This document shows positions 1 to 53,839 of a DNA stretch of 53,839 bases, piece after piece. The first letter of the stretch is position 1; each line of letters begins with the position of its first letter. The notes below the pieces were generated by a model that was not told the DNA's origin, ran no database searches, and saw nothing but the letters and a program-made list of their open reading frames with translations. Origin of the DNA: Dysgonomonas sp. HGC4 (GTDB taxonomy: Bacteria > Bacteroidota > Bacteroidia > Bacteroidales > Dysgonomonadaceae); the NCBI RefSeq assembly GCF_001261715.1, contig NZ_CVRU01000005.1, positions 1 through 53,839 of the forward strand. The letters are read 5' to 3'. The position numbers and the translations under genes are program-made.

Positions 1-80
1 AATAAAATAGAGTTACCCACCAAATTTTCGGCGATAAAATTCTGTGCATTACTAAAGAATTGTTGAGATAGATTTAACAT
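1..80 (-). CDS. Partial gene, N-terminus of an unknown protein
   Basis: An ATG at 80-78 on the minus strand opens a frame that stays open to the window edge (26 complete codons). The residues read MLNLSQQFFSNAQNFI and onward, with ordinary protein composition. A TATATTTG-type -7 element lies about 95 bases upstream (176-183, minus strand). Too little is visible to assign a family. The alternative is that this is chance open frame in AT-rich DNA. Confidence 0.45.
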   Translation of the reverse strand, partial: MLNLSQQFFSNAQNFIAENLVGNSIL

Positions 81-107
81 AAAGGCAATAAGATCTAAAG
101 TTAAGCT

Positions 108-190
108 TACTCATATTACTCATTTTTCATTTTATCCGATGAGTCGTTCGAAATGAGTATTTGGTATCATCATTGCAAATATATACTCAT
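108..190. promoter_or_regulatory. Cluster of TACTCAT heptamers
   Basis: TACTCAT occurs at 108-114, 117-123 and 184-190. The complement occurs as ATGAGT at 139-144 and ATGAGTA at 153-159. The cluster surrounds the probable -7 element at 176-183, so it could be a set of operator half-sites for a regulator of the partial leftmost gene. The role is inferred; only the repetition is seen. Confidence 0.35.
176..183 (-). promoter_or_regulatory. Candidate -7 element for the leftmost partial gene
   Basis: On the minus strand these bases read TATATTTG, matching the Bacteroidota -7 consensus TAnnTTTG. I see no clear TTTG at the -33 position, so this is only a candidate. Confidence 0.35.
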
Positions 191-435
191 CCTAATCCCT
201 ACCTATTATATATAATGAGATTAATCATTAAGGATTTGATCGTAATAACTTAGTCCAAATTTCGAGAAAACCCATACAATCGGCAGTACCAACCCATATG
301 AAAGATTAATTGGAGAAAAGTCTAAAAAAGAGGAAATTATAAACTAAAGAAAACAATTATTGTTATATTTATAGATCTAAGCAGACTACAATAATATCTA
401 AATATTAATTGCCGCCTCCACAACAACGAATAAAT

Positions 436-448
436 TGGTCTGAGACCT
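436..448 (-). repeat. Outward palindromic repeat upstream of the aldo-keto reductase
   Basis: GGTCTGAGACC is a perfect 4+3+4 palindrome lying 15 bases before the ATG at 464. Read away from the gene it gives TTAAGGTCTCAGACC followed by AATTTATTC, which is the family layout (palindrome next to the gene, T-rich linker distal). Confidence 0.7.
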
Positions 449-463
449 TAACAATAATATTAT

Positions 464-1285
464 ATGAAAGAATTTATATTAAACAATGGAGTAAGGATAC
501 CCGCCATAGGGCTTGGTGTCTTTAGAGTAAATGATGCAAACGTAGCATATGAGACAGTGAAATCGGCATTATCTGTTGGATATAGACATATAGATACTGC
601 GATGATTTATGGCAATGAAGAAGAAGTAGGTAAAGCAATTAAAGACTCGGGAGTACCTCGCCAAGAAATATTCCTGACAACCAAACTTTGGAATGACGAT
701 CAGCGATCAGGCAAAGTAAAAGAAGCTCTTGATGCCAGCCTCGAAAAACTAGGCACAAACTATGTAGACTTATACCTCGTACATTGGCCTGTGAGGGGAA
801 CTTATGTAAGTGTTTGGAAAAAAATGGAGGAGATATACAGAGCAGGGAAAGTGAAAGCGATAGGTGTAAGTAATTATCACTCTCATCATCTGGATGATCT
901 ATTACAACAGGCTGAAATAGTCCCGGCAGTAAATCAGATTGAGTGCTATCCTTACCTTATCCAAGAATCTCTTATTAACTATTGCAAAGAAAAGGGCATA
1001 TACCCCGAAGCATGGGGACCATTAGGTGCAGGGCAATCGGATGTATTGAGTAACCCCGTGGTTCTTGAAATAGCCAAGAAGCATAATAAAAGTGCCGCAC
1101 AAATAGTACTTCGCTGGAATCTGGAACGTGGAGTAATTGTGATTCCAAAATCAGTGCATAAAGAAAGACAAATTGAAAATCTGAATATCAACGATTTTCA
1201 ACTGACAGATACTGAAGTTAAACAGATAAGCTCTTTACACAAAGGCTTGCGCTTAGGGTCAGATCCTGACAACTTTAATTTCTAA
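464..1285 (+). CDS. Aldo-keto reductase, 2,5-diketo-gluconate reductase type
   Basis: This is an NAD(P)H-dependent carbonyl reductase of the AKR superfamily, 273 residues, the usual length for a single TIM barrel. The catalytic tetrad is complete: Asp44, Tyr49, Lys74 (in TTKLW) and His107 (in LVHWP). The C-terminal cofactor-binding segment VIVIPKSVHKERQIENL is present. The substrate cannot be read from sequence; relatives reduce 2,5-diketo-gluconate, methylglyoxal or other small aldehydes. The protein has no signal peptide and should be cytosolic. The gene is a single unit bracketed by outward-facing palindromic repeats at 436-448 and 1285-1329, and its TAA stop is part of the second one. Confidence 0.93.
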   Translation: MKEFILNNGVRIPAIGLGVFRVNDANVAYETVKSALSVGYRHIDTAMIYGNEEEVGKAIKDSGVPRQEIFLTTKLWNDDQRSGKVKEALDASLEKLGTNYVDLYLVHWPVRGTYVSVWKKMEEIYRAGKVKAIGVSNYHSHHLDDLLQQAEIVPAVNQIECYPYLIQESLINYCKEKGIYPEAWGPLGAGQSDVLSNPVVLEIAKKHNKSAAQIVLRWNLERGVIVIPKSVHKERQIENLNINDFQLTDTEVKQISSLHKGLRLGSDPDNFNF

Positions 1286-1329
1286 GGTCGCAGATCCTTT
1301 TATTGCTTTGGTAAATATAATAACCAAAG
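1285..1329 (+). repeat. Outward compound repeat after the aldo-keto reductase
   Basis: Hairpin 1 is AGGTCGCAGATCCT (1285-1298); its first A is the last base of the TAA stop codon. The linker TTTTATTG follows. Hairpin 2 pairs CTTTGGT (1306-1312) with ACCAAAG (1323-1329). Hairpin 2 shares its CTTTGG sequence with the copies at 11063-11109 and 40673-40719. Confidence 0.75.
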
Positions 1330-1346
1330 AGCATAATATAAAAAAA

Positions 1347-1369
1347 AGGCTACCCAATATGGGCAGCCT
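1347..1369. terminator. Bidirectional terminator between the reductase gene and ahpF
   Basis: AGGCTACCC (1347-1355) pairs with GGGCAGCCT (1361-1369) around an AATAT loop. There is an A-run on the left and a T-rich run on the right. The one mismatch on the plus strand becomes a G-U pair on the minus strand, so it is strongest as the ahpF terminator. Confidence 0.8.
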
Positions 1370-1389
1370 TTTCTATTCTTATTATATAT

Positions 1390-2946
1390 TTAAGAGAGTA
1401 CACCTCTGATACGATCTTCGAAAGCCGAAAGGGAAGCCTTTGCACCTTCACCCATAGCTATAATAATTTGTTTGTAAGGAACGGTAGTTACGTCTCCCGC
1501 AGCATAAATACCCGGAACATCCGTACGACAATGGCTATCTACTTCTATTTCGCCGAAACGATTCGTACTTACCACGCCTTTGAATACCGAACTGTTAGCA
1601 GCCAATCCTATCTGAACAAAGATACCATCCAGATCAACAACACGCTCTTGTTCTGTCTTACGATCTTTTACACGGATGCCTGTAACCTTATCACCATTTC
1701 CAACTACTTCCGTAGTTTGAGAACTTAGAATAATCTCTACATTAGGCAAACTTCTTACTTTTTCTTGTAGCACTTTATCAGCCTTCAGCTCATCTAAAAA
1801 TTCGAAAACAGTTACTTTCGAGCAGATACCTGCTAAGTCAATAGCAGCTTCAATACCTGAGTTTCCACCGCCTACTACCGCTGCATGCTTTCCTTTGTAG
1901 AAAGGACCATCGCAGTGAGGACAAAAAGCAACACCTCTTCCGATATATTCAGATTCACCAGCAACATTAAGTTTACGCCAGCTTGCACCTGTTGCAATAA
2001 TCAAAGCAGGAGTTATCAACTTCTCTCCTACATTGGTATATACAACCTTATGACCTTCTTCTACCTCTACATTTTCGACTAAGCGATGCTCTAATACATC
2101 AATAGCATAGTCTTTTATATGTAGTTTCAAATTATTGGCAAGTTCTTCTCCTGTGGTTTTAGGAACAGAAACCATATTCTCAATACCCACAGTTTCTTTA
2201 ACTTGTCCGCCAATACGCTCAGCCAATAATGCTACACTTAAGCCTTTACGTGCCGAATATATTGCTGCGGCTGCACCGGCAGGACCTCCACCAACTACAA
2301 CTACATCGTAATTCTTAGAAGTACCGGTTTCGATCTTCTGATCGTCGCTACCATATTGATTTTCGAGTTTCGATAACAATTCTCCAAAATCGCCTCTTCC
2401 TACATGAAGCAACTTACCATCTGCAAATACAGCAGGAACTCCTTGTAATTTTAATGCATCAACTTCTTCCTGATTCAATGCACCATCAACCATTTCGTGA
2501 GAAATCTCAGGATTTAGGATAGCCATTGCATTCAGAGCCTGAACAATATCAGGGCAATTGGTACATGTTAAAGATACATAAGTAGTCAAATTAATAGGTC
2601 CTTTCAAAGCCTTCACTCTACCTACAATGAAATCATCTGGAATATTCTTTCCCTTACCATCGCTGTTCAGTATAGCCAATAGTAATGAGGTAAACTCATG
2701 TCCATTAGGAATGCCACGAAATTTAACACCTGTTTTTTCGCCATCTTTGAGGAGCGAAAATTCAAGTCCATTTCCTTCATTCACTTCACAAGATAATTTA
2801 TCTGAGCAAGAAGCTACATCCGATAACATTTCGAGTAATTCGTTGCGGCTTTCATGTTGATTAGACACTGCTATATCAAATGTATATTGAGCCTTAAGCT
2901 CTGCAAATACAGTACGTAATTGTTCTTTTAAAGAGGAATCTAACAT
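1390..2946 (-). CDS. ahpF: Alkyl hydroperoxide reductase subunit F
   Basis: AhpF is the NADH-dependent flavoprotein that re-reduces AhpC after peroxide turnover. At 518 residues it has the normal length. The N-terminal tandem thioredoxin-like domain carries the redox pair Cys128-Cys131 (CTNC). The FAD-binding GGGPAG motif is at about 219-224. The thioredoxin-reductase-like active site CPHC is at 342-345, followed by a second GGGNSG nucleotide-binding motif and the C-terminal GIYAAGD flavin motif. The gene lies downstream of ahpC on the same strand. The 106-base gap holds a hairpin (3020-3039) and a palindromic repeat (2970-2984). It is cytosolic. Confidence 0.97.
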   Translation of the reverse strand: MLDSSLKEQLRTVFAELKAQYTFDIAVSNQHESRNELLEMLSDVASCSDKLSCEVNEGNGLEFSLLKDGEKTGVKFRGIPNGHEFTSLLLAILNSDGKGKNIPDDFIVGRVKALKGPINLTTYVSLTCTNCPDIVQALNAMAILNPEISHEMVDGALNQEEVDALKLQGVPAVFADGKLLHVGRGDFGELLSKLENQYGSDDQKIETGTSKNYDVVVVGGGPAGAAAAIYSARKGLSVALLAERIGGQVKETVGIENMVSVPKTTGEELANNLKLHIKDYAIDVLEHRLVENVEVEEGHKVVYTNVGEKLITPALIIATGASWRKLNVAGESEYIGRGVAFCPHCDGPFYKGKHAAVVGGGNSGIEAAIDLAGICSKVTVFEFLDELKADKVLQEKVRSLPNVEIILSSQTTEVVGNGDKVTGIRVKDRKTEQERVVDLDGIFVQIGLAANSSVFKGVVSTNRFGEIEVDSHCRTDVPGIYAAGDVTTVPYKQIIIAMGEGAKASLSAFEDRIRGVLS

Positions 2947-2969
2947 ATTTAAATTTTTATTTTCAGTTT

Positions 2970-2984
2970 AATGGTCTTCGACCT
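2970..2984 (+). repeat. Outward palindromic repeat upstream of ahpF
   Basis: GGTCTTCGACC (2973-2983) is a perfect inverted repeat 26 bases upstream of the ahpF start. Read away from ahpF it gives TTTAATGGTCTTCGACCT followed by AATAGTTATTT, a slightly degenerate family member. Confidence 0.6.
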
Positions 2985-3019
2985 AATAGTTATTTAAGCG
3001 GATGATATCTGAAAAATTA

Positions 3020-3039
3020 AGACCGGCAATTGCCGGTCT
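3020..3039 (-). terminator. Hairpin between ahpC and ahpF, likely partial terminator
   Basis: A perfect 20-base palindrome (AGACCGGCAA/TTGCCGGTCT) starts 13 bases after the ahpC stop. On the minus strand it is followed by TTAATTTTTC. Because ahpF continues in the same direction, it may end or slow part of the transcription, or stabilise ahpC mRNA, so that AhpC exceeds AhpF. Confidence 0.65.
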
Positions 3040-3052
3040 CAGTATTCCTTAA

Positions 3053-3619
3053 TTAGATCTTACCAACCAAGTCAATACTAGGTTTTAAAGTCTCATCGCC
3101 TTTTTTCCATTTAGCTGGACAAACTTCACCATCGTGAGTAGCTACAAACTGAGCAGCCTCAATTTTACGTAGCAATTCGTCAGCATTACGTCCGATACCA
3201 TTGTCATGAATTTCAGCAATTTTGATTTGTCCTTCTGGATTCACCAAGAAAGTTCCTCTGTATGCCATTCCTTCTGATTCGATCATTACACCAAATGCAC
3301 GACTCAACAATCCTGTTGGATCGGCTAACATTGGGTATTTGATTTTACGGATAGTTTCAGAAGCATCATGCCATGCTTTGTGTACAAAATGAGAATCTGT
3401 ACTTACAGAATACACCTCAACACCCATTGCTTGCAGTTGATCGTATTTATCTGCGATGTCTACTAATTCAGTAGGACAAACAAATGTAAAATCGGCTGGG
3501 TAGAAAAAGAAAACAGCCCATTTTCCTTTTACGTCGTCGCTGCTAACTGTTTTGAAAGCTCCATTGTGATAAGCTTGTACTTTGAACTCTGGTGATTGAG
3601 AATTGATAATTGGTTCCAT
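3053..3619 (-). CDS. ahpC: Alkyl hydroperoxide reductase subunit C (2-Cys peroxiredoxin)
   Basis: AhpC reduces hydrogen peroxide and organic hydroperoxides. The 188 residues match the family length. The peroxidatic cysteine is Cys48 in FTFVCPT and the resolving cysteine is Cys167 in EVCPAKW, as in typical 2-Cys AhpC proteins. It is first in the ahpC-ahpF unit and has a well-formed Bacteroidota promoter at 3661-3691. In Bacteroides this pair is known to be under OxyR control; I cannot identify an OxyR site here. It is cytosolic. Confidence 0.97.
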   Translation of the reverse strand: MEPIINSQSPEFKVQAYHNGAFKTVSSDDVKGKWAVFFFYPADFTFVCPTELVDIADKYDQLQAMGVEVYSVSTDSHFVHKAWHDASETIRKIKYPMLADPTGLLSRAFGVMIESEGMAYRGTFLVNPEGQIKIAEIHDNGIGRNADELLRKIEAAQFVATHDGEVCPAKWKKGDETLKPSIDLVGKI

Positions 3620-3660
3620 ATTTTTTATTATTAAGTTGATAAATTTCGTTTATGATGATG

Positions 3661-3691
3661 CAAAGATATATAGTTTTTATTTATAAACAAA
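3661..3691 (-). promoter_or_regulatory. ahpC promoter
   Basis: On the minus strand, TTTG (3691-3688) is followed after 19 bases by TATCTTTG (3668-3661). This fits the Bacteroidota sigma-ABfr consensus TTTG-N19-21-TAnnTTTG exactly. The -7 box ends 42 bases before the ahpC ATG. Confidence 0.75.
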
Positions 3692-4129
3692 CTATCCTTT
3701 ATAGAAAATACCTATATCGACTATATCCTCTAAAATTCGAAATCTGATACTTAACAATGCTAAATATTAACAAAAACAATAAGTTACAAAACATTCATTA
3801 AGGTTGCAAAGCAAACATCAATAGAGAGACTTCTGTCAACTACAAAATCCACTAAAGAATCTAACAATCAATACAAAACAATCTTAAAAATCATCAATCT
3901 AAAAAAAAGACATTTTTTTTAACTAATATTTCATTTTTTACTTTTTGAGAGTCATTAGAAAACACTTTTTCTCTATCGTATCATTATTGACAAATAAATA
4001 TCATCTATTAGCTAAGCCAAACTAAATATATTATGAGAATAAAAAATTATATCTGTCATATCTTATAAACAAAGAAAGCTCATTCTCAAAATGGATTTTC
4101 ATTCAATCAATTTAGATATTTAAAACAAT
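3692..4129. other. Long A/T-rich intergenic region
   Basis: These bases lie upstream of the ahpC promoter. I see no ORF of credible length, no tRNA and no strong hairpin. It is rich in A-tracts and T-tracts and may include upstream regulatory DNA for ahpC. Confidence 0.5.
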
Positions 4130-4162
4130 AAAGGCTCGAGAATGGAATTTTCTCGAACCTTT
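4130..4162 (-). terminator. Terminator after the TPR lipoprotein gene
   Basis: AAAGGCTCGAGAA (4130-4142) pairs with TTCTCGAACCTTT (4150-4162). The single mismatch is a G-U pair on the minus strand. It lies 35 bases past the stop codon of the TPR gene. Confidence 0.75.
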
Positions 4163-4196
4163 ATTATATATCTAATACTTTCACTCTATGCAGGGA

Positions 4197-5519
4197 CTAT
4201 TCATCCTCATCGTCTTCCTCATCCGCCAGCATAGATGCTATCTCTGCTTCTTTAGCTTTAGACTCAATCCTCATAGAGATTAACTGACTCTTTATATTAT
4301 CATATTTTTGTGCTTGCAATTCTATTTCCTTTTTATCCTTCTTATGTAATTTAAAGAGAAATGCTGATAAAATTAATATTGAAATAAAAACAACACCACC
4401 AACTATTAACCAGAAGCAAACTTGAGCTTTATACTGATCTATCTGCTGCCTTTTTAAAGTTAAGTGGAAATTTTTATCAGCACCGAGTAAGGCTGCAACT
4501 TCAGTATCTTCTTTTATCTGTTGCGTGACTTCTTTTTCTAAATCCCTATAATGTAAAGCTTCTTTATAATCCCCTATTTGTTGGTAATAATCGGCAAGAG
4601 CTGCATATATCTCTTTAATTGTATGAATATAGTTTACCTCAGGTAAACTTGCAGTAACTAAGTCAGCATATTTTTTCGCTGATTTAGAGTCTTGTTTTTT
4701 ATTATTGCTTTTCAACAATACTAGATGCATTTTTCTAGATTCCACTTCATTCGTAATATTCATAGCCAATGCAGACTCGAGATACTCAATCGCTTTATCA
4801 TAATCTTTAAGACCATAACAAACAATTCCTAAGTTCTGTAAAGAAAAGCTCTGATATTCCTCATTATTTATTTCAATTGACTTATCTAAGGCTTTATTGA
4901 AATAAAAATAGGCACTATCAAATTTATTACAATCTTCATATGATCTTCCTATATTAGTTAATGTTTTTAATTTTCTTTGATCTATATTCTCTACTCTATC
5001 ATAATAAAACAAGGCCTTTTTATAATTGACTATAGCACTATCTAAAATTTCCTGTTCAAAATAAATATATCCGATATTATTGAAACTTCTACCAGCCAAA
5101 AGATAATTGTTTGATTTGTCAGCAGCATAAGCCCCATGCATAAAAGCTTCCAATGACTTTGGTAATTTATTATTTTCATAATATACCCATCCTCCATAAT
5201 AACTTGCTAATGCTAAATTTGGAAAATCACCCTTTTTACTAAAATAATTTTGAGCCTCGAAGATTATAGTGTCTGTAGTTATATCAGCTTCTGTTTCCTT
5301 TTTTGCTCCCACATAAGTTACTATATATTTCATGTAAGCATCTTTTTCAAGATTCTTTGGATTTTCAATAGAATCAACTAATCTAAGTGCCTGATCAGGA
5401 TTAGTCTCCAATATAGCTTGAGCTTTATTTAATAGTTCTGTGGAATGGTTATTTTCTTTACAAGAAAATAATATAATAGTAGTAATTAGAAGCAGTATAA
5501 AGTTTGATGTTACTCTCAT
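4197..5519 (-). CDS. TPR-repeat lipoprotein with one membrane helix and a coiled-coil tail
   Basis: The preferred start at 5519 gives 440 residues beginning MRVTSN, with a signal sequence and lipobox LFSC (Cys20). A longer in-frame start at 5603 is unlikely because it would run through the terminator hairpin at 5554-5586. The middle is a series of TPR-like helical repeats (for example SFNNIGYIYFEQEILDSAI and SLQNLGIVCYGLKDYDKAI). A hydrophobic helix VCFWLIVGGVVFISILILS follows, then a charged coiled-coil and an acidic end (ADEEDDEDE). Bacteroidota have many such envelope TPR proteins, some with a C-terminal DNA-binding domain; none is visible here. It probably works with the small lipoprotein encoded just upstream. 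Function unknown. Confidence 0.8.
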   Translation of the reverse strand: MRVTSNFILLLITTIILFSCKENNHSTELLNKAQAILETNPDQALRLVDSIENPKNLEKDAYMKYIVTYVGAKKETEADITTDTIIFEAQNYFSKKGDFPNLALASYYGGWVYYENNKLPKSLEAFMHGAYAADKSNNYLLAGRSFNNIGYIYFEQEILDSAIVNYKKALFYYDRVENIDQRKLKTLTNIGRSYEDCNKFDSAYFYFNKALDKSIEINNEEYQSFSLQNLGIVCYGLKDYDKAIEYLESALAMNITNEVESRKMHLVLLKSNNKKQDSKSAKKYADLVTASLPEVNYIHTIKEIYAALADYYQQIGDYKEALHYRDLEKEVTQQIKEDTEVAALLGADKNFHLTLKRQQIDQYKAQVCFWLIVGGVVFISILILSAFLFKLHKKDKKEIELQAQKYDNIKSQLISMRIESKAKEAEIASMLADEEDDEDE

Positions 5520-5553
5520 AGGTGAATTTCTTAAAACCTTTGAAAAAATAAAA

Positions 5554-5586
5554 AACAGTTTCAATAAATAATCTTTTGAAACTGTT
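5554..5586 (-). terminator. Terminator after the small lipoprotein gene
   Basis: AACAGTTTCA (5554-5563) pairs perfectly with TGAAACTGTT (5577-5586). On the minus strand a T-rich run (TTTTTATTTTTTC) follows. It starts 14 bases past the stop at 5600 and lies upstream of the chosen start of the TPR gene, supporting that shorter start. Confidence 0.75.
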
Positions 5587-5599
5587 GTATGCTTTCTTG

Positions 5600-5953
5600 T
5601 CATTTTATAATAAAACTATCATGTTCAATAATTTCCCCATCCTTACCAACAATATCAATATAATAGATATCAGAAGGCAAACTAGAAATATCTATAGACG
5701 TATTTTCGTCCAAAGAAGTATCTACTTCTTTATAAAAAACTACTTCTTCATTTGTATTGGTTATGTTCACACTTACTTGACCTAAATCTCCATTCAAATC
5801 AAGTAATTGAAGTCCAGATCTACTAGATGTAGATTCTACGGAGTTATCCATACCGCCACCTCCAGTAGTACCTATACCCATTTCGTCCTTTTCACAGGAA
5901 GTAAATAATAAAGCAATACAGCTAATGATAATCAATAAGCTTGTAATTTTCAT
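5600..5953 (-). CDS. Small lipoprotein, DUF3244-like
   Basis: The start at 5953 (MKITSL) gives 117 residues with a signal peptide and lipobox LFTSC; an ATG seven codons upstream is possible but leaves a poorer signal sequence. The mature part begins with an acidic and glycine-rich linker (GTTGGGGMDNS). It then has an all-beta pattern with LGQVSVNITNTNEEVVFYKE and a closing YYIDIVGKDGEIIEHDSF. This resembles DUF3244 and other small Ig-like surface lipoproteins of Bacteroidales. Function unknown. It is followed by a terminator and then the TPR lipoprotein gene on the same strand. Confidence 0.72.
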   Translation of the reverse strand: MKITSLLIIISCIALLFTSCEKDEMGIGTTGGGGMDNSVESTSSRSGLQLLDLNGDLGQVSVNITNTNEEVVFYKEVDTSLDENTSIDISSLPSDIYYIDIVGKDGEIIEHDSFIIK

Positions 5954-6141
5954 AGTATTTCTATTCTTAATCATGCCGAAAAAATTTAAACTGATAGACT
6001 CTAATAATAACCTATATTACAGAGTTTTTTATACCCTATACGGGATTTTTCCGTAAAATAAGTTGAAAAATATCAAGTAGCACAGACCATATATTCATTT
6101 AATATTTTTAGAAGAAAGAATTATAAAAAAGTTATAAAAAA

Positions 6142-6173
6142 AAGGAAGATACTCAAATTTGAGTATCTTCCTT
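6142..6173 (-). terminator. Terminator of the metal-efflux operon
   Basis: A perfect 32-base palindrome (AAGGAAGATACTCAAA and its complement) is flanked on the minus strand by an uninterrupted T-run. It lies 23 bases past the stop of the Fur-family gene, the last gene of the operon. Confidence 0.88.
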
Positions 6174-6195
6174 CCAGTAAAAGAACTGATTATAG

Positions 6196-6618
6196 TTATT
6201 CTTTAATCTTCGAACACTTATCACATAAACCTTTCAATACAAAATTTACACTTTCCAACAGAAAGCCCTGCGGTAACTGAACTTTAGGTATAGAAATATT
6301 TTCCATACAAAAAGTCTTTTTACAGTTATGGCAGTTGAAATGAACATGCAAATCCTGAATGGAACAGTTACAATCGGAGCTACAAACCGAGTACTTAACC
6401 GACCCTGAGCCATCGTCAATACTATGGATCAGCAACTTCTCATGAAATAATGATATGGTTCTAAAAAGGGTCGACTTATCTACGGTATCAAGACTTATTT
6501 CAAGATCCGACAAACTAAATGCCTGAGGATATTCCAGCATTGCCTTAAAGATCAATAATCTTACGGCAGTAGGTTTTACTCCTCTTTCCTCTAATCGGGC
6601 AACATATTCTGTACTCAT
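6196..6618 (-). CDS. Fur-family metal-responsive regulator
   Basis: The protein has 140 residues, the typical Fur/Zur/PerR length. An N-terminal winged helix (VKPTAVRLLIFKAMLE, then LEISLDTVDKSTLFRTISLF as the recognition region) precedes a metal-binding dimerisation domain. Two CxxC pairs (CHNC and CDKC) form the structural zinc site. The HVHFNCHNC segment matches the family's metal-ligand region, and an extra Cys cluster (CSSDCNC) precedes it. The gene is last in the efflux operon, 28 bases after cusC. I infer that it represses the operon through the palindrome at 12818-12832. Which metal it senses cannot be read. Confidence 0.9.
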   Translation of the reverse strand: MSTEYVARLEERGVKPTAVRLLIFKAMLEYPQAFSLSDLEISLDTVDKSTLFRTISLFHEKLLIHSIDDGSGSVKYSVCSSDCNCSIQDLHVHFNCHNCKKTFCMENISIPKVQLPQGFLLESVNFVLKGLCDKCSKIKE

Positions 6619-6646
6619 TATATAACTCTTTTATATGTTCTCAAAG

Positions 6647-7834
6647 TTAGCTATCCCATTGTTGAAGTTCGGACAAAGCTAGCTGATAATCTCGCTCCCT
6701 CTCCAAATATTCATCTATTGTATCATAATAGATCGACAATTCTAACAAATAATCAATCAAAGATAATTGACCTTTATCAAAAGCTTTCTTCAACAAGCTC
6801 TTATTATTAGATACATTTAATACTTCTTCATAATCGCGAAGCAAACCCGACAAAGTACTGGCTCTACTATATTGATTCTTTAGATTATTATAAAATTGAA
6901 GCTCCGAGTCTTTGTGTTGTACCTGCAAAGCTAAAGTTTGGGCTTTTTGGTGTTTTACCGTATTTTTACCCTCCCATAACGGAATAGATATTCCAAGAGT
7001 GACCCCTTGATGGGTAGCACCTAAAAGACGCTCACTCATATATCCTGCCGATATTTTAGGTAGATTTAAAGCTTTGGTTAGTTTCTCCTGCTTACGGCTC
7101 ACATCAACTTCTTTTTCGGCTAATTCAAGAGCCGGATTATTCACCTTAGCCATAGTAAACCACTGATCGAAACTTAGCGGCAGCACATAATTAGAATAAG
7201 TATCCAAGACATCCATCAGAGGCTCGCCTCCATTCATCCGCTGCAATTCAGCCCGAAGAGTCGCAATTTCCACCTCACAGATTTGCAAAGCTTTCTCTTC
7301 ATTCAGCAAATTCAACTTAGTCTTGTTGTATTCGATAATATTAATATCGCCCTTATCGAAACGTATTTGATAGGCTTCTCTCAATTCTCTTGCGAACTTT
7401 ACCCGTTCTATCAATTCTTCATAAACCTTTGTTTGATATACAAGCTCTACACAAAAAGCTCTGGCTTCTTGCAAAATCTCTTTAGCTTGTTGCCTATACG
7501 CTAAATCGGCTTGCGTATTCTGTCCCGCAACCACCTGCGATCTGTAACGATAAGCTGTGGGAAAGTCAAAAGATTGGGTTATACTCAAATCTTTTCGATT
7601 ACCTTCACCCGTAGGACTACCCCACAAATAACCTACACCCACTTCGGGATTCTCCAGATTAAGAGCAGTTTTATTACTTATCTTATCCGCTTTAGTCTGT
7701 TCTTGCAGTGCTTTTAGAGTTGTATTATTAGACTCTATATTTCTCAACACCTGCTGAAAGCTATCCTGAGCATTTACTCCCCAAGAGAGCATCAATGCAT
7801 AGATAAGTAGAATATATTTATTGTTGTATTTCAT
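6647..7834 (-). CDS. TolC-family outer-membrane efflux protein (CusC-like)
   Basis: This is the outer-membrane channel of a tripartite metal efflux pump. The start at 7834 gives 395 residues with a clear signal peptide ending at VNAQDS; an ATG three codons upstream is also possible. Long amphipathic helices rich in Glu, Gln, Lys and Ala cover most of the length, as in the TolC alpha-barrel. PTGEGNRKDLSITQSFDFP is a typical first beta-strand region. It lies between cusA and the Fur gene on the same strand. It is somewhat shorter than proteobacterial CusC. Confidence 0.88.
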   Translation of the reverse strand: MKYNNKYILLIYALMLSWGVNAQDSFQQVLRNIESNNTTLKALQEQTKADKISNKTALNLENPEVGVGYLWGSPTGEGNRKDLSITQSFDFPTAYRYRSQVVAGQNTQADLAYRQQAKEILQEARAFCVELVYQTKVYEELIERVKFARELREAYQIRFDKGDINIIEYNKTKLNLLNEEKALQICEVEIATLRAELQRMNGGEPLMDVLDTYSNYVLPLSFDQWFTMAKVNNPALELAEKEVDVSRKQEKLTKALNLPKISAGYMSERLLGATHQGVTLGISIPLWEGKNTVKHQKAQTLALQVQHKDSELQFYNNLKNQYSRASTLSGLLRDYEEVLNVSNNKSLLKKAFDKGQLSLIDYLLELSIYYDTIDEYLERERDYQLALSELQQWDS

Positions 7835-7904
7835 AATTACCATTACTTTTTGTTATTACACTCATCAATGAAATAAAAAGGAATATGACCTTAATTAGCT
7901 TCAT
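7818..7904 (-). CDS. Tiny hydrophobic ORF between cusA and cusC
   Basis: A 28-codon frame starts at an ATG four bases after the cusA stop and ends inside the first codons of cusC in another frame. It begins MKLIKVIFLFISLMSV, a signal-peptide-like or membrane-spanning segment, and ends NGNYEIQQ. It could be a small membrane protein, a coupling leader for cusC, or chance. Support is limited to position and hydrophobic pattern. Confidence 0.3.
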   Translation of the reverse strand: MKLIKVIFLFISLMSVITKSNGNYEIQQ

Positions 7905-7908
7905 AGTA

Positions 7909-10900
7909 TTACTTCTTTTTATTCAATGCCCGTTGCTGCATCATTCTGTAAATGATAGGAATGATATACATATTCAACAGTGTAGACGTTAGCAAACCTC
8001 CTAAAATAACTTTAGCCATTGGGCTCTGAATTTCATTACCAGGCAAATCTCCTTGTACGGCAAGAGGTATAAGAGCCAATCCCGAACAAAGGGCAGTCAT
8101 TAAGATAGGATTTAATCTATCTAGCGATCCATGAATAATACTATTCTCGATAGTTTCTCCCCTATTGTGCAAATCATTGTAGTGAGCCATTAACAATATA
8201 CCGTTTCGGGTGGCAATTCCAAAGAGTGCAATAAACCCGATAATAGCCGGAATACTTATTTCGCCCGTAGTAAACAAGATAACGTATATACCTCCGATAA
8301 GAGACAATGGCAGATTGAGAAGTACAATAATAGATTGAGATACATTCTTAAACTGATTGTATAACAATAAGAATATGACAAGAATGGCAAAGAAAGAAGT
8401 TATCATCAAAGTTTCTGATGCTGCCTGCTCGCTTTCAAACTGACCTCCATACTCTACATGATAGCCTTCAGGAAACTGAATATTAGTACCTATTGTTTCC
8501 TGTATCTCATTTACTACACTTCGCAAATCGCGATCTGTAACATTAGCCGACACAACAATCTTACGTTCTACATTCTCTCTACTAATAGTATTAGGTCCCA
8601 TAGATGAGCGTATGTCTGCTACATATTCCAGCGGTATTTTTGTTCCGTCAGCATCAATCATCAGGTTCTTTATTTTTTCAGCCTGATCTTTGTAATCATC
8701 ATTTACTTTAACTGTAAGATCAAACGTTTTTCCATTCTCATACACTTGCGAAACAACTTCGCCCGACAACATGGTTGTAATGATTTCCGAAAATTCGGGT
8801 AATGTAATACCGTATTTAGCTAATACTTCTCTTCTAGGGGTTATCCTCAATTCGGGTCGTTCCACTTGTTGTTCAACATTCAGATCGGCAATACCATCTA
8901 TATTTTGAATAGCATCGCGTATTTCGCTGGCTGTTTTATAAAGCTGATTCAGATCATCCCCGAAAAGCTTTATCGCAATATTTGCCTTAGTACCCGAAAG
9001 CATATGATCGAGACGGTGAGAAATAGGCTGACCTACTTCAACTGCAATACCCGGAATGGCATTCAACTTCTCGCGCACCTCAGCCAAAAGCTCATCTTTT
9101 GAACGATCACCCAGAATAAATGGAGCTTCTATCTCCGATGTATTTACTCCCAAAGAATGCTCATCGAGCTCTGCCCTACCTGTTTTTCGACCCACGGTCT
9201 GTATTTCCTTAATGCCTAAGAGTGCCTCTTCGGCTTGTCGCCCTATTTTATCCGACTCATCTAACGAAATTCCCGGTAAAGCATTTATATTGATAGTAAA
9301 AGACCCTTCATTGAAAGGAGGAAGAAAATTCCGCCCAAGTGTAAAAAAGATTACAATTGCCGAGATTAACAGCAGTCCTGTAATACCCAACACCTTTTTC
9401 TGATGATCTAGAGCCCAATGTAAACTCTTCTCGTACCAATATTTCAAAGTCAAAACCAAACGAGGTTCTTTTTCTTCTTTATCACCTTTGGTCTTGCCCA
9501 ACAAGTAGCTGCAAAGAACCGGTGTTACTGTTAAAGCGACAACCGTAGACGCAAACAAAGCAACTATAAAGGCAATACCCAGCGGCATAAGCATACGACC
9601 TTCCATTCCGCTCAGAAAGAATAGAGGAACAAAACAAGCCACAATAATTAAAGTTGAATTAAGGATGGGCATACGCACCTCTTTAGAGGCTTCGAAAACG
9701 ACTTCGAGTACGGGCAACTGCTCCTCTTTCGGCTTAGCCCTATTCTCTCGAAGATGCTTGAATACGTTTTCCACATCAATAATGGCATCATCTACTAATG
9801 AGCCGATAGCAATAGCCATTCCCCCTAAACTCATCGTATTGATAGTTAGCCCCATAAATTTAAGGGTTAATATAGATACTAATAAAGATAAAGGTATAGC
9901 TAGCAACGAGATCAACGTAGTACGTGTATTCATTAAAAAGAGAAAGAGTACAATTACCACGAAAATAGATCCTTCGTACAACGATTTTTCTACATTACCA
10001 ATCGAATTTTGTATAAAACGTTCCTGACGGAAAATATCACTCGATATTTTAATATCTGATGGAAGATTCTTTTGAAGATCAATGATAGAAGCGTCCAATT
10101 TCTTGGTAAGCTCTATTGTATTTGTATTAGGCTGTTTTGTAATAGTGATCAATACTGCCGCTTTCCCTTTTTCGGAAGCCACACCCAGTCTAGGCTCTTT
10201 TCCTCCTATTTTTATATCTGCAATATCGCTAATAAGAATCACACCATCGCCTTGCTTCTTTATAACAGCTTTACCTAACTGATCTGTATTTTCACTCTGA
10301 AGAATACCTCTGACAATATACTCGTTACCATATTCGTATAGTATTCCTCCTGAAGCATTTCTGTTCATATCCTGAACCACAGCCATCACTTCATTTAATC
10401 CCACTCCGTAATGTTTCATACGTCCGGGATCAAGCAATATCTGAAATTCTTTTATATCTCCTCCTATTACCGTAACCTGCGCAACGCCTCCCGTAGATAA
10501 CAATCGAGGACGTATTACCCAATCGGCTAGAGTCCGCAAATCCAATAACGAAGTAGTATCGGACGAAACACCAATAGTCATTACCTCTCCCATTATAGAA
10601 GATTGAGGTCCAAGAGTAGGTTGCCCTATATTATCGGGAAGCTCTCCAGCTATTGCAGCCAACTTTTCAGCCACCACTTGTCTAGCTTTATAAATGTCGG
10701 TTCCCCACTCAAACTCTGCCCATACCACAGAAAAGCCTGTTGTAGATGACGAGCGCACCCTTCTAACATCAGTTGCACCATTTATTCCGGCTTCAATAGC
10801 ATAAGTAACAAGGCGTTCAACCTCTTCACTAGCCATACCATTGGCCTCGGTCATCACCACTACCGTGGGAGCATTAAGGTCTGGAAATACATCTATTTCC

Positions 10901-11001
10901 ATATTTTTGGCTGTGTAAGTTCCTCCTATCAAGAGTAGAAAGGCAGCCACCAGAACCACAATCCGGTTGTTTAATGAGAAGTGTATTATTTTATTTAACA
11001 T
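7909..11001 (-). CDS. Heavy-metal efflux RND transporter (CusA/CzcA family)
   Basis: This is the inner-membrane proton-driven pump of a CusCBA/CzcCBA-type system. At 1030 residues it has the family length, with an N-terminal helix, two large periplasmic loops and the expected clusters of hydrophobic helices. The essential acidic motif of helix 4 is GSLVDDAIIDVEN (about 401-412, Asp404/Asp405). FPDLNAPTV near residue 39 is also typical. The GMAIAIGSLVD pattern resembles the copper/silver branch somewhat more than the zinc/cobalt branch, but I would not fix the metal. It lies between cusB and cusC; the 109-base gap to cusB holds a compound palindromic repeat. Confidence 0.95.
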   Translation of the reverse strand: MLNKIIHFSLNNRIVVLVAAFLLLIGGTYTAKNMEIDVFPDLNAPTVVVMTEANGMASEEVERLVTYAIEAGINGATDVRRVRSSSTTGFSVVWAEFEWGTDIYKARQVVAEKLAAIAGELPDNIGQPTLGPQSSIMGEVMTIGVSSDTTSLLDLRTLADWVIRPRLLSTGGVAQVTVIGGDIKEFQILLDPGRMKHYGVGLNEVMAVVQDMNRNASGGILYEYGNEYIVRGILQSENTDQLGKAVIKKQGDGVILISDIADIKIGGKEPRLGVASEKGKAAVLITITKQPNTNTIELTKKLDASIIDLQKNLPSDIKISSDIFRQERFIQNSIGNVEKSLYEGSIFVVIVLFLFLMNTRTTLISLLAIPLSLLVSILTLKFMGLTINTMSLGGMAIAIGSLVDDAIIDVENVFKHLRENRAKPKEEQLPVLEVVFEASKEVRMPILNSTLIIVACFVPLFFLSGMEGRMLMPLGIAFIVALFASTVVALTVTPVLCSYLLGKTKGDKEEKEPRLVLTLKYWYEKSLHWALDHQKKVLGITGLLLISAIVIFFTLGRNFLPPFNEGSFTININALPGISLDESDKIGRQAEEALLGIKEIQTVGRKTGRAELDEHSLGVNTSEIEAPFILGDRSKDELLAEVREKLNAIPGIAVEVGQPISHRLDHMLSGTKANIAIKLFGDDLNQLYKTASEIRDAIQNIDGIADLNVEQQVERPELRITPRREVLAKYGITLPEFSEIITTMLSGEVVSQVYENGKTFDLTVKVNDDYKDQAEKIKNLMIDADGTKIPLEYVADIRSSMGPNTISRENVERKIVVSANVTDRDLRSVVNEIQETIGTNIQFPEGYHVEYGGQFESEQAASETLMITSFFAILVIFLLLYNQFKNVSQSIIVLLNLPLSLIGGIYVILFTTGEISIPAIIGFIALFGIATRNGILLMAHYNDLHNRGETIENSIIHGSLDRLNPILMTALCSGLALIPLAVQGDLPGNEIQSPMAKVILGGLLTSTLLNMYIIPIIYRMMQQRALNKKK

Positions 11002-11062
11002 ATCAATTCCTCTTAATGTAAGTATTCAAAATTAATTACTGCCATAAACAATAGTATAGCAG

Positions 11063-11109
11063 GCTTTGGAGTAATATTTACCAAAGCAATAACAAGGTTA
11101 TACGACCCT
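11063..11109 (-). repeat. Outward compound repeat after cusB
   Basis: On the minus strand an imperfect hairpin 1 (AGGGTCGTATAACCT, 11109-11095) follows the cusB stop directly, then the linker TGTTATT. Hairpin 2 pairs GCTTTGG (11063-11069) with CCAAAGC (11081-11087). The hairpin 2 sequence is shared with copies at 1285-1329 and 40673-40719. Confidence 0.65.
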
Positions 11110-11110
11110 C

Positions 11111-12241
11111 TTAATGAGTATGACCATGAGGAATTGATCCTGACGCAGCCGCAAGTTTTATATGGTATGCACCTTTGACTACCACTTTGTCTCCGGCTTT
11201 CAATCCTGATATAATTTCAATCTTCTTACCATCACTAACTCCTGTTTTCACCTCTTGTTTCCGATAATCATCAGTATTAACCTGTACATAAACGAAGAAC
11301 AATCCTTGCGTTTCAACCAATGCTGATAGTGGTATTGAAATTACATCGGGACGTGATTTTCCCAGAAGAAATACTTCTACATAAGAACCTGCGATAATAT
11401 TACCGACATTATTAAATTCAAAATTCACCGGAATATAAAAACCCTCACTTCCTACCGACTTACCATACGAAACCAATCGTCCTTCTAGTTCTGACAGTTC
11501 ATAAATATGATTATCATAAGGTGTTCTGAAATTAGTAGATATAATAGTACCCAGCGATTTATAATAGCGCTCGGAAACGTCTGCCCGAAGTTGTAGTTTT
11601 CTATTTTGAGTAATTCTAAACAAAGGCTGTCCTACTTCTACATACTCTCCCTCATTTACTAATTTGGCTTTGATAAAACCACTAAGAGAAGATGATATTA
11701 CAGCTCCACCACCTGCTCTATTTTTAGAATAAGATTGATAAGACACTTTTGCATTTTCGTAATTCAACTTAGCCTCATTATATTCTTTTTCCGAAATAAG
11801 CTTGTCTCCAATAAGAGATTGTGCACGCTGAAACTCTTTCTCCGCTATTGCATAGGCAGCATTAGCTCTCACTCCTGGGTCGCCATCGGGTAGATCTTGA
11901 GAAGATATAGAAAGTAATGACTCTCCCCTTTTTACAGAAAGACCTTCTGTAAGAGAATTTCTATCTAGAGTGACGATACCACTTGCCGTAGCCGATACTA
12001 CAATTTCATCTCCAGGTGCCGAAAGAATCTGCCCACTGGTTTTAATAACTTCATGAAACTCTCCCGCTTCTACTGTAACAGTCTCCAAACCTATAGCTTT
12101 AGCCTGTTCGGTAGTAAAGACTACTTCATCTGTGTGATCGCCTTCTTCCGTTTTTACTTCATCATGCGAGTGATCGCCATGTCCTGAGCATCCCCATCCT
12201 AAAATTATAAGACTGAATACAAACAATATATTTTTTCTCAT
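11111..12241 (-). CDS. RND efflux periplasmic adaptor, CusB-like lipoprotein
   Basis: This is the membrane-fusion subunit linking CusA to CusC. The start at 12241 (MRKNIL) gives 376 residues with a signal peptide and a cysteine after LGWG, probably a lipidation site. The mature N-terminus is His-rich (SGHGDHSHDE) and the C-terminus ends HGHTH, both plausible metal-binding tails. The barrel-sandwich, alpha-hairpin and beta-barrel order is visible (VVSATASGIVTLDRN, AEKEFQRAQSLIGDK, GEYVEVGQPLFRI). A longer frame upstream of this ATG lacks any signal-sequence logic. Confidence 0.92.
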   Translation of the reverse strand: MRKNILFVFSLIILGWGCSGHGDHSHDEVKTEEGDHTDEVVFTTEQAKAIGLETVTVEAGEFHEVIKTSGQILSAPGDEIVVSATASGIVTLDRNSLTEGLSVKRGESLLSISSQDLPDGDPGVRANAAYAIAEKEFQRAQSLIGDKLISEKEYNEAKLNYENAKVSYQSYSKNRAGGGAVISSSLSGFIKAKLVNEGEYVEVGQPLFRITQNRKLQLRADVSERYYKSLGTIISTNFRTPYDNHIYELSELEGRLVSYGKSVGSEGFYIPVNFEFNNVGNIIAGSYVEVFLLGKSRPDVISIPLSALVETQGLFFVYVQVNTDDYRKQEVKTGVSDGKKIEIISGLKAGDKVVVKGAYHIKLAAASGSIPHGHTH

Positions 12242-12276
12242 TTTGTTTCTTTTAATAAACAATTTATGCCCTACCA

Positions 12277-12297
12277 AAACACAAATCGGATGTGTTT
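12277..12297 (-). other. Small intercistronic hairpin
   Basis: AAACACA (12277-12283) pairs with TGTGTTT (12291-12297) between the His/Cys-rich gene and cusB. On the minus strand it is followed by TTTTGG, too short for a confident terminator. It may be an attenuator or a stability element. Confidence 0.3.
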
Positions 12298-12332
12298 AGT
12301 AATCTTGACTAATACGAATTAATTTACGTGGT

Positions 12333-12773
12333 TTATCCTAAAAAGGAAGACACAGGAGGGGCTCTTAAACTTTTCACAGAGCCAGTAAAAGGGGAAGTAT
12401 AATTATCGAAATAAGGTATTTGAGTCCAATCAAGGGAAGAATATGGAAACTCTAAATGAAGATTAGTCAATGGATAAATCAGACAATACACAGTAAGCAG
12501 ATCTATTGAATGTAAACTATTGGTATCATCATCAGAATCATACTGACGCATAACAATCTGTTTCAAATCGCATTTATCAAGAGTATCAGCACAATGGTCT
12601 TTCGCATGGTTATGGCTTTCAGAGGAAGAATGACATTTTAGGCATTCAGTATTTCCTTCTTTGGTTATACATACAATTCCATCGTGATGAAAATGAGGTA
12701 GAATAATGTGAACCTGTAAAAATATACAGGCGAGCATCAAACATATTTGTATTATAAATTTCTTCTTATTCAT
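12333..12773 (-). CDS. His/Cys-rich exported protein, first gene of the efflux operon
   Basis: The start at 12773 (MNKKKF) gives 146 residues; a GTG start five codons upstream is possible but lies very close to the promoter. An N-terminal hydrophobic helix is followed by clustered metal ligands: HFHHDG, CITKEGNTECLKCH, ESHNHAKDHC and DKC. A short hydrophobic stretch lies near 90-105 and the end reads LRAPPVSSFLG. Small proteins of this pattern accompany Cus-type operons in Bacteroidales (I believe DUF6769, from memory). A periplasmic metal-binding or metal-delivery role is inferred. It lies 91 bases ahead of cusB on the same strand. Confidence 0.75.
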   Translation of the reverse strand: MNKKKFIIQICLMLACIFLQVHIILPHFHHDGIVCITKEGNTECLKCHSSSESHNHAKDHCADTLDKCDLKQIVMRQYDSDDDTNSLHSIDLLTVYCLIYPLTNLHLEFPYSSLDWTQIPYFDNYTSPFTGSVKSLRAPPVSSFLG

Positions 12774-12797
12774 AATTTGTTCTACCACATCAGACTA

Positions 12798-12805
12798 CAA
12801 AAGTA
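12798..12805 (-). promoter_or_regulatory. -7 element of the metal-efflux operon
   Basis: On the minus strand these bases read TACTTTTG, a match to TAnnTTTG, ending 25 bases before the ATG at 12773. No TTTG is seen at the -33 position; that position is covered by the palindrome at 12818-12832. Confidence 0.6.
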
Positions 12806-12817
12806 ACAATTCTATCT

Positions 12818-12832
12818 TGCAACCTGGTTGCA
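12818..12832. promoter_or_regulatory. Candidate Fur-family operator
   Basis: TGCAACC-T-GGTTGCA is a perfect 7-1-7 palindrome placed just upstream of the -7 element, where the -33 box should be. A Fur-family repressor encoded at the end of the same operon is the natural candidate to bind it. Binding is inferred. Confidence 0.6.
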
Positions 12833-13014
12833 TTTACCATTTTAGTAGTATTATAACTTCAAAAATAATGCATTTTTTTAGAACAGCTTACACATATAAC
12901 AGAAATCATTACAAAAGGTTTATCCGGGATAATCAATTAAAAGCCACTAAAAACCAAGTATTCGGACAAAATATTTTATGGTTTATTAGCTAGATAAATC
13001 TATTTTATTTTCTG

Positions 13015-13022
13015 TATATTTG
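13015..13022 (+). promoter_or_regulatory. Candidate -7 element for lgt
   Basis: TATATTTG matches the Bacteroidota -7 consensus 84 bases upstream of the lgt ATG. No TTTG is visible at the expected -33 position. Confidence 0.4.
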
Positions 13023-13072
13023 CGTCTTTAATAGTAATATGCCCTCTTTATAACATAATATCATCTGTATAT

Positions 13073-13097
13073 TTAATAAAGAAGTCTGTTCTAATAA
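13073..13097 (-). repeat. Degenerate outward repeat upstream of lgt
   Basis: Read away from lgt on the minus strand, TTAGAACAGACTT is followed by CTTTATTAAATAT. The AGAC half and the linker fit the family; the first palindrome arm is eroded. Orientation follows the outward rule. Confidence 0.35.
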
Positions 13098-13106
13098 CAT
13101 TTATTT

Positions 13107-13958
13107 ATGCTTGCTTTTATCACATGGGATGTTAGTCCTGAATTAGTTAATATTTTTGGACGAGAAATCCGTTGGTACGGATTATGTTGGGCAATAGGAG
13201 TACTTTGTACGTCTTATGTGGTACAAAAAATGTATCAATCGGAAAAACTTCCCGAAAAGTGGTTCGATTCTCTCTTTGTGTATGTATTAATTGGTCTTAT
13301 AATAGGTGCCCGACTTGGACATTGTCTATTCTATGACCCAGGATATTATCTATCTCATCCAATCGAAATTCTCAAGATTTGGGAAGGTGGTCTTGCTAGT
13401 CATGGTGGGGCAATAGGGATGACTATCGGTATCTGGCTTTTCTGCCGCAACGTCAGTAAAAAAAGTATTATATGGGCACTCGATCGCCTTATTGTAGGGG
13501 TTGCCATTGGAGCTGCTTTTATTCGCGTAGGAAATCTTATGAATTCCGAAATATACGGAGGCCCTACGACAATGCCTTGGGGATTCAATTTCGTAAGAGA
13601 TAGAAGCTGGCACTTGCCTCTTGTAGATGGAGGAGCAGGAGAATTACCTTGCCACCCTACACAAATATATGAAGCTGTCATATATTTTGCGATATTTATT
13701 CTGACCATGTATATGTTTTACAAAACACGTGCTAAAGAGAAGCAAGGTCTTATATTAGGTATTTCGTTAATCGGAATTTTCTTATCTCGATTCTTTATCG
13801 AATACATGAAGAACGTACAAGAGCCTTTTGAAGTACAAATGAGAGCAAGTATAGGTATTAATATGGGACAATTACTAAGTATCCCATTCGTTATATGGGG
13901 TGTTTGGTTAGTATATAATGCCCTTAAAAACAAAGAACAAACTATCGATAAAAAATAA
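13107..13958 (+). CDS. lgt: Prolipoprotein diacylglyceryl transferase
   Basis: Lgt transfers diacylglycerol from phosphatidylglycerol to the lipobox cysteine of prelipoproteins in the inner membrane. The 283 residues carry several membrane helices and the family signatures: IGARLGHCLFYDP, WEGGLASHGGAIG (essential His region) and the Lgt motif FIRVGNLMNSEIYG, followed by HPTQIYEA. It serves the many lipoproteins encoded in this window. It is 15 bases upstream of the flavodiiron gene and probably co-transcribed with it. Confidence 0.97.
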   Translation: MLAFITWDVSPELVNIFGREIRWYGLCWAIGVLCTSYVVQKMYQSEKLPEKWFDSLFVYVLIGLIIGARLGHCLFYDPGYYLSHPIEILKIWEGGLASHGGAIGMTIGIWLFCRNVSKKSIIWALDRLIVGVAIGAAFIRVGNLMNSEIYGGPTTMPWGFNFVRDRSWHLPLVDGGAGELPCHPTQIYEAVIYFAIFILTMYMFYKTRAKEKQGLILGISLIGIFLSRFFIEYMKNVQEPFEVQMRASIGINMGQLLSIPFVIWGVWLVYNALKNKEQTIDKK

Positions 13959-13973
13959 TATATTATTTGTATT

Positions 13974-15176
13974 ATGTTAAAACCTATTCAAATAAAGGAA
14001 GACTTATACTATATTGGCGTTAATGACAGAACAAAGGCTTTATTCGAAAATTTATGGCCTCTCCCTAAAGGAGTTTCGTATAATTCTTATTTAATTGTAG
14101 ACCAAAAAACAGCACTATTCGACACTGTAGACATCTGTTATTCAGACATTTTTCTACAGAAATTAGAAACAGCACTAGACGGAAAGGAACTTGATTACCT
14201 AGTAATCAATCACATGGAACCCGATCATTCAGGATCGCTAAGATTACTTAAAACCAAATATCCAAACATTCAGATTGTCGGCAACAAAAGAACTGCCGAT
14301 ATGGTAAGCGGATTTTATGGTATTACTGACGGTGTATTAGTTATAGAAGACGGCGAACAATTGAGCTTAGGTAAACACAACTTAGTGTTTTATCTAACAC
14401 CAATGGTACACTGGCCAGAAACTATGATGACTTATGAAACAACCGAGAAAATGATCTTCTCAGGAGACGCATTCGGCACATTCGGTACACTTGACGGTGG
14501 AATTACCGACAAACAATTACACCCAGAGCGTTACTATGATGAGATGGTACGTTATTATTCAAATGTGGTAGGTAAGTTTGGTTCTCCCGTTCAAAAAGCA
14601 TTACAAAAACTAAGTCACCTCGAAATCAATTATATTTGCTCTACTCATGGTCCTATCTGGACTATTCCCGAGCAAATAAGTAAAGTTATTTCAATCTATG
14701 ACAAACTAAGTAAATATGAAGGCGATGAAGGTGTAGTTATAGCCTACGGAAGTATGTACGGAAATACCGAGCAAATGGCTGAGACAATAGCTTTGGAATT
14801 GGCTCAACAAGGTATTAAAGAAATTATACTCCATAATACATCTAAACGCTCTCACTCATATATTATTCGTGATATATTTAAGTATAAAGGTCTTATAATA
14901 GGATCGCCTACTTATAACAATAAATTGTTTCCAGAGGTAGCCACTCTTCTTGCAAAAATAGAAGAAAGAGATATGAAAAACAGATATTTCAGCTATTTCG
15001 GTTCATATACATGGGCAGGTGCAGCACTTAAACGCATAGCACAGTTTGCTGAAAGTACCAACTTCGAGATAATAGGTACTCCCGTAGAAATGAAACAATC
15101 GATGAGCCTTCAAACTTATGATGCTTGTATAGCTTTAGGTAAAACTATGGCTGATAAACTAATTCTGGATAGATAA
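13974..15176 (+). CDS. A-type flavodiiron protein (oxygen/NO reductase)
   Basis: Flavodiiron proteins reduce O2 to water (and/or NO to N2O) in anaerobes. At 400 residues it has the two-domain class A length. The metallo-beta-lactamase domain keeps all the diiron ligands: His80, Glu82 and Asp84 (HMEPDHSG), His146, Asp165 and His225 (STHGPIW). The C-terminal flavodoxin domain begins near 250 with the FMN phosphate loop YGSMYGNTEQMAE. There is no rubredoxin extension, so an external electron donor is needed. It is cytosolic. The gene follows lgt and ends at a palindromic repeat and a terminator. Confidence 0.95.
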   Translation: MLKPIQIKEDLYYIGVNDRTKALFENLWPLPKGVSYNSYLIVDQKTALFDTVDICYSDIFLQKLETALDGKELDYLVINHMEPDHSGSLRLLKTKYPNIQIVGNKRTADMVSGFYGITDGVLVIEDGEQLSLGKHNLVFYLTPMVHWPETMMTYETTEKMIFSGDAFGTFGTLDGGITDKQLHPERYYDEMVRYYSNVVGKFGSPVQKALQKLSHLEINYICSTHGPIWTIPEQISKVISIYDKLSKYEGDEGVVIAYGSMYGNTEQMAETIALELAQQGIKEIILHNTSKRSHSYIIRDIFKYKGLIIGSPTYNNKLFPEVATLLAKIEERDMKNRYFSYFGSYTWAGAALKRIAQFAESTNFEIIGTPVEMKQSMSLQTYDACIALGKTMADKLILDR

Positions 15177-15178
15177 AC

Positions 15179-15191
15179 AGGTTACAAACCT
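15179..15191 (+). repeat. Outward palindromic repeat after the flavodiiron gene
   Basis: AGGTTACAAACCT is an AGGTT/AACCT inverted repeat starting two bases after the TAA stop, followed by the linker TTTTATTC. The arm sequence deviates from GGTC but the symmetry and orientation are kept. Confidence 0.6.
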
Positions 15192-15251
15192 TTTTATTCT
15201 TTTCTCCATTAGATTAAAAGACGATTCATTCTTATAAACGAGAATAACTTC

Positions 15252-15283
15252 ACAAACGAGACTATTATAATAGTCTCGTTTGT
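15252..15283 (+). terminator. Terminator of lgt-flavodiiron transcription
   Basis: A perfect 32-base palindrome (ACAAACGAGACTATTA and its complement) is followed by CTTTTAT. It lies 75 bases past the flavodiiron stop codon. Confidence 0.85.
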
Positions 15284-15331
15284 CTTTTATAGCTCAATAG
15301 ATTGACTAAAAAATAATTTAATCCTATCTTT

Positions 15332-15344
15332 AGGTCTTAGACCT
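15332..15344 (+). repeat. Palindromic repeat upstream of dgt, orientation exception
   Basis: AGGTCTTAGACCT is a perfect palindrome followed by TTTTAGTGTTTAGG, closest to the copy at 39182-39194. Unlike the others it does not abut a gene: it is 115 bases before dgt with the linker pointing toward dgt. Confidence 0.6.
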
Positions 15345-15459
15345 TTTTAGTGTTTAGGTTTAGGGGACAGCTTATCTATTTGCAGCAATTGAATGCATAG
15401 AGCAAGCCCTACCCCGTACAAATTAGAATATATCATTAAACGTTTTCATCTACTTAAAT

Positions 15460-16788
15460 ATGGAATGGCAAAAACTATTATCGTCTAAACGTTTTGGAAT
15501 GGAAGAATTTCATGACGAAAGACAACATGATCGCTCCGATTTCCAAAGAGATTACGACCGCCTCATCTTTTCATCGCCTTTCAGAAGGCTTCAAAATAAA
15601 ACTCAAGTATTTCCACTTCCAGGCAGTGTATTTGTACATAATAGATTAACGCACAGCTTAGAAGTATCTTCTGTGGGACGATCTATCAGTTTGATGGTGT
15701 CTAAGACGCTACGCACAAAATATCCGGATTCTCCAGCAGCTTTTGAAGAAATAGGATCAATTGTTGCTGCTGCCTGTTTGGCTCACGATTTGGGTAATCC
15801 TCCTTTCGGACATTCGGGAGAAAAAGCCATTGCCACTTATTTTTCAGAAGGTAAAGGACAACCACTTTATCACGATATAGTAAAAGGTGATGGACGATGG
15901 GAAGACTTTATTAATTTCGATGGAAATGCAAACTCAATTCGCCTACTAACCCACCAGTTTATAGGACGTAGAAAAGGAGGTTTTGCTATGACTTATTCCA
16001 TGTTGGCTTCTATCATAAAATATCCCTTTTCATCAGAATTGGCACATGGTAAAGGTAAATTTGGATTCTTCCAAGCAGAGGAGGCTGACGTAACAAAAAT
16101 AGCAGATGAACTAGGAATACCTAAATTGCAGGAACAGCCCCTTAGATTGGCTCGTTACCCTCTTGTTTATCTTGTAGAGGCTGCCGATGATATATGTTAC
16201 AAGATTATGGACATTGAGGATGCTCATAAACTACATATTCTGACAACTGAAAGAACAATAGAACTTTTTATGAATTTCTTTCCTCCCGAAAGGCAAGAAA
16301 AAATGAGAAGAACGATGCTGCTTGTAAACGATGTAAATGAACAATTGGCTTATTTACGATCTAATGTTATAGGCTTGCTTGTAAATGAATGTGCTCAGGT
16401 ATTCATAGACCACGAAGAAGAAATTCTTTGTGGAACTTTCAATGGAGCTTTAATCAAACATATTCCTAATCTTTCGAGAGAAGCATACAAAACGTGTACT
16501 GAATACAGTGTCAAATACATTTATAGAGCTAAAGATGTTCTGGACATAGAACTTGCAGGACATCGCATTATCGGATTACTATTAGATACATTGATGGATG
16601 CAATACGCGATCCGGACAAAGCATATTCTCAACTTTTATTAAGAAGGGTTCCCGAGCAGTATGAGGTACAATACCCGTCATTATACACGCGTGTATTGGC
16701 TATCTTGGATTATATTTCGGGAATGACCGATATTTATGCTTTAGATTTATACCGAAAGATAACAGGTATGAGTTTACCTGCCGTTTAA
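15460..16788 (+). CDS. dgt: Deoxyguanosinetriphosphate triphosphohydrolase-like protein
   Basis: This HD-superfamily enzyme hydrolyses dNTPs (classically dGTP) to the nucleoside and tripolyphosphate. The 442 residues carry the HD metal site: His65 (NRLTHSLEVS), His109-Asp110 (CLAHDLGNPPFGHSGE) and the later LVEAADDICYKIMDIEDA motif. The N-terminus YDRLIFSSPFRRLQNKTQV is the usual dGTPase opening. It is cytosolic. The gene is transcribed alone, and its stop codon merges with a degenerate palindromic repeat. It converges with the YiiX-like gene, leaving only 12 bases between them. Confidence 0.94.
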   Translation: MEWQKLLSSKRFGMEEFHDERQHDRSDFQRDYDRLIFSSPFRRLQNKTQVFPLPGSVFVHNRLTHSLEVSSVGRSISLMVSKTLRTKYPDSPAAFEEIGSIVAAACLAHDLGNPPFGHSGEKAIATYFSEGKGQPLYHDIVKGDGRWEDFINFDGNANSIRLLTHQFIGRRKGGFAMTYSMLASIIKYPFSSELAHGKGKFGFFQAEEADVTKIADELGIPKLQEQPLRLARYPLVYLVEAADDICYKIMDIEDAHKLHILTTERTIELFMNFFPPERQEKMRRTMLLVNDVNEQLAYLRSNVIGLLVNECAQVFIDHEEEILCGTFNGALIKHIPNLSREAYKTCTEYSVKYIYRAKDVLDIELAGHRIIGLLLDTLMDAIRDPDKAYSQLLLRRVPEQYEVQYPSLYTRVLAILDYISGMTDIYALDLYRKITGMSLPAV

Positions 16789-16800
16789 GGTCTCCCAGTT
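16788..16800 (+). repeat. Degenerate outward repeat at the dgt stop codon
   Basis: The dgt TAA runs into TAAGGTCTCCCAG followed by TTTTATTTTC. The first arm and the linker fit the family and the second arm is lost. The linker overlaps the 3' end of the convergent gene. Confidence 0.35.
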
Positions 16801-17388
16801 TTATTTTCTGATGATCGGTTTCATTTCTTTTATAAGATAAGTATCATCAATTGCGTAGTATTGCTTATTACGAATAGTTCCCGTCGGTTTTATCAAATTC
16901 CGATGGATGGCGTTATTGATCGAAATAGCGATCAATTCCGTACAATATACTTTCTCATCAGAACTATTGTCAAAATCGAGATCGAAAGGTGTCTCCTTAT
17001 TCAAATATTGAGTAGCAACGCAAACGATAGAATCTCGAACTATTTGTGTTGTATCTAATCTATAAACTCCCCAAGTAGATATATCTTTCAGAAAAGTGTC
17101 TAGTTCCTCTTTTCTGACACCTCCTATTCCTGTAAACTCGCTCGCCTCAGAATGTATTACATACACTTGGCTACTGTCTATAACAATAATACCGCCATGG
17201 GAATACAATTGTTCTCTATTTGATGATTTTCTAAAATAATCAGAGAAGAATCCATTCCCATGACGATATATAATATCTCCATTTTGAAACTCTTGTGTAT
17301 TTAATCCATTATCATTGATCTTTTCATTCTTATGACAGCCCAATAATAACAAAAACAAGCTTAACAAAAAGATTTTAAGAGTATCCAA
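16801..17388 (-). CDS. YiiX/YebB-like papain-fold lipoprotein
   Basis: The 195 residues start with a signal peptide and lipobox LLGC. The mature domain has the permuted NlpC/P60 (YiiX, DUF830) pattern: NGDIIYRHGNG, the His motif SHGGIIVI, VYVIHSEASE, and the Cys motif VYCTELIA. Members are putative cysteine amidases or esterases, mostly of unknown substrate. It should be a lipid-anchored envelope protein. The DUF4878-like gene lies upstream on the same strand, 71 bases away. Confidence 0.8.
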   Translation of the reverse strand: MDTLKIFLLSLFLLLLGCHKNEKINDNGLNTQEFQNGDIIYRHGNGFFSDYFRKSSNREQLYSHGGIIVIDSSQVYVIHSEASEFTGIGGVRKEELDTFLKDISTWGVYRLDTTQIVRDSIVCVATQYLNKETPFDLDFDNSSDEKVYCTELIAISINNAIHRNLIKPTGTIRNKQYYAIDDTYLIKEMKPIIRK

Positions 17389-17420
17389 CTATTTACCGTA
17401 TAATATATAAAACAGTAACG

Positions 17421-17460
17421 GGTAATAATATTTACCGAGGTAATAAAAAGGTCTGTGCCT
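17421..17460 (-). repeat. Outward compound repeat at the stop of the DUF4878-like gene
   Basis: On the minus strand the gene's TAA opens TAAGGCACAGACCT, followed by TTTTATTACC and a second hairpin GGTAA/TTACC (17436-17421). It lies between two lipoprotein genes on the same strand. Confidence 0.65.
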
Positions 17461-17804
17461 TATTTACCCATTGTAACTTTCCATTCACCATCTCGTTTCA
17501 CTAAGTTAAGTTCCTCTTGATTACCCTGAGGCGATAAATAAGTAACCCAAGCTATTGAATCTCCAACAATTGAATCTTTAATCATCTCAAACTTAAAGTC
17601 CGGATATTTAGGTAGTGCATCACCCGACATTTGAGTTGCCATATCAATAAGAGAAGCAGTTCCTGCAGTCACGTATTTTTTAGCATCTTCCAGATCGCCT
17701 TTAGCCATACTTTCGGTGAATTTTTCGGCAGCTACTTTTGGTGAATTACTATTACAAGAAACAAAAGCAACCGAAACGAATAATAGTAATACTATTTTTT
17801 TCAT
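17460..17804 (-). CDS. Small lipoprotein, DUF4878-like
   Basis: The 114 residues have a signal peptide and lipobox FVSC. The body (AAEKFTESMAKGDLEDAKKYV, then a beta segment ending LVKRDGEWKVTMGK) matches the NTF2-like fold of DUF4878 lipoproteins, small envelope proteins of unknown function common in Bacteroidota. It is bracketed by a compound repeat at each end, and its TAA stop belongs to the downstream one. Confidence 0.82.
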   Translation of the reverse strand: MKKIVLLLFVSVAFVSCNSNSPKVAAEKFTESMAKGDLEDAKKYVTAGTASLIDMATQMSGDALPKYPDFKFEMIKDSIVGDSIAWVTYLSPQGNQEELNLVKRDGEWKVTMGK

Positions 17805-17810
17805 AAATAT

Positions 17811-17845
17811 CTATTTATTATTTTAGCAAGCATCCATATGAGCTT
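17811..17845 (+). repeat. Eroded outward repeat upstream of the DUF4878-like gene
   Basis: CTATTTATTATTTTAGCAAG nearly matches the linker and hairpin 2 opening of the copy at 29356-29438 (CTATTTATTATTTTGGCAAG). A weak second hairpin AAGC/GCTT (17828-17845) follows. The first palindrome is not recognisable. Confidence 0.45.
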
Positions 17846-17874
17846 TTCGCCATTATTTGGATACCTTCAATTTA

Positions 17875-20160
17875 TTAATTTGACGATTTACTCTCATATA
17901 CAATTGCATCAATAACAGCTACCGTTGTCAGATTTATTATATCTCGCACCGAGCTTTCTATATCTGTAAAATGTACTGGTTTGTTCAGCCCCATTTGAAT
18001 AGGTCCTATTGTTTCACCCGATATTCCCAAATCGACAAGTAATCTGCTAACTACATTTGCCGAGCTTAAATTGGGAAATATAAGTGTATTTACATCTTTA
18101 CCCTTCAATGTATTAAAAGGGAATGTTGTATCTCTTAATTCCTTATTTAGAGCGAAGTTAACCTGCATCTCTCCATCAATTTCTATCTCCGGATTATTCT
18201 TATGCAAATAATCTACCGCCTGAGCAATACTATGAGGACTTCCGTCTTTATCTGCGCCAAAGTTAGAAAAAGATAGCATTGCCATTACAGGATCAATATT
18301 AAAAAACTTCACTGCATTGTGAGTCAATTTTGCAATATCAACCAAAGCATCCTTATTAGGCCATCTATTTATTAGCGTATCAGCAATAAAGAATGTACCC
18401 TTTTTAGTCTGTAAAATATGCATTGCTGCAAAATGATCGGTATCTGGACGTAAACCTATTACCTCAATAGCCTTTTGAGCAAACTCTTGGTAATGACTAT
18501 ACACCCCTGTAATAAGAGAATCAGCTTCTCCGGTTTCAACCATCATCATACCGAAATAGTTACGGTCATTCATTTTCTCAAAAGCCTCAACATAGGTAAT
18601 ACCTTGTCTTTGTCTTTTTTCAGATAATATACGAGCATATTTATCACGACGAATATCTTCGGTCAAAGCTCTATGGTTTATAATTTCAATACCTGAAATA
18701 TTCAAATTATTATCTTTTGCAATTCGTTGTATACGTTCTGCATTACCAATAAGAATAGGATCACAAATCTCTTCGTTCTTAGTAATAACAGCCGCCTTTA
18801 TCATATTGATGTGATTACCTTCACAAAATACAATCTTCTTTGGATGTTTTTTAGCCAGACTGGTCAACTGTCTCACCAATTTATTGCTATACCCCATCAT
18901 CTCGGTCAGTTTATTCTCATAAGCAGACCAATCGTCAATAGGTCTACGCGCAACACCCGATTCTATTGCAGCCTTTGCAACAGCAATAGACACAGCTGTC
19001 AACAAACGAGGGTCTAATGGCTTGGGTATAAAATAATCTCGTCCAAATACAGTACGTTGAAGCCCATAAGCAGCATTTACGACATCGGGAACCGATTCTT
19101 TTGCCAAATTAGCCAGAGCTTTTACGGCAGCCAATTTCATTTCTTCATTTATACCTTTGGCTCTAACATCTAAAGCTCCACGAAATATATAGGGGAATCC
19201 TAGTACATTATTTACTTGATTAGGATAATCAGATCTTCCGGTTGCAAATATAACATCCTCTCTTGCTCCAACTGCATCGTCATAAGCAATCTCGGGATCG
19301 GGATTTGCCAAAGCAAATACAATAGGATTATCATTCATCAATTTCAACATATCGGGAGTTACCACTCCTGCTTTAGACAAGCCTAAGAAAACATCAGCGT
19401 CTTTCATTGCTTCTGTCAAAGTAGAAATATCTCTATCAGTAGCAAAGAACTTCTTCTGATCATCCAGATTTGTTCTGCTTGAAGATATAACCCCTTTACT
19501 ATCGCACATCACAACATTCTCTTTACGCACACCTAAGCTCATATACAATTTAGTACAAGCTACGGCAGACGCTCCTGCACCACTCACAACAAGCTTTACC
19601 TCCTCTATCTTCTTTCCTGCAATTTCCAAAGCATTCAATAAAGCAGCAGACGAGATGATGGCTGTACCATGTTGATCGTCGTGCATAACGGGGATATCAA
19701 GTTCCTCTTTTAGTCGACGTTCTATTTCAAAACACTCAGGAGCTTTTATATCTTCAAGATTGATTCCTCCAAAAGTTGGAGAAATAGCCTTTACCGTTTG
19801 TATGAATCTTTCAGGATCTTTTTCATCCACTTCTATATCAAATACATCTATACCTGCAAATATCTTAAAAAGTAATCCTTTACCTTCCATTACGGGTTTA
19901 CCTGCCAAAGCACCAATATCACCGAGCCCTAGTACTGATGTACCGTTTGATATAACTGCTACTAAATTACCTTTGATGGTATAATCGTATGCCGTATCTG
20001 GATCTTTCTCTATTTCGAGACAAGGTTCTGCTACGCCCGGCGAATAGGCTAATGCCAAATCGGTTTGATTACTATAAGGTTTGGTTGGAACCACCTCTAT
20101 TTTTCCGGGTTTGCCCTTCGAGTGATAAAGCAAGGCTGCTTCTTTGGTAACTTTTCTCAT
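17875..20160 (-). CDS. maeB: NADP-dependent malic enzyme with phosphotransacetylase-like domain
   Basis: The enzyme decarboxylates malate to pyruvate with NAD(P)H production. The 761 residues show the fused MaeB layout. The N-terminal malic domain has YSPGVAEPC, NGTSVLGLGDIGALAGKPVMEGKG and MHDDQHGTA. The NAD(P)-binding part has VVSGAGASAVAC. From about 430 there is a phosphotransacetylase-like C-terminal domain (VFCEGNHINMIKAA, ending LMGL-type GPIQMGLNKPVH). The C-terminal domain is regulatory in known MaeB proteins. It is cytosolic. A faint copy of the outward repeat may lie upstream (20171-20184). Confidence 0.95.
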   Translation of the reverse strand: MRKVTKEAALLYHSKGKPGKIEVVPTKPYSNQTDLALAYSPGVAEPCLEIEKDPDTAYDYTIKGNLVAVISNGTSVLGLGDIGALAGKPVMEGKGLLFKIFAGIDVFDIEVDEKDPERFIQTVKAISPTFGGINLEDIKAPECFEIERRLKEELDIPVMHDDQHGTAIISSAALLNALEIAGKKIEEVKLVVSGAGASAVACTKLYMSLGVRKENVVMCDSKGVISSSRTNLDDQKKFFATDRDISTLTEAMKDADVFLGLSKAGVVTPDMLKLMNDNPIVFALANPDPEIAYDDAVGAREDVIFATGRSDYPNQVNNVLGFPYIFRGALDVRAKGINEEMKLAAVKALANLAKESVPDVVNAAYGLQRTVFGRDYFIPKPLDPRLLTAVSIAVAKAAIESGVARRPIDDWSAYENKLTEMMGYSNKLVRQLTSLAKKHPKKIVFCEGNHINMIKAAVITKNEEICDPILIGNAERIQRIAKDNNLNISGIEIINHRALTEDIRRDKYARILSEKRQRQGITYVEAFEKMNDRNYFGMMMVETGEADSLITGVYSHYQEFAQKAIEVIGLRPDTDHFAAMHILQTKKGTFFIADTLINRWPNKDALVDIAKLTHNAVKFFNIDPVMAMLSFSNFGADKDGSPHSIAQAVDYLHKNNPEIEIDGEMQVNFALNKELRDTTFPFNTLKGKDVNTLIFPNLSSANVVSRLLVDLGISGETIGPIQMGLNKPVHFTDIESSVRDIINLTTVAVIDAIVYESKSSN

Positions 20161-20170
20161 AATGCCAATA

Positions 20171-20184
20171 CAGGTTCTAGATTA
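20171..20184 (+). repeat. Faint outward repeat upstream of maeB
   Basis: CAGGTTCTAGATT followed by ATTTTAC resembles the family consensus in spacing and orientation but not in arm complementarity. I list it only because it sits at the position where other copies occur. Confidence 0.2.
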
Positions 20185-20326
20185 TTTTACAAATTAAATT
20201 CTTAAATGATAGAAGAATTATGCCAGAAATAATGGATTCTGATACAAAAACGAAGTTAGTGAAAAAAGCGTGATTTGCTCTTTATATATGTGGATTAAAA
20301 ATAAAGCAAGTGTTATAAAAATAGAA

Positions 20327-20351
20327 AGTCCGCGAAATCACTTCGCAGACT
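20327..20351 (-). terminator. tpx terminator
   Basis: AGTCCGCGAA (20327-20336) pairs with TTCGCAGACT (20342-20351) with one G-U pair on the minus strand. It is followed by TTTCTATTTTTAT. It starts 28 bases past the tpx stop. Confidence 0.82.
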
Positions 20352-20378
20352 CTCCTTCTTAACACAAACTTTACAAAA

Positions 20379-20879
20379 CTACACAATAGAGTTGATTGCG
20401 GTCTGATAATTAGGCTCTTGCGTAATCTCAGGAACCAACTCAATGTACGATATATTTCCTTTTGGGTCGATAACTACCACTGCACGGGCTAAAAGGCCTT
20501 TAAGTGGACCATCTGTCATCAACACACCATAATCTTTTCCAAATTCCGGGCTTCTAAAAACTGACACCGGAGTTACATTTTCAATTCCTTCTGCTGTACA
20601 AAATCTTCCTGCAGCGAAAGGAAGGTCTGCTGATACTGCCAAAACAACTGTGTTGTTTAATTTAGCAGCCTCCTGATTGAATTTTCTAACAGAAGCAGCA
20701 CATACACTAGTGTCTAAACTCGGAAAAATATTCAAAACAACTGTTTTTCCTTTATAATCAGGAAGAAACACTTCTGCTAACTGACCATTTACTAATGTAA
20801 AATTAGGAGCTTGAGTTCCTTTACTTGGTAATGCACCTATAGTATTAACCTCACCACCTTTAAAACTTATTTTTGCCAT
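20379..20879 (-). CDS. tpx: Thiol peroxidase
   Basis: Tpx is an atypical 2-Cys peroxiredoxin that reduces peroxides with thioredoxin. The 166 residues match the family. The peroxidatic Cys60 lies in FPSLDTSVCAASVRKF and the resolving Cys94 in GRFCTAEGIENV, the same spacing as in E. coli Tpx. A CAAATTTA (minus strand TAAATTTG) -7 candidate lies at 20916-20923, and a short hairpin TGCTCT/AGAGCA (20898-20917) precedes the gene. It has its own terminator. It is cytosolic. Confidence 0.96.
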   Translation of the reverse strand: MAKISFKGGEVNTIGALPSKGTQAPNFTLVNGQLAEVFLPDYKGKTVVLNIFPSLDTSVCAASVRKFNQEAAKLNNTVVLAVSADLPFAAGRFCTAEGIENVTPVSVFRSPEFGKDYGVLMTDGPLKGLLARAVVVIDPKGNISYIELVPEITQEPNYQTAINSIV

Positions 20880-20962
20880 AATCTATTGTTTTATTGATGC
20901 TCTCTAATTCAAGAGCAAATTTAATCTGTTTTTTGTTATTTATCTCACAAAAATCTCTTTTT

Positions 20963-23797
20963 TTACATTTTTAACTCTAATTTAAGAAATTCTGACGTAA
21001 TTCCTATGTTTTTTTTCACTAATTCTTCAGGTGTACCCTGCATCATTAACATTCCACCGCCAGAACCGCCCTCAGGTCCCATATCAATAATGTAATCGGC
21101 ACATTTAATTATATCTAAATTATGCTCAATTACAATTACGGTATTCCCCCTGTCAACAAGTTGATTTAATACAGTCAGCAAAACTCTTATATCCTCAAAA
21201 TGAAGTCCCGTAGTTGGTTCATCTAAAATATAAATAGTATTACCGGTATCGGTTCGAGCCAGTTCGGTAGCCAGTTTAACCCGTTGCGATTCCCCTCCTG
21301 AAAGAGTGGTCGACGGTTGCCCTAGCTTAATATAGCCCAAACCTACATCTTGCAGGACTTTTATTTTATGTAAAATATTTGGAGTATTCTCAAAGAACTC
21401 AACTGCCGCATTAATGGTCATATTCAAAACATCGGCAATAGATTTTCCTTTAAATCTAACCTCTAGAGTTTCTCTATTATAACGCTTACCGTGACAATCC
21501 TCACATGGAACAAACACATCTGGCAAAAAGTTCATTTCAATTGTCTTGTATCCATTTCCCCCACACGTTTCGCAACGCCCTCCTTTTATGTTAAAGGAAA
21601 ACCTACCAGGCTTATAGCCTCTGATTTTGGCTTCGGGGAGGCTTACAAATAAGTTTCTAATATCTGAGAATATTCCTGTATAGGTAGCCGGATTAGAACG
21701 AGGCGTCCGCCCAATGGGAGATTGGTCTACACTGATCACTTTATCCACAAATTCCATTCCTTTGAAAGACTTATATGGAAGAGGATCTGCCAATGACCTG
21801 AAAAAGTGTTGGCTAAGTATTGGTAACAAAGTCCCATTAAGCAAACTCGATTTACCACTACCCGATACTCCGGTAACACAAGTGAGTGTTCCCAAAGGTA
21901 TTTTTATATCTACTGATTTGAGATTATTACCTGTTGCACCTTTTAATTCAATAGAATGTCCGTTTCCTTTTTTCCTTTTCTTAGGTACTTCTATCATTTT
22001 ACGTTCATTCAGATAGTCTGAAGTCATCGTATCAGCTTTTAGCATTTCTTGTGGAGTTCCTGCAAAAACGACTTCGCCCCCTCTTCGACCTGCAAAAGGT
22101 CCCATATCAATAATGTAATCCGCTTCGAGCATCATATCTTTATCATGCTCTACTACAACTACTGAGTTGCCCGAATCACGTAATTTCTTCAATGATTTAA
22201 TCAGTCTCACATTATCTCTTTGATGAAGACCAATACTAGGCTCATCAAGAATATAAAGTACATTTACAAGCTGCGACCCAATTTGAGTGGCCAATCGTAT
22301 ACGCTGGCTTTCGCCTCCCGACAAGGAAGCAGATGCTCTATTAAGAGACAAATAGCTCAATCCAACATCCAACAAGAAAGTCAATCGCGAAAGAATTTCT
22401 TTTTTGATCTCTTCTGCTATAAATCTTTGCTTTTCCGAGATATGCTCATCCATGGTCTGTATCCAATCATAAAGTTCTTGGATATCCATAACCGACAATT
22501 CGGCAATATTTCTCTCATTGATCTTATAATGCAGAGCTTCTATATTGAGACGTTGCCCTTTACAATCAGGACAAGTGGTAGTCTTTATAAATTGGTTTGC
22601 CCATTTCTGAGCCGTTGCAGAAGCTTCACTCTCCTGTTGCATATTAATGTATTTTGCAACACCTTCGAATGTAACGCTATAAGTAGAACCTCCCAGAGTC
22701 TCGTTTTTTATTTCGAGTTTCTCATCCGTTCCAAACATTATTTCGTCTAAAGCCTCCGCAGGAATATTTTTGATAGGCGTTTTTATCGTTACACCATATT
22801 TTTCACAAATAGCTTCGATCTGCCAGAAAAATAAAGAGTTTTTATACTTACCCAAAGGAGCTATACCTCCGGCATGTATACTTTGGTCGGGTTTCGGCAC
22901 AATCTTATCCATATCGATCTGATTGACAACTCCCAAACCTTTACATTTAGGACATGCGCCAAAAGGAGAATTGAACGAAAAATTATGTGGAGCAGGTTCT
23001 CCATAAGATAAACCCGAACTAGGGCACATCAACTGGCTACTATAATGACGAACTTCTCCCGACTCAACATCCTGAATCATGATTAACCCCTCACCTTGCT
23101 TCATAGCAACTCTAACACTGTTCTTTAATTGATCAGCAAATTTATTAGAGACAGCCATCTTATCTACAAGAATTTCAATACTGTGATTCTTGTAACGGTC
23201 AACACGCATTCCCGGTAGAATCTCACGGATTTCGCCATCAATACGTACATTTAAATAGCCCTTCTTTCTGATTTGTTCGAAAAGTTCTTTATAATGTCCT
23301 TTACGATTTCTTACAACAGGGGCTAAGATGTATATTTTCTTACCCAGATAACGAGTTAAGATAAGCTCGAGTATCTGATCTTCAGTATACTTTACCATTT
23401 TTTCGCCCGTCAGGTACGAATACGCATCTCCGGCTCTTGCATACAAAAGTCGTAAGAAGTCATATATTTCGGTCGTTGTTCCAACCGTAGAACGTGGGTT
23501 ACGATTCGTTGTTTTTTGTTCAATCGAGATAACCGGACTCAACCCCGTTATCTTATCCACATCGGGACGCTCCATTCCGCCAAGGAAGTTGCGGGCATAT
23601 GCCGAAAATGTTTCTATATAACGTCGTTGTCCTTCTGCAAATATTGTATCGAAAGCTAGGGATGATTTTCCGCTGCCACTCAATCCAGTAATAACGACTA
23701 GCGAATTACGGGGAATATCAACATCAATATTTTTTAGATTATGTACACGTGCACCGTATACAGATATTAATTCAGTTTCTTCAACTTTCTGATCCAT
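20963..23797 (-). CDS. uvrA: Excinuclease ABC subunit A
   Basis: UvrA is the DNA-damage-sensing ATPase of nucleotide excision repair. The 944 residues match full-length UvrA. The first Walker A motif is at 38-45 (GLSGSGKSS) and a second (GVSGSGKSS) lies in the C-terminal half. There are two ABC signatures ([12 protein letters not shown] and [12 protein letters not shown]). Zinc-binding CxxC pairs include CPDCKGQ and CETCGGNG...[10 protein letters not shown]. It is cytosolic and binds DNA with UvrB. A compound repeat lies 25 bases upstream of the start. Confidence 0.98.
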
Positions 23798-23822
23798 TAT
23801 TTTATCCTAAACGCTCCTTTTA

Positions 23823-23877
23823 AGGTCACCTGACCTATTTGTTATTAAAAAATTGCAGGGCAAATGATTATTTGCCC
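23823..23877 (+). repeat. Outward compound repeat upstream of uvrA
   Basis: Hairpin 1 is AGGTCACCTGACCT (23823-23836), a perfect palindrome apart from its centre, then ATTTGTTATT. Hairpin 2 pairs GGGCAAA (23858-23864) with TTTGCCC (23871-23877). The linker points away from uvrA. Confidence 0.75.
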
Positions 23878-23925
23878 AATAAATTATAATATGAAAGTTT
23901 CTCACCTTCCCAGAAATAATACATC

Positions 23926-23956
23926 AAAGGTATTTTATCTAATATAAAATACCTTT
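23926..23956 (-). terminator. Hairpin after the lytic transglycosylase gene
   Basis: AAAGGTATTTTAT (23926-23938) pairs perfectly with ATAAAATACCTTT (23944-23956) just after the stop at 23963. The following minus-strand sequence is only moderately T-rich (GATGTATTATTTC), so termination is probable but not certain. Confidence 0.6.
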
Positions 23957-23962
23957 TGAACA

Positions 23963-24937
23963 TTATTCTGTAATCCATCTTTTATCATACACTTTTACTT
24001 TTTCGCCCCTTTTGTAGTAAAGCGATTCGCTATCGGGTATAAGAATGGTATATGTGCTTGGCTTTTTAGCCGTGATAGTCAATTTTCGGTCTCGTAGCCA
24101 AGAGTTGAAATCTTTTAGTTGTGCATAAGTTACCCCATTGTCTTTTGCAAAAGAAGCTAAGTCGGGTATACTTTCCGAAACTTCAACCGATTTAAATTTA
24201 ATTGGTTTGTAAAGATGCTCAGCAGATATTACATAACCATATTTATATGGATTTTCGAAAATACATTTGATAGCCAACATTCTGAAATAGTAACGAGAAG
24301 TCTCTTCTACCAACCATAAATCTACACTATCCTCCGCTTGTTGTTTATCTAGCTCTCCACTAATACGTCCCATACCTGCATTATATGACATGGCAACACT
24401 CGACCAGTTTCCATATTTCCGATAAGCACTATTCAGATACTTACATGCTGCTAATGTAGATTTTTCAATAGAGTATCGTTCGTCTACCTCGCTAGATACT
24501 TCCAATCCAAATTGAGTTCCCGTAGCAGGCATTAACTGCCACAAGCCTGATGCTTTAGCAGATGATACGGCTCTAGGATCGAGTGAACTTTCTATTACAG
24601 CCAAATACCTAAAATCTTCGGGTATACCGTTCTCTTTCAAGATTGGATCTATAATAGGGAATATACGATTAGCTCTTTTTATAAGTAGAAGTGTAGTAGA
24701 ATGCAAATATGCGAAACTATTTATTTCGCGATCGAAACGTTCATGAAGATCATAGCGATCTAATTTTAATTTCTCCCCGGCAAAACTTACCTCCTCAGGA
24801 ATATCTATGGATGTTGTCATAGCCAGCACTTTAGGATTCTTACGCTCCTCTAGTGTCGCTTCAGAAGTTGACAGAAGAATAACTCCTAACGAACATACAC
24901 AGATAGCGGAGATTGCCAGTATTATATATTTCTTCAT
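23963..24937 (-). CDS. Lytic transglycosylase (MltD-like, SLT domain)
   Basis: The enzyme cleaves peptidoglycan glycan strands non-hydrolytically in the periplasm. The 324 residues begin with a signal or anchor helix (YIILAISAICVCSLGVILL). The SLT domain is complete: catalytic Glu in LAVIESSLDP, then AVSSAKASGLWQLMPATG and VAMSYNAGMGRI. The C-terminal segment (VTYAQLKDFNSWL...YTILIP) looks like a single LysM-type module, fewer than in E. coli MltD. The gene is transcribed alone or from upstream, with a hairpin after the stop. Confidence 0.9.
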   Translation of the reverse strand: MKKYIILAISAICVCSLGVILLSTSEATLEERKNPKVLAMTTSIDIPEEVSFAGEKLKLDRYDLHERFDREINSFAYLHSTTLLLIKRANRIFPIIDPILKENGIPEDFRYLAVIESSLDPRAVSSAKASGLWQLMPATGTQFGLEVSSEVDERYSIEKSTLAACKYLNSAYRKYGNWSSVAMSYNAGMGRISGELDKQQAEDSVDLWLVEETSRYYFRMLAIKCIFENPYKYGYVISAEHLYKPIKFKSVEVSESIPDLASFAKDNGVTYAQLKDFNSWLRDRKLTITAKKPSTYTILIPDSESLYYKRGEKVKVYDKRWITE

Positions 24938-25116
24938 TATAAATTTCCTTTAGATTATATTTTCGATGTAAAGTTAGGGAAATTATTACTTTCGGTTTCC
25001 CAAAAAATCCTAATTTAAGGTTTAAAACCTTTTTTACTTTTAAGTTAAGTGTGACTATAATTGTAAGTTCAGATTTTAAAATGTGTCATTAAAATTGAAC
25101 TTCTATTTGTATCCTT

Positions 25117-25911
25117 TTATTTATGTACTCGTTCCGATTTTTCAGCAGTTTCAACAGGCTGATTTAACAACTCCTGCAATTTCTCAGGGGTTATATTAGG
25201 ATATATGTGTCCTCTGCTCATGAATGAGATTTTACCCCTTTCTTCCGAAACGGTTATTACCTGCGCATCAGTTTCCTGACTTATACCCAATCCTGCTCTA
25301 TGTCTAAGACCAAACTGTTTGGGTAAATTAGGATTTTGAGATACTGGAAGTATGCATCCTGCAGCCTTTATTTTTCCTTTGGAAATAATCATAGCTCCAT
25401 CGTGAAGTGGACTATTCTTGAAAAAGATATTCTCTATTAAACGTGTGCTTATATCAGCATTTATATATTCTCCGGTTTGCTCGTAAAGCCCCAATGACAT
25501 TTCTTGTTCTATAACAATAAGAGCCCCCGTATAAGATTTCGACATATTCATACATGCCAAAACAATTGGAGTCACAAAAGCATTGCTTCCTGTATCTTTA
25601 CTTTTTCCTCCGAAGAGTTTCACCAATGATCTGAATACACTATTAGCACCCAAAGTCATAAGGAACCGCCGAATTTCGTCCTGAAAGAGGATAATTATAA
25701 CGAACATCCCGATGCTTACAAACTTATTGAGAATAGCTCCCATAAGTCTCATTTGCAGCACATGGGCTATAAGAATCCAAAGTATAATAAATGCAATGAT
25801 ACCCTTAAAGATAGTGGTAGTTCCCGATTTTTTGACAAGATTATACAACTGATACATAACGAATGCAACCAGCAGAATATCTATAATGTCTTTTATTCCG
25901 AAATTTTCCAA
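25117..25911 (-). CDS. cdaA: Diadenylate cyclase
   Basis: CdaA makes the second messenger c-di-AMP from two ATP. The 264 residues open with about three membrane helices (roughly 8-80). The DAC domain follows with its two signature motifs, DGA at 171-173 (SPLHDGAMI) and RHR at 203-205 (GLRHRAGLG). It is an inner-membrane enzyme with a cytosolic catalytic domain. It follows folP on the same strand with a 92-base gap. A folP-cdaA pair is usual in Bacteroidota, whereas Firmicutes pair cdaA with ybbR. Confidence 0.95.
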   Translation of the reverse strand: MENFGIKDIIDILLVAFVMYQLYNLVKKSGTTTIFKGIIAFIILWILIAHVLQMRLMGAILNKFVSIGMFVIIILFQDEIRRFLMTLGANSVFRSLVKLFGGKSKDTGSNAFVTPIVLACMNMSKSYTGALIVIEQEMSLGLYEQTGEYINADISTRLIENIFFKNSPLHDGAMIISKGKIKAAGCILPVSQNPNLPKQFGLRHRAGLGISQETDAQVITVSEERGKISFMSRGHIYPNITPEKLQELLNQPVETAEKSERVHK

Positions 25912-26003
25912 TGCTAAGTAACGTTAAATATTTATTGTCATATTTTGATAATTACAACAATTTTAGGTATTGCTCTAGCCAATATAATAAATAAGATTGA
26001 AAC

Positions 26004-26837
26004 CTAATCTTTCAATTGTTCAACTATCTTAATAGCCTCACAAGCTTCCTTTACGTCATGTACCCGTAAGATATTAGCCCCATTCATTAAAGCATATGTA
26101 TTCAGTACAGATGTACCATTAAGAGCCTGAGAAGATGAGACTTCAAGGAACTTGGTTATCATCGTTTTCCTAGATATGCCTACAAGCAAAGGTAATTCAA
26201 AATTTTCAAAGAAATTCAAATGACGCATCAATTCGTAATTTTGAGGGACGTCTTTTGAGAATCCAAAACCGGGATCGAGTATAATATCATTCACCCCTAA
26301 CCGATGCAAATGGGCTACTTTTTCTGAGAAATAATAAGCAATATCAGGAACTAAATCGTTGTATTTATTCAATTGTTGCATTGTTTGAGGAGTTCCCCGC
26401 ATATGCATCAAAATATAGGGTACTTGAAGGTCAGCAACAGTTTGAAACATTTGAGAATCGAGCTCACCGCCTGAAATATCATTAACAATTGCCACATTAT
26501 AATCTTTCACACAGATTCTGGCAACATCTGCATAAAAAGTATCTACAGACAAAACAACTTCGGGAAACTCTTTATTGATCGCAGACAAAGCTGGTGATAG
26601 ACGGTCTATCTCTTCTTCTGAAGTGAGAAATTGAGATGAAGGGCGCGTAGATTGCGCACCTATATCAACCATTGTACCCCCTTGAAGAAGTATCTCCTCT
26701 ACCCTCTTTAATATGTCAGCCACATTTTGTTTGCGACTTCTTTCATAAAAAGAATCAGGAGTAATATTAAGTATCCCCATCACAACAGGAGTGGATAGAT
26801 CCAGTAATTCGCCCTTAATATTTATCGTTTTTCCCAT
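26004..26837 (-). CDS. folP: Dihydropteroate synthase
   Basis: FolP condenses p-aminobenzoate with dihydropterin pyrophosphate in folate synthesis and is the sulfonamide target. The 277 residues hold the conserved segments VMGILNITPDSFYERS, VDIGAQSTRPSS, IVNDISGG, and DPGFGFSKD. The C-terminal HDVKEACEAIKIVEQL is also typical. The start at 26837 lies seven bases from a palindromic repeat (26844-26856). It is cytosolic and upstream of cdaA, probably in the same transcript. Confidence 0.96.
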   Translation of the reverse strand: MGKTINIKGELLDLSTPVVMGILNITPDSFYERSRKQNVADILKRVEEILLQGGTMVDIGAQSTRPSSQFLTSEEEIDRLSPALSAINKEFPEVVLSVDTFYADVARICVKDYNVAIVNDISGGELDSQMFQTVADLQVPYILMHMRGTPQTMQQLNKYNDLVPDIAYYFSEKVAHLHRLGVNDIILDPGFGFSKDVPQNYELMRHLNFFENFELPLLVGISRKTMITKFLEVSSSQALNGTSVLNTYALMNGANILRVHDVKEACEAIKIVEQLKD

Positions 26838-26843
26838 ATCTTA

Positions 26844-26910
26844 AGATCTCTGACCTATTTTCTTATTTGGTATGCAACAGCGATAGACTGTTATAATCAG
26901 AAAGCATATC
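26844..26910 (+). repeat. Outward compound repeat upstream of folP
   Basis: Hairpin 1 is AGATCTCTGACCT (26844-26856, one arm mismatch), then ATTTTCTTATTTGG. Hairpin 2 is nested: GGTATGC (26869-26875) with GCATATC (26904-26910), and inside it AACAG (26876-26880) with CTGTT (26888-26892). Confidence 0.6.
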
Positions 26911-26946
26911 ATTAAATACTTTCATTTACTTAATTAACACAGACTT

Positions 26947-28128
26947 TTATTTTTCCAGATCGATTATACTTTCCTCTAAAACTGTAAGATTCTCAATACT
27001 ATCGTCATGTACTAAATAAGTATTTTCTACACCTACTGCCCCTACATTTGGAATTACAAATTTGGGTTCAAGTGCAAAAACAGTATTGCTTACAAAAACT
27101 TCTTTCGAACGAGGTGTAAGTACAGGAGGTTCATTTATTTCGAGACCAACTCCATGTCCTACAAACTTAGCTTGTAGCTTTGTCCCCATAAAATAAGCTT
27201 CGAGATCGTTCTTTTTCACCAGATCCATTGCTGTATTATAGAGGTCGGCACAAGCTGTTCCTTGTTTAGTATTCTGCTTGATAATTTCATGTATCTCTCT
27301 CGAAACTTCATGTGCTTTATAAGCCAAATCCGAAAGTTTTCCCACAGAAAAAACACGAGTCATATCTGTCATCCAAGCACCATAGTTGCCAGCCATATCT
27401 ACCATAATTGCATTACCTTGCTTTATGGCTTCACCACAAGCGCCAAGGGGAAGTATGGGGTTTCCACCCTTTCCACCTAAAGCAAAATCAAATGGAGATG
27501 GACTTTCAGCATTTTCACCCACTAGTAAACTTCCCATATATATATCCATGTTAGCACCGTAACTTCTGAATATACCTAAAGAACCATGTTTACGCATAAG
27601 ATGTTCGATTTCGAATTGTAATTCGAGGTCGGTCATTCCTTTTTTATATAGGCGAGGTATTTGCTTGTAAACTTCAACATGCTTTTTAGCACATTCTCTT
27701 ACTTGAGATATTTCGAACTCCGATTTTACGGAACGTAATTGACGTAGCAATACCGAAGCATTTACGGTTTCAGTAATTTGAAGAGAAGAAATCAGTCGGC
27801 TACATTCTGTAAAAGATAGCGTATCAACTTCCAATAATACTTTCTTGGGTAAAGTAAGTCCGTGTTTTTCTAATTCTTCTACAATTTGTTCTGGTTTGCG
27901 AATAAATATTGCATTTTCTAAAACCGCCTCAGTAGTTCTTTTTAGAAAATGGAATGCTTCTCCCTCAGCAGGCAAATAGAAATATCCATTATAGATAGAT
28001 CCGGCTACGTAAAATACATTAACCCCTGTTGTCAGGATACAAGCATCTACTCCACTTTTTTGCATTTCGTTTTGAAGGCGTTCTTTACGTGATTGCAAAT
28101 CGTTGAATAAAGATGTATTGAAATCCAT
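26947..28128 (-). CDS. M24-family aminopeptidase (Xaa-Pro type)
   Basis: This is a pita-bread metallopeptidase removing N-terminal residues, probably before proline. The 393 residues have a creatinase-like N-terminal domain to about 155 and a catalytic domain with the full dimetal set. The two Asp are in MVDMAGNYGAWMTDMTRVF, the His in GHGVGLEI, and the two Glu in VFALEPKFVIP and GVENTYLV. There is no signal peptide, so it is cytosolic. A palindromic repeat lies 14 bases upstream. Xaa-Pro dipeptidase is an alternative within the same family. Confidence 0.88.
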   Translation of the reverse strand: MDFNTSLFNDLQSRKERLQNEMQKSGVDACILTTGVNVFYVAGSIYNGYFYLPAEGEAFHFLKRTTEAVLENAIFIRKPEQIVEELEKHGLTLPKKVLLEVDTLSFTECSRLISSLQITETVNASVLLRQLRSVKSEFEISQVRECAKKHVEVYKQIPRLYKKGMTDLELQFEIEHLMRKHGSLGIFRSYGANMDIYMGSLLVGENAESPSPFDFALGGKGGNPILPLGACGEAIKQGNAIMVDMAGNYGAWMTDMTRVFSVGKLSDLAYKAHEVSREIHEIIKQNTKQGTACADLYNTAMDLVKKNDLEAYFMGTKLQAKFVGHGVGLEINEPPVLTPRSKEVFVSNTVFALEPKFVIPNVGAVGVENTYLVHDDSIENLTVLEESIIDLEK

Positions 28129-28142
28129 AATTTTATATTTTA

Positions 28143-28155
28143 AGGTCTCAGACCT
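28143..28155 (+). repeat. Outward palindromic repeat upstream of the M24 peptidase gene
   Basis: AGGTCTCAGACCT is a perfect 5+3+5 palindrome (7+3+7 with a flanking AA/TT) followed by TTTATTATTC. Read away from the gene it is one of the closest matches to the consensus. Confidence 0.75.
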
Positions 28156-28205
28156 TTTATTATTCTTATTTAAAAGCTAGAACTACCCGAAACAACAATT
28201 ATGCT

Positions 28206-28781
28206 TTACAGGTATAAGCCTTTTTCAATGATATACTTATGTACATTTTCGGGTAAAAATGCATGCATATTTTTACCTTTAATCAAAGCCTCTCTTATAA
28301 AGGTAGATGAGATTTCTATAACGGGAGAATTAAGAGCTTCAACTCTATCCTTCAATTTCTTAGAGATAGAAATACGATAACCAAATCGAGGGTATACATA
28401 TATTCTATATTGCTCTAATATCTCTTCAAAATCCCTCCATCTATCAAATGCTTCCCAATTGTCAGCTCCAATAATCAGGGCGAATGTATTTTCGGGATAA
28501 ACTTCGCTCAAAGCCTCCAAAGTATGTATAGTATAGGATGGTTTTGGCAAAGAGAACTCAAAATCAGAAGCTTTCAATTTAGGATATTCCGCCAATGCCA
28601 GTTTTGTCATCTCGAAACGAGTATTCTCATCTAACAAAATAGTATCCTCTTTCAGTGGATTTTGTGGTGTCACCAAAAACCAAACTTCATCTATATCCGT
28701 AAATTCGGTGATGAAGTTAGCTAACACCATATGTCCGATATGAATCGGATTAAATGACCCTGAGAAAATACCGACTTTCAT
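28206..28781 (-). CDS. nadD: Nicotinate-nucleotide adenylyltransferase
   Basis: NadD makes deamido-NAD from nicotinate mononucleotide and ATP in NAD synthesis. The 191 residues carry the nucleotidyltransferase motif GSFNPIHIGHM near the N-terminus and the C-terminal ISSTFIREAL motif. Its ATG overlaps the gmk stop codon in an ATGA arrangement, which suggests translational coupling. It is cytosolic. yicC-gmk-nadD is a recurrent order in Bacteroidota. Confidence 0.96.
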   Translation of the reverse strand: MKVGIFSGSFNPIHIGHMVLANFITEFTDIDEVWFLVTPQNPLKEDTILLDENTRFEMTKLALAEYPKLKASDFEFSLPKPSYTIHTLEALSEVYPENTFALIIGADNWEAFDRWRDFEEILEQYRIYVYPRFGYRISISKKLKDRVEALNSPVIEISSTFIREALIKGKNMHAFLPENVHKYIIEKGLYL

Positions 28782-29341
28782 TGTTCCAAAAATTTAGAGA
28801 CTACAGACAAAGCCTCTGCTTTAGCAACTTCCAGGTCTTCGTTATGAATAACCACATCAAATTGAGGAGCAAATGTCATCTCAAATTCGGCTTTCTCTAT
28901 TCTATCCTTTATTACTTCGGGGCTATCTGTACCTCTTTTTTCTAATCTATCCTTAAGTTCGTCAATCGATGGTGGTTCAACAAATACAGACAATGCTTTG
29001 TCGCCATAATACTTTTTAATATTACAACCTCCAACTACATCTACATCAAAAACTACATTGCCGCCATTATTCATAATGCGTTCAACTTCTGATTTTAATG
29101 TACCATAATACCTATCAGAGTAAACCTCTTCGTATTCCAGAAATTCATTATTTTTTATCTTCTCTCTAAATTCATCCGGAGATAGAAAATAGTACTCTAC
29201 CCCATGTTGTTCGGTCCCCCGTGGAGGACGACTTGTAGCCGAAATAGAAAAAGAAAGATTCAGATTCTGCTGTAATAAATAATTTACTATTGTCGATTTT
29301 CCTGCGCCCGAAGGTGCCGAGAAGATAAGAAGTTTACCCAT
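28778..29341 (-). CDS. gmk: Guanylate kinase
   Basis: Gmk phosphorylates GMP to GDP. The 187 residues have the P-loop SAPSGAGKST at 8-17, the GMP-binding segment SATSRPPRGTEQHGVEYYF, and the YGTLKSEVE lid region. It is cytosolic, overlaps nadD by four bases, and follows yicC with a 132-base gap that holds a compound repeat. Confidence 0.97.
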   Translation of the reverse strand: MGKLLIFSAPSGAGKSTIVNYLLQQNLNLSFSISATSRPPRGTEQHGVEYYFLSPDEFREKIKNNEFLEYEEVYSDRYYGTLKSEVERIMNNGGNVVFDVDVVGGCNIKKYYGDKALSVFVEPPSIDELKDRLEKRGTDSPEVIKDRIEKAEFEMTFAPQFDVVIHNEDLEVAKAEALSVVSKFLEQ

Positions 29342-29355
29342 TAAAATTTACACTA

Positions 29356-29438
29356 AGGTTTTAGACCTATTTATTATTTTGGCAAGTATAAATACAACTT
29401 ATAGCGATTACCGAGATAACATTGTATATATACTTGCC
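29356..29438 (+). repeat. Outward compound repeat upstream of gmk
   Basis: Hairpin 1 is AGGTTTTAGACCT (29356-29368, one arm mismatch), linker ATTTATTATTTT. Hairpin 2 is a perfect 10-base pairing of GGCAAGTATA (29381-29390) with TATACTTGCC (29429-29438). Confidence 0.72.
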
Positions 29439-29473
29439 CTTACTTTTACAATTTCGCAACTACATCTAAAAAT

Positions 29474-30346
29474 TTAGAGCACGTTAAGCACCTGCTCTTT
29501 AATCTGCTCTAATTCATCCTTCATCTGAACAACTATTTGCTGCATCTGAACATGATTTGCTTTAGAACCTGTTGTGTTTATTTCACGCCCCATCTCCTGA
29601 GTAATAAATCCTAGTTTTTTACCTTGTCCCGAAGTATCGTTCAATGTTTCAAGGAAATATTTAAGGTGATTTCTTAAGCGTACTTTTTCCTCATTAATAT
29701 CAAGTTTTTCAATATAATAAATCATTTCTTGCTCGAAACGATTTTTATCATAGTCAAAATTCTCAATTTTTTGAAGGGCTTCGATGATTCGGTTTTTTAC
29801 CTTTTCAACTCTCTCCGCTTCAAAAGGTTCTATATCTGTCATAAGAGTACTGATATTAGTAACCTTCTGAATGAATAAATCTTCCAACATTTTACCTTCT
29901 TGTTTTCTAAATTCTACAAGTTGATCTAATGCTTTATTTATAGTTTCAGATACCACTTTCCATTCTTCTTCGTCAGCTTCCTGAGCTTCATATTTCAGCA
30001 CATCAGGCAGTCTCAATAATACTTGAAACCAATCTGCAGGGACAGCTACTCCTAGCTTTTCAGAAGAATTTTTTATCTGGTTATAATATGCTTCAAGTAC
30101 ATTTTGATTAATTTGCGATGTAGTTTCTTTACTTGTGTTTTCAATATAAATAGCAAAATCAACTTTACCTCGCTCAAGGCGACGTGCTATCAGGCTACGC
30201 ACATTCAACTCTTGCTCTTTATAAACACTTGGAATACGCACAGACAAGTCTAGTTGTTTACTATTCAAAGATTTAACCTCAACAGTAATTTTCTTATTTG
30301 ATAATTCGGCTGTTGCTTTGCCAAATCCTGTCATCGATTGTATCAT
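29474..30346 (-). CDS. yicC: YicC family endoribonuclease-like protein
   Basis: YicC proteins are recently recognised endoribonucleases linked to small-RNA turnover. The start at 30346 (MIQSMTGFGKA) matches the family's invariant opening; a longer frame upstream has no family residues. The 290 residues include VEVKSLNSKQLDLSVRIP, and the C-terminal catalytic-region motif GKKLGFITQEMGREINTTGSK. It is cytosolic. It heads the yicC-gmk-nadD group. Confidence 0.94.
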   Translation of the reverse strand: MIQSMTGFGKATAELSNKKITVEVKSLNSKQLDLSVRIPSVYKEQELNVRSLIARRLERGKVDFAIYIENTSKETTSQINQNVLEAYYNQIKNSSEKLGVAVPADWFQVLLRLPDVLKYEAQEADEEEWKVVSETINKALDQLVEFRKQEGKMLEDLFIQKVTNISTLMTDIEPFEAERVEKVKNRIIEALQKIENFDYDKNRFEQEMIYYIEKLDINEEKVRLRNHLKYFLETLNDTSGQGKKLGFITQEMGREINTTGSKANHVQMQQIVVQMKDELEQIKEQVLNVL

Positions 30347-30423
30347 ATAATTTGTTTTATTTTTTACAAAAGTAACTTTTTTAGACGAAACTATGGTCAA
30401 AATTCACTCTTCAAATATATTCC

Positions 30424-31746
30424 TCAGCGCTTTATTTCGTCCAAGCGACTACCTTTCTCATGTAGATACTTGCCATACTTGGGCTCGCCTACCATTTGCT
30501 TTCCATAAATACCTGTATGTCCAGATATTAAATAAGAAACAACACATGCAATTGCAGCATATACGCCACACCCGCCACCAAACAACTCGATAGCCATTAT
30601 AGAGCAAGCAATAGGCGTGTTAGTAGCTCCGGCAAAAATCGCTACAAATCCTATTCCCGCCAACAGATCCATAGGTAGTGGAATAAATAATGAGAGTGCA
30701 TTTCCCAATGCAGCACCTATAAAAAACAGGGGGGTAACCTCACCACCTTTAAAACCTGCGGCAAGGGTTACTATTGTAAATGCTATTTTCAGGAGAAAAG
30801 CATAAGGCTCCAATTGATTATCGAACGAATCTACAATAATAGGAATGCCTAACCCGATATAATCGGTAGTATCAATTGCCCAAACAGCAATAATTACAAT
30901 TATACCACCAATAAAAGGTCGAAGAGGCGGATATTTTATTTTTGTTTTAAAAACATTCGTCACATAATGAATTCCTTTACTGAAAAGGACAGCACAAAGT
31001 CCGAATGCAATACCTGCAAGAATTGTGTACAATAAATTGAGAGGGGAAATATCCGGAACAAAAGAAATTGTATAATGCGTATGCTCTGCCTGCCAAGCCT
31101 TCGTTACCCAATCAGCAATAACCGAAGCCAAAAGAGCAGGAAGCAGCGCATTATACCTTAATCTGCCTATTAAATAAAATTCAAGACCAAAGATTGCACC
31201 GGCAAAAGGTGTTCCAAAGACAGAACCAAATCCGGCAGCAGTAGCTGCAACAAGCAAAATACGGCTATCTTGGGCTGTTAACCGAAAAGGCTTACGAAAC
31301 ACATCTGCAATAGCCCCTGCCATCTGAATAGCTGTACCTTCGCGTCCGGCAGAACCTCCAAACAAGTGAGTGACTACCGTTCCCAAAAAGACTAAAGGAG
31401 CCATTCGAAAAGGAATTCTCTTTTCGGGCTTGTGAATGGTGTCAATCAATAGATTATTTCCAGCATTGGCTTCTTTACCATAATAGTGGTAAAGCAACCC
31501 AATAATCAGACCTGCTATCGGGAGCAATGATATAATCCAGATATGTGATTCTCTATAATTGGTTACGAAGTCCAAAGAGTGTAAAAACAGAGCCGAAGCC
31601 GATCCAATACAGACACCGATAATCGCAGTAATCAATATCCATTTAAGAATATATAATATCGCAGGAAAATTTCTAAGGAGTAGTAGAAATCGAATTCTGA
31701 TTTTTCGCACAGAAAATGGGTTTGTTTCTTTATTTAATAGCTTCAT
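30424..31746 (-). CDS. CLC-type fluoride/proton antiporter (CLC-F)
   Basis: The 440 residues form a multi-helix CLC membrane transporter. The gating glutamate is Glu136 in GSAGREGTAIQ. Two features differ from chloride CLCs and fit the CLC-F branch: the usual GSGIP loop is replaced by AGNNL (95-99), and the selectivity helix reads GFKGGEVTP (331-339) with Val-Thr where chloride channels have Phe-Ala. CLC-F exports fluoride using the proton gradient. The leader carries a fluoride-riboswitch-like RNA (31781-31833), which supports the same function. The branch assignment is from remembered family motifs. Confidence 0.82.
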   Translation of the reverse strand: MKLLNKETNPFSVRKIRIRFLLLLRNFPAILYILKWILITAIIGVCIGSASALFLHSLDFVTNYRESHIWIISLLPIAGLIIGLLYHYYGKEANAGNNLLIDTIHKPEKRIPFRMAPLVFLGTVVTHLFGGSAGREGTAIQMAGAIADVFRKPFRLTAQDSRILLVAATAAGFGSVFGTPFAGAIFGLEFYLIGRLRYNALLPALLASVIADWVTKAWQAEHTHYTISFVPDISPLNLLYTILAGIAFGLCAVLFSKGIHYVTNVFKTKIKYPPLRPFIGGIIVIIAVWAIDTTDYIGLGIPIIVDSFDNQLEPYAFLLKIAFTIVTLAAGFKGGEVTPLFFIGAALGNALSLFIPLPMDLLAGIGFVAIFAGATNTPIACSIMAIELFGGGCGVYAAIACVVSYLISGHTGIYGKQMVGEPKYGKYLHEKGSRLDEIKR

Positions 31747-31747
31747 A

Positions 31748-31784
31748 CCTTATAAATTAAATATATTAATATCTAATAATAAGG
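31748..31784 (-). promoter_or_regulatory. Expression platform that can hide the CLC-F ribosome binding site
   Basis: On the minus strand CCTTAT (31784-31779), which includes the last two bases of the riboswitch pseudoknot strand, can pair with ATAAGG (31753-31748), directly before the ATG at 31746. Ligand binding would hold the CC in the aptamer and free the ribosome site. The mechanism is inferred from pairing. Confidence 0.5.
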
Positions 31785-31833
31785 CGTCATCAGCTTGTTC
31801 AAGGCGGTTGGTTAAGGAAGACACCATTTCCCG
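31781..31833 (-). ncRNA. Fluoride riboswitch (crcB motif)
   Basis: The minus strand reads GGGAAATGGTGTCTTCC, then TTAACC, then a short hairpin CTTGAACAAG and GCTGATGACGCCTTAT. P1 pairs GGGA or GGAA with TTCC. The pseudoknot pairs GGTGTC with GACGCC. The GCTGATG block and the unpaired TTAACC are the conserved landmarks of the crcB aptamer. It lies 35 bases upstream of a CLC-F-like gene, the expected partner. Confidence 0.82.
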
Positions 31834-31849
31834 AGTATTTATCACACCA

Positions 31850-31857
31850 CAAATATA
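31850..31857 (-). promoter_or_regulatory. -7 element for the riboswitch/CLC-F transcript
   Basis: On the minus strand this reads TATATTTG, ending 17 bases before the first aptamer bases, so the transcript would begin just ahead of the riboswitch. No clear -33 TTTG is visible. Confidence 0.5.
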
Positions 31858-31907
31858 ATTGCTTTATATTAAAAAATAAAAAAAGGACTCATTAAAATAG
31901 CAGTTTT

Positions 31908-31942
31908 TTTGTTGCAGGATTTACAACTCTTACATACTTTTG
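31908..31942 (+). promoter_or_regulatory. Candidate promoter of the small membrane protein gene
   Basis: TTTG (31908-31911) and TACTTTTG (31935-31942) form a Bacteroidota-like promoter, though the 23-base spacing is slightly longer than the usual 19-21. The ATG follows 26 bases later. Confidence 0.45.
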
Positions 31943-31967
31943 AGCCCGAATTAAAAACGGCTTATTC

Positions 31968-32495
31968 ATGAAATCAAAATATACTTCTTTACTCAGATTC
32001 GAGACTATTATTATAATATTCATCCTTGTTGCTTTTTCTCTTACTTGGATTAGTTGGGGCAAACTTATCGTTACAGGTTGGGATCTACCTTCACTCTATA
32101 AAAAGACTACTAAAATATCGAATACGATAATGTTCTTCTCAAAAAAAGACTCACCACATCTGGCGTATGTCTTTTATATTGTACCGTTACTAGGTTTACT
32201 ATCGGCAACATTCCTATTTAAAATAAAATATCGTACAGCCAATTTCATTTTGCTCTTCACCTCAGCTTTGGGGATATTTGTTTCTCTATATATGTATGTT
32301 TACTTCATCAGCTCCAAGATGTTTAAACTAAAAAATGCAGGAGGTGGCATACATCTTTTACTTTTTGTTAGTATTATTGGATTAATATGGTCTTTTATTT
32401 ACTGTTCTAGGAAAAAGAAGGGTGTTAGCGAGAACATATCTCCCGAAACTATCGGAGAACCCGACAGCCTACTTTCTGAAAAAGAGATCAACTGA
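31968..32495 (+). CDS. Small four-helix membrane protein, unknown function
   Basis: The 175 residues show about four hydrophobic helices (near 13-32, 65-85, 92-113 and 127-146), with a polar loop after the first and a charged cytosolic tail (CSRKKKGVSENISPETIGE). I do not recognise the family. It is divergent from the CLC-F gene and precedes the AldA-like gene on the same strand, but that gene has its own promoter candidate. It probably sits in the inner membrane. Confidence 0.75.
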   Translation: MKSKYTSLLRFETIIIIFILVAFSLTWISWGKLIVTGWDLPSLYKKTTKISNTIMFFSKKDSPHLAYVFYIVPLLGLLSATFLFKIKYRTANFILLFTSALGIFVSLYMYVYFISSKMFKLKNAGGGIHLLLFVSIIGLIWSFIYCSRKKKGVSENISPETIGEPDSLLSEKEIN

Positions 32496-32585
32496 ATCCA
32501 TTTAACACAGTCGAAAGGACAAAAGCAAGAGTCTTTTTTTTGTTTTTTTCGCATTCTTTCGTGCCGGAAGTCTAAAGTATTTTCA

Positions 32586-32593
32586 TATTTTTG
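32586..32593 (+). promoter_or_regulatory. Candidate -7 element for the AldA-like gene
   Basis: TATTTTTG matches TAnnTTTG 70 bases before the ATG at 32664. A clear -33 box is not visible. Confidence 0.4.
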
Positions 32594-32663
32594 GGATTAC
32601 AGCTACTTATCACAATTTAAGGCTAATAATCTTTAACCAATTAAAAATACTATTCGTAACGCC

Positions 32664-34100
32664 ATGAAAGAATTAAAAATGTTTATCGATGGTAAATTCA
32701 TCGAAAATACTTCCGGAAAATGGATTGATGTCCTAAACCCCTCAACAGAAGAAGTTATCGCTCGTATGCCTGATGGCACATTGGATGATACAAAAAAAGC
32801 AATTGATGCAGCAGATGCAGCTCAAGACCAATGGGAAAAAATTCCTGCTGTTGAAAGAGCCAGTTACCTACTTAAAATTGCTGCCGGCATCCGCAAAAGA
32901 GAAAAAGAAATAACAGATATTATTGTACAAGAAGGTGGTAAAACTCAAGGCTTAGCCAATGTAGAAACATTATTTACTGCCGACTACCTCGAATATATGG
33001 CAGGATGGGCTCACCGCTATGAAGGTGAAATTATTCAAAGCGATCGCCCTAACGAAAATATATTCTTATTCAAAAAAGCAATTGGAGTAACAACAGGTAT
33101 TTTACCTTGGAATTTCCCATTTTTCCTCATTGCACGTAAAGCTGCTCCTGCACTTGTTACCGGAAATACAATAGTTGTAAAACCAAGTCAATTAACACCT
33201 ATCAATGCATATATCTTTGCGCAGATAGTAGAGGAAGCCGGGGTACCAAAAGGTGTTTTCAATTTGGTGAATGGACGAGGTTCTGTAATAGGTCACGAAT
33301 TGGCAGCTAACCCTAAAGTAGGAATGGTAAGTCTTACAGGTAGTGTATCTGCGGGACAACAAACGATGACTGCTGCCGCACCCAATATTACAAAAGTATC
33401 TCTCGAGTTAGGAGGAAAAGCTCCTGCAATTGTAATGGACGATGCCGATCTTGATTTAGCAGTTAAAGCAATTATAGCTTCGAGAGTCATCAATACTGGA
33501 CAAGTTTGCAATTGTGCTGAACGTGTTTATGTACACAAAAACGTGAAGGAAGCATTCATGACTAAGCTAGTTGCAGGAATGAAAGCCGTAAAAGTGGGAG
33601 ACCCGAATAAGATTCAAGACCTAGATATGGGTCCATTAGTAGAAGCCAATGCTTTAAAATCGGTTCAGGAGAAAGTAGATAAAGCAATCAAACAAGGTGC
33701 TAAATTAGTTTGTGGAGGTAAACGCATAGGCGACAAAGGATATTTCTTTGAGCCAACAGTACTTGACGGAGTTACCAATAAAATGGATATTATTCAAGAA
33801 GAAACATTTGGGCCTGTACTTCCGATTGTTGAATTCTCCGACATTAATGATGCTATCGCTTGGGCAAATGACTCAGAGTTCGGTCTAACCTCTTCGGTTT
33901 ATACTCAAAACTTAGATACTGCATTTAAACTCGTAAGAACTCTTAAATTCGGCGAAACATACATCAACCGCGAAAACTTCGAAGCAATGCAAGGGTTTCA
34001 CGCAGGATGCCGAAAATCGGGCATTGGTGGTGCTGACGGCAAACACGGTTTAGAAGAATACTTAAGGACTCATGTTGTTTACCTTGAAACTAAAGGATAA
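32664..34100 (+). CDS. aldA: Aldehyde dehydrogenase, lactaldehyde dehydrogenase (AldA) type
   Basis: The enzyme oxidises aldehydes to acids with NAD; AldA acts on L-lactaldehyde and glycolaldehyde from fucose and rhamnose breakdown. At 478 residues it has the AldA length. The cofactor motif is PWNFPFF (148-154), the catalytic Glu248 lies in LELGGKAP, and the nucleophile Cys282 lies in GQVCNCAERVYV, a string close to that of E. coli AldA. It is cytosolic. It forms a single unit ending in a shared terminator. Other aldehyde substrates are possible; the GH78 rhamnosidase gene lies about 9 kb away. Confidence 0.9.
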   Translation: MKELKMFIDGKFIENTSGKWIDVLNPSTEEVIARMPDGTLDDTKKAIDAADAAQDQWEKIPAVERASYLLKIAAGIRKREKEITDIIVQEGGKTQGLANVETLFTADYLEYMAGWAHRYEGEIIQSDRPNENIFLFKKAIGVTTGILPWNFPFFLIARKAAPALVTGNTIVVKPSQLTPINAYIFAQIVEEAGVPKGVFNLVNGRGSVIGHELAANPKVGMVSLTGSVSAGQQTMTAAAPNITKVSLELGGKAPAIVMDDADLDLAVKAIIASRVINTGQVCNCAERVYVHKNVKEAFMTKLVAGMKAVKVGDPNKIQDLDMGPLVEANALKSVQEKVDKAIKQGAKLVCGGKRIGDKGYFFEPTVLDGVTNKMDIIQEETFGPVLPIVEFSDINDAIAWANDSEFGLTSSVYTQNLDTAFKLVRTLKFGETYINRENFEAMQGFHAGCRKSGIGGADGKHGLEEYLRTHVVYLETKG

Positions 34101-34154
34101 TAAGGGACGAATAAAAAACATGAATAAGATAAGTTTAAAATTAGTTTATACAAT

Positions 34155-34188
34155 AAAAAGACTCGGGGTAATTACTCCGAGTCTTTTT
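34155..34188. terminator. Bidirectional terminator
   Basis: AAAAAGACTCGGGG (34155-34168) pairs with CTCCGAGTCTTTTT (34175-34188) with one G-U pair. The A-run and T-run make it work for both convergent genes, the AldA-like gene on the plus strand and the carboxynorspermidine dehydrogenase gene on the minus strand. Confidence 0.9.
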
Positions 34189-34210
34189 ATTTTTTGATAT
34201 AATTGAGATA

Positions 34211-35404
34211 TTACATTTCTAAATCGATATCAAACAATTCATGCCAAGGCAATCCATGTATATTCAATTGTTCCATGAATGGATCAGGATTAAATTCTTC
34301 TACATTAAATACTCCCGGTTTGCGCCAAATGCCTTTAAAGAACATCATTGCTCCAATCATTGCAGGTACACCTGTTGTATAGCTCACACCTTGCATACCT
34401 GTTTCTCTGAATGCAGCTTCATGCGAGCAGTTGTTATATATATAATAGGTGCGTTCTTTTCCGTCCTTTATACCTGTGATACGACAACCTATAGATGTTT
34501 CGCCAGTATAGTTTTCTCCAAGCTCTCCCGGATCAGGTAATACAGCTTTCAAGAACTGAATAGGAACAATTTCAACACCATTATATATAATAGGGTCAAT
34601 ACGAGCCATTCCTATATTCTGAATTACACGTAAGTGAGTCAAATACTCTTGTCCGAAAGTCATCCAAAAACGAGCACGTTTCAAAGTAGGGAAGTTTTTC
34701 ACCAACGATTCTAATTCTTCGTGGTAAATCACATACGACTCTTTTGCACCGATATTTGGATAATTCAATGGTTTATGAATTTCGTGTGGCTCAGTCTCCA
34801 CCCATTCTCCATTTTCCCAATATTTTCCTTTTTGAGTAACCTCACGAATATTGATTTCCGGATTAAAGTTAGTTGCAAAAGCCTTTCCGTGATCCCCAGC
34901 ATTACAGTCTACAATATCTAATGTATGTAGCTCATCAAAATGATGTTTTGCTGCATAAGCAGTAAAAACACTTGTTACTCCCGGATCGAATCCACAACCT
35001 AAAATTGCAGTTAAACCAGCTTCTTTAAATTTATCTTGATAAGCCCACTGCCAGCTATATTCGTATTTAGCTTCATCTTTAGGCTCATAATTGGCTGTAT
35101 CTAAATAATTAACTCTACATGCCAAACAAGCATCCATAATAGTCAAATCCTGATATGGAAGGGCTACATTTATTACCAACTCGGGTTTAAACGAATTGAA
35201 TAATCTGATCAAATCCTCTACATTATCAGCATCCACCTGAGCTGTTTGAATTTTACCACCCCCAATAGTTTGGGCAATAGCATCACATTTCGACTTGGTG
35301 CGGCTAGCAAGCATTACTTCTGTAAATACTTCCGGATTTTGAGCGACCTTGTGCACCACTACAGTGCCCACACCACCTGCTCCAATAATTAAGACTCTAC
35401 CCAT
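34211..35404 (-). CDS. Carboxynorspermidine dehydrogenase (saccharopine dehydrogenase family)
   Basis: The enzyme condenses a diamine with aspartate semialdehyde in the carboxy(nor)spermidine polyamine route used by Bacteroidota and the gut microbiota. The 397 residues start with a Rossmann motif GAGGVGTVV (8-16) followed by MLASRTKSKCD. The family segments NYEPKDEAKYEYSWQWAYQ, GCGFDPGVTSVF and CNAGDHGK are present. It is cytosolic. The partner decarboxylase is not in this window. Saccharopine dehydrogenase is the generic alternative, but the pattern matches the polyamine branch. Confidence 0.88.
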   Translation of the reverse strand: MGRVLIIGAGGVGTVVVHKVAQNPEVFTEVMLASRTKSKCDAIAQTIGGGKIQTAQVDADNVEDLIRLFNSFKPELVINVALPYQDLTIMDACLACRVNYLDTANYEPKDEAKYEYSWQWAYQDKFKEAGLTAILGCGFDPGVTSVFTAYAAKHHFDELHTLDIVDCNAGDHGKAFATNFNPEINIREVTQKGKYWENGEWVETEPHEIHKPLNYPNIGAKESYVIYHEELESLVKNFPTLKRARFWMTFGQEYLTHLRVIQNIGMARIDPIIYNGVEIVPIQFLKAVLPDPGELGENYTGETSIGCRITGIKDGKERTYYIYNNCSHEAAFRETGMQGVSYTTGVPAMIGAMMFFKGIWRKPGVFNVEEFNPDPFMEQLNIHGLPWHELFDIDLEM

Positions 35405-37320
<1,916 letters not shown>

Positions 37321-37330
37321 TAACCTAAAG

Positions 37331-37408
37331 AGGTAGCAGACCTTGTTTATTGCTGTGACTGGGTGTAATAGCCAAAGGCAGTTTTAATTATAAAATACAG
37401 CAATAAAC
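37331..37408 (+). repeat. Outward compound repeat between atpD and atpC
   Basis: Hairpin 1 is AGGTAGCAGACCT (37331-37343), ten bases after the atpD stop. Hairpin 2 is long: GTTTATTGCTGT (37345-37356) pairs perfectly with ACAGCAATAAAC (37397-37408). Here the linker TTTATTG is itself part of hairpin 2. The loop can form a smaller inner pairing (ACTG/CAGT). Confidence 0.7.
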
Positions 37409-37429
37409 ATTTAATGTTATTTATAAGCA

Positions 37430-37675
37430 ATGAAAGAATTACAATTAAAGATAGTTTCACCCGAAAAGATGTTGTTTCAAGGAACAGTTTTATCCGTAAA
37501 ACTACCGGGAACAGAGGGAGAGTTTAGCATATTACCCGATCATGCTCCACTTATATCTTCTTTGCATAAAGGTGAAATTTCATACGAAATAGAAAAAGGT
37601 TCACCTCTGAAAGTAGTCATCGAAAGTGGGTTCGTTGAAGTCAAAAAAAATATAGTTACCGTTTGCGTAGAATAA
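37430..37675 (+). CDS. atpC: ATP synthase F1 subunit epsilon
   Basis: The epsilon subunit couples the rotor and can inhibit ATP hydrolysis. The 81 residues cover only the N-terminal beta-sandwich (LQLKIVSPEKMLFQG, GTEGEFSILPDHAPLISSL, VVIESGFVEVKKN). The C-terminal helical hairpin of longer epsilon subunits is absent, which is normal for Bacteroidales. It lies 3 bases before the AtpI-like gene. Confidence 0.94.
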   Translation: MKELQLKIVSPEKMLFQGTVLSVKLPGTEGEFSILPDHAPLISSLHKGEISYEIEKGSPLKVVIESGFVEVKKNIVTVCVE

Positions 37676-37678
37676 TTT

Positions 37679-38089
37679 ATGAATATATTCAAAACAAAAC
37701 TAATTATATCTATAATTGCCTTCGGTCTCATAATCAGTGGTTGCATTGGAGTTGGTCTGTCCTATTTTTTGCCCACATTTGATTGGAATTGGTTTGTAGG
37801 TCTTGCCATATTTTATCTGATAATAGAATCATTGGTAGTATCTCTGGTCGAAAAATGTAGTCAGAAGAAAGATAAAAAACAGTTAGTGAACATGTATATG
37901 CTAACCAAAGTCATAAAAGTTATTACTTCACTGATCTTTGTTACTGTGTATGTGCTTACGGTGAAAGAAAACATCAAAGCTTTTGTAGCTGTTTTTATAT
38001 TATTTTATTTATTATACCTGATCGCCGAAACATTCATCTTTATGAAGATAGAGAAGCGTATCAAAGAAAAAAATAGTAGCAATGAATAG
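37679..38089 (+). CDS. AtpI-like small membrane protein of the ATP synthase operon
   Basis: The 136 residues form about four membrane helices with a charged loop (EKCSQKKDKKQ) and a basic tail. Its position between atpC and atpB is that of the AtpI/AtpR-type assembly proteins, whose sequences vary widely. A role in c-ring assembly or ion homeostasis is inferred from context. It overlaps the atpB start by eight bases. Confidence 0.78.
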   Translation: MNIFKTKLIISIIAFGLIISGCIGVGLSYFLPTFDWNWFVGLAIFYLIIESLVVSLVEKCSQKKDKKQLVNMYMLTKVIKVITSLIFVTVYVLTVKENIKAFVAVFILFYLLYLIAETFIFMKIEKRIKEKNSSNE

Positions 38090-39182
38090 CCGATTAAAAT
38101 ACATATTTGTACTGGTATGCTTATTTGTGATAGGAAGTACGTCTTCTTACGCATCGTCTGAGGAGCATTCTTTAGAAGGTGAAAAAAGCTTGAATGTTAA
38201 AGAATTAATTCTTGATCACCTTGCAGATTCTTACCAGTGGCATATTACAACTTGGGGAGATCATCAGATTGTCGTTTCACTTCCAGTCATAGTAAAAGGC
38301 GAAAACAGTGGATGGAATGTATTCTCATCAGCCAGATTCGATCATGGACACGCTGCATACAAAGGCTTCTACATTGCTCAAGAGGGCGACTATAAAGGGA
38401 AGATTGTAGAAAAGAATGCATCAGGTGAAGAAATAAGACCATGGGATATATCTATCACAAAAAATGCCTTTGCTTTAATTGTTTGCAGCATAATAACTCT
38501 TGTTCTTATAATGTCTGTTGCAGGATGGTATAAAAAGAATTCTACAGCAGAAAATCCTAAAGCCCCTAAAGGCTTTATAGGATTCATGGAAATGTTTATC
38601 ATGAGTGTGAATGATGATATTATAAAACCATGTGTGGGCAAAAACTACAAGAAATTTGCACCTTATTTGTTGACAACTTTCTTTTTTATCTTCATCAATA
38701 ATATAGCGGGGTTAATTCCAATTTTTCCTTTCGGGGCTACTGTAACAGGTAATATAGCAGTCACTTTTGTGTTAGCATTATTTACTCTGGTTATTGTAAA
38801 TATCTTCGGGACTAAAGAGTATTGGAAAGAAATATTCTGGCCTGATGTACCAACATGGTTAAAGATTCCAATTCCTATCATGCCAGCTATTGAACTTGTG
38901 GGTGTATTCACAAAACCATTTGCATTAATGATTCGTCTTTTCGCAAATATTTTGGCAGGTCACTCCATCGTTTTAGGGTTGGTATGTCTGATCTTTGTTA
39001 CGGTGAAACTTGGAACCGGAATCAATGCTTCAATGACTGTGGTGTCTGTAGTCTTGACAATATTTATCAGCTTTGTTGAAATCTTGGTAGCTTATATCCA
39101 AGCATACGTATTCACTATGTTATCAGCCGTATTTATAGGTCTAGCACAAGTGGAACCACATCACGCTAAAAAACACGATTAA
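38082..39182 (+). CDS. atpB: ATP synthase Fo subunit a
   Basis: Subunit a forms the proton half-channels. At 366 residues it is longer than the E. coli protein, with the N-terminal signal-like helix (YIFVLVCLFVIGSTSSYAS) and an extended periplasmic segment typical of Bacteroidota. The essential arginine lies in KPFALMIRLFANILAGH, followed by the late helices EILVAYIQAYVFTMLSAVFIGLA. The C-terminus is His-rich (EPHHAKKHD). It overlaps the AtpI-like gene by eight bases. Its TAA stop is part of a palindromic repeat. Confidence 0.97.
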   Translation: MNSRLKYIFVLVCLFVIGSTSSYASSEEHSLEGEKSLNVKELILDHLADSYQWHITTWGDHQIVVSLPVIVKGENSGWNVFSSARFDHGHAAYKGFYIAQEGDYKGKIVEKNASGEEIRPWDISITKNAFALIVCSIITLVLIMSVAGWYKKNSTAENPKAPKGFIGFMEMFIMSVNDDIIKPCVGKNYKKFAPYLLTTFFFIFINNIAGLIPIFPFGATVTGNIAVTFVLALFTLVIVNIFGTKEYWKEIFWPDVPTWLKIPIPIMPAIELVGVFTKPFALMIRLFANILAGHSIVLGLVCLIFVTVKLGTGINASMTVVSVVLTIFISFVEILVAYIQAYVFTMLSAVFIGLAQVEPHHAKKHD

Positions 39183-39194
39183 GGTAATAGACCT
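39182..39194 (+). repeat. Outward palindromic repeat between atpB and atpE
   Basis: The atpB TAA runs directly into AGGTAATAGACCT, followed by TTTTAGAGTTTTGG. The second arm is intact; the first arm lacks one base of GGTC. It lies 126 bases before atpE. Confidence 0.62.
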
Positions 39195-39308
39195 TTTTAG
39201 AGTTTTGGAGAGTATATTAATAAGATAAAGAATCAATTACAAAATATAGAAATAAGTATATAAACATTACTTAGTATCAAAATAGAAAACAAATAATTAA
39301 ATAACTAA

Positions 39309-39575
<267 letters not shown>

Positions 39576-39594
39576 ATAATTAAATTAAAAAATT

Positions 39595-40092
39595 ATGCTT
39601 TTACAACCTGAAGCCGGTCTTTTATTTTGGATGTTTCTATCTTTTGGGATTGTTTTTGCCGTATTGGCAAAATTCGGTTTTCCCATTATTACAAAGATGG
39701 TCGAGGATCGCAATGCGTACATCGAAAAATCTTTAGATGCAGCCAAAGAAGCCAATAAACAATTGGCTCATATAAAAGAACAAAGCGAAGCTATATTAGC
39801 TTCAGCCCGTGAAGAGCAGGTGAAAATCTTAAAAGATGCTGAAAGCACCAGAACACGTATAATCAACGAATCGAAAGAATTGGCTCGTGCCGAAGGATTG
39901 AAAGAATTGGAGGAACTTAGAAAGCAAATGAGACTCGAAAAAGAGGATGCAATAAAAGACATACGTCGCCAAGTTGCAGGCCTTTCGGTAGACATTGCTG
40001 AAAAAATAATCCGCAACAATCTGAATAGCAATACTGAGCAAATGGCTATGATAGACCGTTTGATTGACGAAAGTATGGTATCTAAATCTTAA
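39595..40092 (+). CDS. atpF: ATP synthase Fo subunit b
   Basis: Subunit b is the peripheral stalk. The 165 residues have one N-terminal membrane helix (LLFWMFLSFGIVFAVLAKF) and a long charged helix with heptad character (AAKEANKQLAHIKEQSEAILASAREE). The end is DIAEKIIRNNL. It lies 19 bases after atpE and six bases before atpH. Confidence 0.95.
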   Translation: MLLQPEAGLLFWMFLSFGIVFAVLAKFGFPIITKMVEDRNAYIEKSLDAAKEANKQLAHIKEQSEAILASAREEQVKILKDAESTRTRIINESKELARAEGLKELEELRKQMRLEKEDAIKDIRRQVAGLSVDIAEKIIRNNLNSNTEQMAMIDRLIDESMVSKS

Positions 40093-40098
40093 TATATT

Positions 40099-40653
40099 AT
40101 GAATTCAGGAATGGTATCTATGCGTTATGCACGAGCTTTGTTTAGCTATGCTTTGGAAAATAAAGCGGAGGATATAATATTTTCAGAAATGAAGATTCTC
40201 TCCGAAACCTTAGCCAGTAGGCCACAACTTCGGGCAACACTAGATAATCCTGTACTGAGTACAAGGGAAAAACTGGAACTTATAAAACTTGCTGCCGGTG
40301 AAAAGGTGAGCGATGTATTTGTTCGGTTTATCCAATTGGTATTGCATCAGAGAAGAGAAAACCATCTGCAAACGATCAGTTTAGTATACTTAGATTTATA
40401 CAGGAAATATAAGAATATAAGTGTCGGAAAATTAGTAACGGCATGTCCTGTCGATGATACTACTATAAATAAAATTAAGCAACTGGTTCAAGATAAAGAA
40501 GAGGGTACAATTGAGTTTGTAACCGAAGTGAATCCTAAACTAGGCGGTGGTTTTATTTTATATATTGGTACTTATAGACTTGATGCCAGTGTGGCTTCTC
40601 AATTGACTAGAATAAAGAGTCAATTGATGAGTAAGAATAAAAAAATTGCATAG
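40099..40653 (+). CDS. atpH: ATP synthase F1 subunit delta
   Basis: The delta subunit caps the F1 head and holds the stalk. The 184 residues begin MVSMRYARALFSYALENK and end with the conserved EVNPKLGGGFILYIGTYRLDASVASQL segment. It follows atpF by six bases. The 84-base spacer to atpA carries a compound palindromic repeat. Confidence 0.95.
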   Translation: MNSGMVSMRYARALFSYALENKAEDIIFSEMKILSETLASRPQLRATLDNPVLSTREKLELIKLAAGEKVSDVFVRFIQLVLHQRRENHLQTISLVYLDLYRKYKNISVGKLVTACPVDDTTINKIKQLVQDKEEGTIEFVTEVNPKLGGGFILYIGTYRLDASVASQLTRIKSQLMSKNKKIA

Positions 40654-40672
40654 TAACCTTATGTTGTAACAG

Positions 40673-40719
40673 GCTTTGGTTACAATGTCCACCAAAGCAA
40701 TAAAATAGGTCTGAGACCT
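40673..40719 (-). repeat. Outward compound repeat upstream of atpA
   Basis: Hairpin 1 AGGTCTGAGACCT (40707-40719) is a perfect palindrome 18 bases before the atpA ATG. The linker, on the minus strand, is ATTTTATT. Hairpin 2 pairs GCTTTGGT (40673-40680) perfectly with ACCAAAGC (40691-40698). It is the clearest full copy in the window. Confidence 0.8.
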
Positions 40720-40737
40720 TAATACAAGGAAATAAAT

Positions 40738-42324
40738 ATGTCTGAAAATATAAAAGCTAGTGAGGTTTCTGATGTGTTGAAGATGCAGTTGGATGGGATT
40801 GACAACCGTATTCAATTAGACGAGGTAGGCGTTGTCCTTTCGGTAGGAGACGGAGTAGCTCGCATCTATGGTCTCAATAACGCAGAAGCCAATGAATTAT
40901 TAGAGTTCGACAATGGAGTAAAAGCTGTTGTGATGAATCTCGAAGAAGATAATGTCGGAGCAGTATTACTTGGATCAAGTAGTCAGATTAAGGAAGGCTT
41001 CAACGTCAAAAGAACAGGCCTTATTGCTTCAATTAAAGTCGGTGACGGATTACTAGGTCGTGTTATTACACCACTAGGAGAACCTATCGATGGAAAAGGA
41101 GATATAACAGGTGAACTGTTGGAAATGCCTCTGGAACGTAAAGCTCCGGGAGTTATTTACCGTCAACCAGTAACTCAACCTTTACAAACCGGTCTTAAGG
41201 CTATTGATGCCATGATTCCAATTGGTAGAGGGCAACGTGAGTTAATTATTGGTGACCGTCAAACAGGGAAAACTGCAATTGCAATTGATGCTATTATTAG
41301 CCAAAAGGCAAATTACGATGCAGGAGATCCTGTATACTGTATTTATGTTGCAATTGGTCAGAAAGCTTCTTCTGTAGCCAACATTGTTGAAACTCTGAAA
41401 GAAAAAGGTGCATTAGAATATACAATTATCATTGCAGCAACAGCTGCCGAACCTGCTGCAATGCAGTATTTCGGAGCGTTCTCAGGAGCTGCGATTGGTG
41501 AATACTTTAGAGATACCGGTCGTCATGCTTTAGTGGTTTATGATGACTTGTCGAAACAAGCGGTTGCTTATCGTGAAGTTTCGTTGCTATTGAAAAGACC
41601 TCCGGGTCGTGAAGCATATCCGGGAGATATTTTCTATCTACACTCTCGTCTACTGGAACGTGCTGCTAAGATTATCGATCAGCAAGAGGTGGCCGAGCAA
41701 ATGAATGATTTACCTGAAAGTTTGAAAGGCAGAGTAAAAGGTGGAGGTTCCCTAACAGCACTTCCAATTATCGAAACTCAAGCCGGTGACGTATCTGCAT
41801 ATATTCCGACTAACGTAATCTCTATTACCGATGGTCAGATATTTTTGGATATTGACCTCTTCAACTCAGGTTATCGTCCTGCAATTGACGTAGGTATTTC
41901 GGTTTCTCGTGTGGGTGGTAGTGCTCAAACTAAAGCTATGAAAAAAGTAGCGGGAACTTTGAAAATCGACCAAGCTCAGTATCGTGAACTTGAAGCATTT
42001 ACTAAGTTTGGTGGAGATATGGATCCAATTACGGCATTGACCATAGATAAAGGACAAAAGAATGCTGCATTATTGGTTCAACCTCAATATTCTCCGGTAC
42101 CTGTTGAAAAACAGATTGCTATATTATATTGCGGAACTAATGGTCTGTTGAATAATGTACCTGTAGATAAGGTTCACGAATTTGAGTCGGATTTCCTTCA
42201 AATATTGGAAATGCAATACAAAGAGACTGTATTGGACGTTCTTAGAAAAGGAGTTATAAATGAGAGCGTAACAGCTATCATCGAAAAGGTTGCCGAAGAA
42301 ATTTCAGGCAAATACAAAAAATAA
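40738..42324 (+). CDS. atpA: ATP synthase F1 subunit alpha
   Basis: The non-catalytic nucleotide-binding alpha subunit, 528 residues. The P-loop [10 protein letters not shown] and the [34 protein letters not shown] segment are intact. The C-terminal region ([16 protein letters not shown]) is also typical. It is eight bases upstream of atpG and follows a compound repeat rather than being tightly joined to atpH. Confidence 0.98.
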
Positions 42325-42331
42325 TTGAGCT

Positions 42332-43240
42332 ATGGCATCATTGAAGGAAGTAAAAGATAGGATAGATTCGGTAAAAAGCACGAAGAAAATAACTTCGGCC
42401 ATGAAGATGATTGCAACAGCAAAGTTGCGAAAGTCTCAACAGGCAATAAACTCTTTTCTACCCTACTCTACCAAATTGAATGAGATTCTGACCAATCTTT
42501 TGGCTTCTGACAGCAGTATTGATTCTGTTTATGCACAAGAAAGAGAAATTAGGAAAATAGCCATTGTGGCTTTCTCTTCTAACTCTAGTTTGTGTGGAGG
42601 TTTCAATGCGAATGTTGTTAAAGAATTTTCTTCGGTCGCATCTCAATGTGCTAAGATAGTAGGAAAAGAAAATATCATAGTTTATCCTTTTGGAAAAAAG
42701 ATTGCAGATTTTGCTAGAAAATCTAATTTAGCGATTGAAAGTAATTCTACATTTCAACAGATAACAGATAGGCCTGCTTTTCCTCCAATATTACAAATAT
42801 CGAAGGAGCTTGTAGATAAGTTCTTATCTAAAGAGATAGATCAGATTATATTAGTTTATACACACTTCAAATCGATGGGCGTTCAACAAATTAAAAGTAA
42901 TGTGTATCTGCCTTTTGATTTGAAAGGAGCTATAGAGAAAGCTAATCTTGACTCTGGGGCTTCAAACATCAATCAGACAACTGATTATATTTTAGAACCT
43001 GAGAAGGGAGAGCTTTTATCACATCTTATTCCAAAGGTATTAGCATCGAATCTGTTTGCGGCTTTATTAGACTCTAATGCTTCGGAAAATGCTGCACGTA
43101 GTCTTGCTATGCAGATTGCGACAGATAATGCTGAAGAATTAGTAGGTGATTTGACGATTGAGTATAATAAGAATCGTCAGGCAGCTATTACAAATCAGTT
43201 ACTAGATATAATCGGCGGAGCATCTGCTTTGAGTAAATAA
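42332..43240 (+). CDS. atpG: ATP synthase F1 subunit gamma
   Basis: The gamma subunit is the central rotor shaft. The 302 residues carry the conserved N-terminal helix (SLKEVKDRIDSVKSTKKITSAMKMIATAKLRK), the SSLCGGFNANV motif, and the C-terminal helix (YNKNRQAAITNQLLDIIGGASAL). It is last in the operon. Its TAA stop merges with a palindromic repeat and a terminator follows. Confidence 0.97.
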   Translation: MASLKEVKDRIDSVKSTKKITSAMKMIATAKLRKSQQAINSFLPYSTKLNEILTNLLASDSSIDSVYAQEREIRKIAIVAFSSNSSLCGGFNANVVKEFSSVASQCAKIVGKENIIVYPFGKKIADFARKSNLAIESNSTFQQITDRPAFPPILQISKELVDKFLSKEIDQIILVYTHFKSMGVQQIKSNVYLPFDLKGAIEKANLDSGASNINQTTDYILEPEKGELLSHLIPKVLASNLFAALLDSNASENAARSLAMQIATDNAEELVGDLTIEYNKNRQAAITNQLLDIIGGASALSK

Positions 43241-43251
43241 GGTCATAGCCT
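43240..43251 (+). repeat. Outward palindromic repeat at the atpG stop codon
   Basis: The stop codon opens TAAGGTCATAGCCT followed by ATTTATCAC. The core AGGTCATAGCCT is an imperfect palindrome, and the linker is recognisable. Confidence 0.55.
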
Positions 43252-43304
43252 ATTTATCACTTAGAAGTATTATGAACTGAAACAGTCCTCAAACAATAGA
43301 ATAG

Positions 43305-43335
43305 AAAGAGTATTTGAAATTATCAAATGCTCTTT
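43305..43335 (+). terminator. ATP synthase operon terminator
   Basis: AAAGAGTATTTGA (43305-43317) pairs with TCAAATGCTCTTT (43323-43335) with one G-U pair and is followed by TCTTTTTTAC. It lies 65 bases after the atpG stop. Confidence 0.85.
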
Positions 43336-43441
43336 TCTTTTTTACTACAATGATTATTTGAAAAATTATAATTATGATTACCTTCGAATAATAAAGAATG
43401 TAATTACTTAATTATATAACTTAACACCCCTACATAGCAGG

Positions 43442-46090
43442 ATGAAAAATCTTCTCATATATTTTATCATACTTAGTACATCCTTGGTATCTTGTACAAA
43501 AAAGACTGATCCTCCAACAAATTTGCAATGCGAATATTTAGAAAAACCTTTAGGCATAGATTGTACTTCTCCTCGCTTGAGTTGGAGAGTAGCACAAACA
43601 GAACTTGCACAGAGTGCCTATCAAATAATGGTTAGTACTGATTCTCTAAAGCTTTCCAACAACAAAGCTGAAATATGGGATTCGGGCAAAATTGATTCAG
43701 ACAGTTGTCTGGTTGCTTACAAAGGTCAGACGTTAAATCCATTTACTAAATATTATTGGAGAGTAACTACATGGAATGGGAAGGCTAATCAATCTAACCC
43801 TTCGGATATTACCTCTTTTGAAACGGGATTGATGACCTCTAAAAACTGGCAGGGAAAATGGATATCTGATGGACAAGATGTAGATTATAAACCAACTTTC
43901 TATTTCAGGAAAGATACAAATATTAGTAAGGATAAAGTAGTCAAATCGGCAAGAGCTTATATAACAGCAGCTGGATTATACGAGCTCTCTGTAAACGGAC
44001 TTAAGGCGGGCGATCGCATGTTAGATCCTATGTACACCCGATTCGATAAACGAAATTTGTATTCAACTCTTGATATAACTTCATTATTACAGGCAGGAGA
44101 CAACACTTTTGGTGTTATACTCGGTAATGGATGGTACAATCATCAGTCAACAGCTGTATGGGATTTTGATAAAGCTCATTGGCGTAACCGACCTCGCTTC
44201 CTTGTTAATATAAGAATTAACTATGAAGATGGAACGACCGACACAATTGCGTCTGATAGTACTTGGAGAATTCATGAGAGCCCTATTATATTTAATAGTA
44301 TTTATACAGCAGAACACTACGATGCTCGTAAAGAAATAGAGGATTGGAATATGCCCAGTCTGAATACTACTGACTGGCAAACTGCAGTTGTTGTAGACGC
44401 TCCTTCAAAACTGATTACAAGCCAACAATTACATCCAATACGTGTAACTGAACGATTAGAACCAATCAAAGTAGATAAAAGGAATGACACTTGCTATGTC
44501 TTTAGTTTTGCTAAAAATATTGCAGGAGTTATAGAGATACGTGTTCAAGGAGATAAGGACACAGAGATACGTATAAGACACACTGAACGTCTCTATCCTG
44601 ATGGAAGAGCTGATATGTCTAATATAGATGTTCATTATCGCCCAACTGATGATAGTGATCCTTTCCAAACAGATATCTTTATTTTAAAAGGAGGAGGAAT
44701 TAAAGAAACATTCTCACCCAAATTCAACTATAAAGGTTTTCAGTATGTAGAAGTTACCTCTTCAAAACCAATAGACTTGAATAAAGAAAGCATAACGGCT
44801 TTAGAAATGCACAGTGATGTTCCCCAGATAGGGAGTATTAAATCATCGAACCCTACTTTGAATAAAATATGGGAAGCCACTAACAACTCATATTTGTCGA
44901 ATTTATTTGGCTATCCGACTGATTGTCCTCAGCGAGAAAAAAACGGATGGACAGGCGATTCTCACATTGCCATAGAAACAGGCTTATATAGTTTTGATGC
45001 CATCACTATTTATGAGAAATGGATGAATGATTTCAAAGATGAACAAAAGTCAAATGGAGTATTACCAAGTATAGTGCCGACTCATGGTTGGGGATACGAC
45101 TGGGGAAATGGTCCTGACTGGACTAGCGCTGTAGGCATCATTCCTTGGCAAATATATCTATTCTATGGTGATAGTCGCTTACTTCACAAAATGTATGGCA
45201 ACATCAAGTTATATGTAGATCATATAGCATCTATCAGTCCTCATGGAACTACTGATTGGGGGCTCGGTGATTGGGTTCCTGTAAAAACAATTAGTAATAA
45301 GGAACTGACGTCATCTCTGTACTATTATAAGGATGTAACAATACTAGCCAATGCTGCTAAGATATTCGGAAAGAAACGAGACCATGAGCATTACACACGT
45401 TTGGCTCATAAGATACGCAATGCTATAAATAAGAAGTTCTTGAATACCAAAACCGGTATATATTGTTCGGGATCACAAACCGAACTAGCTGCACCTCTCT
45501 ATTTTGGAATAGTTCCAGAGAAGCTCAAGTCGAAAGTTGCAGCCAATCTTTACAAAAAAGTAGAAGAAGATAATTTTCACATTGATACCGGTATTTTAGG
45601 AGCTAAAGCTTTATTAAATGCTCTCTCTGAAAATGGGTACGCAGAAGCAGCGTATACTATTGCATCACAAGAAACATATCCTTCATGGGGTTGGTGGATT
45701 GTAAACGGAGCAACTACATTATACGAAAATTGGAACATAGATGCAGAAAATGACATTTCTATGAATCATATTATGTTCGGCGATATCAATGCTTGGATGT
45801 ACAGAGCTCTTGGAGGTTTATTCCCGGATGAGAATAAGGCAGGATTTAAACACATACAACTTCGCCCTAATTTTGTAAAGGCACTCAATCAATTCGAGGC
45901 AAAGCATACTTCTCCCTATGGCGAAATTGTATCATCGTGGAAACGTACAGATAAACAGATACTTTATCATCTGGTAATTCCTGCTAACAGTTCAGCCACA
46001 TTATATCTTCCAGAGAATATAGAAGGAGAAAAAACAATACAACTCTCTGCCGGAGTTTATGACCTTGAATTGAGAGAGATCAAAAAATAA
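43442..46090 (+). CDS. Alpha-L-rhamnosidase, glycoside hydrolase family 78
   Basis: The enzyme removes terminal alpha-L-rhamnose from plant polysaccharides, glycosides or bacterial glycans. The 882 residues start with a signal peptide and lipobox LVSC, so it is an exported lipoprotein. A fibronectin-like start (LQCEYLEKPLGIDCTSPRLSW) leads to N-terminal beta domains. The alpha/alpha-barrel then carries the catalytic region CPQREKNGWTGDSHIAIE, a GWGYDWGNGPDW loop and a late NHIMFGDINAWMY segment. A C-terminal beta domain ends the protein. It stands alone, with no SusC/SusD pair nearby. It is followed by a shared terminator. Confidence 0.93.
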   Translation: MKNLLIYFIILSTSLVSCTKKTDPPTNLQCEYLEKPLGIDCTSPRLSWRVAQTELAQSAYQIMVSTDSLKLSNNKAEIWDSGKIDSDSCLVAYKGQTLNPFTKYYWRVTTWNGKANQSNPSDITSFETGLMTSKNWQGKWISDGQDVDYKPTFYFRKDTNISKDKVVKSARAYITAAGLYELSVNGLKAGDRMLDPMYTRFDKRNLYSTLDITSLLQAGDNTFGVILGNGWYNHQSTAVWDFDKAHWRNRPRFLVNIRINYEDGTTDTIASDSTWRIHESPIIFNSIYTAEHYDARKEIEDWNMPSLNTTDWQTAVVVDAPSKLITSQQLHPIRVTERLEPIKVDKRNDTCYVFSFAKNIAGVIEIRVQGDKDTEIRIRHTERLYPDGRADMSNIDVHYRPTDDSDPFQTDIFILKGGGIKETFSPKFNYKGFQYVEVTSSKPIDLNKESITALEMHSDVPQIGSIKSSNPTLNKIWEATNNSYLSNLFGYPTDCPQREKNGWTGDSHIAIETGLYSFDAITIYEKWMNDFKDEQKSNGVLPSIVPTHGWGYDWGNGPDWTSAVGIIPWQIYLFYGDSRLLHKMYGNIKLYVDHIASISPHGTTDWGLGDWVPVKTISNKELTSSLYYYKDVTILANAAKIFGKKRDHEHYTRLAHKIRNAINKKFLNTKTGIYCSGSQTELAAPLYFGIVPEKLKSKVAANLYKKVEEDNFHIDTGILGAKALLNALSENGYAEAAYTIASQETYPSWGWWIVNGATTLYENWNIDAENDISMNHIMFGDINAWMYRALGGLFPDENKAGFKHIQLRPNFVKALNQFEAKHTSPYGEIVSSWKRTDKQILYHLVIPANSSATLYLPENIEGEKTIQLSAGVYDLELREIKK

Positions 46091-46113
46091 AACATCAAGC
46101 TATACTTCAAAAG

Positions 46114-46149
46114 AAAAAGCCGAGACTCCTTTAGGAATCTCGGCTTTTT
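46114..46149. terminator. Bidirectional terminator between GH78 and gapA
   Basis: AAAAAGCCGAGA (46114-46125) pairs perfectly with TCTCGGCTTTTT (46138-46149) with an inner TCCT/AGGA pairing. It serves both convergent genes. Confidence 0.9.
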
Positions 46150-46174
46150 AATATCTATAAGATACTTAATTTAA

Positions 46175-47490
<1,316 letters not shown>

Positions 47491-48477
47491 TTATTCTTTA
47501 ATTTTAAGCAGAACCCGATCGGCTATATCTCTAGCCTCCAACACATAGGAAAAGACCAAATCTTTTATTTGAGGTTGTCTATTTATCTTATCATCTTCAG
47601 AAATATAAAACGGTTGATCTTTACTATCTCCCCAAATATGACTCACTAATTCAGGACAATCTACAAAGGGGTTTCTATTGCCTTGTATTTTATATACCGC
47701 ATTGTTTCTGGCTATTTCCTTGTCGCTTATAGGGTCTTCATTATTCCACTTGATTAACATTTCGAGAGCCCACGGTTGAAGTCCAGGATAAGCTTCTATC
47801 TGCAACATCGACTTCTTAGCATCATCCTTCCAATCATATGAGTAATCTTCATAACAAGTTAACATATAAAAGTAAACACGGGCAAAGTCTCCTTTATATT
47901 CATCTGCTGGTTCAAACACCTGTCCTCTATATCCATGAGGATAAGTATTGTTTCCAACCTTAGACACTCCGTTATCAAACTTAGCAATTCCAACCTCCCC
48001 TAGTGGCAAATTACTCTTAGCTGCATTAGCGCTATAATCGGAAGGGAATATATTATGAAGATCGCCATTAGCATCATACGAAGAATACTTATCTCTCTTT
48101 CCCCACCAACTACGAGGCATGCAATGTTCGCGATTCTGGACATTCCCACCAACATAGGTTGTATGCTTTTCATTAGAATACATATCTAGAAAATAACCTT
48201 CCGAACTCCAGTCTGTCTTCTTAAAATAATTGTCCCACCAATAGCGAGCTGTTGTATTTTCATCAAAATTCAGATACTCATGATCTCTTATAATATCATG
48301 CATAGCAGTCTTTAAAGCTGCGCCGTATAAACCATTTGCCCGATTGTAATATCCAATTGATATATCTTTGATAAATAAAGAAGCAATTGCTATTAATAGA
48401 GGAATCACCCACAACAGCTTTTTACCAAAGCTTGAGCCTTTACTTCTTCCTTTTTTCTTTTTTCTTTTCTTTGCCAC
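47491..48477 (-). CDS. Endonuclease I family nuclease with membrane anchor
   Basis: This is a non-specific DNA/RNA nuclease of the EndA (Endonuclease_1) family. The 328 residues carry the beta-beta-alpha-metal site: NREHCMPRSWWG (115-126, His118) and DLHNIFPSDYSAN (139-151, metal-binding Asn). The N-terminus is unusual, a strongly basic stretch (AKKRKKKKGRSKG) before one hydrophobic helix (LLWVIPLLIAIASLFI), suggesting a membrane-anchored rather than freely secreted enzyme. The start is GTG: the preceding in-frame codon is a TAA stop, so no earlier start exists. It follows glyA on the same strand. Confidence 0.9.
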   Translation of the reverse strand: MAKKRKKKKGRSKGSSFGKKLLWVIPLLIAIASLFIKDISIGYYNRANGLYGAALKTAMHDIIRDHEYLNFDENTTARYWWDNYFKKTDWSSEGYFLDMYSNEKHTTYVGGNVQNREHCMPRSWWGKRDKYSSYDANGDLHNIFPSDYSANAAKSNLPLGEVGIAKFDNGVSKVGNNTYPHGYRGQVFEPADEYKGDFARVYFYMLTCYEDYSYDWKDDAKKSMLQIEAYPGLQPWALEMLIKWNNEDPISDKEIARNNAVYKIQGNRNPFVDCPELVSHIWGDSKDQPFYISEDDKINRQPQIKDLVFSYVLEARDIADRVLLKIKE

Positions 48478-48488
48478 TTATTACTGCA

Positions 48489-48502
48489 AGGTCAAAAGAC
48501 CC
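48489..48502 (+). repeat. Outward palindromic repeat upstream of the endonuclease gene
   Basis: GGTCAAAAGACC (48490-48501) is a perfect palindrome 12 bases before the GTG start, followed by CTCTTTATTATTTT. It is read outward from the gene, as elsewhere. Confidence 0.68.
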
Positions 48503-48533
48503 TCTTTATTATTTTAACTATCTCTAAATAAAA

Positions 48534-48569
48534 AAACACAGATGAAGCCTTTAAACCTCAACTGCGTTT
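48534..48569 (-). terminator. glyA terminator
   Basis: AAACACAG (48534-48541) pairs with CTGCGTTT (48562-48569), extended inward by GAGG/CTTC-type pairs. On the minus strand a TTTTTTT run follows. It starts 30 bases after the glyA stop. Confidence 0.75.
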
Positions 48570-48599
48570 TTTTGTATGTATAATGAATCTCTGATCAAA

Positions 48600-49880
48600 T
48601 TACCAAGCAAACAATGGGTAATCTTTCATCATTTGATTTACTTTATCATGTACAGCCTTAATTATTTTTTCGTCTTCGTGATTAGCCAATACTGTATCAA
48701 TCATTTCTACAATATCACCCATCAAACCATCCTTAACTCCACGAGTTGTAATAGCTGGAGTACCAAAACGTAAACCCGATGTAAGAAATGGGCTACGGCT
48801 ATCAAAAGGTACCATGTTTTTATTGGTAGTAATATCTGCTGCCACAAGAGCTTTTTCAGCAACCTTACCAGTCAATTCAGGGAATTTCTTTCTAAGGTCA
48901 ATCAAAATCAAGTGATTATCTGTACCTTCCGATACAATTTTATATCCTTTATCAGCAAAAGCCTGAGCCATTACAGCAGCATTCTTTTGAACTTGTGCCT
49001 GATATACTTTATATGATGGGTCTAATGCCTCAGCAAAAGATACCGCTTTAGCTGCAATAACGTGCTCTAGTGGTCCACCTTGTATTCCTGGGAATACAGC
49101 AGAATCTAACAAAGCCGACATCATACGAGTTTCGCCTTTAGGAGTTTTCTTACCCCAAGGATTTTCGAAATCTTTACCTATCAATATAGCTCCTCCACGA
49201 GGTCCGCGTAGAGTTTTATGAGTTGTAGTAGTTACAATATGTGCATATTGAAGAGGGTTGTTTAAAAGACCCGCAGCAATTAGTCCCGCAGGGTGAGCCA
49301 TATCAACCAAGAAAATAGCATTGATAGAATCTGCAATCTGACGGATACGAGCATAATTCCAATCACGAGAGTATGCCGAAGCACCTGCAATAATCAATTT
49401 TGGTTTCTCAGCCTTAGCTACAGCTTCCATCTGATCATAATCAACCTCTTCGTTATCTTGTCTTACATTATATTCTAGTGCATGGAACATCAACCCCGAA
49501 AAGTTAACGGGCGAACCGTGCGAAAGGTGACCTCCATGAGAAAGATTCAATCCTAAAAATTTATCGCCTGCTTGAAGACATGCCAAAAATACTGCAGCAT
49601 TTGCCTGAGCACCCGAGTGAGGTTGTACATTCGCCCATTCTGCTCCAAAAATTTGTTTCAAACGATCTATAGCCAATTGCTCGCTAAGGTCAACTATTTC
49701 GCAGCCTCCATAATAACGTTTGCCCGGATATCCTTCGGCATACTTATTAGTTAAGCACGATCCCATAGCATCCATTACTTGTTGGCTCACAAAATTCTCT
49801 GAAGCGATAAGTTCAATTCCTTTTAGTTGGCGCTGGTGTTCTCTTTCAATAATATCAAAAATTGCAGTATCTCTTTTCAT
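48600..49880 (-). CDS. glyA: Serine hydroxymethyltransferase
   Basis: GlyA interconverts serine and glycine while charging tetrahydrofolate with a one-carbon unit. The 426 residues match the family. The PLP lysine is Lys222 in [15 protein letters not shown]. The segments [27 protein letters not shown] and [15 protein letters not shown] are intact. It is cytosolic. Two tandem palindromic repeats lie upstream, and a TAAATTTG -7 candidate (50003-50010, minus) lies beyond them. Confidence 0.98.
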
Positions 49881-49898
49881 TATATAAGAAAGTTTTAA

Positions 49899-49911
49899 AG
49901 GTCGCTGACCT
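49899..49911 (+). repeat. Outward palindromic repeat upstream of glyA, copy 1
   Basis: AGGTCGCTGACCT is a perfect palindrome apart from its centre, 18 bases before the glyA start, followed by GTTTATTATTTTTC. It is the gene-proximal member of a tandem pair. Confidence 0.75.
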
Positions 49912-49932
49912 GTTTATTATTTTTCTGATTAA

Positions 49933-49988
49933 AGGTCGTTGACCTCTTTATTACTCGTATTGTTAAGAATAGAGTTATTCGACAATAC
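49933..49988 (+). repeat. Outward compound repeat upstream of glyA, copy 2
   Basis: AGGTCGTTGACCT (49933-49945) repeats copy 1 after 34 bases, followed by CTTTATTACTCG. Hairpin 2 pairs GTATTGT (49957-49963) with ACAATAC (49982-49988). Only this distal copy has the second hairpin. Confidence 0.75.
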
Positions 49989-50002
49989 TAAAAATACGCT
50001 TA

Positions 50003-50010
50003 CAAATTTA
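50003..50010 (-). promoter_or_regulatory. Candidate -7 element of glyA
   Basis: The minus strand reads TAAATTTG, matching TAnnTTTG. If used, both tandem repeats would be inside the glyA leader RNA. No -33 box is clear. Confidence 0.35.
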
Positions 50011-50144
50011 CTATATTATTTTTCATTTCGCTGACTATATGAACAATATTTTCAACCTTAACAACCATTCTGAAAACTCATCGCCATATAATACGAAAAT
50101 TGAGGGTTTTGCTTAATATTCATTTTTTCATTTAAGAAAAACGC

Positions 50145-50152
50145 TACTTTTG
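50145..50152 (+). promoter_or_regulatory. Candidate -7 element of the NTF2-like gene
   Basis: TACTTTTG matches TAnnTTTG and lies 27 bases before the ATG at 50180. The -33 position is T-rich but lacks an exact TTTG. Confidence 0.5.
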
Positions 50153-50179
50153 TAGAATACATAAAACAACACAGAAGAT

Positions 50180-50551
50180 ATGAACACAACGATCAAAAAT
50201 GCAATTGAGCAACTTGAAAATCAATTACTGGATGCTATGCTACATGCTGATATAGAAACATTAGATAAACTTATACATCCCGATCTCCTTTTTAATAGTG
50301 CTATGGGGCAAACTGTCACTAAAGAAATAGATTTGCAATCATACAGCAGTGGTCTCATGAAAGTGCACAACATCAGTGCGACCAATCAGCAGATTAATAT
50401 AATTGGAGATACAGCAGTAGTTGCAGTAACAATAGACATGAACGGAGAATACGGAGTTCAACCTATTTCAGGAAAAGTTCGTTTCCTTAGAGTATGGAAA
50501 CAGTTCAATAATAACTGGCAAATTATAGCAGGAAGCAGTGTAATGATATAA
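50180..50551 (+). CDS. NTF2-like (SnoaL/DUF4440) protein
   Basis: The 123 residues fit a single cone-shaped NTF2-like domain: an N-terminal helix pair (NAIEQLENQLLDAMLHADIETLDKLI), then HPDLLFNSAMGQTVTKEI and closing beta strands (GKVRFLRVWKQFNNNWQIIAGSSV). Such domains serve as small isomerases, hydrolases or binding proteins; nothing here fixes the role. There is no signal peptide. It converges with apbE, leaving six bases and no terminator between them. Confidence 0.82.
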   Translation: MNTTIKNAIEQLENQLLDAMLHADIETLDKLIHPDLLFNSAMGQTVTKEIDLQSYSSGLMKVHNISATNQQINIIGDTAVVAVTIDMNGEYGVQPISGKVRFLRVWKQFNNNWQIIAGSSVMI

Positions 50552-50557
50552 ATAAGA

Positions 50558-51550
50558 TTATCGGACTTCATATTTCTCGAAATCTGACGATTTTACAACA
50601 GATAAACTATCATTACCCGAATCTAAGATCAGCAGATACGAAATTTGCTCTTGTAATGCTATACGCCTTATATCGGCAGTATCGGCAAGCATGAAGACCG
50701 TAGCATAGGCATCTGCTGTCATACAATCATCAGCAATAACAGTTGCACTTAAGATATTAGATTCCGATGGATAACCCGTTTTAGGGTTAATTGTATGTGC
50801 ATATTTCTTTCCATCCTTTATATAGAAGTTACGGTAACTGCCAGATGTAGCCATCGATTTGTCGCACAATTGTATAATGGTCTGTAACTCTCTGTGTTCG
50901 GGCACTTTTTCATCAATAGGCTTATCTATCCCGATATGCCAACATTCACCCTTTGCATTTGTGCCTTTTGCAGTTACCTCTCCACCAATCTCAATCATGT
51001 AATCGGCTATACCGTATGATTCGAGCAGCTTTGCAATAACATCAGTTGAGTAACCTTTAGCAATAGCAGATGTATTTATCTGAATACGAGAATCATTTTT
51101 TACTATCTGCCCATCTTGAAGTTGTATTTTATCGTATCCTACAATTGATTTAAGGCTATCAATCATTTCGGGGGTTACATTCTCTAGATTCTTAAACCCA
51201 AAACCCCAAGCATTAATCAGTGGAGACACTGTTATATCAAAAAGTCCATCAGAAACCTTAGAGACAGCTTGTGATCTATTGAACACATTCACAAAAAAAC
51301 TATCTAATACAACATCCTCATTGTTATTCACTTTAGATATGATAGAAGTAGCCTTAAATGGATTCAGTGAATCATCAAACCTTGCTAACTCTGTCTCTAT
51401 TTCCGATTTAAGAGAATGGGTATATTTATATTTTATCGAATAGGTTGTATGAAAAACATCTCCTTTATCTTCAATATAAATTGCTTGCTTCTTATTACAA
51501 GAAATAAGAAATAGCGATATAATAAAAAGCATAAAGCACTGTTTCCACAT
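50558..51550 (-). CDS. apbE: FAD:protein FMN transferase (ApbE) lipoprotein
   Basis: ApbE attaches FMN covalently to Thr or Ser of flavoproteins such as the Na+-translocating NADH:quinone reductase and Rnf subunits. The 330 residues start with a signal peptide and lipobox LISC. The catalytic domain has SAIAKGYSTDVIAKLLE, MIEIGGEVTAKG, HTINPKTGYPSESN and the C-terminal DDCMTADAYATVFM motif. It acts on the periplasmic side. It lies 100 bases downstream of aroC on the same strand; the target flavoproteins are not in this window. Confidence 0.94.
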   Translation of the reverse strand: MWKQCFMLFIISLFLISCNKKQAIYIEDKGDVFHTTYSIKYKYTHSLKSEIETELARFDDSLNPFKATSIISKVNNNEDVVLDSFFVNVFNRSQAVSKVSDGLFDITVSPLINAWGFGFKNLENVTPEMIDSLKSIVGYDKIQLQDGQIVKNDSRIQINTSAIAKGYSTDVIAKLLESYGIADYMIEIGGEVTAKGTNAKGECWHIGIDKPIDEKVPEHRELQTIIQLCDKSMATSGSYRNFYIKDGKKYAHTINPKTGYPSESNILSATVIADDCMTADAYATVFMLADTADIRRIALQEQISYLLILDSGNDSLSVVKSSDFEKYEVR

Positions 51551-51650
51551 ACAACTTAGAGTTCAAAAATTATTATACTATCTACCAGTCATAACTATCT
51601 CTAATTACAACATTTTCTGAAAGAACAAATCGATCTTTGCCCTTATATAA

Positions 51651-52715
51651 TCAACGAGCTTTATTCAATAAATAGTAATCGAGAATTGTCATAGCAGCCA
51701 TTGCCTCAACAATAGGTACTGCACGAGGAAGTACACACGCATCATGACGTCCACGAGCTTTAAGATCTGCTTCGTTTCCTTCCTGATCTACCGTATGTTG
51801 TTGCATCAATATAGTTGCAACTGGCTTGAATGCTACTCTGAAATAAATATCCTGTCCATTTGAGATTCCACCTTGAATACCTCCCGAATGGTTGGTACGA
51901 GTATCTATTGCTCCATCTTTGTCATAAAACTCGTCGTTCACTTCCGAGCCTCTGTGATTCACATCAAAGCCATCGCCATACTCAAAACCTTTAACGGCAT
52001 TGATACTAAGCATTGCATTTCCCAAAGCTGCATGCAGTTTACCAAACACTGGTTCGCCCAATCCGACAGGAGTTCCCTTGATTACACAAGTAATAACCCC
52101 ACCAATTGTATCACCTTTCGATTTCACTTCATTTATCAACGTTATCATCTCCTCTGCTTTCGCAGCATCGGGACATCTAACGGGAGTATCTTCAATAGTA
52201 TTCAAATCATATTCAGAATACAATTTCTCTAATTTAATACCACCTACCTGAGAAGTATATGCAGTAATAGAAACATTCAATTGATTCAATACCAATTTAG
52301 CCAAAGCACCGGCTACACAACGGGCAATAGTCTCACGAGCCGAAGAACGACCTCCTCCCCTATGATCTCTTATTCCGTATTTTTGTTGGTATGTATAATC
52401 CGCATGAGACGGACGATACAAAGCTTTCATATTATCATAATCAGACGAATGCTGATTAGCGTTCCAAATAATAAAACCAATGGGAGTACCTGTAGTTTTT
52501 CCTTCAAAAATACCCGATAGAAATTCTACCTTATCAGCTTCGTTTCTGGGTGTAGTTATTTTTGATTGCCCCGGACGACGACGATTCAATTCATTCTGAA
52601 TAAAATCCATGTCTACCTCAATGCCTGCAGGACAGCCATCAATTATGCCTCCTATGCCTGCACCATGAGACTCTCCGAAAGACGTTAAACGAAATATATT
52701 GCCAAAAGTATTCAT
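51651..52715 (-). CDS. aroC: Chorismate synthase
   Basis: AroC makes chorismate from EPSP with reduced FMN, the last shikimate-pathway step. The 354 residues carry the family signatures [18 protein letters not shown] near the N-terminus, [31 protein letters not shown] and [19 protein letters not shown]. It is cytosolic. A minus-strand TATATTTG -7 candidate is at 52791-52798, 76 bases before the start. It is followed by apbE, possibly in one transcript. Confidence 0.97.
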
Positions 52716-52790
52716 ATCCTTATTAAGTAATAATCGTAAATAATTTAAGTTGACATATCAATATCAATAAGCCTGCCATCTTAACTATTA

Positions 52791-52798
52791 CAAATATA
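52791..52798 (-). promoter_or_regulatory. Candidate -7 element of aroC
   Basis: The minus strand reads TATATTTG, matching TAnnTTTG. No -33 TTTG stands at the right distance. Confidence 0.4.
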
Positions 52799-52901
52799 GA
52801 TAAAAATGAAAGCAAATCACAACTTCAACTATACATAATAATGCGAAAAGCCTCCTAGAAGCAATAGATGTCACCACTACTTTAAGGAGATATTACACAC
52901 G

Positions 52902-53615
52902 TCAAAATCCAAAAATATATCCGACTGAATAAAACATCTGATTTCCATAAGGACTCCAATCATTCTGAACCAAATCGTAATGAATCATCATAGTGACAGC
53001 TCCATTACGTCCAGAAGGAATATTCACACCACCTCCAACTAATACACAAGGAACGGTTTGCGAATCAAGAGACTGCCCTCCTGCACTTCCCCACATCTGA
53101 TAAAGTTCGGGTTGTACCTGCAATGAGATAAAACGAATTGGGTGAAATCTGGCATAAGCGTTCACTCCCAAATAGTTTTGCGAAAAATCATTCCCATGAG
53201 AGTTGTCTCTATAATAAAAATAACCGATTCCGCCTCCGGCAGTAAAGTAACGATTAAACTCATAACCAATCTGCGGAGAGATATTGACAGACACATAACC
53301 ACTACTAAATGCCATACCAAATGCACCTCCGAATACCATTCGGCCTTGACTCCCTTGTCCCTCATTGTAGCTTAGTGGCTGTTGCGTAGGCTTCGACTGA
53401 TATCTTTGTTGTTTCACTGGCTGCTCAATTTTGTACAAAGGTTCCTGAGATTGACTCGCCCTTGGATCGGCAACTGTATCGTAACGAAATAATTGTACTT
53501 CATTCTTTGCTGGAGCAGGAATCGTATCATAACGAAAGGCTTTCGTTTCGGTTTGCCCTAAACAATTTGATATTCCTAAAATGAAGGTCACTAATGAAAG
53601 AATTAAACTTTTCAT
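52902..53615 (-). CDS. Outer-membrane beta-barrel protein
   Basis: The start at 53615 (MKSLIL) gives 237 residues with a clear signal peptide ending at NCLGQTE; an ATG 15 codons upstream only adds a polar tail. The mature N-terminus is a low-complexity linker with two copies of FRYDT (FRYDTIPAPAK and FRYDTVADPRA) and many Gln residues. From about 90 the pattern of alternating aromatic strands (FGMAFSSGYVSVNISPQIGYEF, AGGGIGYFYYRD, YARFHPIRFISLQVQPELY) ends with FYSVGYIFGF, a typical porin-like barrel ending in Phe. Function unknown. Confidence 0.8.
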   Translation of the reverse strand: MKSLILSLVTFILGISNCLGQTETKAFRYDTIPAPAKNEVQLFRYDTVADPRASQSQEPLYKIEQPVKQQRYQSKPTQQPLSYNEGQGSQGRMVFGGAFGMAFSSGYVSVNISPQIGYEFNRYFTAGGGIGYFYYRDNSHGNDFSQNYLGVNAYARFHPIRFISLQVQPELYQMWGSAGGQSLDSQTVPCVLVGGGVNIPSGRNGAVTMMIHYDLVQNDWSPYGNQMFYSVGYIFGF

Positions 53616-53692
53616 ACACTTAGATGGAGTTATGTGTTTACTAGCTGATTTTATTAACATTCTGTATATTAAATAAGTTCAGATTTATTTTA

Positions 53693-53700
53693 CAAAAGTA
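53693..53700 (-). promoter_or_regulatory. Candidate -7 element of the beta-barrel gene
   Basis: The minus strand reads TACTTTTG, matching TAnnTTTG, 77 bases before the chosen start. No -33 TTTG is visible. Confidence 0.4.
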
Positions 53701-53780
53701 ACTAAAGTTCTAATAAGGTCACAATAGTAGGTTTCGTTACTTTGCATTGATAATAGACTTTCCTGCAGATGCACTTAAAT

Positions 53781-53839
53781 ATGGCAGACCTAAATAAATG
53801 TACAATTAAACTTTACTATAGTCTTTTCTCCTATAGGAG
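53781..53839 (+). CDS. Partial gene at the right edge, unknown
   Basis: An ATG at 53781 (another in frame at 53769) opens a frame that remains open to the window end, reading MADLNKCTIKLYYSLFSYR. It is divergent from the beta-barrel gene. Only 19 residues are visible, so the call rests on position and composition. Confidence 0.35.
   Translation, partial: MADLNKCTIKLYYSLFSYR

Follow-up and report, generated by a model that had tools for sequence, protein, structure and literature searches.

REPINs consist of two inverted REPs. The GTAG- and CGTC-tagged REPs (PMC3733652) are 20-40 bp long and carry a GTAG or CGTC foot, and the CGTC REPs have no dedicated transposase. For PATEs and the IS200/IS605 group, PMC7290912 describes a small ends-only copy; of the 22 elements of that study, 10 lie on the leading strand, and no strand preference was seen. 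A replication-strand bias is documented for two IS200/IS605 members in PMC6006769. In this study, a stretch of 53,839 nt forming a whole Dysgonomonas contig (hereafter the window) was analysed, in which an initial annotation had noticed about twenty intergenic sites sharing one layout. These repeats form one family of short, hairpin-tipped mobile elements, which are probably non-autonomous and moved in trans as single-stranded DNA at the replication fork.

One family of hairpin-tipped elements

The repeats belong to a single family of elements of about 90 nt, with a 5′ hairpin (AGGTCTCAGACCT) followed by TTTATTGCTTTGG, an A+T-rich middle and the 3′ end TTACTTA. The hairpin, AGGTC nnn GACCT, is perfect or near-perfect and flush with the insertion point, and terminal inverted repeats are absent, the ends AGGTC... 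and ...TTACTTA not being inverted copies of each other. Their length is about 80-95 nt, and greater where another repeat sits nested inside; some variants of the second hairpin are nested GTAG-type REPs. Many matches comprise the 5′ end only, some of which prove to be copies with a nested repeat.

A sequence profile of the family revealed 19 recognisable copies in the window (8 bits or more), a large excess over the 0.0 per shuffled window (20 shuffles); since it was trained on copies that come partly from the window, the shuffles rather than E-values serve as the control. Allowing up to three mismatches, TAAGGTCNNAGACCTWTTTATT occurs 10 times in the window where 0.01 would be expected; genome-wide, AGGTCN{1,6}GACCT has 239 occurrences and its reversed control 8. 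The genomic copy number was estimated at about 530 (500 or more), scaled to allow for the sampled contigs, picked from hairpin matches, being richer in exact hairpins (76 per Mb) than the genome as a whole (50 per Mb). Identity among 46 copies of this genome (G000) is low, with a median of 0.60 and a maximum of 0.79, so that most copies are old. At the gathering score the copies match no Rfam family, the only matches being a fluoride riboswitch in the window and a tRNA in a set of five copy-bearing loci; one copy used as a query had no match in the plasmid collection. We found no published description of these elements; the initial annotation, too, knew of no described family with this arrangement.

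The copies and remnants in the window are as follows.

429-451, minus strand: 5′-end copy (hairpin and linker) upstream of a 2,5-didehydrogluconate reductase-like gene, a gene call below its curated cut-off; 11.7 bits, model 2-24
1282-1336, plus strand: copy with second hairpin CTTTGGT/ACCAAAG, its start coinciding with the TAA that ends gene 464-1285; 36.0 bits
7810-7894, minus strand: copy overlooked initially, orthologous gaps closed in G002 (-7 nt) and G001 (-10 nt); 36.2 bits
11021-11107, minus strand: copy; 29.2 bits
15179-15203, plus strand: decayed 5′ end behind a stop codon; 8.5 bits
15331-15458, plus strand: copy extending to a 3′ end at 15458, its middle loosely like a GTAG-type REP pair; 14.8 bits (5′ end), 5′/3′ end pairing, two-error motif search
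16785-16812, plus strand: remnant TTTAAGGTCTCCCAGTTTT, full copy at this site in G002; orthologous-gap comparison
17386-17461, minus strand: copy; 25.7 bits
17811-17833, plus strand: decayed fragment, weak copy in the G002 orthologous gap (11.2 bits); 4.8 bits
23820-23846, plus strand: decayed copy upstream of uvrA, with higher-scoring 5′ ends in the G002 and G001 orthologous gaps (16.1 and 22.2 bits); 4.6 bits
25015-25093, plus strand: copy overlooked initially, present in G002 too; 23.9 bits
25916-26005, minus strand: copy overlooked initially, present in G002 too; 32.5 bits
26841-26931, plus strand: full copy, common to G002, missing from G001, G005 and G004; 43.3 bits
28140-28165, plus strand: 5′-end copy; 14.8 bits
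29353-29445, plus strand: full copy with a long second stem, GGCAAGTATA/TATACTTGCC; 44.0 bits, fold z -5.9
37331-37421, plus strand: full copy between atpD and atpC, the D. capnocytophagoides junction being 8 nt; 48.9 bits
39179-39271, plus strand: full copy from a TAA stop codon, between the gene for ATP synthase subunit a and the following one; 25.9 bits
40659-40722, minus strand: copy in reversed orientation directly upstream of atpA; 42.4 bits
43238-43286, plus strand: decayed copy behind atpG; 8.5 bits
48488-48517, plus strand: decayed copy, weak 5′ end in the G001 orthologous gap (10.2 bits); 4.6 bits
49898-49923, plus strand: first of two tandem 5′-end copies, upstream of a serine hydroxymethyltransferase gene; 11.3 bits
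49932-49956, plus strand: second tandem 5′-end copy; 10.4 bits
51570-51645, minus strand: weak copy overlooked initially, G002 orthologous gap 1 nt; 11.7 bits

The gene after the subunit a gene, at the 39179-39271 copy, was taken as atpE from its position. Fifteen of the 21 coordinates first listed are thus copies of at least 8 bits (436, 1285, 11095, 15179, 15332, 17449, 26844, 28143, 29356, 37331, 39182, 40707, 43240, 49899 and 49933), and four copies (7810-7894, 25015-25093, 25916-26005 and 51570-51645) had been overlooked. The sites at 17811, 23823 and 48489 score only 4.6-4.8 bits themselves, but a better copy stands in the orthologous gap of a sister species; 16788 has no profile match, yet is a remnant at the site of a full G002 copy. 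The sites at 2970 and 13073 found no support.

Filled and empty sites between sister species

The copies are confined almost entirely to intergenic DNA. In the G000 sample (422,673 nt, contigs picked from hairpin matches; coding fraction 0.858), none of 76 copies lies inside a gene by simple gene calls, and in G001 one of 116 does; intergenic gaps of at least 20 nt hold a copy in 69 of 283 cases in the G000 sample and 107 of 691 in that of G001. Some copies start at a TAA stop codon and supply the stop codon of the adjoining gene.

Orthologous intergenic regions of sister species carry or lack a copy in a lineage-specific manner. The comparison afforded 51 element-genome pairs of filled and empty sites, from 27 of the 102 full-length copies. 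Twenty-six of these pairs (17 copies) were joinable at 20 or more of 26 flank bases; the remaining 25 could not be joined, and deletions or extra bases blur the boundaries at several junctions. For copy 8 the empty site is seamless: 26 of 26 flank bases agree when the junction is set at the consensus boundaries or shifted by one base in either direction. The target in this case ends in CA, so the TA that terminates the element is not a duplication. The junctions of copies 40 (against G001, 22/26) and 52 (23/26) depart from the consensus boundaries by no more than one base, and those of copies 6, 14 and 41 (24/26) by no more than two. At the atpA-atpG junction, L038 has a copy (104 nt), compared with 7 nt in the window; among 16 other relatives, 14 have 1-15 nt and two have -1 and 23 nt, and copies occur there in G002 and G001 too. 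The full-length copies are preceded by T at position -2 in 84% and by A at -1 in 87%, so that insertion takes place behind TA, often TTA and often the TAA of a stop codon. No long target duplication was seen at the joined sites, and a 2-bp TA duplication is possible for most copies. The high copy number, intergenic location, palindromic tip and variably filled sites bear out the initial suggestion of REP-like mobile elements.

Replication-strand bias and a proposed mode of movement

Element direction seems to follow DNA replication rather than the neighbouring genes. On the complete sister chromosome G001, 78 of 116 copies share one replication polarity (p = 0.00026; 56 stretches, 1.12 Mb; nine of 125 matches, with a model start above 10, were omitted), a moderate bias of at most 67:33. 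The same bias was observed whichever way the genes run, with 31 of 45 copies among genes co-directional with the leading strand and 30 of 40 among genes against it, and copies flanked by convergent or divergent genes show none (13 of 25). Forty roughly evenly spaced stretches alone gave 58 of 83, and G000, judged by contig GC skew, follows the same trend (51 of 80, summed). Origin and terminus were read from the GC skew of the sampled G001 stretches, with the terminus set at 3.75 Mb and the sampled skew peak at 3.55 Mb; placing the terminus at 3.56 Mb gives 74 of 116 (p = 0.004), and an origin at 1.55 Mb in addition gives 71 of 116 (p = 0.02), so that these choices span 71-78 of 116 (p 0.02-0.0003); a grid of origins and termini gives 70-78 of 116.

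The strand reading AGGTC...TTACTTA is mostly the lagging (nascent) strand, and a polarity shared regardless of gene direction suggests movement as single-stranded DNA at forks. We infer that an enzyme acting in trans would recognise the element ends, probably the folded hairpin, and insert the element directly after a TA, with no duplication beyond the 2 bp of that TA. Were single-stranded DNA exposed at the fork used for this movement, AGGTC...TTACTTA would end up mostly as the lagging strand. In this reading, insertions survive almost only between genes.

Search for the mobilising enzyme

No autonomous copy or cognate gene was detected in a non-exhaustive sample of about 2 Mb from the genus. 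Pairing of 5′ and 3′ ends gave 12 pairs of 60-300 nt and seven long pairs, two of which represent the same place, and the first 60 residues of the longest ORF enclosed in each of the seven showed no recognisable transposase; 11 of 113 3′ ends have no 5′ partner. Bursts of 5′-hairpin elements were found in three other Bacteroidales families, with a common 3′ end in one: in the sample of G052, whose family is unrelated, [CGT]TACTTA occurs 60-110 nt beyond 11 of 24 hairpins, against 115 of 5200 random anchors. The corresponding counts in G119 (1 of 15) and G195 (0 of 3) are not above random anchors, so a shared 3′ end is not established there. The covariance search scored at most 150 candidates per genome, which makes the copy numbers from it minimum values, and a zero, as obtained for G052 and G119, weighs little. 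It is conceivable, though less likely than not, that the repeats represent a hairpin-tipped class with bursts in at least four Bacteroidales families, moved single-stranded at forks by an undescribed enzyme other than a Y1 transposase.

We regard it as unlikely that the repeats are REPs or REPINs moved by a RAYT, a Y1 HUH transposase since lost from the window's genome. The elements are indeed short, palindromic, high-copy, intergenic and strand-biased; Y1 genes of about 180 aa occur once each in G001, G002 and G004, PF01797 has four matches in G052 and one above cut-off, with an internal stop, in G195, and a Bacteroidetes TnpA subclass is flanked by atypical secondary structures according to PMC6006769. 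However, PF01797 matches at E<=0.001 are absent from both G000 and the copy-rich G005 (D. capnocytophagoides), each of which gives one sub-threshold match at E<=1, and G119 (77% complete) has no Y1 at E<=1. Judged from its three reading frames, the sub-threshold G000 match is not a gene remnant. Inspection of part of the PF01797 matches, in G001, G002, G004, G009, G010, G019 and G052 (one further G052 match being left out), revealed no AGGTC hairpin at the gene borders, several of which have other palindromes: the G002 gene is flanked by GGATTTGCAATCC, two of the three G052 genes looked at and both G009 genes adjoin other repeats, and the third G052 gene and the single G010 gene have no AGGTC hairpin alongside. 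Furthermore, the G001 and G002 genes are of different types (about 29% identity), and the hairpin foot carries no GTAG guide. The RAYT suggested initially was therefore rejected as the visible mover, there being no Y1 at E<=0.001 in two copy-rich genomes and no AGGTC hairpin flanking the Y1 genes inspected.

Orientation to genes and conservation of pairing

Far less probable is the view that the repeats are functional boundary elements (terminators, antisense terminators or mRNA 3′ protectors) that selection maintains at the ends of genes. The hairpin with its T-run does resemble a short intrinsic terminator (-5.5 kcal/mol), the many 5′-end-only matches fit, though some are the copies with nested repeats, and the first hairpin covaries: in an alignment of 63 of the 72 reference copies (nine omitted by choice) it has 11 both-side cells against 3.0 after shuffling, a number reached by none of 500 shuffles, eight of the 11 lying at one pair. 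Covariation is clear only for this hairpin. The pair counts of helices 36-41/86-91 and 45-49/58-62 do not exceed the shuffles, helix 20-27/79-86 is borderline, with as many both-side cells in 30 of 500 shuffles, and RNAalifold gave no consensus structure for the 63 copies, whereas individual copies fold well (e.g., z -5.9 for 29353-29445). Selection on the structure of a second hairpin that keeps its pairing, as first proposed, thus gains no support from the pair counts for the family.

The nearly constant outward orientation noted initially holds as geometry, but relative to transcription it is random, at 30:29 in G000 and 44:41 (44/85) in G001 for copies between co-directional genes. The outward-facing layout arises because the gaps are short and the element fills them, so that the hairpin end necessarily touches a gene. 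Three copies lie between atp genes, with both orientations represented. Convergent gaps hold few copies, at 0.59 per kb in G000 and 0.47 in G001 (only 2 and 6 copies) against 1.53 and 0.88 in co-directional gaps; in G000 this is the lowest density of any class, and in G001 divergent gaps are at the same level. Copy presence is, moreover, polymorphic between sister species. In view of the random gene orientation and the atp insertions, boundary function was rejected as the cause of the layout, although single copies may still affect RNA.

Equally improbable are retro-elements, in which a structured RNA would be converted to DNA by a reverse transcriptase priming at the fork: the lack of inverted termini and of a long duplication, the strand bias, the structure of the copies and reverse-transcriptase matches in all five Dysgonomonas genomes tested would suit them, but the profile matches follow no pattern with hairpin richness, being absent from hairpin-rich G195 and present in G014, G026 and G032 with two or three hairpins, and their wide spread in score and length suggests unrelated types.

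Comparison with known systems

The mobile elements described here separate genes of core operons such as atp and supply stop codons, and their orientation records replication polarity. Should the mover be something other than a Y1 transposase, a new enzyme of single-strand DNA mobility awaits discovery, and lineages with and without bursts offer a direct route to search for it.

As in REP/RAYT systems, a short palindrome occurs in high intergenic copy number, but no cognate Y1 gene was found and the GTAG/CGTC foot is absent. The elements resemble the GTAG/CGTC REPs (PMC3733652) in their short hairpins, many intergenic copies and termini supplying stop codons of flanking ORFs, and the CGTC REPs in lacking a dedicated transposase; they differ in being about 90 nt long, with TA directly at AGGTC instead of such a foot, a flush hairpin and the defined end TTACTTA. 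Like the REPINs with RAYT (PMC3116915), they are non-autonomous, dispersed and presumably moved in trans, but they have one hairpin and an asymmetric tail, and two copy-rich genomes have no Y1. The MITEs of Porphyromonas gingivalis (PMC4596501) are likewise small non-autonomous elements in Bacteroidales. MITEs derive from a DDE transposon and have terminal inverted repeats, which the present elements lack, as they do a long target duplication.

PATEs and IS200/IS605 ends (PMC7290912) have hairpin ends, a short specific 5′ target and no target duplication, features that the present elements may share in part: here, the target is TA, a long duplication is absent with a 2-bp TA duplication possible for most copies, and the second hairpin does not covary. 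In contrast to PATEs and IS200/IS605, the terminal hairpin has no guide foot, and no full IS with these ends was found in a non-exhaustive sample of about 2 Mb of genus sequence. The polarity is opposite to the simplest IS608-like reading: a transposed strand on the lagging-strand template would here carry the hairpin at its 3′ end. The replication-strand bias itself (78/116, or 71-78 depending on origin and terminus) is shared with the two IS200/IS605 members in PMC6006769.

An abundant family of short intergenic elements

The hairpin pattern AGGTCN{1,6}GACCT has 239 matches in the genome of Dysgonomonas sp. HGC4 (G000; 4.49 Mb in 196 contigs, the window being the entire contig C5) versus 8 for the reversed control. 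In keeping with the genus, AtpB of the window has its best matches in D. capnocytophagoides and other Dysgonomonas. An iterated profile, applied to the window and 20 further stretches (422,673 nt in total), recovered 76 copies, about 180 per Mb, of an element approximately 80-95 nt long with the layout TTA|AGGTCTCAGACCTTTTTATTGCTTTGGTAAGTATAATAAC...GTTATAA...ATTAAATATTTACATTTACTTA. One of its ends is a hairpin, and the opposite end lacks an inverted repeat. The stretches were taken from the contigs heading the list of hairpin matches and hold 76 exact hairpins per Mb versus 50 in the genome; scaling by exact-hairpin density gave an estimate of about 530 copies per genome. The profile search found 0 copies in shuffled windows, which places these repeats above chance. 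The list of 21 sites in the initial annotation stood in large part: 15 are copies at ≥8 bits, three are decayed copies backed by the sister species and another is a remnant. The remaining two lack support, and four window copies are absent from the list. No description of the family was found in the titles and abstract starts of the top-ranked matches in open-licence literature on REP, RAYT, REPIN and MITE in Bacteroidetes or Bacteroidales, on PATE and IS200, and on non-autonomous hairpin elements of the lagging strand; the string AGGTCTTCGACCT had no match in this literature, nor did Dysgonomonas combined with repetitive palindromes.

Two further features were observed in the window:
31774-31840 (-), fluoride riboswitch, 40.9 bits, at the gathering score, between two divergent genes
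34139-34204, inverted repeat whose two 33-nt arms are 82% complementary, with T runs, between convergent genes; probably a two-way terminator

Position relative to genes and mobility

By our own simple gene calls, none of the 76 G000 copies lies inside a gene, and for the 74 copies flanked by two genes the hairpin end was a median of 13.5 nt, and the tail end a median of 22 nt, from its gene. Because the copies are intergenic and both distances are short, the element fills its gap and the hairpin must abut one gene. The outward-facing orientation described initially is thus only apparent: in co-directional gaps of G000 the hairpin stands at the stop in 30 cases and at the start in 29, and in G001, a sister species with a complete chromosome, 44 of 85 copies are on the same strand as their genes.

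The comparison of orthologous gaps envisaged by the initial annotation, made between the window and four other Dysgonomonas genomes (G002, G001, G005 and G004), showed that copy presence differs between sister species. At ≥8 bits, copies occur only in the window at seven gaps (6, 11, 23, 29, 32, 37 and 43) and only in G002 at five (10, 25, 28, 36 and 40), gaps 7, 12, 14 and 17 being left out since the copies there differ or have decayed. Some window-only gaps carry other sequence in G002, so not all are clean gains. One further copy is present in G002 and G001, at the 5′ end of window ORF 29474-30400, whose TTG start is doubtful. Joining at ≥20 of 26 flank bases was possible for 26 of 51 element-genome pairs (17 copies), the remainder being too diverged to join. 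One join was perfect at the consensus boundaries; its target has CA, not TA, and therefore the terminal TTA belongs to the element. Because TA is present on both sides of most copies, these may carry a 2-bp TA duplication.

Structure and nested repeats

The first hairpin covaries, chiefly through copies with AGTTC/GAAC. The claim that a second hairpin keeps its pairing was not supported, as pair counts in the second stem were not above those of shuffles. Strong folds were obtained for window copies 29353-29446 (z -5.9) and 37328-37423 (z -4.5), and other single copies fold weakly (26841-26932, z -0.9). A search of pooled sequences, covering 5′-end hits of ≥12 bits, revealed nine places where the GTAG-type REP pair GTAGGG...CCCTAC is matched (≤2 errors) within AGGTC ends; among the nine, two pairs of places each represent a single gap shared by G001 and G002. 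The variable second hairpin therefore consists in part of nested foreign repeats. The window copy at 15332 matches this pair loosely, and the G001 Y1 transposase gene contains a GTAGGGGC...GCCCCTAC pair inside its reading frame.

At similar junctions in different loci, a GTAG...CTAC REP pair replaces the element middle, as if the chimera itself moves:
G002 C1 stretch 120001-300000, joined positions 77107, 79681, 132824 and 134828, chimeric elements
G001:C1 near 215069 and 242482, chimeric elements

Search for the mover

A Y1 (RAYT/IS200-type, PF01797) transposase had been suggested as the mover; at E≤0.001, neither G000 nor G005 has such a gene. About 2 Mb of sequence from the genus yielded no long copy enclosing a recognisable transposase, and reverse transcriptases showed no pattern with element occurrence.

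In G001, G004 and G019, a Y1 (RAYT-like) gene adjoins genes for products beginning MRRLPVYLxLDTSGSM-like, of vWA type by eye:
L126:4424-4963, Y1 gene beside vWA-type genes
L128:4270-4821, Y1 gene beside vWA-type genes
L131:4774-5328, Y1 gene beside vWA-type genes

The single Y1 gene of G002 (L127:4860-5520) has GGATTTGCAATCC-type palindromes on its flanks and forms another REP-like system within Dysgonomonas. Two Y1 genes (L173, L174) of G052, from another family of Bacteroidales, are surrounded by repeats including CATAGGGCGTTGCCCCATGCTA and GCCCTTTCAGGGC, unlike the AGGTC elements of that genome.

Distribution

Within the genus, exact AGGTCNNNGACCT counts were 223 in G000, 233 in G001, 466 in G002, 69 in G004, 426 in G005 and 0 in G003, a genome 62% complete. 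Among 393 genomes of the order, five exceed 100 hairpins: G000, G001 and one from each of three other families, G052 (1314), G119 (391) and G195 (237). A covariance model built from G000 and G001 copies gave at least 150 matches each in G000, G001, G002 and G005, at least 75 in G004, at least 27 in G019, at least 11 in G023 and at least 66 in G195 (best E 2.9e-6); none were among the candidates scored in G003, G009, G052 and G119, a zero that says little for the last two. In G052, ten copies retrieved with a pattern demanding both ends read AGGTCTTCGACCTATTTAATGTTGCTTACGCATT...TTTTGTAAGACTACTTA (97-105 nt), and [CGT]TACTTA follows 11 of 24 sampled hairpins at 60-110 nt versus 115 of 5200 random anchors; G052 elements thus have the same ends with a different middle. 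After the hairpin, G119 shares with G052 a TTTTGATGTTGCTTACGCA-like sequence. The 3′ end [CGT]TACTTA was not above random anchors in these two other genomes, being found at 1 of 15 hairpins in G119 and at none of the three exact hairpins sampled in G195.

The atp gaps in other Dysgonomonas-group genomes hold different repeats (AATTAGCAAAT...ATTTGCTAATT; GTAACttGTAAC arrays; CCCCTCCC...GGGAGGG):
L040, L041, L042, L043, L044, L045, L051 and L054, atp junctions with different repeats

Replication polarity and comparison with known elements

From the single chromosome of G001, 56 stretches of 20 kb were sampled: 40 at roughly even spacing and 16 picked for synteny or earlier. Their cumulative GC skew is lowest, along a flat segment, at 1.4-1.62 Mb and peaks at 3.55 Mb with a shoulder to 3.85 Mb. 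With the origin at 1.65 Mb and the terminus at 3.75 Mb, the lagging side carries the strand AGGTC...TTACTTA in 78 of 116 copies (p = 0.00026); moving the terminus to 3.56 Mb gave 74 (p = 0.004), and moving the origin to 1.55 Mb as well gave 71 (p = 0.02). When counting was restricted to the 40 evenly spaced stretches, the respective figures were 58, 54 and 51 of 83. The bias was alike for genes running with the fork (31/45) and against it (30/40), and was not seen where the flanking genes converge or diverge (13/25). In G000, 51 of 80 copies agree with this polarity, summed over contigs with contig GC skew alone as guide. IS608-type elements use the lagging-strand template, according to PMC6006769, and one genome survey reports no strand preference (PMC7290912). 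Should the present element also move from the lagging-strand template, the strand transposed would be the complementary one, and its 3′ end would carry the hairpin.

For 12 copies in the G000 sample, the TAA preceding the hairpin serves as the stop codon. GTAG REPs likewise supply the flanking stop codon, there TAG, as PMC3733652 describes.
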